36,485 nucleotides of DNA from Planctomycetota bacterium. GTDB lineage: Bacteria; Planctomycetota; Phycisphaerae; Phycisphaerales; SM1A02. The notes under the pieces were generated by a model. The model searched no databases, had not been told where the DNA came from, and saw only the letters and a list, made by a program, of their open reading frames with translations. Made by a program: the position numbers and the translations under genes. The stretch covers positions 1 through 36,485 of the forward strand of contig VGYQ01000021.1 in the NCBI GenBank assembly GCA_016872915.1, in the 5' to 3' direction. This document shows positions 1-36,485 of the stretch, one piece after another (the stretch's first letter is position 1; every line of letters begins with the position of its first letter).

Positions 1-132
1 GATGGCAGTGACAACGGTGTGGAACCCAGTCGGCCAGTTCCACAGCACCACCAGACCGATGCAGATCCACGCGATCAGCACCAGCATGGTGATCAAGGTG
101 CGGCGAAGAAGGACCAAGAGCGTTCCGCTCAT
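1..132 (-). CDS. Partial membrane protein, N-terminus only
   Basis: The first 44 codons of a minus-strand gene that leaves the window at position 1. It begins MSGTLLVLLRRTLITMLVLI and continues into a strongly hydrophobic stretch at about residues 11-35, so it starts with one transmembrane helix preceded by a short Arg-containing segment. Its ATG overlaps the TGA stop of the upstream pseudouridine synthase gene as ATGA (positions 132-129), so the two genes are probably co-transcribed and translationally coupled. The family cannot be recognised from this fragment. Confidence 0.6.
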   Translation of the reverse strand, partial: MSGTLLVLLRRTLITMLVLIAWICIGLVVLWNWPTGFHTVVTAI

Positions 133-998
133 GTGCGGTTCTTTCGGGGCGATGCCTTGGCCGAGTTGGTCGCAGCGGGCTTCCCCCACCAATCACTGCG
201 CAGGGGCGCGAGCAGTTGTTCAAGATGTGCACGGCCCGCGGCATTACTGCCCACGCCTGCACAGTGCGCCGCGGCGGCGAGGATTGTCTCTGGCAGTGGC
301 GACTCAACATCCACTCGCTTGCGCTGAAGCGGGTGGAGAAAACCAATGCGCCACGCATGCAGAAGAAGCGGTGGAGCATTCGGAACTCCGCGCGCTGCGC
401 TCGTGTTGGGAGGCAGCAGGGCGCGGTACACCCGGTCGCCCTCGACGGGTGCACCGAGCCACGCAAGGTGCGCGCGGATCTGATGAAGCCGTCCCGTTTC
501 AATCGCGCAGGCGACCAGCGCACTGCCACTCGCCGCAGCGACCACGCGCCAGTGGGTCACCGCGGCGAGTCCGCCACGCTGTGGAACGCTGATCTTCAGA
601 TCACCGCGGCGCACCTCCGCAAGGGGCTCCTGACATATGCCGTGCGTTCCCGGCAGCCTTCCCTTCACGATGGCGAGATATGCCTTGGCAACGGAACGCG
701 CCTCGAACTGCGCGCGCAGCGAGTCGTAGGCAGCTGCAGTTCGGGCAATGAGCACCACGCCTGATGTCTCGCGGTCGAGCCGGTGCAGGAGCCCCCAGTC
801 GCGCTGCGCCCCGAGTGAGGTGAGTGCGCTTCCATCGACTGCGAACGCACCGTTCAAGAGCGAGTCATTTGCATGCCCGAGCCCTGGCAGGGTGACCGTC
901 CCCGCGGGTTTCTCGACAGCGAGCAGGGCATCGTCCCGCAGCAGCACCGCGCATGGAACGGCGGGGTTGGCGACGGGCGCTTGCTCCACGCTTAGCAT
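129..998 (-). CDS. RluA-family RNA pseudouridine synthase
   Basis: A 289-residue pseudouridine synthase of the RluA/RsuA fold, which isomerises uridine to pseudouridine in rRNA or tRNA. The signature is LLHRLDRETSG at residues 70-80, where Asp75 is the catalytic aspartate of the HRLDxxTSG motif. The segments IETGRLHQIRAHLAWLGAPVEGDRVY and LLLHAWRIGFLHP are also typical of RluA. No N-terminal S4 domain is visible, as in the RluA/RluC-like single-domain enzymes. The RNA target cannot be told from sequence. The ATG at 998 sits inside a TAGGAT hexamer; the GTG at 989 lies 7 nt after that hexamer and is a credible alternative start. The stop overlaps the next gene's ATG. Confidence 0.88.
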   Translation of the reverse strand: MLSVEQAPVANPAVPCAVLLRDDALLAVEKPAGTVTLPGLGHANDSLLNGAFAVDGSALTSLGAQRDWGLLHRLDRETSGVVLIARTAAAYDSLRAQFEARSVAKAYLAIVKGRLPGTHGICQEPLAEVRRGDLKISVPQRGGLAAVTHWRVVAAASGSALVACAIETGRLHQIRAHLAWLGAPVEGDRVYRALLPPNTSAARGVPNAPPLLLHAWRIGFLHPLQRKRVDVESPLPETILAAAAHCAGVGSNAAGRAHLEQLLAPLRSDWWGKPAATNSAKASPRKNRT

Positions 999-1002
999 CC
1001 TA
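997..1002 (-). promoter_or_regulatory. Candidate -10 element of the pseudouridine synthase gene
   Basis: On the minus strand TAGGAT lies 7 nt before GTG(989) and overlaps the ATG at 998. If it is a -10 element the transcript would start near 989, favouring the GTG start and a leaderless message. No clear -35 is visible. Confidence 0.35.
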
Positions 1003-1028
1003 GGCTTCCAGCGAAAGGTGTTGCCCTG

Positions 1029-2237
1029 ATGTCAGCCACTCAGCAAAGCATGCACGGACCAAGCGCACGGCTCGCCCCCTTTGGCGAGTCAATCTTCACA
1101 ACGATGAGTCGCCTTGCCACGGAGCACAAGGCGGTGAATCTCGGTCAGGGGTTTCCTGACTTTGACGGTCCAGACTTTGTGAAGGAAGCGGCGCAGCGCG
1201 CCATCGCCGATGGGCATGGTCAGTATGCACGCGCTTTTGGACTGCCAGAGACCAATCGCGCGATCGCAGAAGCGGCACAAAGGACTTGCGGATTTCAGGC
1301 GGATCCCGAGCGCGAGGTCACCGTGACTGCCGGATGTACCGAAGCGATTGCCGCCTGTTTGTTGGGGCTGCTTTCGCCGGGCGATGAAGTGGTTCTCCTC
1401 GATCCCTCGTACGACTCCTACGCGGCGTGCGTGGCGATGGCGGGTGGTGTCGCGCGGCGTGTTCGGTTGGAGGGACCCGACTTCCGAATTCGGCGCGCAG
1501 ATCTGGAAGCTGCCTTTTCAAGCCGAACCAAGGCGATCCTTCTCAACTCACCGCACAATCCGACCGGACGAATGTTTGGTGATGACGAGTATGCGATCGT
1601 CGCGGATCTCGCCGAAAGGCACGATGCCATCATTCTGTCTGATGAGGTCTATGACGCAATCACCTACGCCCGGCCACACCAGTCCATCACTCGGATTCCA
1701 GGCGTGCGTGAGCGAGCGGTCATTCTTGGAAGTCTTGGCAAAACCTTTTCACTGACGGGATGGAAAATCGGTTGGACGATCGCGCCTCCATCCATCACGG
1801 CAGCCATTCGCTGCGCCCATCAGTTTCTGACATTTTGTGCTGCAACGCCGCTGCAGCGTGCCGCCGCAGATGCGCTCAGCACGGTGTGCCGCGATGATGC
1901 CTACCTCAGGCAACTGCATACGGAGTACACCGCGCGCCGCACAATGATGCTCGAGGTTCTCAGCGATGCAGGCTTTCAATGCGTCGAGCCAGAGGGTTCC
2001 TACTTCATCTTGGTGGATGCTGTGGAAGCCGGGTTCCCGGACGATGTGACCGCCGCACGCAGGCTTGTGGTGGAAGCGGGGGTTGCTGCCATTCCCGCAA
2101 GCAGTTTTTATGAGCCTGCGAATGCCGATCGTCGATGGCTGCGTTTCGCGTTCTGCAAGCGGGAATCAACCATGTTGGAGGCGCGTCGCCGTCTTCTGGC
2201 CAATCCGCCGCGCCGCTTGGCGGAACGCCCGGCCTGA
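1029..2237 (+). CDS. PLP-dependent class I/II aminotransferase (kynurenine/methionine aminotransferase-like)
   Basis: A 402-residue fold-type I aminotransferase that moves an amino group between an amino acid and a 2-oxo acid using pyridoxal phosphate. Landmarks are FGESIFTTMSRLA then AVNLGQGFPDFDGP near the N-terminus, PHNPTG at 175-180, SDEVYDA at 204-210, and SLGKTFSLTGWKIGW at 235-249, where Lys238 is the Schiff-base lysine. The N-terminal pattern matches the branch holding kynurenine aminotransferases, YbdL-type methionine aminotransferases and actinobacterial DapC-like enzymes, so the substrate is uncertain. A weak purine-rich site (GAAAGG) lies about 11 nt before the ATG. The start is 30 bp from the divergent pseudouridine synthase. 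bL21 follows 18 bp after the stop. Confidence 0.88.
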   Translation: MSATQQSMHGPSARLAPFGESIFTTMSRLATEHKAVNLGQGFPDFDGPDFVKEAAQRAIADGHGQYARAFGLPETNRAIAEAAQRTCGFQADPEREVTVTAGCTEAIAACLLGLLSPGDEVVLLDPSYDSYAACVAMAGGVARRVRLEGPDFRIRRADLEAAFSSRTKAILLNSPHNPTGRMFGDDEYAIVADLAERHDAIILSDEVYDAITYARPHQSITRIPGVRERAVILGSLGKTFSLTGWKIGWTIAPPSITAAIRCAHQFLTFCAATPLQRAAADALSTVCRDDAYLRQLHTEYTARRTMMLEVLSDAGFQCVEPEGSYFILVDAVEAGFPDDVTAARRLVVEAGVAAIPASSFYEPANADRRWLRFAFCKRESTMLEARRRLLANPPRRLAERPA

Positions 2238-2245
2238 TGTAGACT
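2217..2245 (+). promoter_or_regulatory. Candidate promoter of rplU
   Basis: TTGGCG (2217-2222), a 17-nt spacer, then TAGACT (2240-2245), with the rplU ATG 10 nt further on. The -35 lies in the last codons of the aminotransferase gene. The layout fits a sigma70-type promoter giving a leader of only a few nucleotides. Confidence 0.5.
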
Positions 2246-2255
2246 TTTCGGCCCT

Positions 2256-2573
2256 ATGTACGCGATCATCGAAGACAGTGGAACCCAGATCATGGTGCAC
2301 AAGGACGATGTCATTGACGTCGACCTGCGGAAGATCCCCGAGGGATCGACGACTGTGACTTTCGACAAGGTGCTCGCGGTTGGTACGCAGGACGGCACGG
2401 CCGCCCGCATTGGCGCGCCCTATCTTGCGAAGGCGACGGTCACCGCCGAAGTCGTCGGGAGCACTTCCGAAAAGACGACGCTGAACAAGTACTCGCGCCG
2501 CAAGGGTTACCGACGCCACAAGGGACACACGCAAAAGCGGGTCCAGGTGCGCGTGACAGACATCGCCGCGTGA
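2256..2573 (+). CDS. rplU: 50S ribosomal protein bL21
   Basis: A 105-residue bL21, a 23S rRNA-binding protein of the large ribosomal subunit; the length is normal for the family. It starts with MYAIIEDSGTQIMV, matching the usual MYAIIETGGKQY-type opening, and ends with the basic segment KYSRRKGYRRHKGHTQKRVQV that contacts rRNA. In most bacteria rplU is followed by rpmA (bL27) and often obg. Here the next gene is on the opposite strand 15 bp away, so the usual pairing is broken. No Shine-Dalgarno sequence is visible; a promoter-like pair lies immediately upstream. Confidence 0.95.
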   Translation: MYAIIEDSGTQIMVHKDDVIDVDLRKIPEGSTTVTFDKVLAVGTQDGTAARIGAPYLAKATVTAEVVGSTSEKTTLNKYSRRKGYRRHKGHTQKRVQVRVTDIAA

Positions 2574-2588
2574 GCACTCGTCGCGGGC

Positions 2589-3596
2589 TCATGCCTGCGA
2601 CAGCACTTCCAACATCGCTTGGGGAGATTCTGCTTCTCCCGTCCGTGCGCTGAGGCACACCGCCTCCATGACGGCACGGACGCGCTGCAGCATCAGTGGC
2701 GTCCATTCAGGCACGAGTGGGGGGTTCAATGCTGCATTCAGCAGCGCCGCGGGCAGCGAGTCTTCACCATCCGAGCAGTTTGGCGCAGGAGTCTCCAGGA
2801 CCTCATGTGTTGGGCTGCGCCATTCCATGTGCTGATCGTCCACAAAGATCGCGCCGACTGATCCGCTGACAAGGGCACATCTCTTCCAGTGCCAATGCCT
2901 ATTCGACGCAGCCAACGATGCTGTTCTTCCATCCGTGAATGCACAGGTCGCGCTGATCGAGCCCTCCCAGAAACGAAACAGGCGTGAACTCGCGTCGGGC
3001 TGTGACTCATGGGAGCGGTGCAGGCGTTCTGCAGTGCTTGCTGCGCTGACTCGCTCCGGCATGCCGAGCCACTGCACCAGCAAGGCGGAAACATCCTGCA
3101 GCCGTGCCAAGATCGATCCGCAGTTGCTCGGCGCAACGGAGGCCGCATGCAGCAGCTCTGGAGCCATGCCCTGAGCAATGAACGCGCTGGCTTGCGCGAA
3201 TGATCCCTCGTTTGGGAATCCAGGCAGCGGCATCTCCACGGTGCGCTGCCGCTCACGGCTTGCCTGCCGCATCCAAGGCTCCGTTGTCAGGAGCGCACCC
3301 GCGTGACTTGCGAGGGCATTCTCCTCGTCACTGTTCCCAAACCCGACATGCAAGATGGGCGACTGTGAGTGCTCTGCGCAGAAAGTGCGCAGATCGCTTG
3401 CGGATGCGCTTGCGGCGCCAAGGGAATCTCGGACGGCACGCAGCGGCGATCCGATGCGCACCGATCCAAGCGGGCGCCTCTGAAGCCCGCGGAGAACCCA
3501 CTCCGGGAGCGCTTCTCTCGACCAGACGCCAAGCAGAGGACCCCGAGGGAGATCCGCGGCGTCCGTTGGAGGGTTTGAGCGCGTTTCACTCGTCAT
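2589..3596 (-). CDS. Uncharacterised protein, possibly a degenerate Gfo/Idh/MocA-like oxidoreductase
   Basis: About 335 residues from the ATG at 3596; the frame stays open to 3644, and an in-frame GTG at 3605 is another option. The middle (SNCGSILARLQDVSALLVQWLGMPERVSA read in two parts) resembles the GG-x-LxDxGxHxxDLLxWLxG segment of Gfo/Idh/MocA oxidoreductases. A later VSGSVGAIFVDD and a C-terminal MLQRVRAVMEAVCLSARTGE resemble the end of that fold. However, no GxGxxG dinucleotide-binding loop or EKP motif is visible, so cofactor binding is doubtful. It converges on rplU and diverges from the RNase P RNA gene. A non-catalytic homologue or an unrelated protein are both possible. Confidence 0.6.
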   Translation of the reverse strand: MTSETRSNPPTDAADLPRGPLLGVWSREALPEWVLRGLQRRPLGSVRIGSPLRAVRDSLGAASASASDLRTFCAEHSQSPILHVGFGNSDEENALASHAGALLTTEPWMRQASRERQRTVEMPLPGFPNEGSFAQASAFIAQGMAPELLHAASVAPSNCGSILARLQDVSALLVQWLGMPERVSAASTAERLHRSHESQPDASSRLFRFWEGSISATCAFTDGRTASLAASNRHWHWKRCALVSGSVGAIFVDDQHMEWRSPTHEVLETPAPNCSDGEDSLPAALLNAALNPPLVPEWTPLMLQRVRAVMEAVCLSARTGEAESPQAMLEVLSQA

Positions 3597-3628
3597 GAAG
3601 TGCACACCTGCCACCACGATAGAGCCGG

Positions 3629-3655
3629 CTCGGGGCTCTCGCACGGCGCCCCGAG
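3629..3655. repeat. 8-bp inverted repeat between the divergent gene and rnpB
   Basis: CTCGGGGC (3629-3636) and GCCCCGAG (3648-3655) form a perfect 8-bp inverted repeat with an 11-nt centre. It lies just upstream of the putative rnpB -10 element, where a -35 would be expected. It may be an operator or a hairpin. Confidence 0.4.
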
Positions 3656-3661
3656 CGGAGT

Positions 3662-3667
3662 TAGGAT
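3662..3667 (+). promoter_or_regulatory. Candidate -10 element of rnpB
   Basis: TAGGAT lies 4 nt before the first paired base of the RNase P RNA P1 helix at 3672. The RNA's 5' end gives an independent anchor, so this placement supports TAGNNT as a working -10 form in this genome. No TTGACA-like -35 is seen. Confidence 0.45.
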
Positions 3668-3671
3668 GTCT

Positions 3672-4039
3672 GCGTGGTCAGGCAATCGCCCTCGGGATCT
3701 CCCCGAGCGAGGAAAGTCCGAACACGACAGGACACGGTGGTGGCTAACGGCCACCAGCTTCAGCGCAAGCTCGGGACAGTGCCACAGAAAACAGACCGCC
3801 GAGGCTTCTGCCTCGGTAAGGGTGAAAAGGTGCGGTAAGAGCGCACCGCCTTCTCGGTGACGAGAAGGGCACGGCAAACCCCACCGCGTGCAAGCGCAAG
3901 CAGTCCTCCGGCGGATTTTTCCGCCAGCCGCTGTCCGTGGCATGAGGACGGGTCGCGTGCTTTGAGTCCAGCGGCAACGCTGGTCCAGAGAGAAATGATT
4001 GCCGCCCGCAAGGGAACAGAATTCGGCTTACGACCACGC
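3672..4039 (+). ncRNA. rnpB: RNase P RNA (bacterial type A-like)
   Basis: The catalytic RNA of ribonuclease P, which matures tRNA 5' ends. Conserved blocks appear in order: GAGGAAAGTCCGAACAC near 3708, ACAGTGCCACAGAAAACAGACC near 3777 (read as two adjoining blocks), GGTAAGGGTGAAAAGGTGCG near 3815, AGAGCGCACCG, GGCAAACCCC near 3874, AGAGAAATGATTGCC near 3989 and ACAGAATTCGGCTTAC near 4016. The ends are set by the P1 helix, GCGTGGTC (3672-3679) pairing with GACCACGC (4032-4039). The length of about 368 nt is normal. The exact mature ends are inferred. A strong intrinsic terminator follows 6 nt later. Confidence 0.96.
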
Positions 4040-4045
4040 GCGCGG

Positions 4046-4083
4046 GGCGGATCTCCGAAAGGAGATCCGCCTCACCTTTTTTT
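4046..4083 (+). terminator. Rho-independent terminator of rnpB
   Basis: GGCGGATCTCC (4046-4056) pairs perfectly with GGAGATCCGCC (4061-4071) around a GAAA tetraloop, followed by CACC and seven T residues (4077-4083). It directly follows RNase P RNA. Confidence 0.95.
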
Positions 4084-4183
4084 GCAAGTGGACTGGCGGA
4101 TTTTCACGCCCGAAAGCCGATTCACAAAGCACTGCAAAGGCAAGGTTTAAGCATGGTGCCACTGCACATATTGAGCAAAACCC

Positions 4184-4211
4184 TTGAATGGGAAGTGCGC
4201 ATCGGTAAACT
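4184..4211 (+). promoter_or_regulatory. Candidate promoter of the 4222 gene
   Basis: TTGAAT (4184-4189), a 16-nt spacer and TAAACT (4206-4211), with ATG 10 nt downstream at 4222. This is one of the better -35/-10 pairs in the window. The stretch between the rnpB terminator and this site (4084-4183) shows nothing else recognisable. Confidence 0.5.
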
Positions 4212-4221
4212 CGGATGAGTC

Positions 4222-4803
4222 ATGAATTCCCCCACAAAGTCCACAAGTTTGCAGGCATACACGCTGCTTCTTTACCGAAAGGCTGTGCACCCTGAGTTTT
4301 TCGCCATCGACTCTCGCCGCCGCATGGAGAACGGCGAGATCGAGGCGGAGGCCTGGATTTTTCGAGGTGGACAGGTGGTGCGTTTCCAGAAGGAGAAGTT
4401 GTGTATCTGTGAAGTTGTGACGGACAACCCAAGCGCACTACCCGAGCGCGGTCTCACCAAGAACATGCTGTGTGCCGGCGAGCATGAGCATGAGGAAACC
4501 TTGGGCGACAACCTGACATTCATGACGGCGGTTCAAACGGAAACGCTGGCCGACCATCTGTACGTTGGCACGTACCGCGAAATGATGGGGCATGCAAAGG
4601 AAAACGGATCACTCTCCGTGCAGTGGAATGACGCCACAACGGGCAAGCCGAATCTGTCGTTGATTGATCTGCAACGCTTCCGTACGGAAATCCACGTGCA
4701 GGGTTGGCATCTGCGAAGTGACTGTGGCCTCGTGCTGCGGACGCAGTCCATGTTCCAGTTGAATGATCCAGCCGCCAAGGGCGCGCAGCGCGAAACGCGG
4801 TGA
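4222..4803 (+). CDS. Hypothetical protein coupled to uracil-DNA glycosylase
   Basis: A 193-residue soluble protein I do not recognise. It has no signal peptide or membrane helix. It is rich in beta-type segments (EAEAWIFRGGQVVRFQKEKLCICEVV), includes a Cys/His/Glu-rich patch MLCAGEHEHEETLGDNLTFMT at about residues 82-102, and ends in a charged tail. Its TGA overlaps the next gene's GTG start as GTGA (4800-4803), so it is very likely co-expressed with the glycosylase and may work with it, but nothing in the sequence shows a DNA-repair activity. A promoter-like TTGAAT/TAAACT pair precedes it. Confidence 0.75.
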   Translation: MNSPTKSTSLQAYTLLLYRKAVHPEFFAIDSRRRMENGEIEAEAWIFRGGQVVRFQKEKLCICEVVTDNPSALPERGLTKNMLCAGEHEHEETLGDNLTFMTAVQTETLADHLYVGTYREMMGHAKENGSLSVQWNDATTGKPNLSLIDLQRFRTEIHVQGWHLRSDCGLVLRTQSMFQLNDPAAKGAQRETR

Positions 4804-5588
4804 GTCAACCGACCCGCAGTGGCTCTGAGAACGCCGCTGGACAGGCCGATGGTGGGGCTGTTTCCGCGCACCGTGCCTGTGTCGAGTCCGACCGTCTGAT
4901 GGGGGTCTTGGATGTGCCCCTTGGAAACTGGTATCCACCTTCTTCACCGGTTTCGCCATCGCTCTCCGCGTCGCTCCCCGAAGATCGGCGTTCACACTGC
5001 GCCGCAATGCTCGCCGAACTGCGCGAGAGGCATGACCGCGAATGCCCGCACTGCACCCATGCGACGGCTCATCAGCGCACGGTCTTCGGCGAGGGTGATC
5101 CCTGCGCACGACTGATGTTTGTGGGAGAAGCTCCGGGTGAAACCGAGGACACACTCGGTCGACCCTTCGTCGGCAAGGCGGGGCGGAAGTTGGACGAGAT
5201 GATCCAAGCAATCGGACTGAGGCGCGAGGATTGCTACATCGCCAATGTGCTCAAGAGCCGACCGCCTGAGAATCGGGCGCCGCTGCCGCTGGAGGTCGAG
5301 CGCTGCAGCCCATATCTCGTGGAACAGCTGCTGATCATCCGCCCACGGGTCATTATGACGCTCGGTGGACCTGCCACCAAGATGCTGATGAACACAGACG
5401 TGGGGATTATGAAACTCCGAGGCTCCTGGTCTCAGTGGGTCGCGCCGCCCGGCAGTCCGATCGTCTCGATTCCCCTGATGCCGACCTTCCATCCCGCCTA
5501 CCTGATCCGCAACTACACCCTCGAAACCCGTGCGCAGGTCTGGTCTGACCTCAAGGCCGTGATGCATCGGCTCGCTGAAACCGCCTAA
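4800..5588 (+). CDS. Family 4 uracil-DNA glycosylase
   Basis: A 262-residue uracil-DNA glycosylase that excises uracil arising from cytosine deamination, starting base-excision repair. Motif A is GEAPGETEDTLGRPFVGKAG at 109-128; the second motif is TFHPAYL at 229-235 with His231. Family 4 enzymes bind a [4Fe-4S] cluster through four Cys. Here Cys82 and Cys85 (CPHC) and Cys169 are present, but the expected KCRPP reads KSRPP, giving Ser153. Cys145, eight residues earlier, is the nearest alternative. The first 60-70 residues, rich in Ser, Pro and Ala, are an extension beyond the usual family start. Start is GTG at 4800, overlapping the previous stop; an internal start is possible because the extension looks low-complexity. 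Confidence 0.9.
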   Translation: MSQPTRSGSENAAGQADGGAVSAHRACVESDRLMGVLDVPLGNWYPPSSPVSPSLSASLPEDRRSHCAAMLAELRERHDRECPHCTHATAHQRTVFGEGDPCARLMFVGEAPGETEDTLGRPFVGKAGRKLDEMIQAIGLRREDCYIANVLKSRPPENRAPLPLEVERCSPYLVEQLLIIRPRVIMTLGGPATKMLMNTDVGIMKLRGSWSQWVAPPGSPIVSIPLMPTFHPAYLIRNYTLETRAQVWSDLKAVMHRLAETA

Positions 5589-5708
5589 CCCATCCGTTAA
5601 TCGCGGGGGAGATGCCACAGGATTCTTCACTCATTTGCCGAACTTGCGCGCGATCGCTGCGTATGACTTGTTGAGGCTGATGCCTTCTCAGAAAGCAACC
5701 CCCACGAG

Positions 5709-5747
5709 GAGCCCTGCCGCGATGACTCTGCGGCGGGCTCTTTTTTT
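5709..5747 (+). terminator. Rho-independent terminator downstream of the glycosylase gene
   Basis: GAGCCC(T)GCCGC (5709-5720) pairs with GCGGCGGGCTC (5730-5740), with one bulged T, followed by a run of seven to eight T residues. It lies about 120 nt after the glycosylase stop. The stretch between (5589-5708) has no convincing gene; it contains a 20-codon reading frame at 5611-5673 with a GGGGGAG directly before its ATG, which I do not accept as a gene. Confidence 0.9.
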
Positions 5748-5805
5748 ATCCGTGCATCGGGTTGCCCGATCTCGCAAGGGAGAGCTGCGGGAGCGTCCGA
5801 GTGAT

Positions 5806-6279
5806 CTACGAAGGTCGCTCGCCGCCGTGCTCGGGTGTTTCGCGAGAATCAAGAAGGATTGTCACGGGACCATTGTTCACAAGCGCGACCTGCATCGATT
5901 CACCGAAGCGGCCGCGGGCGACGGTGAGTCCTCGTGCCTCCACAATCTCGCAGACGCGCTCATACAAAACGCGTGCGGCACCAGGATCTTCCGCCCGTGA
6001 AAAGCCAGGCCGATTGCCCTTGGATGCATCGCCCAGAAGCGTGAACTGACTGATCAGCAGAACGCCACCTGAAACATCCTTGACACTGAGATTCATCTTT
6101 CCATCGGCATCGGAAAAGATGCGAAGTGCAGCGAGCTTTCGGGCCATCCATTCCGCGTCGCGCTCCGAGTCTCCACGCGTGACCCCGAGCAGCACAAGCA
6201 GTCCATGCCCAATTGCGCCGACCACTTCGTCCTTCACGCGCACGCTCGCCTCAGAGGCGCGTTGCACCACCGCAATCAT
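5806..6279 (-). CDS. dtd: D-aminoacyl-tRNA deacylase
   Basis: A 157-residue Dtd, which hydrolyses D-amino acids (and glycine) mischarged on tRNA and so protects translation. The hallmark active-site motifs are SQFT at 77-80 and NNGPVT at 135-140, the latter holding the Gly-cisPro pair that enforces chirality. It begins MIAVVQRASEASVRV, the usual opening. Its ATG overlaps the TGA of the MEMO-family gene as ATGA (6279-6276), so it is the second gene of a coupled pair. Confidence 0.95.
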   Translation of the reverse strand: MIAVVQRASEASVRVKDEVVGAIGHGLLVLLGVTRGDSERDAEWMARKLAALRIFSDADGKMNLSVKDVSGGVLLISQFTLLGDASKGNRPGFSRAEDPGAARVLYERVCEIVEARGLTVARGRFGESMQVALVNNGPVTILLDSRETPEHGGERPS

Positions 6280-7499
6280 GCGGTTGAAACCCTCAGAAGC
6301 GCCATCGCGGCGCAGGTGACGAGGGCGGCGCCTTGTGGGTCAAGATCCGCCGGCGACTGGCTGTATTCCACCAGTTCAGGCAGTCCGCCTGTCGCCAACT
6401 TTGCGGCGGTCATATTGCCGACGCTGCACCAACGCTGGTGGTTTTGATCATGTCCGACCTTGCTCAGGAATGCTTCCATGTTCCCCTCGAGATAGGTGGA
6501 AAGCAGTGAACGGTCGTATGCCTCGACTTGGCGTCGAATCTCCGTACCCACCGGCGTCTGGTCGCCAAACTGCGGACCGACATGGCTCAGGTCCGCGCTT
6601 GCGACGACAAGTGTCTCGCCTTCGGCATCACCAAGCAGATCCTTCAGCACAGGAACGAACTCATCGAACGAGACGCGAGCCCCATCATCGGCAATCATTG
6701 GGACGAGCGGACTCGGCACCAGTGCCGCAACGACTGGGACCCGGCCTAAGACTTCATGAATCCAAGGCAACTGAATACTGATCGAGTGCTCCCCGAGCAG
6801 GTCGACTTCATCCTTGAAGAGCCGATCACCGAGTTTCGCCTCGAGGGCATGGAGGAGGGGCTTGTCGGGCGCGAACGCGCCAAAGGGACTCAGGAATCCG
6901 TGACGACTCATCACGATGCCATCGCCACTGCCAAAGTGGTTCGTACCAAGAATGACCACACGGGACCACTTCTTGCCCAATCCGATCGACTTGTACGCAG
7001 CCGCATAGGTCGACTTGCTTCGCGCATAATCCATATGCGGGGTGACAATGCCCAGAAGTTCGCCGTCGAGTTCAGGATCCTCCGCAGCCGCAAGCCACTC
7101 GCCAATGTTTTTCTTCGCCTCCTCAGGCGTGGTACCAGCCGCATCCGCTGCGGCAGTGCGGAATCCGCCCTCTGTTGCCACGCGCATCATCGCCTCGCGC
7201 TCGAGCCGATCGCAGTTCGGTCCCCAAAGGAGTCCCGACTCATCAAGTGCCTTCACGAGTTGCACAAGGAAATCGGATGGTGCCCCCGTGACCTCTCCAA
7301 TCTCTTGGAGGCTCTTCTCGCCCTGAAATGCTCCGAGGAGCGGGAGCAGTTCAGGCGGTACGACCGGGCACTGTCCATCGCCGCGCAGGTTCGCTGGATC
7401 GCGGAGCGCCACAAAGACCTTCTTCTGGTCATTTTCAACGCCAATGGGGTGGAACTGCCTGATGTGCGGTCGGTCAAGGTGGGGGGGGAGTTCCGACAT
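6276..7499 (-). CDS. MEMO-family protein (AmmeMemoRadiSam system protein B)
   Basis: A 407-residue protein whose C-terminal two thirds (about 145-407) belong to the MEMO family, related to extradiol dioxygenases. Visible family positions are TPHMDY (His155), GTNHFG (His188), GEHSISIQLPW (His238), SADLSHVG (His306) and RWCSVGN (Cys358). These correspond to the pocket that in human MEMO1 includes copper-binding His and Cys; this mapping is by eye. Residues 30-95 (LRGDGQCPVVPP...LLGAFQGEKSLQEIGEVTGAPSDFLVQ) look like a PqqD-like or winged-helix domain added to the N-terminus. Family members occur with AMMECR1 and radical-SAM proteins, but neither partner is in the window. It is coupled to dtd. 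No Shine-Dalgarno is visible; TACAAT lies 9 nt before the ATG. Confidence 0.88.
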   Translation of the reverse strand: MSELPPHLDRPHIRQFHPIGVENDQKKVFVALRDPANLRGDGQCPVVPPELLPLLGAFQGEKSLQEIGEVTGAPSDFLVQLVKALDESGLLWGPNCDRLEREAMMRVATEGGFRTAAADAAGTTPEEAKKNIGEWLAAAEDPELDGELLGIVTPHMDYARSKSTYAAAYKSIGLGKKWSRVVILGTNHFGSGDGIVMSRHGFLSPFGAFAPDKPLLHALEAKLGDRLFKDEVDLLGEHSISIQLPWIHEVLGRVPVVAALVPSPLVPMIADDGARVSFDEFVPVLKDLLGDAEGETLVVASADLSHVGPQFGDQTPVGTEIRRQVEAYDRSLLSTYLEGNMEAFLSKVGHDQNHQRWCSVGNMTAAKLATGGLPELVEYSQSPADLDPQGAALVTCAAMALLRVSTA

Positions 7500-7508
7500 G
7501 GGAGGAAG

Positions 7509-7514
7509 ATTGTA
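7509..7514 (-). promoter_or_regulatory. Candidate -10 element of the MEMO-dtd operon
   Basis: On the minus strand TACAAT, five of six matches to TATAAT, lies 9 nt before the ATG at 7499. No good -35 is seen. The remaining intergenic stretch to 7679 holds an isolated TTGACA (7533-7538, plus strand) without a matching -10, and no gene. Confidence 0.45.
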
Positions 7515-7679
7515 CGGTCGAACCGCGGGTTATTGACATCAAAAGATTGGCGATTCAACGATTCCAAGCCGAGCAGCGAAAGATCCACCTGCGAACAGCC
7601 GAACACACTAGACCGAGTATCATCCTCCGCCTATTTCCACCCACTTTGTGGGATTCACCTGCAACAGAACCGAAGCACC

Positions 7680-9500
7680 ATGACACACTCTGCCATTTCA
7701 TTTTTCATCGCGAATCGCACGGCCTCACTCTGTGCTGGTCTTGTCGCTTGCGCCATCACTCTTTCGGCCACAGCGCAAGCTCCGCAGGCAAAACCCGATG
7801 CGCCTCCCGCGGTGCCGGATGGCGTGCCCGTTCCGAAGCCCGCTGCGTCGTCGACGCCAGGCATTCTGTCGCGGAACAATCAAGCAGGCCCCTCTGCCAA
7901 GGAATTGACTGCGAATCAGCCGAGTCTCGCACCGACACAGGATGGCATGGCACAGAAGGCACCTGCAGACGGGGCAGCGGGTCAGATTCCATCCGGGCCG
8001 CCGCCGATCGTTTTTGATCCACCGGTTCTGAACCTAGGTGAAATGCAGGCTGACATTCCAAAGACAGGCGTCATCAAGATTCGAAATGTCACGGACAAGC
8101 CGGTGACCATCGCTCGAGCCATTCCCGGCTGCGGCTGTACCACGGCCAATGCTCCGAAGGATCCGATCGCGCCAGGCGGTTTCGCCGAGATGGAGATCAC
8201 ACTGAAGCCTGGGCCGAAGCAGGGTGTCACCATGTCCAAACGGGTGACGTTCCAGATCGACGGTGCTGCGCCCGTGATTCTCACGGTTGAGGGACAGGTC
8301 GTGGCGTACATCACGGTGACGCCAGATGCGATCGATGGGCCTGATACTCCAGCGAATGCGAAGCCCGACTCAGGCAAGATCGTTTTGGCTGCCGTCGATA
8401 AGCAGGCGTTTAAGGTGACGGCGGTGAATCCCCCAGTGACGCAGCCCTTCAGTGATGCGGCATCCGAGGAGCACATTTTGCAGGTGGACTGGCAGAAGTG
8501 GCAGGATCAGGGGCGGCCGATCAAGCTGACGATCGCAACCGATCATCCGAAGGCGTCATCGCTCGGCGTCATGGTCAAGCGCCCGATTACCGCGCAGGAT
8601 CGTCCGAATCCCTTGGAGCCAACACAGCGGGCAACCACGCAGCCTGCAAGCGAACTGGTGGTGGCTGCGCAGCAGGGCAACGTGCCGCGCGTGAAGGAAC
8701 TGCTTGCAGTGCCGGGCGTCAATGTCAATGAAACCGATCCAGGAACGGGACGCACGGCACTCCACTGGGCGGCTCGCGAGAATCGCACGGAAATCATTGA
8801 CCTGCTGATTGCGGCAAAGGCGGATCCGAACTCCTCGGACCGAACGGGGAAGGGACCCCTGACGCTTGCCGCGGAAACGGGCAGCATTGATGCGGAGAAA
8901 CTCCTGATTGCCAAGGGGGCGAGTCTGACCAACCGAGACTCCATCGGCGGCACACCGCTGATCTGGGCATGCGGACTTGGAACAGGCGAGTCCGTGAAGA
9001 TTCTTCTCGAGAATGGTGCTGATGCAACCATCACAGATGTCAACGGTCTGACACCGCTCATTTGGGCAGCTGGCATCGGGAAGCCAGAGTCCGTGGCGAT
9101 CCTTCTTGAGCGCAATCCAAATCTGCCGCTTGAGGTGAAGGACGGCGTAACTGGAGACACCGCTCTGATGCGGGCTGTGCGGAGCGGCAAGATTGAAAGT
9201 GTTCGCATGCTCATCAACCGAAAGGCGGATGTGAACACTGTGAACAAGCAGGGATACACGCCCGTGCAACTCGCCGTGATGTCCGGCACCGCCGAAAAGG
9301 TCAAGCTGCTGATCGAGGCGAAGGCGGACCTTTCCGCGAAGGATGCAACTGGGCGGACTGCGCTGGACTTGGCTCAGCGCCGAACGGACGCAGCGGGTCG
9401 TGAGATTTTTGATTTGCTCAAAGCAAGCGGTGCGACCAGTGCCGTTCCGGTTCCTCCCCAAGGTGGGTCCGCTGAGTCTGGGAAGCCCGCAGGACAGTAA
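7680..9500 (+). CDS. Secreted DUF1573-ankyrin repeat fusion protein
   Basis: A 606-residue exported protein. Residues 1-33 form a Sec-type signal (hydrophobic LCAGLVACAITLSATAQA), followed by a Pro/Ala-rich linker to about 100. Residues 110-225 form a DUF1573 Ig-like domain: FDPPVLNLGEMQADIPKTG, then PGCGCTTANAPKDPIAPGG, the family CGCT signature. From about 315 to 590 there are seven to eight ankyrin repeats with clear TALHWAAREN, TPLIWACGLG, TPLIWAAGIG, TALMRAVRSG and TPVQLAVMSG helices. The reading frame stays open back to 6756, but that part is antisense to the MEMO gene; the signal peptide fixes the start at 7680. Likely periplasmic or surface-located, mediating protein contacts. The ligand is unknown. 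Confidence 0.88.
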   Translation: MTHSAISFFIANRTASLCAGLVACAITLSATAQAPQAKPDAPPAVPDGVPVPKPAASSTPGILSRNNQAGPSAKELTANQPSLAPTQDGMAQKAPADGAAGQIPSGPPPIVFDPPVLNLGEMQADIPKTGVIKIRNVTDKPVTIARAIPGCGCTTANAPKDPIAPGGFAEMEITLKPGPKQGVTMSKRVTFQIDGAAPVILTVEGQVVAYITVTPDAIDGPDTPANAKPDSGKIVLAAVDKQAFKVTAVNPPVTQPFSDAASEEHILQVDWQKWQDQGRPIKLTIATDHPKASSLGVMVKRPITAQDRPNPLEPTQRATTQPASELVVAAQQGNVPRVKELLAVPGVNVNETDPGTGRTALHWAARENRTEIIDLLIAAKADPNSSDRTGKGPLTLAAETGSIDAEKLLIAKGASLTNRDSIGGTPLIWACGLGTGESVKILLENGADATITDVNGLTPLIWAAGIGKPESVAILLERNPNLPLEVKDGVTGDTALMRAVRSGKIESVRMLINRKADVNTVNKQGYTPVQLAVMSGTAEKVKLLIEAKADLSAKDATGRTALDLAQRRTDAAGREIFDLLKASGATSAVPVPPQGGSAESGKPAGQ

Positions 9501-9510
9501 AGTCTGCGGG
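9486..9510. repeat. Inverted repeat at the ankyrin gene/carboxypeptidase junction
   Basis: CCCGCAG (9486-9492) and CTGCGGG (9504-9510) form a perfect 7-bp inverted repeat enclosing the upstream stop codon and the TAAAGT hexamer, and ending 1 nt before the carboxypeptidase ATG. No T-run follows, so it looks more like an RNA hairpin or operator than an intrinsic terminator. Confidence 0.45.
9498..9503 (+). promoter_or_regulatory. Candidate -10 element of the M32 carboxypeptidase gene
   Basis: TAAAGT overlaps the upstream TAA stop and lies 8 nt before the ATG at 9512. No Shine-Dalgarno is present. It sits in the loop of the 9486-9510 inverted repeat. No clear -35. Confidence 0.3.
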
Positions 9511-9511
9511 T

Positions 9512-11062
9512 ATGACCACGCTCTCACGCTCTGATGCGCGGGCCGCGCCTGCGCCTGCTGTCTACGCGCAACTGATTGATCGCTGTCGCAGTGCGCATCT
9601 GATCGAGGCCACGTCGGCGATTCTTGGCTGGGATCAGGAGACCATGATGCCCGCGGGTGGCGTGGCGCTCCGCGGGAAGCAGCAGGCGGCTCTCGCTCGC
9701 ATCCACCATCAAATGTCGACAGCACGCGAGGTTGGCGATCTGCTCGCGGCGTGTGAGGCGGACCGCACATTCATGGAGAGTGGTTCGGCGGAGGCTGCCA
9801 ACGTTCGGGAGATTCGCCGCGACTACGACAAGGCAACCAAATTGCCCGAGTCGCTCGTCAGCGAGCTGGCGCAGGTGTCGAGTGAGGCGCAGCATGAGTG
9901 GGCGAAGGCTCGCAAGGCAAGCGACTTTGCGCACTTTCTGCCATGGTTGAAGCGTCTGGTGCAGTTGAACCGCGACAAGGCCGCATGTCTGGGAATCCCG
10001 GCAGGGGGTGAAGCGTGGGACGCTCTTGCAGACACCTTCGAGCCGGGCTGCACGGCGGCTTCGGTCACGGAGGTGTTCACGCCGCTGCGCACAAGACTTG
10101 TCAAGCTGATCGCAGAGTTGCGTGGAGCCAAGCGAGGACCCTCGAATCGTTTCAACGAGACTGCACTGCCCATTCCACTTCAGACAGCATTTGTTCGCAT
10201 GGTGACGGAAGCCATCGGCTTCGATTTCGAGCGCGGGCGGCTGGATGCAAGCACGCATCCATTTTGTGGTGGCAGCCACTGCAACGATGTGCGCATGACG
10301 ACGCGCTACTGCGAGACCTGCCTCAACGACGCCCTGGGGTCAACCATGCACGAAGCTGGCCACGGCATGTACGAGCAGGGGCTCCCCGAAAGCGCCATCG
10401 GAACACCGCTCGGAACCGCCGTTTCGCTGGCGATTCACGAGAGTCAGAGCAGGCTGTGGGAGAATCAGGTCGGTCGGGGTCTGCCATTCTGGAAGTGGTG
10501 CCGCCCGCATCTCGTTTCGCACTTCGGGTCGTCGGTTGACACCTTCACGGTCGACGAGTTGTACGGTGCAGCGAACATCGTTGAGGCTGGCTTCATCCGC
10601 GTCGAAGCCGACGAAGCGACGTACAACCTGCATGTCATGGTCCGATTCGAGTTGGAGCGTCTGCTGATTGGCGGTCAACTTGATCCAGCCGATCTTCCGA
10701 CCGAGTGGAACCGTCGTTACCGCGACTATCTCGGGCTCGAAGTGCCCGATGATCGGCGCGGCTGCCTGCAGGATGTGCACTGGAGCATGGGCGCGTTCGG
10801 CTACTTCCCGACCTATACGCTCGGCACGCTTTACAGCGCGCAACTGTTCTCGGCGGCTCGGCGTGACCTGCCAGGCTTGGAGGATGGATTCGCTTCGGGA
10901 AACTTTTCCCGGCTCTTGACGTGGCTGCGGACAAACGTCCACGCGCATGGGCGCCGCTACTCGCCAACTGAGTTGTGCACGCGTGCCACAGGGAAGCCTC
11001 TGAGCAGCGAGCCGTATCTGGAGTACCTCGAAGGCAAGCTTCGCCCGCTGTACGGTCTTTGA
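9512..11062 (+). CDS. M32-family (Taq-type) metallocarboxypeptidase
   Basis: A 516-residue zinc- or cobalt-dependent carboxypeptidase that removes residues from peptide C-termini. The metal site is HEAGH at 280-284 with a third ligand Glu310 in IHESQSRLWEN, both hallmarks of M32. The family segments HPFCGGSHCNDVRMTTRY (249-266, here HPFCG where most members have HPF) and DVHWSMGAFGYFPTYTLG are also present. Length is normal (about 500). No signal peptide is seen, so it is probably cytoplasmic and recycles peptides. It starts 11 bp after the ankyrin gene's stop, so the two may be co-transcribed. Confidence 0.94.
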   Translation: MTTLSRSDARAAPAPAVYAQLIDRCRSAHLIEATSAILGWDQETMMPAGGVALRGKQQAALARIHHQMSTAREVGDLLAACEADRTFMESGSAEAANVREIRRDYDKATKLPESLVSELAQVSSEAQHEWAKARKASDFAHFLPWLKRLVQLNRDKAACLGIPAGGEAWDALADTFEPGCTAASVTEVFTPLRTRLVKLIAELRGAKRGPSNRFNETALPIPLQTAFVRMVTEAIGFDFERGRLDASTHPFCGGSHCNDVRMTTRYCETCLNDALGSTMHEAGHGMYEQGLPESAIGTPLGTAVSLAIHESQSRLWENQVGRGLPFWKWCRPHLVSHFGSSVDTFTVDELYGAANIVEAGFIRVEADEATYNLHVMVRFELERLLIGGQLDPADLPTEWNRRYRDYLGLEVPDDRRGCLQDVHWSMGAFGYFPTYTLGTLYSAQLFSAARRDLPGLEDGFASGNFSRLLTWLRTNVHAHGRRYSPTELCTRATGKPLSSEPYLEYLEGKLRPLYGL

Positions 11063-11080
11063 GCAATCTCCCTCGCGGAT

Positions 11081-11551
11081 TCAGGACTTCGATTGCCTCG
11101 GCGGCGTCTGCACGGCAGATGGGTTTGTGAGGCGGGCGGAGACCTCCGTCCATGCCTTGCTCGGATCGCGTCCTGGAATGCGTCCGAAGATGGAAATCAG
11201 AACGACGGCAACCGTCCATAAGGGCAGGGTGCCAACGCCAGGGATCGCTTCGGCAGCAAGAATCGGCAGGATCAGCAGCGGGCGACCGAGGGCGAGCCAC
11301 AAAAGTGTCGCTGTCAGCGCATCAACGGCAAAAACCGCCGGAAAGGTGACGATCAGACTGCTGGTCAGGAATGAAAACACATCGGATGCGAGCGCAATTC
11401 CAATGGCAAGCACGATGCGAAGCCAAGAGGGTCGCTGCCAGGTCGTCAACGGAGCGCTCTCCGCTCGACTGGATGATCGATCGGTCGCCGCTGCGGCGCC
11501 CGGTTCAGTGCCCGAAATGGGATGAGTGGATTGCACTTCGTCTTTGCTCAT
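11081..11551 (-). CDS. Small multi-pass membrane protein of unknown function
   Basis: A 156-residue protein with a polar N-terminal tail (1-42, Ser/Thr/Ala-rich) followed by about three hydrophobic helices between 44 and 125 (WLRIVLAIGIALASDVFSF, VFAVDALTATLLWLALG, TLPLWTVAVVLISIF), then a polar C-terminal tail with a GRIPGRDPSKAW segment. I do not recognise the family. It is monocistronic, converges on the carboxypeptidase gene (18-bp gap) and diverges from typA with only 36 bp between start codons. No Shine-Dalgarno is visible. Confidence 0.7.
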   Translation of the reverse strand: MSKDEVQSTHPISGTEPGAAAATDRSSSRAESAPLTTWQRPSWLRIVLAIGIALASDVFSFLTSSLIVTFPAVFAVDALTATLLWLALGRPLLILPILAAEAIPGVGTLPLWTVAVVLISIFGRIPGRDPSKAWTEVSARLTNPSAVQTPPRQSKS

Positions 11552-11587
11552 GCTGTGTACCCTTGCAAGACTCTACCCGACCCGCCC

Positions 11588-13483
11588 ATGCCATACGACC
11601 GATCCATTATTCGCAATGTCGCCATCATCGCACATGTCGACCATGGAAAGACAACCCTTGTCGATGCGCTGCTGCGCTCATCGAGTGCTGCGAGCGAGGT
11701 GGAGCAAGACGCTGAATGCGTCATGGACTCGAACCCGCTCGAGCGTGAGCGCGGCATCACCATCCTTTCGAAGAATTGCGCGGTCGATCATGTCGTGACC
11801 CGTGGTCTTCGCAAGGGAGATGCCATTCGTGTCAACATCATCGACACGCCGGGCCACGCGGACTTTGGCGGCGAAGTCGAGCGGGTCCTTCGCATGGCAG
11901 ACGGCTGTCTCCTGCTCGCGGATGCCATGGAGGGACCGATGCCGCAGACTCGCTTCGTGCTTTCCAAAGCGCTGGAAGTTGGCCTGCGTCCGATTCTGGT
12001 GGTGAACAAGTGCGATCGACCGGATGCGCGTCCAGATGCGGTGGTGGACGAGGTCTTCGACTTGCTCGTTGATCTCGGTGCCGATGATCACGCGCTCGAC
12101 TTCCCAGTCGTTTGGGCCTCCGGTCGCGAAGGCTGGGCCAGCCGCGACCGCGAGGATCGAACGCATGGCGTCGAGGATCTTTTCGCTGTGATCGCTGAGC
12201 ATGTTCCGCCGCCCACGGGCGACCCAAAAGCCGCTCTGCAGTTCCTCGTCGTCAATCTTGACTCCAACGACTACGTCGGGCGTCTTGGGATCGGCCGGGT
12301 GTTTGATGGAACGCTTCGCCCTGGACCCGTCGCCGTCTGCAAGTCAGACGGCTCCGTGCGCAAGGGGCAGGTTCAGGGGATCAAGCGCTTTGAGGGACTT
12401 GCGCGCGCGGCTGCCGATCTGATCGAGGCGGGTGATCTGTGTCTCATCGAGGGCATCACCGACATCGAGATCGGCGACACCGTCTGTCAGCCCGACTCGC
12501 CAAAACCGTTGCCGCGCGTCCACGTCGATGAGCCGACATTGCACATGGTCTTTCGAATCAATGACGGACCGCTTGTCGGGCGCGAAGGCAAGTTCGTGAC
12601 CAGCCGGCAGATCGCCGAGCGTCTCGAGCGCGAACTGCGTTCGAATGTCGCGCTCCGTGTGGCACCCGGCGATGGTGCCGAGGAGTTTCATGTGTCCGGT
12701 CGCGGACTTCTCCACCTGGGTGTTCTTTTGGAGACGATGCGCCGCGAGGGATTCGAGTTGACAGTCGGCAAGCCCAACGTCATCGAGCGCGATATCGGAG
12801 GTGTACGGCATGAGCCGTATGAACGACTCGCCCTCGATGTCGCACAGCATGCGATGGGGCCTGCGATGGAGTTGATCGGACAGCGTGGCGCGGAGGTGAC
12901 CAAGGTGGATATGCGCGGTTCGCGTGCTCACATCGAGGCGGATATTCCTGCGAGAGGTTTGATCGGACTTCGAAACAGGATTTTGAATGCCACGGGCGGA
13001 GAGGCCGTGATGCACCACTCGTTCTGTGATTACCGACCGGTGCGGATGCCTCCCCGGAAGCGCACGAATGGTGTCATGGTGGCGGTCGAGGCCGGAACGG
13101 CCACCACCTATTCGCTATTGAACTTGTCCGACCGCGGCGTGATGTTCGTCGCGAATGCGGATGTCATCTATGAAGGCATGATCGTCGGCGAACACAACAG
13201 AGATAACGACTTGCATGTCAACGTCGTGAAGGCGAAGGCGATGTCCAATGTTCGCGAGTCAAACAAGGAAGCCACCGTTGTTCTGAAGGCGCCGCGCCCA
13301 CTCACGTTGGAGTCGGCGCTTGAGTACCTCGAGGCAGATGAGTTGGTCGAGATCACGCCGACCGCTGTTCGCATACGCAAGCGGATCCTGAAGGAAAGCG
13401 ATCGGCGGAGAATCACGCGGCAGCAGAAGGACCGCGAAGCTGCAGCTGCTGCCGATGAAAGTGCGTCCGCGGGATCCCTCTAG
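11588..13483 (+). CDS. typA: Ribosome-associated translational GTPase TypA/BipA
   Basis: A 631-residue EF-G-like GTPase that acts on the ribosome in subunit assembly and stress or cold adaptation. The G-domain motifs are AHVDHGKT (15-22), RGITI (55-59), DTPGHADFG (86-94), NKCD (140-143) and ASGREG. Domain 2, domains III/V and the TypA-specific C-terminal region follow ([31 protein letters not shown] read in parts; [15 protein letters not shown]). The frame is open back to 11522, but [20 protein letters not shown] matches the usual opening, so 11588 is the start. No Shine-Dalgarno precedes it. It is followed by lysC after 12 bp. Confidence 0.95.
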
Positions 13484-13486
13484 CAT
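13481..13486 (+). promoter_or_regulatory. Candidate -10 element of lysC
   Basis: TAGCAT begins at the typA stop codon (TAG 13481-13483) and lies 9 nt before the lysC ATG. It could give lysC its own near-leaderless transcript. No clear -35 is visible inside typA. Confidence 0.3.
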
Positions 13487-13495
13487 TGGGCGCAC

Positions 13496-14764
13496 ATGCC
13501 GACGATCGTCCAGAAGTTTGGAGGAACGAGCGTTGCCGATCCTGAGCGCATCCGCCGGGCTGCAGCGCGTGTCGCAGATGCGCGCAAGGCTGGATTCGAT
13601 GTGGTGGTCGTTGCAAGCGCGATGGGGCGCACGACAGATGATTTGATTGAACTCGCCGAGCGGATCAGCCCCGTCCCCGATCGGCGCGAACTCGACATGC
13701 TGATGGCAACGGGGGAGCAGGTGAGCGTTGCTCTTCTGGCAATGGCACTGCGTGAACTTGGCTGCTCTGCGGGGGCACTGACGGGTGGTCAAGCCGGTCT
13801 ACGCACGGATGGGGTCCATGGTCGTGCACGCGTGACCAGAATCGAGTGTGGGCGGCTGGAGCGGATGCTGTCGCGGGGCGAGATACCCGTGGTGGCTGGA
13901 TTTCAGGGGACGAGTGAAGAGGGTGAAGTCACGACGCTTGGGCGCGGCGGCAGCGATACCACCGCCGTTGCAATCGCGGCTGCACTTCGCGTGCGCGAGC
14001 AGGGAGGGTGCTGCGAAATCTTCACCGATGTCGATGGTGTGTACACCGCGGATCCGCGACTTGTACGCCATGCGGTCAAACTGCCGAGGATCTCCTACGA
14101 GGAGATGCTCGAACTCGCGGCACTTGGCGCGGGTGTAATGCATGCACGGGCGGTGCTATTTGGCGAAAAGTACGGCGTGCCCATCCACGTGCGGCACAGC
14201 CAGAAGCCTGATTCGGGAACCATGATTTCACGGGAGAATTCATCCATGGAAGAACTTGCCGTCGTTGGATGCGCGCTGAAGGACGAACTGGGGCGGGTCA
14301 GTATCCGACAGGTTCGCAATGTCGTTGGACTGCAGGGTCGCCTCTTTACCGCGCTCGCACACTCGAACATCGTGGTCGACGACATTGTGCAGACGGAGCA
14401 GGGGGCTGCAACGATGATTGCTTTCACGGTCGAGCATGAGGATCTTGGTGATGCCAAGCAGATCGTGGCTCGCACACTGACTGAACTCGGCGAAGGAGAG
14501 ATGTCAGTCGAGGTGGGGCTTGCCAAGGTATCGGTGGTCGGTGTGGGCATGAAGAGTCATGCAGGTGTGGCAAGCCGAATGTTCCGCGCGCTCGGTGATG
14601 CCGGGATTGGTATTCACAACATCACGACCAGCGAAATCAAGATCAGTTGCATCATTGATCACGCCGAAGGACAGCGCGCGCTTGAGACCGTTCATTCGGC
14701 ATTCGGCCTTGGACTTGGAAACGGAGCAACGATTGCGATGCAGATCGACTCTTCGCGCGTGTAA
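13496..14764 (+). CDS. lysC: Aspartate kinase
   Basis: A 422-residue aspartokinase, which phosphorylates L-aspartate in the first step of lysine, methionine, threonine and diaminopimelate synthesis. The N-terminal kinase domain has KFGGTSV at 7-13, GRGGSDTTAVAIA near 150 and FTDVDGVYTADPR near 177. Two ACT domains follow (about 265-345 and 345-420), with the allosteric segment VGVGMKSHAGVASRMFRALG and IHNITTSEIKISCII, implying feedback control by lysine and/or threonine. Length fits the monofunctional class. The next gene starts directly after the TAA. Confidence 0.95.
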   Translation: MPTIVQKFGGTSVADPERIRRAAARVADARKAGFDVVVVASAMGRTTDDLIELAERISPVPDRRELDMLMATGEQVSVALLAMALRELGCSAGALTGGQAGLRTDGVHGRARVTRIECGRLERMLSRGEIPVVAGFQGTSEEGEVTTLGRGGSDTTAVAIAAALRVREQGGCCEIFTDVDGVYTADPRLVRHAVKLPRISYEEMLELAALGAGVMHARAVLFGEKYGVPIHVRHSQKPDSGTMISRENSSMEELAVVGCALKDELGRVSIRQVRNVVGLQGRLFTALAHSNIVVDDIVQTEQGAATMIAFTVEHEDLGDAKQIVARTLTELGEGEMSVEVGLAKVSVVGVGMKSHAGVASRMFRALGDAGIGIHNITTSEIKISCIIDHAEGQRALETVHSAFGLGLGNGATIAMQIDSSRV

Positions 14765-17356
14765 ATGAATATGAGCGGGGTACTCAGTCAGAATCTGTGG
14801 GGCGGCGGCGCCGACCGTGTGGACCAGCGTCCGCCTTTGCTCGCCGGCGTCAAGCCTGAACGACTGATTGCATCGGGTGGATTCGGCTCGGTTTGGCTCT
14901 GCGAGCAGCAGGGGACACTTGTTCGCAAGGTGGCAGTCAAGGTGTTGCGGTCAGGGCTCCCGAGCGAATCCGTCCGAGCACGATTTGTATCGGAGGGTCG
15001 ACTGTTGGCGCAGTTGAGCCATCCGAATATCGCACAGGTGTTTTCCGCAGGCGAGATGGAGGACGGGCGTCCATATCTGCTGATGGAATGGGTGGATGGT
15101 CAGCCGCTCCTCGATTGGTGTGATGCACATCGGCTTTCACTGGATGATCGGTTGCGCGTAATGCAGCAGGTCGCGCTCGCCGTCCAGCATGCGCATGCTC
15201 GCGGCATCATTCATCTGGATCTGAAGTCGGCAAACATCTTGGTGCAGGAAGTCGATGGCAATCCGCACGTCAAGATTATTGACTTCGGAGTCTCGCGTCT
15301 TTTCGAACAACTCGACGCGCTACAGAGTGGCGCTGCCCATGAATGGATCGGAACGCTCGATGCGATGGCGCCCGAGCAGTGCGATGAAATGGCGGTGCTT
15401 GATACGCGAGCAGACATCTACTCGCTCGGTTTATCGCTCTATCAACTTGTGACAGGACTTCCTGCGCGTGACATCCGCGTACTGCGTTCGCAAGGGCTGG
15501 CTGACCTTCGGCGGCTGCTTGCGGCGCCGGTCATGCCGCCGAGCGTTCGACTTCGCATGGCTGCTCAGACGAATTCCTCGGAGACCGATGCGTATGCGAA
15601 GCGGCGGCAGAGTTCCACCTCGCGGCTGATACGCCGCGTGCAGGGGCAACTGGATGCGGTCATCCTGCGTTGCCTGGAGGGACGTGTGGATGATCGATAT
15701 CCGACGTGCCATGCACTTGCCGAGGATCTTCGCCGTCTCCGCGCACACCAGCCGGTCGATGCTTCGCCGGCGCCAACGATGACGCGCGTCCGCCTTTTTG
15801 CCCGCCGACAGAGGGTTGCGCTGGCAGCGGGGGCTCTGGTGACGGCTGCGCTGGCAACGGGCGTGATTCTGATGGCAGTTGGATTGTCCGAGGCACGTCG
15901 TCAGCTTGCGCGTGCGACGCGCCTGTACGACTTCAACACCTCCATGCTGACTGCCGTGGATCCAGAGACCGCCAAGGGGATGGATACGCGGCTGATGGAG
16001 ATCATCCTGGCGGAAGCTGTTGCTGACATTGACCGCGCCTTCGCTGATGATGTGGAACTAGCAGCAGATGCACACTCGGTGGCAGGGATTGCGTACCGAT
16101 CCATTGGGAAGTACGACCTTGCGCTGCAGCAGCTGCGGGTCCATGAACAGTTGCTCGCGGACCATTGCGATGCAGAGGACAGTCGATTGCTGGTGGCACG
16201 GAACGAGCTTGCCAACGCACTCCTGCTGAACGGGCAGCGCGATGAGGCTGCGCCGATATTCGAGCAGGTTCTCGAGGTTCGCAGGCGTCGCTTGCCCGAG
16301 GGACATGAGCACCTGTTGATCTCGATGCACAACCTCGCGTGGCTCCGCGACGAGCAAGGCCGCCCCGACGAGGCATCGGCACTCTATGCCGATGTCGTGG
16401 AACGCAAGCGCGCTGCACTCGGGGCAGAGCATGTGAGCACCCTCCGATCGCTCGACAACCTCGGCGATGTGCTGCGGCGCACTGGCAATTTGGAGGCTGC
16501 GCGGACCACTCTGGAGGAGTCTGTTGCCATCCGGAGCAGGGTGTTTGGAGCCGATGCGCCCGATTCGCTGCTTGCTCGAAACAGCCTCGCCGTTGTTTTG
16601 AAGTCGCTTGGGGAGACTCGTGCATCGGAAGAGGCGCTGCGATCGGTCGGTGATGACATGTCGCGGCTGCTTGGGGAGAATCATCCGCACACGCTGATCG
16701 CGCGCAACAATCTTGCGGGGATCCTTCGAGACACCAAGCGCCTGGATGAGGCGGAAGCGATCTACCGAGACTTGCTCTCACGCTTTGAGGCAAAGTTTGG
16801 CCCCGATGCGAAGACAACGCTGACGGTGCAAGGGAATCTGGGCATCGTGCTGGAGTTGCAGCATCGACATGATCAGGCCGAAGAGGTGTATCTCGACAAC
16901 ATCCTGCGAAAGCGCCGGGCGCTTGGTGATCGCAACCCCTCCACGTTGAATGCACTGCACAACCTTGCGTTCATGTACGCCACGGAGATGAACCGTCCAG
17001 ACGATGCCATCGTGCTCTGGGAGGAATCCGTGGCCGGACTTCATGCCATTCATGGCGCGGGGAATCGTCAGGCCGCTGGTGCTGCGATCTCGCTCGCTCG
17101 TCAGTATCTGAAGGTCGGGCGCACCGCAGATGCACTGGAGGCGGCCTTGCCATATGCGCAGGCTTCGGCGGGATCCATCCCAGAAACCATGCGGCTCGTT
17201 GCTCTCAAGACTGCGGGGCAAGCAGCGGCAAGTTTGGGCCGGCACTCAGATGCCGTTGGTTGGCTGCAGCAGGCGCGTGCCACCGCGGAGGCAATGAAGA
17301 ACGCAGCGGAAGTCGCGGACATTGATGGGTTGTTGTCGCAGTTCGCCAGTCGGTAG
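14765..17356 (+). CDS. Transmembrane Ser/Thr protein kinase with TPR sensor domain
   Basis: An 863-residue eukaryotic-like kinase. The kinase domain (about 25-330) has the Gly loop ASGGFGSV (36-43), VAVK with Lys59, a helix-C Glu77, the catalytic loop HLDLKSAN (150-157, Asp152, an RD-less HLD variant), DFG (173-175) and MAPEQ (201-205). All key catalytic residues are present. One transmembrane helix follows (about 351-373, VALAAGALVTAALATGVILM), then roughly ten TPR units (about 435-860) of the kinesin-light-chain type with repeated LHNLA/ARNNLAG helices. The TPR part should face the periplasm and bind a protein partner. It starts directly after the lysC stop (ATG at 14765, or 14771), so it is probably in that operon. 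Confidence 0.93.
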   Translation: MNMSGVLSQNLWGGGADRVDQRPPLLAGVKPERLIASGGFGSVWLCEQQGTLVRKVAVKVLRSGLPSESVRARFVSEGRLLAQLSHPNIAQVFSAGEMEDGRPYLLMEWVDGQPLLDWCDAHRLSLDDRLRVMQQVALAVQHAHARGIIHLDLKSANILVQEVDGNPHVKIIDFGVSRLFEQLDALQSGAAHEWIGTLDAMAPEQCDEMAVLDTRADIYSLGLSLYQLVTGLPARDIRVLRSQGLADLRRLLAAPVMPPSVRLRMAAQTNSSETDAYAKRRQSSTSRLIRRVQGQLDAVILRCLEGRVDDRYPTCHALAEDLRRLRAHQPVDASPAPTMTRVRLFARRQRVALAAGALVTAALATGVILMAVGLSEARRQLARATRLYDFNTSMLTAVDPETAKGMDTRLMEIILAEAVADIDRAFADDVELAADAHSVAGIAYRSIGKYDLALQQLRVHEQLLADHCDAEDSRLLVARNELANALLLNGQRDEAAPIFEQVLEVRRRRLPEGHEHLLISMHNLAWLRDEQGRPDEASALYADVVERKRAALGAEHVSTLRSLDNLGDVLRRTGNLEAARTTLEESVAIRSRVFGADAPDSLLARNSLAVVLKSLGETRASEEALRSVGDDMSRLLGENHPHTLIARNNLAGILRDTKRLDEAEAIYRDLLSRFEAKFGPDAKTTLTVQGNLGIVLELQHRHDQAEEVYLDNILRKRRALGDRNPSTLNALHNLAFMYATEMNRPDDAIVLWEESVAGLHAIHGAGNRQAAGAAISLARQYLKVGRTADALEAALPYAQASAGSIPETMRLVALKTAGQAAASLGRHSDAVGWLQQARATAEAMKNAAEVADIDGLLSQFASR

Positions 17357-17439
17357 ATCGTTTTACAGAACAGCCATTCTCGGACCTTTGGGGCATCGAA
17401 TCCCCCGTGTATCACTGCAAATGCTCGAGGAATCCCCGC

Positions 17440-17964
17440 ATGGTTTTGAGTGACCCTTCATCACCTTTGACGCAGCAGCCGATGGCACCCCTGTGCTCGG
17501 TGTTCCGCCGCTACCTCAAGTCGCGTGGGCTGAAGTACACGAACGAACGTGCGGATGTGCTCGACGCGATCATCGCCCGTGATGGCGTCTTCGAAGCCGA
17601 GGAGCTCCTGCTCGAACTGCGTCGGCGAAGTCAGCGTGTGTCGAAGGCAACGCTGTACCGAACCATCCATCTGCTCCAGGATGCCGGCATCATCGTTCAG
17701 GCACTCTTCAACGCCAAGCAGTCGCACTTTCAACTGATTTACGGCAAGCAGCCTCGCGATCACATGGTGTGCATGAAGACTGGGCGGCTGATCGAGTTCC
17801 AGAGTGAGGAACTCATTGCTCTGCGAAATCGCATCTGCAAGGAACTCGGCTGGAGTCCGGCTGGTCACCGATTCCAGATTTATGCGGTCAGCCCTGAAGC
17901 CGCGGCGCAGAAGATGCACCCCGCAAAGCCTCAGTCGCCGCGCACGCCGCCGCGTGCTCGCTGA
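17440..17964 (+). CDS. Fur-family transcriptional regulator with altered metal sites
   Basis: A 174-residue Fur-family repressor. The winged-helix domain is at 17-90 (FRRYLKSRGLKYTNERADVL; recognition helix SKATLYRTIHLLQDAGII). The dimerisation domain follows. In canonical Fur the C-terminal half reads HHDHLICxxCGKVIEF; here it reads PRDHMVCMKTGRLIEF, so His108, Cys111 and Glu119 remain but the preceding His is Arg106 and the second Cys is Thr114. The inter-domain His pair is also absent (DGVFEAEEL). Metal sensing is probably altered. The start at 17440 has GAGG upstream; the frame is open from 17407. Its 3' end overlaps tsaE, convergently, by 34 bp. Confidence 0.87.
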   Translation: MVLSDPSSPLTQQPMAPLCSVFRRYLKSRGLKYTNERADVLDAIIARDGVFEAEELLLELRRRSQRVSKATLYRTIHLLQDAGIIVQALFNAKQSHFQLIYGKQPRDHMVCMKTGRLIEFQSEELIALRNRICKELGWSPAGHRFQIYAVSPEAAAQKMHPAKPQSPRTPPRAR

Positions 17965-18410
17965 TCCTCCACGTGAACCATCCGAGTGTCCTGTTGTCCC
18001 GTGGTGAACGTGACCCGCACCAGCGACTGCGGGAGCGCTGATGCGATCCTTTTTGGCCACTCAATGGCTACCACATCACAGCGCGATGCCATGATCTCAT
18101 CCAGCCCCAGATCGGAGAGATCCTGTTCGCCACGCATGCGCCATGCATCCACGTGTACAAGGCCAACGGGTCCGTCACCATAGCGCTGCATCAGAACGAA
18201 CGATGGGCTCGTGACAACCGTTGGGTCGATGCCCATGCCCTGTGCGATGCCGCGAACAAGACATGTCTTGCCACTGCCAAGCGGACCGTCGAGCGTCACG
18301 AGATCACCTGCACGCAGCGCGCGACCGATGCGCACACCAAGCGCTTCGGTGGCCTTCACATCGGCGAGTTCGACGTGTGCTGAAAGATCGATCCTGTCCG
18401 CATCACCCAT
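17931..18410 (-). CDS. tsaE: tRNA threonylcarbamoyladenosine biosynthesis ATPase TsaE
   Basis: A 159-residue P-loop ATPase that works with TsaB and TsaD to make t6A37 in ANN-decoding tRNAs. Walker A is GPLGSGKT (42-49). Family segments TSPSF (67-71), HVDAWR (86-91) and AIEWPKR (115-121) follow. The frame extends to 18482, but the start MGDADRID at 18410 gives the normal length and overlaps the end of thiL by 8 bp; GGGTGGA lies just before it. It ends inside the 3' end of the convergent fur-like gene. TsaB, TsaC and TsaD are not in the window. Confidence 0.92.
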   Translation of the reverse strand: MGDADRIDLSAHVELADVKATEALGVRIGRALRAGDLVTLDGPLGSGKTCLVRGIAQGMGIDPTVVTSPSFVLMQRYGDGPVGLVHVDAWRMRGEQDLSDLGLDEIMASRCDVVAIEWPKRIASALPQSLVRVTFTTGQQDTRMVHVEDQRARGGVRGD

Positions 18411-19338
18411 GCGTCCACCCAAGATCGGATGCATCCTGTTCACCACCTGCCACATCAACCACACAGCCACGTGTGTCGCCATGCTGCGGGGTCACGATGG
18501 ATCCAATGGCAGTCCAGCCCGCAGGGATCGGTGCGCCCGCCTCAATCGCTGCAAGAAGTTCATGATCCTCGCCGTCACAGAGCCCCTGCCTCAGCGTCAC
18601 ACCACTGCGAAGCGGGATCTGATCGCCGCGCAGGCGCGCTTGGAGCGAGCGCCCTGTCCGCAAGCCGGATGCGTGCGCGATACGCGCCGCATCGCGCCCG
18701 AGTCCATCGCTGATATCGATCATGGCGTGAACGCTCCCACCAAGTTGATCGATCAACTGCTGAGCTTGCGACACACGGGGTTCGATGTGCAGATGCCGCC
18801 CCAGTCCATCGGCTCCGAACGATCCGCCAACTGCGCCGCCAAGCAGCAGCGTGTCGCCGGCACACGCACCGCTGCGTCGTGCAATGATCCCATCCGAACG
18901 AACGGATGCGAGCACGGTCACAGACAGCGTCAGTGGCGCACTGGCGACCGTATGCACCGCCGTATCGCCACCCACGAGCGGGCAGTCGAAGGACTGTGCC
19001 CAGTGTGCGACAGCATCGACAAGCGTTCGTGCATCGGCTGCGGACATATCGCTCGGGAGCGTCGCCGAGGCCACGCACGCAGACGGCAGCCCCCCCATCG
19101 CGGCGATATCGCTCACATTCCGCGCGACCGCCTTTCGCGCGACAAGATCGAGGGGCGTTCCGGCACGAAAGTGAATGCCCTCCACGACCTGATCGACCGC
19201 GAAGAGCACCTTCGCGGTGCCAACGCTGACGAGCGCCATATCGTCGCCTGCACCGATCGGTGCACGCGCGCTCGGTGATCCAGCGAGTTGCACGGCTCGC
19301 GCGATGACCGACTCCTCGATCGACTGCCGACCACTCAT
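18403..19338 (-). CDS. thiL: Thiamine-monophosphate kinase
   Basis: A 311-residue ThiL, which phosphorylates thiamine monophosphate to the active cofactor thiamine pyrophosphate using ATP. Visible motifs: GAGDDMALV near 29, VDQVVEGIHF near 48, VARNVSDIAAMGGLP near 72, LVGGDTAV near 120 and MIDISDGLGRDAARI near 210, all metal/nucleotide-binding segments of the PurM-like fold. The length is normal. Its ATG overlaps the waaA stop (ATGA, 19338-19335) and its stop lies within the tsaE start region, so it is the middle gene of a tightly overlapping operon. Confidence 0.94.
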   Translation of the reverse strand: MSGRQSIEESVIARAVQLAGSPSARAPIGAGDDMALVSVGTAKVLFAVDQVVEGIHFRAGTPLDLVARKAVARNVSDIAAMGGLPSACVASATLPSDMSAADARTLVDAVAHWAQSFDCPLVGGDTAVHTVASAPLTLSVTVLASVRSDGIIARRSGACAGDTLLLGGAVGGSFGADGLGRHLHIEPRVSQAQQLIDQLGGSVHAMIDISDGLGRDAARIAHASGLRTGRSLQARLRGDQIPLRSGVTLRQGLCDGEDHELLAAIEAGAPIPAGWTAIGSIVTPQHGDTRGCVVDVAGGEQDASDLGWTHG

Positions 19339-20612
19339 GACCGCCCACCGCTTCGGACGTGAGGGTTTGCGGCCGCTCGTATCAACGCCGCATGGCGAGC
19401 CGTCGCACCTTGTTCACGCGCGATCACTTCGCTGGCATTCTTCGCCAACTGCGCTCGGCGCGCCGGATCAGCCAATAGCGAGCTGAGTGTGGCGGAGAGT
19501 TCGGTGGCGTTCACTTGCACCATCGCATCACCGGCGAGGAGCGCGTCGGCTGTGGCCTGAAAGTCCCCAACCCTTGGACCGACCACGACTGCCTTTCCAA
19601 GCGCCGCAGGTTCCATCATGTCGGAGCCATGCAAAACGCCGAATGATCGGCCAATCACCACCACATCCGCGAGCGCGTAGGCAGCGCGGAGTTCACCGAT
19701 CGTGTCGAGCAGGAAGCGCCCACTCGCAGGGTATTCATGTCGGCCATCGCGCCGGTCACTCCGGCGTACGCAGCCTGGCAGTGCTTCGGCTGCCTGCGCG
19801 AACCACTCTGGCTTCCGCGGAGCACACAAGAGTTGGACGCCAGCCGGACATGCCGCGTGCAAGAGCGCTTCTTCGCCGCGTGCGGTCGACCCTGCAACAA
19901 CGAGTGGCTTTGTTCGGTCGATGCCGAGCGCCGCCGCGAGTGCATCAGCTCCCTGAACTCCCCCGCTGACGGCGCTGTCCCACTTCATCGTGCCAGTGAC
20001 GGTCACTCGTGCGGGATCCACCCCCATGGCCACAAAGCGCTCGGCATAGGCGCGGTCTTGCGCAGCCACGAAGGAGAGCCGGGCAAACATCCGACTCAAC
20101 AGCCATCGCACGCGCATGTATCGACGGAAGCTCCGCGGACTCAATCGTCCGTTCACCACCCCGATGCGAATGCCGCGGCGAGCACAGAGGGCCGAACAGT
20201 TGGGCCACAACTCCAGTTCTGCGAGCACGACGACATCCGGCTGAATTGCGTCGAGCAGCCCACGCATCGCCCAGCTGAAATCAAAGGGAAAGCGTACGAC
20301 AGATATGTCGCCGAGCCGTTGCCGCGCGCGCGTGATCCCCGTGTCGGTCGTTACGCTCACGACCACTTCCGCATCGGCGCGCAGCAGTTCAGCGAGCGGT
20401 GCGATCGCCTGCACCTCGCCGACAGAGACAGCATGCAGCAGAATGCGCGGCACACCTGCCCGCCGAGGTCCCAAGGACACGACGGGGCGCCGAAGCCCAA
20501 GACGGGCGGGCCAGTCTGTGCGCAGTTTTCCCTTCCACCACAGCGCAGTCAGCCAGACCGGCAGGGTGACCAGGGCGAACAGCGCGAACGCGATGTCCAC
20601 CAGGAGCAGCAT
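19335..20612 (-). CDS. waaA: 3-deoxy-D-manno-octulosonic acid (Kdo) transferase
   Basis: A 425-residue GT-B glycosyltransferase that transfers Kdo from CMP-Kdo to lipid A precursor at the inner membrane. An N-terminal membrane anchor (1-25, MLLLVDIAFALFALVTLPVW) is followed by HAVSVGEVQAIAPL, in which Glu66 matches the catalytic glutamate of WaaA enzymes, then LAELELWPN near 130 and, in the C-terminal lobe, GSDMMEPAALGKAVVVGP. It is the first gene of waaA-thiL-tsaE and implies an LPS-containing outer membrane. No Shine-Dalgarno is seen; TAGCCT is 9 nt upstream. Confidence 0.93.
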   Translation of the reverse strand: MLLLVDIAFALFALVTLPVWLTALWWKGKLRTDWPARLGLRRPVVSLGPRRAGVPRILLHAVSVGEVQAIAPLAELLRADAEVVVSVTTDTGITRARQRLGDISVVRFPFDFSWAMRGLLDAIQPDVVVLAELELWPNCSALCARRGIRIGVVNGRLSPRSFRRYMRVRWLLSRMFARLSFVAAQDRAYAERFVAMGVDPARVTVTGTMKWDSAVSGGVQGADALAAALGIDRTKPLVVAGSTARGEEALLHAACPAGVQLLCAPRKPEWFAQAAEALPGCVRRSDRRDGRHEYPASGRFLLDTIGELRAAYALADVVVIGRSFGVLHGSDMMEPAALGKAVVVGPRVGDFQATADALLAGDAMVQVNATELSATLSSLLADPARRAQLAKNASEVIAREQGATARHAALIRAAANPHVRSGGRS

Positions 20613-20621
20613 TTCACGCGG

Positions 20622-20627
20622 AGGCTA
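20622..20627 (-). promoter_or_regulatory. Candidate -10 element of waaA-thiL-tsaE
   Basis: Minus-strand TAGCCT lies 9 nt before the waaA ATG in a 39-bp divergent intergenic region shared with the oxoprolinase-like gene. No clear -35. Confidence 0.4.
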
Positions 20628-20638
20628 GCCGACCGCGA

Positions 20639-20644
20639 TAGGCT
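20639..20644 (+). promoter_or_regulatory. Candidate -10 element of the oxoprolinase-like gene
   Basis: TAGGCT lies 7 nt before the ATG at 20652, which would make the transcript leaderless or nearly so. It is 11 bp from the opposing waaA -10, so the two promoters would compete. Confidence 0.4.
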
Positions 20645-20651
20645 CGCATGC

Positions 20652-23600
20652 ATGTCCGAGTCCCATGTGCAGCGACCGCTTCTGTGGGATGTGGGCGTGG
20701 ACTCCGGAGGGACATTTACCGACTGCATCGCCATCTCGAGCGGTGGTGATGTCCGCCGATCCAAAGTGCTGAGCACCTCCGCACTCCGCGCACGCGTCGT
20801 TGCTGCGGATGTGACGGATGAATGTCTGCGCCTGGAGCTGTCTTTCGCGTACAGGCTGGATCCGACACTCCTGATCGGATTTCGTGTCGAGCCCATCGTG
20901 GATCGACATGGTCGGCACGCCGCGGGTGCAACGCAGCCGCTGGTGATCACGGCGCGCCTTTGCCAGAGTGTCGATGGGAAGACTGATGTCGAAGTGCACT
21001 GTGGGAAGTTGCAGGGCGCAGACACTCCCCTTCCACTCGCAGGCTCGCTCGTGGATCTCTGCGCGCCGTGGGAGGCGCCGATCCTTGCGCTGCGCGTCGC
21101 ACTCGGGCGCAGCGGCAGTGATTCACTTCAAGACTGTCGTCTGCGGATCGGCACGACTCGCGGCACAAACGCACTGCTTGAAAGGCGCACAACCCCAGTT
21201 GTGCTCTTTACCAACGAGGGCATTGAAGATGTGCTCGCCATTGGTGACCAGCGCCGTACCGACATCTTCGCTGCAGCGCCATCGAAACCATTGCATGTTC
21301 AGGTGAACGCCGTTGGCGTTCGAGTACGGCATGCGCCCGATGGCCGAGAGACGCTCCCCCTCGATATCGCCGAGCTTCGGAGTCGCGCGGAGCGAGCGAA
21401 TCATCCATCGGGTGCTGCGGCGGCAATTGCGCTCCTCCACGGCTCCGCTGCACAGCGGCATGGCAACGCTGCCGAGACCAAGCTGGCAAGTGCACTGGCA
21501 ACGATGGGGTGGACCTGGATCTCGTGCGCGTCGGATGTCGGCGCATCGAGCCGCTTCGAGCCTCGTGCGCGCGCTGCCGTTGTGGATGCGGCACTGTCCG
21601 GTCCCGTCGGGCAGTTTGTCGCCAACATCACCGACCAATCCCAGGGTGCTGATGTGCGAATGTTGACGAGTGCAGGTGGTATCGCGCCGGCAGCCAACTT
21701 TCGCCCGCGGGAAAGCCTTCTTTCCGGTCCCGCGGGAGGTGTGGTCGCGGCCGCAGCGCTCGCGCAACGCGTGGGGTTTTCTCGAATCGTCACGCTCGAT
21801 ATGGGCGGGACCAGTGCGGATGTCGCGCGCATCGATGGACGTGCGGCACTCACGGATGAAACACGGATTGGCGATGTGATCCTCGGTGCTCCGGCCGTGG
21901 CCGTCGAGAGTGTGGCAGCGGGCGGTGGTTCGATCGTTTGGTGGGATGGCACTGCACTCCGTGTTGGTCCACGGAGTGCGGGTGCGTTCCCTGGCCCTGC
22001 CAGTTACGGTTGCGGCGGTCCGCTGACGATCACCGACTGCAATCTCCTGCTTGGCCGAGTGGATCCTTCGGTCTGCACCATCCCGCTCGACCGTGCCGCC
22101 GCGCAGGACGCTGCCGTCGCGCTTTGGAGCGAGATCGAAAGGAGCGGAAGAAACCAAGATCAAACGGCGCTTCTGGAACAGGCAATTGCCATCGCTGAGG
22201 AGACGATGGCCGGAGCACTTCGAAGCGTCACGGTCCGGCAGGGAATGGATCCTGTGCAGCACGCGCTGCTCTCGTTCGGCGGCAGCGGTGGCCTGCATGC
22301 ATGTGCTTTGGCCGAGCGACTTGGCATGAACACTGTGATCATCCCGCTTGATGCAGGGATTCTGTGCGCAGCAGGTGCGCTTACGGCACCGCCCACCAAA
22401 ATGGTGCACCGCGTTCTGCTGCGCCCACTTGACGCAGAGGGTCATGAACCAATCGGTGCCGTGATTCGCCGAACCTGCGATGAGGCGCTCTCGCTTCTGG
22501 CATCGACGGATCCGCACGGAACGGATGGAACGGTCGCACGCTGCGTGGTGCATCTGCGCCTGCCTGGTCAGGAGTCGACCATCGGGCTGCACGTGGACCC
22601 AGTCGCTTCACAAGGGCAAGACGCGTGCGTGCTGGCACAGGCCTTCCGGGATGCTTACCGAGCCACCCACGGGTTTGATCCGCCAACGACCCAACGTATG
22701 GAGGTTGAATCGCTGCTCGTGGAGGCTGTCGGGCGGTCGACGGATCTGCCGCACGTCACGATCGACGCGAGCGCCCTGCAGCCCGATGCACGTGGTCTCG
22801 TGCGACTGAGCGGCGCCTCGGTTTGGATGGCGCCCGGCTGGACATCGCAGGTGCATCCCGCCGGAGCAATCCTGCTCCGAAAGGGGGATTTCTGCGGCAC
22901 GCAGCAGGCGCCCTCCCCGCGGATGAAGTCATTCGGCAGCGACGAAGTACCAGCCGCCAGAGCCGTCGCCATTGCACTCGACATGGGGGAAACGCTTCGC
23001 CGAATCGCCGTGTCGCCCAACATTCGCGACAGACTCGATTTCTCCTGCGGCATTCTTTCGGCGGAAGGTCAGCTGGTGGTCAATGCCCCGCACATCCCCG
23101 TCCACCTCGGCGCGCTTGGTCCGTGTGTGCGCGCCGTCGCGCGCGCACTGCCTTTGCGTGAAGGTGATGTCGCGCTCGTCAACCACCCCCGCTTTGGTGG
23201 ATCGCACCTGCCTGATCTCACGGTCATCACGCCGATCCATCACCGTGGACAGCTCGTTGCCTTCGCTGCGAACCGCGCACATCATGCGGAGATTGGCGGC
23301 ACACGACCTGGGTCGATGCCACCCGATGCGACCTGTCTCGCGGATGAGGGTGTCGTGATCGAACCAATGCGCATTGTGGAGGGCGGCACTTCGCAGTTCG
23401 ACCGTGTCGCGCGTGTGCTGAGCGAGGCGCGGCATCCCAGTCGGATGCCTGCGGACAACTTGGCGGACCTCCAAGCGCAGATTGCGGCAAATGCCCTTGC
23501 GGCAGATCGAATGGGCGGACTGCTCGATGCGTATGGCAGCGACTGCTGGCTTCGTGTGGACGCGCTGCTCGCATCCGCTTCGCGTCAGGCCGCACAGCGG

Positions 23601-24503
23601 GTGATCGCGGCACTGCACAGTGATGTGGTGACTGCTGAAGAGCGGCTCGACGATGGGTCTCCTCTGTGTGTTCGCGTCGAACGCTCACGTTGCCGCACAC
23701 GGTTGCATATCGACTTCACGGGCTCTGCGCCGCAGCATGCGCGCAATCTGAATGCGCCACTCGCAGTCACGCGGGCGGTCGTGATGTACACCGTGCGCGT
23801 TCTTGCGGGTCTGCAGATGGGCAGTGACGGACCGGCTTTCCCAATGCATGAGGCACTCCTCGATGCAGTCGACATCACCGTGCCGCAGGGCAGCATCCTG
23901 CATCCCGATTTCTCAGGATCCCCTGAGCATTGCCCTGCCTGCGCGATCGGACAAACAGAAACAAGTCAGCGGCTCGTTGATGCACTCTGGCGAGCGCTGG
24001 ATATCGCCGCGTGCAGCCAGGGAACGATCAACAATCTTCTCTTCGGCGGCACCGCGCTCGGCTTCTACGAAACCATTGCGGGCGGGGCGGGCGCGACCCG
24101 AACGATGTGCGGCGCGAGCGCGGTTCATACGCACATCAGCAATACTCGGCTCACCGACGCCGAGGTGCTCGAGCGCCGTTATCCCGTTCGGCTGGAGCGG
24201 TTACAACTGCGAAGAGGGTCCGGCGGTGATGGACTGCACCGAGGCGGCGATGGGATCATTCGTCGTCTGCGCTTCCTTGAGCCTGTCGATCTTTCATTCC
24301 TTTCGCAGCGGCGTGAGTCCTCGCCTCGCGGCAGCCACGGCGGTCTGGACGGGGCTCGCGGCGCACAACGAATCATTCGCGCCAACGGAACGGTCGAGGA
24401 GGTGCCAGGTATCACAGCCTCCCACCTCGCCAGCGGCGATGCGTTCGAAGTGGAGACTCCAGGCGGTGGCGGCTGGGGAACACCTCCCCACGCGAGCCGC
24501 TGA
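20652..24503 (+). CDS. Fused hydantoinase A/B family protein (5-oxoprolinase-like)
   Basis: A 1283-residue protein joining HyuA-type and HyuB-type halves, as in ATP-dependent 5-oxoprolinase, which opens 5-oxoproline to glutamate. The HyuA half begins VDSGGTFTD (16-24), continues with GTTRGTNALLER (167-178), SGPAGGVVAAA, LDMGGTSADVARIDG and a C-terminal FGGSGGLHACALAERLG. The HyuB half (from about 750) shows ILSAEGQLVVNAPHIPVHLG, NHPRFGGSHLPDLTVITP and NRAHHAEIGGTRPGSMPP. A segment of about 110 residues (46-160) sits between the two first HyuA motifs, which are normally close together. The frame is open back to 19737, antisense to waaA; the GGTFTD motif fixes the start near 20652. Substrate is unproven. 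Confidence 0.9.
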   Translation: MSESHVQRPLLWDVGVDSGGTFTDCIAISSGGDVRRSKVLSTSALRARVVAADVTDECLRLELSFAYRLDPTLLIGFRVEPIVDRHGRHAAGATQPLVITARLCQSVDGKTDVEVHCGKLQGADTPLPLAGSLVDLCAPWEAPILALRVALGRSGSDSLQDCRLRIGTTRGTNALLERRTTPVVLFTNEGIEDVLAIGDQRRTDIFAAAPSKPLHVQVNAVGVRVRHAPDGRETLPLDIAELRSRAERANHPSGAAAAIALLHGSAAQRHGNAAETKLASALATMGWTWISCASDVGASSRFEPRARAAVVDAALSGPVGQFVANITDQSQGADVRMLTSAGGIAPAANFRPRESLLSGPAGGVVAAAALAQRVGFSRIVTLDMGGTSADVARIDGRAALTDETRIGDVILGAPAVAVESVAAGGGSIVWWDGTALRVGPRSAGAFPGPASYGCGGPLTITDCNLLLGRVDPSVCTIPLDRAAAQDAAVALWSEIERSGRNQDQTALLEQAIAIAEETMAGALRSVTVRQGMDPVQHALLSFGGSGGLHACALAERLGMNTVIIPLDAGILCAAGALTAPPTKMVHRVLLRPLDAEGHEPIGAVIRRTCDEALSLLASTDPHGTDGTVARCVVHLRLPGQESTIGLHVDPVASQGQDACVLAQAFRDAYRATHGFDPPTTQRMEVESLLVEAVGRSTDLPHVTIDASALQPDARGLVRLSGASVWMAPGWTSQVHPAGAILLRKGDFCGTQQAPSPRMKSFGSDEVPAARAVAIALDMGETLRRIAVSPNIRDRLDFSCGILSAEGQLVVNAPHIPVHLGALGPCVRAVARALPLREGDVALVNHPRFGGSHLPDLTVITPIHHRGQLVAFAANRAHHAEIGGTRPGSMPPDATCLADEGVVIEPMRIVEGGTSQFDRVARVLSEARHPSRMPADNLADLQAQIAANALAADRMGGLLDAYGSDCWLRVDALLASASRQAAQRVIAALHSDVVTAEERLDDGSPLCVRVERSRCRTRLHIDFTGSAPQHARNLNAPLAVTRAVVMYTVRVLAGLQMGSDGPAFPMHEALLDAVDITVPQGSILHPDFSGSPEHCPACAIGQTETSQRLVDALWRALDIAACSQGTINNLLFGGTALGFYETIAGGAGATRTMCGASAVHTHISNTRLTDAEVLERRYPVRLERLQLRRGSGGDGLHRGGDGIIRRLRFLEPVDLSFLSQRRESSPRGSHGGLDGARGAQRIIRANGTVEEVPGITASHLASGDAFEVETPGGGGWGTPPHASR

Positions 24504-24505
24504 GA

Positions 24506-24973
24506 TCAGCAGCCCTTCACGGCAGCTTCAATGGCGGCAAAGTCCACTTGCACGCGCGGATCTTCGCTCACCCACGCATACTTCACGGTGCCCTTGGCAT
24601 CCACGACGAACGCGGAGCGTTTCGCCACGCCCTTCAGGCCCATCAGGTCTTCGTGCAGCGCGCCGTACTGGCGAGCAACATCCTTGTTGAAGTCGCTCAG
24701 CACTGGGAATGGGATTCGCTCGAGCTCGCGGAACTTCGCCACCGTAAACGGCGAGTCCACGCTGACTGCAAAAACTTTGCAGCCGAGCGTTGACCACTGC
24801 TGCCACGCATCGCGAAAGTGACACATCTCCACAGTGCATACCGGGCTGAACGCCAGAGGGATGAAGAGCAGCACCAGTTTCTCCTTGCCGATCAGTGCAC
24901 CCACATCGACAGGTGTTCCAGGTTGGGATGGAAGCGTGAAGGCAGGCGCCTTGGATCCGACAGTGAGCGACAT
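24506..24973 (-). CDS. Peroxiredoxin (AhpC/TSA family, AhpE/BCP-like)
   Basis: A 155-residue thiol peroxidase reducing H2O2 and organic peroxides. The thioredoxin fold starts MSLTVGSKAPAFTLP, and the active site is FSPVCTVEMCHFRDAW with peroxidatic Cys46. Cys51, five residues on, could be a resolving Cys as in some BCP-type enzymes. The catalytic-site Arg is probably in GVAKRSAFVVD. GGAGA lies 7 nt before the ATG, one of the few clear Shine-Dalgarno sites here. The gene ends 2 bp from the convergent oxoprolinase-like gene. Confidence 0.93.
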   Translation of the reverse strand: MSLTVGSKAPAFTLPSQPGTPVDVGALIGKEKLVLLFIPLAFSPVCTVEMCHFRDAWQQWSTLGCKVFAVSVDSPFTVAKFRELERIPFPVLSDFNKDVARQYGALHEDLMGLKGVAKRSAFVVDAKGTVKYAWVSEDPRVQVDFAAIEAAVKGC

Positions 24974-25043
24974 GGCGAGGTCTCCAGAGAAGTGATGTGC
25001 GGTTCATGTGCCCTGCTGCCCAACGGGGCGGCACGGCGCGGGC

Positions 25044-25074
25044 AAAAAGGTAGCACGCAATTCGCTTGCGTGCT
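25044..25074 (-). terminator. Rho-independent terminator of the YmdB-like gene
   Basis: On the minus strand AGCACGCAA (25074-25066) and TTGCGTGCT (25060-25052) form a perfect 9-bp stem with a GCGAA loop, then ACC and five T residues. It starts 2 nt after the stop codon, separating this gene from the downstream peroxiredoxin gene. Confidence 0.9.
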
Positions 25075-25075
25075 T

Positions 25076-25888
25076 TCAACCTTGGACGAGTGGAACATCC
25101 ACGCGTTCGATGGATTGCGCGCGCCCTGTCGTTGCGTCAATGGTCACCACACACCCGCAGGCACGTTCGCCGCCTTCCCCCATTTCATAGTGGGTGTGAA
25201 CGCCCGTTGTCATGGCGCGGAGCACGCCTTTGGGGTCACGACCAATGATGCTGGCATACGGCCCGCACATACCGACGTCGGTGATGAAGGCAGTGCCCTT
25301 GGGGAGCACGCGGGCATCGGCGGTTTGCACATGGGTGTGTGATCCGATCACTGCAGTCACCCGTCCATCGAGGTGATGCGCGAGTGCGGCCTTCTCGGCG
25401 GTCGTCTCCATGTGCGCTTCAATGATCACGATGGCTTCACGCTCGGGCAGCGATGCGAGCAGATTGTCCACACAGGCAAATGGGTCATCAGCAGGCAGGC
25501 TCATGAAAACGCGGCCAAGCACGGTGGCGACATACACATCACGAGGCCGATCAGCGGTTGCAGCAATGCGCACATATCGCTTGCCAGGACCCTTCGGAGA
25601 GAGGTTCGCGGGACGGCAAATCGGTTCCGCCGGCGCATCGAGGAGCGGCACGATTCGTGGCTCACGAAATGCATGATCACCGAGCGTTACGGCATCGAAG
25701 CCAGCCTCGCGCAGGTCTTTGAACTGGTCAGGCGTAATGCCTGAACCGCTCCGAAGGTTCTCCCCATTGACCACCCACACGGAGGGTTTGAATCGCTCGC
25801 GGACCACAGGCAGCGCTGCCTTCAGGGCGCGCCGACCTGGCTGCCCGACACAATCACCAAAAAAAACGAGCGCAAATGTGTCTGGCAT
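25076..25888 (-). CDS. YmdB-like metallophosphoesterase (TIGR00282 family)
   Basis: A 270-residue metallophosphoesterase related to YmdB, a 2',3'-cyclic nucleotide phosphodiesterase. Expected metal ligands: Asp12 in FFGDCVGQPGRRAL, Glu43 in NGEN, His159 in IIEAHMETTAEKAA, and His184/His186 in GSHTHVQTAD. The Asn of the usual GNH motif is replaced by Asp71 (LGDHAF), a non-standard ligand, and the usual HAEATSEK reads HMETTAEK. The C-terminal GTAFITDVGMCGPYASIIG is typical. TAGAGT lies 6 nt before the ATG, consistent with a leaderless message. It diverges from the DUF3553 gene. Confidence 0.9.
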   Translation of the reverse strand: MPDTFALVFFGDCVGQPGRRALKAALPVVRERFKPSVWVVNGENLRSGSGITPDQFKDLREAGFDAVTLGDHAFREPRIVPLLDAPAEPICRPANLSPKGPGKRYVRIAATADRPRDVYVATVLGRVFMSLPADDPFACVDNLLASLPEREAIVIIEAHMETTAEKAALAHHLDGRVTAVIGSHTHVQTADARVLPKGTAFITDVGMCGPYASIIGRDPKGVLRAMTTGVHTHYEMGEGGERACGCVVTIDATTGRAQSIERVDVPLVQG

Positions 25889-25894
25889 CGCTAC

Positions 25895-25900
25895 ACTCTA
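25895..25900 (-). promoter_or_regulatory. Candidate -10 element of the YmdB-like gene
   Basis: Minus-strand TAGAGT ends 6 nt before the ATG at 25888. The spacing places the transcription start at the start codon itself. No clear -35. Confidence 0.4.
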
Positions 25901-25951
25901 TTCGGATTTCGTGGCAACAGTCCTCTCGGTTGGGGTGCCACAAACTCTCGC

Positions 25952-26584
25952 ATGATGCAAACTGTGTTCAAGAAGGGCGACCGCGTTCGCCATCCATCTC
26001 GTCCCGAATGGGGCACAGGAACGATCTCACGCATCGAGTCGCTGTCACGTGGTGGTACGCCCGACATGCGCCTCTGGGTGCGTTTTCCAACGATGGGCGA
26101 GAAAGCGCTGCTTGCAAGCGCGGCGGGCCTTGAACTCGTGGACCCCCCCGCTGCCGAGCAGTTGCTGGGTGATCGCCCCACGGTTCATCAACTGGACATG
26201 GCAAACGGCGGCGGTTGGCTGGCGGATGTGTCGAAGCGGAAGATCGACGATGTCATGGTCGCCGTTTCCGATGATGCGCTCGATCCCTTTGCCGCACCCC
26301 AAAGGCGGCTGGCAAATCTTCTCGCGCTGTACCGCTTCGATGGTTCCCCTGCTCGTTTGGTGGAATGGGCCGTTGCTCAGAGCGGGCTCGATGATCCGAT
26401 GAGCCGCTTCAACAGGCAAGAACTTGAACAGTTCCATAAGCGGTGGCTTCAGAATGTCGATGCGCAACTGCTGAAACTGCTGACAGAACTCAAGCGGGAG
26501 CGGGCACTCGTCGATTCAGCGCTCAAAGCTGCCCCCCCGCTCGCGCAGCGCGCGGTCCGCCGTCAACTCGAGCTCGTTCGCTGA
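25952..26584 (+). CDS. DUF3553-domain protein
   Basis: A 210-residue protein. Residues 5-60 (FKKGDRVRHPSRPEWGTGTISRIESLSRGG, read in parts, then MRLWVRFPTMGEKALL) match the small beta-barrel DUF3553, also found at the C-terminus of some UvrD/PcrA helicases, where it is linked to RNA polymerase or nucleic-acid contacts. The rest (90-210) is mostly helical and charged (QFHKRWLQNVDAQLLKLLTELKRERAL) and unrecognised. ATG at 25952 is followed at once by a second ATG (25955). The gene lies 70 bp before the TPR protein. The function is unknown; an accessory role in nucleic-acid metabolism is only inference from the domain. Confidence 0.82.
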   Translation: MMQTVFKKGDRVRHPSRPEWGTGTISRIESLSRGGTPDMRLWVRFPTMGEKALLASAAGLELVDPPAAEQLLGDRPTVHQLDMANGGGWLADVSKRKIDDVMVAVSDDALDPFAAPQRRLANLLALYRFDGSPARLVEWAVAQSGLDDPMSRFNRQELEQFHKRWLQNVDAQLLKLLTELKRERALVDSALKAAPPLAQRAVRRQLELVR

Positions 26585-26642
26585 TCCAACTGCGGCACAA
26601 TCGAGCGGCGAACTGGTGGCGCACGATATGGACTGCTCGTTC

Positions 26643-26648
26643 TAGCAT
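26643..26648 (+). promoter_or_regulatory. Candidate -10 element of the TPR membrane protein gene
   Basis: TAGCAT lies 6 nt before the ATG at 26655. An AAGG touches the ATG and is too close to act as a Shine-Dalgarno site, which supports leaderless initiation. Confidence 0.4.
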
Positions 26649-26654
26649 AGAAGG

Positions 26655-28451
26655 ATGGCGGGTCCGCAGCACAGTGCGCACAGCAACACTCCGTCACCCT
26701 TCTTTGCACGCCCTGGGGTTTTGCGGTGGGGCTTTGGGCTGACTGTCTCAGGGCTCGTTGTGCTCTTGGTGCTGGTCTGGGTGCAGAGTGAGCGGGTGAA
26801 GCGCGCGGAACTTGAGTTGACAGCCACAAACGCACGGCTGAACGAGGCGGAGAAGAAGATCGCCGATGCGTCCGCACAGTTGGCAAAGTCCGCAGCCGAC
26901 CTTGGCGAGTCCGCGAAGCGTGAAGCGAGCCTGACGGCGCAAGTGGCTGCGATCCAAGCCGAGATGGCGCAGCAGCGCAAGGCCCTGACAGACGCGCTCG
27001 ATGCGGCGGAACAGCGCGGCAAGGAGTTGGCCGCGGCGAAGGTGCAGGCAGAAAGCGCACGAACCGAAGCGAACGCGGCGCGTGCCGAGGCAGACGCGGC
27101 AAAGGCGCAGGCACGCGCGGATGAAACGCGTTACCGAAGGGTTCGTCAGTTCATGGAAACGGCGTTTCATCCATTCGCCCCCACGACGGTCGGTCCATCC
27201 GACACCACGGTTGTGGGCGTGATGCGAGGGGCCGTTGATGAGCTGGAGTCCGGTGCGCTCGCGGACGACCCCGCCGCACGCTCCCTCGTTCAGACGACGA
27301 TTGCGACGGTGCTGCTCAACAGTGGCGAAGAGGTGCTCGCGCAGCAGCTCTTCGACGATGTTCTTGTTGACAGCAGGCGGCGTTTCACAAGCGATCACGA
27401 GGAACTCGCGGACGCCATCGCAGACGCGGCGCGCGCGCGAATCGCCACGGGCGACCTTGCGGGGGCAGCACCGCTCGCGGACGAAGCGCTTGCCATGGCC
27501 AAACGGATCAGTCCAGGCGACTCGCCGCTTCTCGCCGATGCCATCGGCGTTCAGGCGGAACTTGCCGCTGCGCAGGGGAAGTTGCCCGAGGCTGCTCGGC
27601 ACGCGGAAGAGGCCGCGTCGATCTGGCTTCGTACTGCTCCAAAGGCCTGGCAAACGGCGCGAGAACTGCAGAAGGTCGCGGACATCTATGACCGTCAGCG
27701 CAACTATGCGGATGCGCTGAAGGTTCTTCAGGAAACCCTCAAGATTCGCCGTGCCCTTCACAAGGGCGACCACCCCGACATTGCCGCCGCGCTCATCTCA
27801 CTCGGCGGGGTTCAGCAGTCTCTGGGGCAGTTGGATGAGGCGAAGAAGAACCTCGAGGACGCGCTCGCTATGCAGCGCGCACTTCACGCAGGTGATCACT
27901 GGGCTGTTGCCGATGCCCTGCACAATCTCGCGAGCGTGAAGCAGAGTCTTGGTGAATCGGTCGAGGCCGAACGCCTCTTCCGACAGGCACTCGCCATGAA
28001 AGAGCGCATCCACAAAGGCGACGACCCTTCCGTTGCGGCTGGACTTGTAAGCCTCGCACTGGTCGAGCAGTCACTCCGCCGCGAGGACCTCGCAGAGCCC
28101 ATGCTTGATCGGGCCATCAAAATGCGGCAGAACCTCCACGAGGGCGATCACGAAGCGACGGCGCGTGCGTTCGCGTGCCGTGCATGGGTGCGCTATGACA
28201 GGCGCGAATACGACAAGGCAGCGAGCGATTGCAAGACCGCCGTCGAGATGCTTGAACGGCTGTTCCCGTCGGGAAGCGCCGCGCGTGCCGTTGCGATCGC
28301 GCTCGATGCGCGAATTGCCGCCCGCATGGGTGATAAGGCAGATGCTCGCAAGAAGATCGAGCAGGCCGTGGCCATGGTCGAGTCCGCGGAGCAGCCCGCT
28401 GGAGCGAACACGCGCGTTGTGCTTGAGTTGCGCGACGAAGTCATGCGCTGA
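26655..28451 (+). CDS. Membrane-anchored coiled-coil/TPR protein, kinase-less counterpart of the receptor kinase
   Basis: A 598-residue protein with one transmembrane helix (about 24-45, WGFGLTVSGLVVLLVLVWVQ), a long Ala/Glu/Lys-rich coiled coil (about 46-160), then tandem TPR repeats (about 190-590; ADALHNLASVKQSLGESVEAE, AAALISLGGVQQSLGQLDEAK). The layout after the helix resembles the kinase at 14765: an RxxRQFMETAF/LYDFNTSML-type junction, a segment with V..VMRGAVDELES, then KLC-like TPRs. No kinase domain is present. It probably acts as an extracytoplasmic scaffold; partners are unknown. Alanine-rich composition inflates antisense frames over this gene. Confidence 0.85.
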   Translation: MAGPQHSAHSNTPSPFFARPGVLRWGFGLTVSGLVVLLVLVWVQSERVKRAELELTATNARLNEAEKKIADASAQLAKSAADLGESAKREASLTAQVAAIQAEMAQQRKALTDALDAAEQRGKELAAAKVQAESARTEANAARAEADAAKAQARADETRYRRVRQFMETAFHPFAPTTVGPSDTTVVGVMRGAVDELESGALADDPAARSLVQTTIATVLLNSGEEVLAQQLFDDVLVDSRRRFTSDHEELADAIADAARARIATGDLAGAAPLADEALAMAKRISPGDSPLLADAIGVQAELAAAQGKLPEAARHAEEAASIWLRTAPKAWQTARELQKVADIYDRQRNYADALKVLQETLKIRRALHKGDHPDIAAALISLGGVQQSLGQLDEAKKNLEDALAMQRALHAGDHWAVADALHNLASVKQSLGESVEAERLFRQALAMKERIHKGDDPSVAAGLVSLALVEQSLRREDLAEPMLDRAIKMRQNLHEGDHEATARAFACRAWVRYDRREYDKAASDCKTAVEMLERLFPSGSAARAVAIALDARIAARMGDKADARKKIEQAVAMVESAEQPAGANTRVVLELRDEVMR

Positions 28452-28507
28452 CCCCTGGCAGCAAGTCTGCCGCAAATGCAAAAGAGTGCTTGACGCGCCC
28501 GAGTCGT

Positions 28508-28560
28508 AAAACTTGGTGAGATAATTTTTGTCTTTTATTTGCAGACATCAAAACTCGGTG
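28508..28560 (+). repeat. Direct repeat pair upstream of the CTERM protein gene
   Basis: AAAACTTGGTG (28508-28518) and AAAACTCGGTG (28550-28560) match at 10 of 11 positions and start 42 bp apart, about four helical turns. They flank an AT-rich stretch with GATAAT (28520-28525). Possible operator half-sites or promoter region of the 28642 gene. The rest of the 190-bp gap (28452-28641) shows no gene; a TTGACG (28490-28495) is too far from GATAAT for a standard promoter. Confidence 0.4.
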
Positions 28561-28641
28561 CATCTTTCGACACGTCTGGAGGGGGGTGAGGGGCTGAACC
28601 CGTTCGCGGTTGGTTCAGAAGCCTCGATTGGAAACCCTCCC

Positions 28642-29340
28642 ATGAAGACTTCACTTGCTTCCCTCGTTGCCGCACTTGCTGTGGCTTCTGCTTCCAACGC
28701 AGCCCTTGTGTACGGCGGCGGCACTGAAACGGGCAACCGTTTCAACGCTGGCGCCAATGCCATCGCATACATGAACTGCTTCACCGCCGTGAGTGCAGGC
28801 CAAAATCAGCTTGCTTTGGAAAGCGCGATTGTCGGCATCCGACGCATCGCGTCGGCGGGAGCGTTGCTTGATGTCGGCATCAACATCTACGCCGCTGAGA
28901 TGACCTTCGACGGTACGAACTTTGGCCGCGGTGCCAACACCCTGATCTACTCCTCGGCATCGCTCGGCGGCGGTGCAGCAAGCGTGACCCAACTCGTCAG
29001 CACTGGCGCGCTGTCTGGTGTCACCCTGAACCTGGAGACCGCCTCGAACGCTGGCTTTGGCGGCTGGTGGATGGGCGTTGAATTCACGGGTGCCAACGCT
29101 GCGAGCACTGCCAATGGATGGCGCGTCGTGAACGCCCCGACAACGGGTGCGTCCGTCAATGGATTCGGGGCGTTCAACCTCAATAACAGCAATGCCTTTC
29201 AGGCGTTCTTCGCCTTCGGCACCCCGCCGGGATCGTCTCCGAGCCGCCTGATGGTGGATGTGAACGGCTCGCTGGTGCCCGCTCCAGGCGCGATTGCGCT
29301 CCTCGGCGTGGCTGGTCTGGTCAGCCGTCGCCGCCGCTGA
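28642..29340 (+). CDS. Secreted protein with PEP-CTERM-like C-terminal sorting signal
   Basis: A 232-residue exported protein. Residues 1-21 (MKTSLASLVAALAVASASNA) are a Sec signal with an ASNA cleavage region. The body is Gly/Ala/Asn/Ser-rich, low in charge, and predicted mostly beta (FGGWWMGVEFTGANAAST). The C-terminus VPAPGAIALLGVAGLVSRRRR has the three-part sorting tag of Planctomycetota: a PAPG motif, a hydrophobic helix and a basic end. Such proteins are exported and processed by an exosortase-type or related enzyme, which is not in the window. The frame is open from 28528, but the signal peptide sets the start at 28642. A terminator hairpin follows. Its biological role is unknown. Confidence 0.87.
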   Translation: MKTSLASLVAALAVASASNAALVYGGGTETGNRFNAGANAIAYMNCFTAVSAGQNQLALESAIVGIRRIASAGALLDVGINIYAAEMTFDGTNFGRGANTLIYSSASLGGGAASVTQLVSTGALSGVTLNLETASNAGFGGWWMGVEFTGANAASTANGWRVVNAPTTGASVNGFGAFNLNNSNAFQAFFAFGTPPGSSPSRLMVDVNGSLVPAPGAIALLGVAGLVSRRRR

Positions 29341-29377
29341 TGCCAATCTGAATTCCATCGACAGAAGTTCGAAAACC

Positions 29378-29410
29378 AGCGCCCGCTGCGGAATCCGCGG
29401 CGGGCGCTTT
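29378..29410 (+). terminator. Hairpin terminator after the CTERM protein gene
   Basis: AGCGCCCGCTGCG (29378-29390) pairs with CGCGGCGGGCGCT (29396-29408), one mismatch, around a GAATC loop, followed by a short TT C. The T-run is weak. Downstream, 29411-29533 holds no convincing feature. Confidence 0.7.
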
Positions 29411-29533
29411 CACATGGATCTGTCTCCTCCGGTGCTTCGTAGCCAGCCCCCTCAGCCAAGTGCGCTGCGGCATAGCCGTGCCGGTGCCCACAACGAGGGC
29501 TCGGGCGAAAGGAAGGGAGTGCGGCGCGTGTCC

Positions 29534-29539
29534 TATCCT
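29534..29539 (+). promoter_or_regulatory. Candidate -10 element of the ureohydrolase gene
   Basis: TATCCT lies 10 nt before the ATG at 29550. No Shine-Dalgarno and no clear -35 are seen. Confidence 0.3.
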
Positions 29540-29549
29540 CCCCACCGCT

Positions 29550-30599
29550 ATGAGCAAGTCGTCCTTCGATCCCGATGCGGCAGCGACTGGTGATGGACTG
29601 TTCGGGCTCGACTGCGAGCTGAGCACCGCACGCGTTGTCGTCATCCCTGTGCCATTCGATGCGACCACCAGTTACCGCGCGGGTACAGCACGCGGTCCAT
29701 CGCATGTTCTCGCTGCAAGTCAGCAGGTGGATCTCGAGGACATCCAGTTTGGCCCCATCTGGGAGGCTGGGATCGCCATGCTTCCCATCTCCCGCGACAT
29801 CGCTGCACTCTCGCGCCGCGCACGCGCCGCGGCCGAGCCGATCATCCGCGCAGGTGGCGCCAACCCGCGCAACACATCGCATGCGAAGGCCGTGGCTTCC
29901 GTGAATGCCGCGAGTGAGAAGGTGAATGCATTCGTCGCGCGCGAGTCGGCACGCATCATCGGGCGTGGCGCGATTCCCGCGGTGCTCGGCGGCGATCACT
30001 CGACTCCATTTGGGCTGATCAGCGAACTGTCGCGCCGCCATCCTCGCATGGGCATCCTCCAGATCGACGCACACGCGGATTTGCGCGACCGTTTCGAGGG
30101 CTTCTCCTGGAGCCACGCGAGCATCTTTCACAATGTGATGACGCGGCTGCCGCGGGTGAGAAAGCTCGTGCAAGTCGGAATCCGCGATGTGGGTTCGCGT
30201 GAAGTCGATTTCGTCCGGCAATCGCGAGGACGCGTACGCACCATCTACGACCAGCGCCTGCGCGACCGCCAGTTTGGCGGCGCCACATGGACTCGGGTTT
30301 GCAGGGATGTGATCGCTGCGCTGCCGCAGGAGGTTTACATCTCCTTCGACATCGATGGACTGACGCCTGAGTACTGCCCTGACACGGGAACGCCCGTGCC
30401 CGGCGGGCTGACATTTGCCGAGGTGTGCCATTTGATTGAACTGCTGAGCCGCAGCGGCCGCCGCATCCTGGGTTTCGACCTGTGCGAGGTGGCTCCGGAT
30501 CGGCACGGCGGCGAGTGGAACGGATCCGTTGGCGCTCGGGTGCTTTACAAACTTGCAGGCTGCGCGGTCGCGAGCCAATTGCGCCGCCGACGCGGGTGA
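29550..30599 (+). CDS. Arginase/agmatinase-family ureohydrolase
   Basis: A 349-residue binuclear manganese hydrolase that cleaves a guanidino or formimino group. Metal ligands are visible: GGDHS with His150, DAHAD with Asp173, His175 and Asp177, and SFDID with Asp267 and Asp269. The loop SFDIDGLTPEYCPDTGTPVPGG has Thr where DP is usual, a position outside the metal ligands. SHASIFHNVM after DLRDRFEG is a variant of the substrate loop, so arginase, agmatinase and formiminoglutamase remain possible. The frame is open from 29460; MSKSSFDPDA at 29550 is the most plausible start. Confidence 0.88.
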   Translation: MSKSSFDPDAAATGDGLFGLDCELSTARVVVIPVPFDATTSYRAGTARGPSHVLAASQQVDLEDIQFGPIWEAGIAMLPISRDIAALSRRARAAAEPIIRAGGANPRNTSHAKAVASVNAASEKVNAFVARESARIIGRGAIPAVLGGDHSTPFGLISELSRRHPRMGILQIDAHADLRDRFEGFSWSHASIFHNVMTRLPRVRKLVQVGIRDVGSREVDFVRQSRGRVRTIYDQRLRDRQFGGATWTRVCRDVIAALPQEVYISFDIDGLTPEYCPDTGTPVPGGLTFAEVCHLIELLSRSGRRILGFDLCEVAPDRHGGEWNGSVGARVLYKLAGCAVASQLRRRRG

Positions 30600-30641
30600 G
30601 TGGCTCGCATGAATGCCTGTGACTGCGACGAGATGCTCTGA

Positions 30642-30675
30642 AAACACCACCGCCCCCCGTTGGGCCGGAGGGCGG
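30642..30675 (-). terminator. Hairpin terminator after tRNA-Val (minus strand)
   Basis: On the minus strand CCGCCC (30675-30670) pairs with GGGCGG (30655-30650) around a GC-rich loop, followed by TGGTGTTTT. It lies 10 nt after the tRNA 3' end. The T-run is short. Confidence 0.55.
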
Positions 30676-30684
30676 CAATGGCAG

Positions 30685-30758
30685 TGGACCGTACTGGACT
30701 TGAACCAGTGACCTCCTCCGTGTCATGGAGGCGCGCTAGCCAACTGCGCCAACGGTCC
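30685..30758 (-). tRNA. tRNA-Val (anticodon GAC)
   Basis: A 74-nt cloverleaf including the discriminator base A. Acceptor stem GGACCGT/ACGGTCC, D arm GCGC-AGTTGGCTA-GCGC, anticodon stem CCTCC/GGAGG with loop ATGACAC giving anticodon GAC, variable AGGTC, and T arm ACTGG-TTCAAGT-CCAGT. GAC reads valine codons GUC and GUU. The 3' CCA is not encoded (CTG follows the discriminator), so it must be added enzymatically. It lies 43 bp downstream of gltX on the same strand and may be co-transcribed with it. Confidence 0.95.
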
Positions 30759-30801
30759 GTTGTTCTGAAGTCTACCGCCGCGCGGCAGTCCGACAACCGG
30801 C

Positions 30802-32478
30802 TCAGCGCGGACTGGCTGCACGCAGGGTCTTGAAGTGCGCAGTGCAGCGGCGAATGCGCGCCAGTGAACTTTCGCGTCCGAGGATCGCGAGCGTGTCGAA
30901 GATCGGTGGCGAGACCGTTCCGCCGGCAACCGCCACGCGCAGCGGCTGCGCCACCTTTCCGAGTTGCCCCCCACTGTGCGCGTCTGCGAATGGCTTCACG
31001 AGCGCTTCCAAATCGGTCGCGGTCCAGGAGGAATGCGCCTCAAGAATCGGCAGCAGCGACTCCAAGTGATCCGCACCGCACGGCGAGCCATCGAGCATCG
31101 CTTTCTGCACCTGTTTGCTCGTCTCCCAACAAAGGTCGTCGTCCGCAAGCATCAGGAAGCGATTGCCTCGGAACATGTCATCGAGCGTCTTGCTGCGTTC
31201 TTGGCTTGCGCGCGCAAGCATGGTGAATCCAGCCGGCCCAAGCCGAGCCATGAAGTCGGGGTGGTACATGTTGCCATGCGCTGCGGCGCGCCGTTCAAAA
31301 TCCTCTGGAGTCATGCCCGTGATGGCATCGCAGTTGAATGACATCAGTTTCACGCGATCGAACTTGGCGGGCGTCTTCACCACACGCTTCGGGTCGAAGT
31401 GCGTTCGCAGGAACTCGAGGTCGAACTTCTCGATATCGTTGCCCGGGCTCCAGCCATTGAGTGCAAGGAAGTTGATGATCACCTCAGGCAAGTAGCCCGA
31501 GCGCTTGAAGTCGTCGACATTGATTTCCGGCAGCGTCACTCCGATTGCGTCCGCGAGCCGCTGCGCGGCGTCGAGTTCGAGTTGAATGTTCTTGTCGCCG
31601 AGCCACGCGTTCCAGACGGTGGCGTCCACTGTCGCCGCTGGCGGCGCGGAGAGCCCTCGCTCGGCGACTGCCTTGCGCAGCGCCTTGTCCTTGTCGCGCT
31701 TGCTCATCTTGCTGCCATCGGGATTGCAGATGATCGGCAGGTGCGCATACGCGGGGCGGCGGAATCCGAGCGCATCCTGCAGCAGCATGTGCCGCGCCGT
31801 GTTGGTGAAGTGCTCCTGCGCACGCAGCACATGCGTGACCTGCATCAACTGATCATCCACCACCACGGCGAAGTGGTAGGTCGGGAAGCCATCCGCCTTG
31901 CGGATCACAAAGTCGTCGATCTCGGTGGCGGGAATGGTGGCTTCGCCGAGCACTTCGTCGCAGATCGTGACATCGTGGCCCGGACACTTCAGACGGATGA
32001 CCGCCGGCGTTCCTGCGGAAAGTTTCTCCTGCACCTGCGCTGCCGAAAGTTGCAGCGCGGCACGGTCGTAGCGGTACGCGCGTCCACCCGCGGTTGCCGC
32101 CTTGCGCTTGGCGTCCAGTTCCGCCGCTGTCTCGAACGCGTAGTAGGCATGCCCCGCGTCGATGAGTCGTTGCAGATGCGCGTTGTAGATGTCGAGGCGT
32201 TCGCTCTGGAAATACGGGCCGTGCGCGCCGCCACCTGTCCCCTGCCAGATGGGCCCCTCGTCCCACAAGATTCCCAGCCAGTGCAAGTCCTTGGCGAATC
32301 CGATGCTCGCCGCGTCGCTTGACCGCTTCTGATCCGTGTCCTCGATGCGAAGCACGAACCGTCCGCTGCGCCCCTTGGCAAACGCCCAGCAGAACAGCGC
32401 CGTTCGTGCGCCACCCACATGCAAATGCCCCGATGGGCTTGGCGCGAATCGCGTGACGATGGCGGACGAGTCGTTCAT
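30802..32478 (-). CDS. gltX: Glutamyl-tRNA synthetase
   Basis: A 558-residue class I synthetase charging tRNA-Glu (or also tRNA-Gln if a GatCAB route is used). The HIGH-type motif is PSPSGHLHVGG (13-23) and KMSKR is at 257-261; RFVLRIEDTDQ (40-50) is typical. Bacterial GluRS usually goes from KMSKR almost directly to SGYLPEALLNFLALLGW; here about 60 residues (262-325) are inserted before SGYLPEVIINFLALNGWSP. The frame is open to 32553, but MNDSSAIVTRFAPSPSG at 32478 is the usual start. No Shine-Dalgarno is visible. Confidence 0.95.
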   Translation of the reverse strand: MNDSSAIVTRFAPSPSGHLHVGGARTALFCWAFAKGRSGRFVLRIEDTDQKRSSDAASIGFAKDLHWLGILWDEGPIWQGTGGGAHGPYFQSERLDIYNAHLQRLIDAGHAYYAFETAAELDAKRKAATAGGRAYRYDRAALQLSAAQVQEKLSAGTPAVIRLKCPGHDVTICDEVLGEATIPATEIDDFVIRKADGFPTYHFAVVVDDQLMQVTHVLRAQEHFTNTARHMLLQDALGFRRPAYAHLPIICNPDGSKMSKRDKDKALRKAVAERGLSAPPAATVDATVWNAWLGDKNIQLELDAAQRLADAIGVTLPEINVDDFKRSGYLPEVIINFLALNGWSPGNDIEKFDLEFLRTHFDPKRVVKTPAKFDRVKLMSFNCDAITGMTPEDFERRAAAHGNMYHPDFMARLGPAGFTMLARASQERSKTLDDMFRGNRFLMLADDDLCWETSKQVQKAMLDGSPCGADHLESLLPILEAHSSWTATDLEALVKPFADAHSGGQLGKVAQPLRVAVAGGTVSPPIFDTLAILGRESSLARIRRCTAHFKTLRAASPR

Positions 32479-32507
32479 GGCAAATGGGGCTCTTCGCGGC
32501 ACATTCC

Positions 32508-32513
32508 TACCAT
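32508..32513 (+). promoter_or_regulatory. Candidate -10 element of the YfcE-like gene
   Basis: TACCAT lies 9 nt before the ATG at 32523 in the 44-bp divergent region shared with gltX. No clear -35 or Shine-Dalgarno. Confidence 0.35.
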
Positions 32514-32522
32514 GCCCCCGCC

Positions 32523-33035
32523 ATGGACCTCGACCGTGCGCTCGGTGAATCACCTGCGATGCTCGGTGTCCTTTCGGACAGCCACGGTGAATCGAAGCGC
32601 ACGCAATTCGCTGTGGAGACGCTGTTGAGCGCTGGCGCGATCCACATCATCCACTGCGGGGACTTTGAAACACCACGTTGCCTCGACCAACTCGCAGGAC
32701 TCCATGCGCACGTCGTCTTTGGGAACAACGATGACCCTGCAGAACTCACCTCGTATGCAGAGGATCTGGGTATTCAGGTGCATCACCCCGCGGGCGAACT
32801 GGATTTCGACGGTGTCCGAGTCGCATTCACGCACGGTCACATCGCGAGCGCGGTTGATGCGGCGATTGAACGGCGCGTGCCGTGGCTGTTCGTCGGTCAT
32901 TCGCACACGGCCATGGACACGCAAGTTCACGGCACTCGCATGGTGAACCCAGGTGCGTTGTCCCGCGCTCATCCGTACACCGTCGCGCTCGTCTGTCCCG
33001 TCAGCGGGCTTGTCAAGTTCATCCCGATTCCCTGA
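32523..33035 (+). CDS. YfcE-family metallophosphoesterase
   Basis: A 170-residue calcineurin-like phosphoesterase, a Mn2+-dependent phosphodiesterase of the YfcE/MJ0936 group. All metal-site motifs are present: LSDSHGE (Asp19, His21), HCGDFE (Asp47), FGNND (Asn69), FTHGH (His104) and VGHSHTA (His126, His128), followed by NPGALSRAHP. The physiological substrate is unknown for the family. The start at 32523 gives a short N-terminal extension before the first motif. The membrane protein gene follows after 14 bp and corA after that, all on the same strand. Confidence 0.92.
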   Translation: MDLDRALGESPAMLGVLSDSHGESKRTQFAVETLLSAGAIHIIHCGDFETPRCLDQLAGLHAHVVFGNNDDPAELTSYAEDLGIQVHHPAGELDFDGVRVAFTHGHIASAVDAAIERRVPWLFVGHSHTAMDTQVHGTRMVNPGALSRAHPYTVALVCPVSGLVKFIPIP

Positions 33036-33049
33036 GAGCACCCCAGACC

Positions 33050-33526
33050 ATGCCAGACCCCGCCTCACCAATCCCTCTTCTCGTGTTGCTTGCGAACTTT
33101 GCATCGACATGGGCAATGGCTGGGCTTATCTGGACTGTGCAGTGGGTGCACTATCCATTGTTCGCATCCGTGGGGACCGATTCATTCATGCGCTATCAGG
33201 CAAGTCATGTTTCGCGCATCACCCCGCTTGTCGGTCCTTTGATGCTGGTGGAACTCGGCACCTCCGTCGCGCTCCTGATGATTCGACCCTCCGCTTTGCC
33301 CGCACCCCTCGTGTGGGGTGGTGTCCTCTGCGTACTTGTGGCGTGGGTTGCGACGGCCGTGTTTTCCATTCCCGCACACCATGTGCTCGGCGCGGGATTC
33401 GATGCGGCTGCGCATGAGCGGCTCGTGTCCACCAACTGGATCCGCACGCTCGCCTGGACTGCACACGCAGCGATCGTGACCATCCTCGTGTGGAAGTGCC
33501 TGCAGCCCGTGCGAGAGGGATCCTGA
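33050..33526 (+). CDS. Small integral membrane protein of unknown function
   Basis: A 158-residue protein with four hydrophobic helices: about 8-30 (LLVLLANFASTWAMAGLIWT), 60-77 (VGPLMLVELGTSVALLMI), 83-106 (APLVWGGVLCVLVAWVATAVF) and 134-150 (AWTAHAAIVTILVWKC). Conserved-looking positions include VQWVHYPLFASVG after the first helix, and His residues in IPAHHVLGAGFD and ERLVSTNWIRT. The pattern resembles short four-helix membrane proteins annotated only as conserved hypothetical; I assign no function. It lies between the phosphoesterase and corA in an apparent operon. Confidence 0.72.
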   Translation: MPDPASPIPLLVLLANFASTWAMAGLIWTVQWVHYPLFASVGTDSFMRYQASHVSRITPLVGPLMLVELGTSVALLMIRPSALPAPLVWGGVLCVLVAWVATAVFSIPAHHVLGAGFDAAAHERLVSTNWIRTLAWTAHAAIVTILVWKCLQPVREGS

Positions 33527-33530
33527 CTCC

Positions 33531-34652
33531 ATGACAAAGCACCACCGCCGGCGACGCCGCAGCAAACTCAATCATCCGATCGGTACGCCCGCTGGATTGC
33601 TTCGCCCTGCAGTCGGTGCGACGGATGGGAAGGTGGAGTGTCACCATTGGAACGGCACGCACTGGGTGCACGATGCGACGCCCACCATCGCCACCATGGA
33701 GGCGCTCCATGCGCGCGGCACGGCCTGTTGGATCAACTACGACTCCGTTCCGAGCCTCGACACGCTGCTCGCCCTCAAGCGGATTTTCGCCCTGCATCCG
33801 CTTGCGATGGAGGATGTGCAGCACCCGCCGCGCCGCGCGAAGGTGGAACCCTTTGGGCAGGTCCTCTTTGCGCTCCTTCCCGCCCCAGACCCCGCCGCGG
33901 GCGATCTGGAGACGGAGCAGTTGTCGCTGTTTCTCGGCACCAACTTCGTCCTGACAATCGGCGAACGCCCCGGCGGCGACTGTCTGCAGCAGGTGCGTCG
34001 CCAACTCACGCACGATGTGAGCGGGGTCTATGCGGGCTCGGCAGCTGAACTGTGCTTTGCGATTGTTGACAGCGTCATCGATCGCTACTTCCCCCTCGTG
34101 ACGCGCGTTGGGGATCGCCTTGATGCGATCGAAGAGCACATCATGACGGCTCGTCGACCGATTGATCTGAATCTCGTGCGAGCGGTCAAGTGGGATATCC
34201 ACCGCTTGCGTGCGGCAATGTGGCCAATGCGCGATGCGGTCACGGCGCTCATGACAATGGAGGCGCACTTTGACATGGAGCGGCGGCTGCTGCTCCGCAG
34301 TGCGCTCGACCATGTCATCCGCCTCACGGACCAGTTGGATTCCGAGCGGATGATGGCAAGCGAAATCTCCGATATCGCGCTCGCCATGGTCAATGTACGC
34401 ATCGGCGAGGTCACGAAGGTGCTGACTGTCATCGCCACCATCTTCATTCCCATGACCTTTCTCGCCTCGGTCTACGGCATGAATTTCCGGTTCATGCCTG
34501 AGTTGGAGTGGCGATGGGGCTATCCCGCGGTTCTGGGTGCGATGGCGCTGGTGGCCATTGGAAGTCTGATTGCCTTCCGCCGCCGCGGATGGATCGGGCG
34601 CTTGGAACGCAGGGACGAATTGGGATCACCAGAGAAACCCGCAAGAAACTGA
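33531..34652 (+). CDS. corA: CorA-family magnesium/cobalt transporter
   Basis: A 373-residue CorA-type divalent cation channel of the inner membrane. The N-terminal cytoplasmic domain (about 35-270) contains [21 protein letters not shown] and the long stalk helix segment [11 protein letters not shown]...[23 protein letters not shown]. The C-terminus has two transmembrane helices (about 300-322 and 335-355) with the signature YGMNF at the end of the first. The tail is basic. GAGAGG lies about 12 nt before the ATG, 4 bp after the preceding stop. A 10-bp hairpin lies just past the stop. Confidence 0.95.
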
Positions 34653-34654
34653 CC

Positions 34655-34680
34655 CTGTTTGGCACTTGCGCCAAACGGGT
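34655..34680 (+). terminator. Hairpin after corA, without a T-run
   Basis: CCTGTTTGGC (34655-34664) pairs with GCCAAACGGG (34671-34680), including one T-G pair, around an ACTTGC loop. It begins 2 nt after the corA stop. No U-tract follows, so it may be a weak terminator or a 3'-end stabiliser. Confidence 0.5.
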
Positions 34681-34779
34681 CGTTCGCCGATGATGGTGGA
34701 TCGGTTTGTCGGCGAGGTGCCGCGAACCGAGGCGCCCAGTCTGGAATTCCCAAACAGAGAAAGAGCCAAGGACACTGCC

Positions 34780-36485
34780 ATGAGCAAGCCGGCTGCAGCC
34801 TTCATGAACAAGCACACCGCTCCCCGCGCGTCAGACTATTTCGGATCGCTCACCTTCAGCGGCGATGTGATGCTGAAGCGACTTCCTCCTCAAGTGTTCA
34901 TGAACCTCCAGCGCACGGTGCAGAGCGGGCTGCCGCTCGACCGCTCGATCGCGAACACCGTGGCGTCCGCGATCAAGGACTGGGCGCTTGAGCATGGCGC
35001 GACGCACTACTGCCACTGGTTCCAGCCGCTGACCGGATCGACCGCAGAAAAGCACGATGCATTCCTTTCACCCACAGGCGATGGCGGTGCGATCGAGAAG
35101 TTCTCGGGTGATGCGCTCATTCAGGGCGAACCGGATGCGTCGAGTTTTCCATCCGGCGGCATTCGCGACACATACGAGGCGCGTGGCTACACCGCATGGG
35201 ACGCGACAAGTCCCGTGTTCCTGCTTCGTGGCGCCGATGGACACAAGACGCTCTGCATACCAACGGCGTTCGTCTCGTGGACGGGCGAGGCGCTTGATCA
35301 GAAGACGCCGCTGCTGCGCTCGATCGATGCCGTGTCGAAGCACGCACTTCGACTGGTGAAGCTGCTTGGCGATACCAAGGCAACGAACGTCATTTCAACG
35401 CTCGGCTGCGAGCAGGAGTACTTCCTTGTCGACCGAGATCTTTTTCGCGAGCGGCTCGATCTCCTGATCTGCGGTCGCACGCTGATCGGCGCACAGGCGC
35501 CCAAGGGGCAGCAACTCGAAGACCACTACTTCGGCGCGATCCCCGAGACCGTGCTCGCGTTCATGACCGAGTGCGAAGAGCGTCTGTTTGAACTCGGCAT
35601 CCCCGTGAAGACGCGCCACAACGAAGTGGCGCCGCGCCAGTTCGAACTCGCGCCCACGTTCGAGAGGGCGAATGTGGCTGTCGATCACCAGATGACCGTC
35701 ATGCATGTGCTGCGGTCCGTGGCGCGCCGACATGGATTCGAGTGCCTGCTGCATGAGAAGCCCTTCGCAGGCATCAACGGCTCGGGCAAGCACAACAACT
35801 GGTCGCTGTCGACCGATACGGGTTCCAACCTGCTGGACCCGCGCGATGAGACGCACTCGAACATGCAGTTCCTGGTGTTCCTCGCCGCGGTCATCCGCGC
35901 CGTCGATCTCCACGCGGACATTCTTCGTGCATCGATCGCTTCGGCGCACAACGATCACCGACTCGGCGCGAACGAGGCGCCGCCCGCGATCATGTCGATC
36001 TACCTCGGAGAGATGCTGACGGACATCCTTGATCAACTTGAGCGCGGCGAGGCGAAGCGCTCGAACAAGGGCGGCGAGCTCGACCTCGGCGCACGAACGC
36101 TGCCGCAGATTCCCCGTCATTCGAGCGACAGAAATCGCACCAGTCCCTTTGCGTTCACAGGGAACAAGTTCGAGTTCCGTGCGGTCGGGTCGTCGCAGTC
36201 CGTGGCGTGGCCGAACACCGTTCTCAACACGATGGTTGCCGAGAGTCTCGACTTCATCGCAACTGCACTCGAGAAGAAGCTGGGCAAGAACCCGCCTGCC
36301 GCAAAACTCGAAGCGGCGGTGCGTGCGTTGCTGAAGGACCTTGTGAAGGAACATCGTCGCGTGTGCTTCGATGGCAACGGCTACAGTGCGGAGTGGCACG
36401 CCGAGGCGGCGAAGCGTGGGCTTCCCAACTTCCCATCGACGGCGGAGGCCCTCCCGGCGCTGCTGACCAAGAAGGCGCAAAAGCT
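34780..36485 (+). CDS. glnN: Glutamine synthetase type III, C-terminus cut off by the window
   Basis: The first 568 residues of a GSIII, usually about 700-730 long, so roughly a fifth is missing at the window edge. GSIII joins ammonia to glutamate with ATP and forms dodecamers distinct from GSI. The N-terminus reads [18 protein letters not shown]. Catalytic segments include [11 protein letters not shown] near residue 205, [18 protein letters not shown] near 278, [20 protein letters not shown] near 325 and [16 protein letters not shown] near 457. AAGGAC lies about 10 nt before the ATG. No GlnB/GlnK or NtrC site is recognisable in the 127-bp upstream gap. Confidence 0.96.

Follow-up and report, generated by a model that had tools for sequence, protein, structure and literature searches.

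TANNNT hexamers close to start codons point to leaderless genes in part of the planctomycete order Phycisphaerales

Many operon-first genes of a planctomycete of the order Phycisphaerales, probably a freshwater organism, carry a TANNNT hexamer a few nucleotides upstream of the start codon. These hexamers are very likely sigma-70 −10 boxes that place the start of transcription at the start codon or 1–4 nt before it. Judged from sequence, leaderless transcripts or leaders of 1–4 nt are probable for about 25–35% of the operon-first genes. Leaderless genes are a known class, and they would be new in this lineage. A sequence-only reading of the DNA had proposed such leaderless or near-leaderless −10 boxes. 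Position, strand, mutual exclusion with Shine-Dalgarno (SD) sites, footprints among orthologues, RNase P and SRP RNA genes as anchors and two −35 boxes all speak for this part of it.

The window, i.e. the whole stretch of 36,485 nt that we analysed, contains all twelve hexamers listed in that reading, with gaps of 6–10 nt to the start codon as it had said. For 11 of the 12, a gene caller that relies on coding potential only and is blind to the motif picked the matching start codon. On the plus strand, these putative −10 hexamers are TAGACT at 2240–2245 (10 nt before ATG 2256 of rplU, ribosomal protein L21), TAAACT at 4206–4211 (10 nt before ATG 4222, a gene for which a Pfam search gave no family), TAAAGT at 9498–9503 (8 nt before ATG 9512, M32 carboxypeptidase), TAGCAT at 13481–13486 (9 nt before ATG 13496, aspartate kinase), TAGGCT at 20639–20644 (7 nt before ATG 20652, hydantoinase/oxoprolinase A+B), TAGCAT at 26643–26648 (6 nt before ATG 26655, TPR protein) and TATCCT at 29534–29539 (10 nt before ATG 29550, arginase family). 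The minus strand has TAGGAT at 997–1002 (7 nt before GTG 989, pseudouridine synthase), TACAAT at 7509–7514 (9 nt before ATG 7499, Memo-like protein), TAGCCT at 20622–20627 (9 nt before ATG 20612, KdtA-like Kdo transferase) and TAGAGT at 25895–25900 (6 nt before ATG 25888, YmdB-like protein). The boxes at 20622 and 20639 lie back to back inside one 39-bp gap. The weakest of the twelve is TACCAT at 32508–32513 (+), 9 nt before ATG 32523 of a metallophosphoesterase gene, where the caller preferred ATG 32484. This site requires a start other than the first one of the ORF, as do 997 and 29534 to some extent. At 9498 and 13481, the first base of the hexamer is also the first base of the upstream gene's stop codon (that of BipA in the case of 13481), which gives the T and A another reason for being there. 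Overall, TANNNT begins at −16 to −12 before 11 of the 29 called gene starts in the window, against a control rate of 4.1 per 167 first genes.

We extended the search to 436 kb of the same genome, with 318 called genes, 167 of them operon-first, and starts again called blind to the motif. A comparison with shuffled sequence bore out the expected enrichment: TANNNT peaks sharply at −16 to −12 from the called starts and is highest at −12. The hexamer begins within this interval in 47 of the 167 operon-first genes, 40 of these lying outside the window, as against 1–7 in 16 control windows, a mean of 4.0 in shuffles (maximum 11 of 200) and 5 in the reverse complement. This share is 28% with blind starts, or about a third when start errors are allowed for. 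Among all called genes the hexamer was found in 71 of 318, and when only divergent genes are counted, in 42 of 120. Neither TANNNT nor an SD site is seen at the called start of 97 of the 167 operon-first genes, partly because of start errors. The sequence-only reading had described most of the hexamers as TAGNNT, which holds for the listed sites (7 of 12) but not for the genome, where the 71 hits have G (26), C (25), T (14) or A (6) as their third base. In the genome as a whole the motif reads TANNNT, with a preference for C at position 5 (40 of 71), and TAGNNT is an effect of the window. We also considered C at −1 as a transcription-initiator signal, but it counts for nothing, since it is equally common before SD-led genes (32 of 49) and TANNNT genes (44 of 71).

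The hexamers are well conserved within the genus. Genus-like orthologues of the hexamer genes with an aligned start retain TANNNT in 60 of 61 cases, whereas orthologues of seven window genes without the hexamer, taken as a comparison set, show it in 1 of 44. These counts leave out orthologues in which no start codon stood at the aligned position (10 genus-like ones of hexamer genes, namely 4 of the M32 and 6 of the hydantoinase gene, and 13 for the seven control genes). Gene by gene, TANNNT is retained in 9/9 genus-like orthologues for rplU, 11/11 for the gene at 4222 (0/4 in distant orthologues with aligned start), 11/11 for the Memo-like gene, 13/13 for aspartate kinase, 9/9 for the KdtA-like gene (plus 8/11 more distant ones with aligned start), 2/2 for the hydantoinase gene, and 1/1 each for the YmdB-like and TPR genes. 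For M32 it is retained in 3/4, and one orthologue has an SD site. In the aspartate kinase orthologues the hexamer lies on the BipA stop codon in 5 and apart from it in 8. No genus-like orthologue of the gene at 997 was present among the loci compared, and its three distant orthologues with aligned start lack TANNNT (0/3); for the arginase family gene at 29534, no orthologue was found among these loci. When the alignment was made on the flanks only, the orthologues matched the window at T1 in 47, A2 in 44 and T6 in 44 of 61 cases, compared with 33, 28 and 37 at positions 3–5, although these matches are hardly above those of some flanking bases (up to 45/61). Five congeneric genomes show the hexamer in 30 of 124 first genes (control 3.4). 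Orthologues and RNA genes from one genus are related and thus not independent observations.

Genes for untranslated RNAs provide an anchor for the spacing. The RNase P RNA gene (3674–4044, plus strand; Rfam match 3671–4044) is preceded by TAGGAT at 3662–3667, a putative −10 hexamer that follows the genus pattern TANNNT, six variable nucleotides, GTG(G/A)T(C/T). In 16 of 16 intact congeneric copies, a spacer of exactly 6 variable bases separates TANNNT from the invariant, paired 5' end of P1. The sequence-only reading was right about TAGGAT before P1, but the spacer of 4 nt it gave has to be corrected to 6 by the genus comparison. This would place the transcription start at G3674, 7 nt past the last T, and the spacing is that of a −12 hexamer before an ATG. 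The comparison covers 16 of 19 genomes, leaving aside G002, G003 and G022, whose genes are cut at the ends, and an unlike copy in G005 (L109). With P1 defined by the longest stem, the first paired base varied, and the genus-invariant block was used instead. For the SRP RNA, all 15 genus genes found carry TANNNT at −28 to −31 relative to the Rfam match. Their coordinates come from a covariance search, a sequence pattern having found nothing; one of 16 genus genomes (G009) gave no SRP RNA match. The 5' end of tmRNA is processed. We did not use tmRNA as an anchor for this reason, and because the tmRNA genes reported by ARAGORN were confined to 9 of 22 loci, none of them from the genus.

Conserved −35 boxes accompany two of the five mRNA promoters that were aligned. 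The putative rplU promoter has TTGGCG at 2217–2222 (+), 17 bp upstream of the −10 box, with T10 T10 G8 G10 C10 G8 in 10 sequences aligned on the −10. The gene at 4222 has TTGAAT at 4184–4189 (+) with a spacer of 16 bp, and the TTG is found in 12 of 12 sequences. Alignments of the remaining three, Memo, aspartate kinase and kdtA, showed no clear conserved −35. The RNase P RNA gene has a putative −35 box CTCGCA at 3638–3643 (+) with an 18-bp spacer; the genus consensus is TTCGCC or TTCGCA, with column counts of T14 C13 G15 C16 among 16 copies at −23 to −20 from the hexamer. A k-mer enrichment over 124 hits gave no 4- or 5-mer above null that would indicate a general −35 consensus. The 3-mer TAG did exceed it in that search (4.4 versus null maxima of up to 3.5). 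A free-standing CarD was considered as a helper of −10-only promoters and rejected: the sole CarD_TRCF_RID match lies in a frame of 1143 aa that is probably Mfd.

The hexamer and SD sites hardly ever occur together. None of the 318 genes has both, where about 11 would be expected if they were independent, an exclusion that is partly geometric; among the 124 first genes of the five congeners, 2 combine the two. Among closely following genes (gap below 10), TANNNT precedes only 3 of 60, and SD-like sites are found before 17 of 60 (control 3.4). Intermediate gaps also carry the hexamer (7 of 28 genes at gaps of 10–30 and 13 of 50 at gaps of 31–100), so that many of those genes may have their own promoter. 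SD-like sites also precede 23 of 167 operon-first genes, about twice the control of 10.3, and the anti-SD sequence of the 16S rRNA is intact. SD initiation thus persists, and the earlier claim that initiation in this lineage relies on leaderless mRNAs is too strong for a hexamer present in 28% to about a third of operon-first genes.

We suggest that ordinary sigma-70 promoters sit so near the start codon that transcription would begin there or 1–4 nt earlier. If RNA polymerase starts about 7 nt past the last T of TANNNT, as the RNase P RNA gene indicates, a hexamer at −12 would put AUG at the very 5' end of the mRNA, and positions from −13 to −16 would leave a leader of no more than about 4 nt. 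Transcripts of this kind would have no room for an SD site, so the ribosome would have to recognise the 5'-terminal start codon directly, as it does in mycobacteria and Deinococcus. Of the translation components, IF3, S1 and bS21 gave matches in the genome, beside the intact anti-SD. In the genus, this leaderless mode would serve some 25–35% of operon-first genes and coexist with leadered SD genes, and closely spaced operon genes, mostly devoid of the hexamer, would depend on overlap or SD.

The hexamer could instead be a translational signal other than SD, an A/U-rich contact for bS1 or the ribosome, as has been proposed for some phyla with low SD usage. It does occupy the position of a ribosome binding site, and the genome encodes a frame with six S1 domains. 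In addition, Nakagawa 2017 (PMC5397173) could not separate leaderless and S1 effects. However, the hexamer also precedes the untranslated RNase P RNA, with the same 6-nt spacing, and the SRP RNA; two genes have conserved −35 boxes 16–17 bp upstream of it; and it is rare in just those closely spaced operon genes that need translation as well. We consider this explanation very improbable. Equally doubtful is the possibility that the hexamers are −10 boxes but that the true start codons lie deeper in the ORFs, leaving space for leaders and SD sites. Start codons in a metagenome-assembled genome are unproven, and most of the genes have further in-frame starts within 50 codons. Nevertheless, start codons, N-termini and hexamer align among orthologues, with the gap drifting by a few nt only, and TANNNT peaks sharply when counted from the blind starts.

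As for chance, upstream stop codons or biased start picking, TANNNT is a common sequence, and start codons might have been chosen to suit it; the non-first starts needed at 32508 and partly at 997 and 29534, and the stop codons under 9498 and 13481, lend this some colour. As a general account it is refuted by the genome controls, the five congeners and the stop-codon counts, and we give it next to no weight. Motif-blind starts reproduce 11 of the 12 sites and add the 40 operon-first hits outside the window, and shuffles and controls are far lower. Upstream stop codons coincide with 4 of 71 hits and with none of the 47 operon-first hits (67/71 and 47/47 lie off any called upstream stop), and the frequency in divergent genes likewise rules them out as the general source of the signal. 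Promoter −10 boxes next to the start codon thus remain the preferred reading.

Comparable genes have been described elsewhere. Zheng et al. 2011 (PMC3160421) contrast SD-led genes with a TA-led, leaderless class in which TANNNT stands some 12 bp ahead of the start codon. The genome studied here agrees with this class in the position of the hexamer, and also in the absence of SD, the concentration at operon-first genes and, indirectly by sequence, the −10 nature. Uninformative middle bases in GC-rich genomes are a further common trait. The class is reported there to make up more than 20% of genes in Actinobacteria and Deinococcus-Thermus; the main text of that paper has no word beginning with Planctomyc or Rhodopirellula. 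For Deinococcus-Thermus, Zhong et al. 2025 (PMC12340547) report experiments that identify TANNNT just upstream of ORFs as a promoter −10, with transcription raised when a −35 is added. They give about 30% of ORFs as a phylum-wide average, whereas here the count is 71 of 318 called genes, assigned by motif in a single genome, and the signal is strong in only part of one order. In Mycobacterium tuberculosis, Cortes et al. 2013 (PMC3898074) describe a TANNNT −10 without conserved −35, and leaderless transcripts for 7 of 14 tRNA ligase genes and for roughly one in four of the genes that have a primary TSS. Here the 124 hits gave no general −35 consensus, yet rplU, the gene at 4222 and RNase P RNA have conserved −35-like boxes. 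Moreover, where Cortes et al. treat ribosomal protein genes, none is leaderless, while all 10 rplU sequences compared here, that of the window among them, bear the leaderless signature. Our literature search, whose scope stopped short of the bacterial-domain survey in the supplementary figures of Zhong et al., found no description of a leaderless mode for this planctomycete order.

The hexamer signal, strong within the genus, weakens in other families of the order and is mostly absent from the sampled outgroups. A tentative reading, to which we give slightly less than even credence, is that part of the operon-first genes of the Phycisphaerales passed from SD-led leadered to leaderless mRNAs by leader loss, that SD was apparently kept for some very abundant proteins, and that the order forms a graded series which catches this transition. 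SD appears to be kept in the genes for DnaK, EF-Ts, S15 and ACP, and the leaderless signature is found in moderate housekeeping genes such as valS, mutS, dnaN and pyrH. These names come from a non-random sample of the first genes beyond the window: 18 of the 40 leaderless ones, mostly those with higher scores, and 10 of the 22 SD-led ones, picked by hand. The findings would extend leaderless bacterial gene expression to a planctomycete order and offer an improved rule for choosing start codons when these genomes are annotated, with the RNase P RNA gene as a calibration of promoter-to-start spacing that needs no RNA data. The gradation of the mode among the families of a single order would allow a gene-by-gene study of the loss of SD leaders. 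The rplU genes of distant relatives have SD in 16 of 22 cases by class, plus two more that were classed otherwise, and TANNNT at −37 to −41 in 8 of 22; in the genus, the putative −10/−35 promoter of rplU abuts the ORF.

All twelve TANNNT hexamers that the sequence-only reading had placed ahead of start codons were found at their coordinates. In order to keep start choice from being fitted to the motif, we wrote a gene caller based on coding potential alone and applied it to the window together with 20 further 20-kb stretches, 436 kb in all or roughly one fifth of the genome; it called 326 genes. This motif-blind caller chose the start codons matching 11 of the 12 sites; the exception was 32508, where another start was preferred. 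In that region (32478–32523), the called starts leave GltX (minus strand) and a metallophosphoesterase (plus strand) just 5 bp apart, and therefore one of the two is probably wrong. A TANNNT beginning at −16 to −12 relative to the start codon precedes 11 of the 29 called genes of the window. The hexamers at 9498 (M32 carboxypeptidase) and 13481 (aspartate kinase) start precisely on the stop codon of the upstream gene, so that its TAA or TAG doubles as the first three bases of the −10 hexamer.

The motif search on the 436 kb confirmed the hexamer observation. TANNNT at −16 to −12 was present in 47 of 167 operon-first genes (those that are divergent or lie over 100 bp away from the neighbour on the same strand), compared with 1–7 in 16 windows lying further upstream, a mean of 4.0 (maximum 11) in 200 dinucleotide shuffles and 5 for the reverse-complement motif. 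Seven of these matches lie in the window (18 first genes) and 40 elsewhere; among divergent genes only, the rate was 42/120. Tolerating start errors lifts the count to 64–71 of 167 versus 11–18 in controls, an excess of about one third. With an upstream gap of less than 10 bp, TANNNT was found in 3/60 genes and SD-like sites in 17/60 (control 3.4); for gaps of 10–30 and 31–100 bp, the TANNNT figures were 7/28 and 13/50. Of 318 genes classified, 71 had TANNNT only, 49 an SD only, 198 neither and none both, an absence of overlap that is in part geometric (five congeners show both in 2 of their 124 first genes). The most frequent hexamer position was −12 (22/71), and a called upstream stop codon coincides with the hexamer in 4 of the 71 matches, but in 0 of the 47 operon-first ones.

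Three lines of evidence, namely the RNase P RNA spacing, the SRP RNA hexamers and conserved −35 boxes, identify the hexamer as a probable −10 promoter box, as opposed to a translational signal. In 16/16 intact RNase P RNA copies of the genus, exactly 6 variable bases separate TANNNT from a downstream GTG[GA]T[CT], at which the conserved portion of the P1 helix begins. The first, second and sixth bases (T1, A2, T6) are invariant and positions 3–5 vary (TAGGAT, TAGCAT, TACGAT, TACGCT and TACCCT, the last in 12/16). The conserved part of this untranslated RNA begins at T6+7, the same spacing as from a −12 hexamer to the A of ATG, and T6+7 is the customary distance from a −10 box to the transcription start. 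P1 pairing extends nearer to the hexamer in some individual sequences. In the genus, a −35-like block reading TTCGCC or TTCGCA stands 18 bp before the hexamer, and RNase P RNAs of other families are preceded by TATAAT, TATGAT or TACCAT. All 15 SRP RNA copies found in the genus carry a TANNNT, always TANNAT, 28–31 nt ahead of the start of the Rfam match. Among protein genes, rplU has a TTGGCG-like −35 at 17 bp in 10 sequences and the gene starting at 4222 the TTG of a −35 at 16 bp in 12/12; no clear −35 was seen in the aligned Memo, aspartate kinase and kdtA promoters, and a search over 124 matches found no general −35 consensus.

Some further features of these promoters were observed. AGTCTACG or a near form stands immediately 5' of the RNase P RNA −10 box in a subset of the genus (L111–L122 and L126). 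An AGTGTAG-like block is conserved about 10 nt 5' of the SRP RNA −10 box in genus loci among L231–L246; it is too close to be a −35. Genome G005 carries two dissimilar RNase P RNA genes, and the better-scoring copy (L109, on G005:C8), which is without the genus pattern, may be contamination. The window's genome and G005 gave no tmRNA match, whereas 13 of 14 other congeners searched had one above cut-off. The tmRNAs of the genus went unreported by ARAGORN, and their scores are below the ones seen in most other families. The divergent kdtA and hydantoinase/oxoprolinase genes are separated by 39 bp (20613–20651), with their two −10 boxes back-to-back and 11 bp between them, so that the −35 region of each promoter falls in or at the opposite gene; both boxes are retained in loci L002 and L003.

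The hexamer is conserved in close relatives. Among genus-like orthologues of window genes with the hexamer (loci with 80–97% BipA identity, counted only with an aligned start codon), which are related by descent and not independent, 60 of 61 retained TANNNT within −18 to −11, compared with 1 of 44 orthologues of seven window genes without the hexamer. Its distance to the start shifts by a few nt. Positions 3–5 were altered 17, 29 and 22 times in the 60 orthologues; T1, A2 and T6 are unchanged by construction, because these sequences were motif-selected. In a cruder test that aligned the sequences solely by their flanking bases, T1, A2 and T6 agree with the window in 47, 44 and 44 of 61 and positions 3–5 in 33, 28 and 37; flanking bases match in 25–45, so the contrast is modest. 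In 13 aspartate kinase orthologues, hexamer and BipA stop codon coincide in 5 and are separate in 8.

The −10/−35 promoter of rplU abuts the ORF in 10/10 sequences including that of the window. Outside the genus, 22 orthologues with an aligned start comprise 16 with an SD, 4 with neither and 2 with TANNNT (L028 and L058, matching at −18, yet with AGGAG also preceding the start), and 8 of the 22 have TANNNT at −37 to −41. It is as if rplU had lost its leader in the genus, a direction suggested by sequence comparison. The predicted leaderless state of kdtA looks older, since TANNNT persists in 8 of 11 distant orthologues. The 44 aspartate kinase orthologues divide into TANNNT 13, SD 17 and neither 14.

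Counted in the same way (−16 to −12, operon-first genes, controls in brackets), TANNNT was found in 47/167 (4.1) genes of the own genome, 30/124 (3.4) in five congeners and 14/60 (1.8) at BipA loci of 80–97% identity. Four other families of the order gave 13/128 (3.6), 16/116 (4.4), 3/32 (1.1) and 3/41 (0.6), and BipA loci of 60–73% identity 52/290 (9.0). A further family of the class (GC 48%) gave 5/29 (4.3), BipA loci of about 52% identity 0/32 (1.5), and eight genomes from farther out in the phylum 1/42 (4.6), 4/33 (4.9), 0/37 (1.5), 1/19 (0.4), 1/21 (0.3), 2/18 (0.3), 4/25 (0.6) and 0/32 (0.9). Two of the latter, G084 (4/25) and G050 (2/18), exceed their own controls, and independent occurrences are therefore possible. 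SD-like sites in first genes tend in the opposite direction: 10–14% in the genus sets, 23–34% in the four other families, 17% at the 60–73% BipA loci and 6–44% further out.

The reading of the window genes as leaderless is well supported by sequence, but reliance of the lineage on leaderless mRNAs was too broad a claim, and the TAGNNT consensus of the sequence-only reading is an effect of the window. Leaderless genes are already known as a kind; new would be their occurrence in the present lineage. They are common among bacteria: a GeneMarkS-2 survey, cited in PMC9581028, predicts leaderless transcription for 21.6% of bacterial species. Planctomycetes may already be covered by this survey or by the supplementary figures of PMC12340547. 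Among the open-licence papers listed, no title or abstract start reported leaderless expression in Planctomycetes, Planctomycetota, Phycisphaerae or Gemmata, or a leaderless class among Planctomycetes transcription start sites or promoters. The accessible text of Nakagawa 2017 (PMC5397173) covers one Planctomycetes species, with low SD use and with a bias ascribed to leaderless mRNA and/or S1, and Phycisphaerae appear in a table of anti-SD types in PMC10783764.

Names were looked up outside the window for 18 of 40 leaderless and 10 of 22 SD-led first genes, a small and non-random sample. Predicted leaderless genes above the curated NCBIfam cut-off were valS, mutS, mnmG, miaB, dnaN, ispH and pyrH; leucyl aminopeptidase fell below it, and 7 of the 18 had no match at the thresholds applied. 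SD-led genes above the cut-off were dnaK, tsf, rpsO, acyl carrier protein and murJ, with ftsK and superoxide dismutase below. In this small sample the split resembles that of M. tuberculosis, in which genes for core growth functions stay out of the leaderless class (PMC3898074); rplU is an exception here.

Nothing suggests a loss of SD initiation. The anti-SD is intact (3' end of the 16S rRNA, GGATCACCTCCTTTCTAA), and the window's genome encodes one bS1-like frame containing six S1 domains, along with one IF3 match and one bS21 match. By analogy with other bacteria, ribosomes of the genus would start on a 5'-terminal AUG. The window is the entire contig C21 of a 2.09 Mb genome (108 contigs, 90.6% complete). 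Its BipA relatives are planctomycete MAGs, the nearest at 97% identity and several carrying lake names such as Baikal; the genus is probably a freshwater one of the Phycisphaerales.
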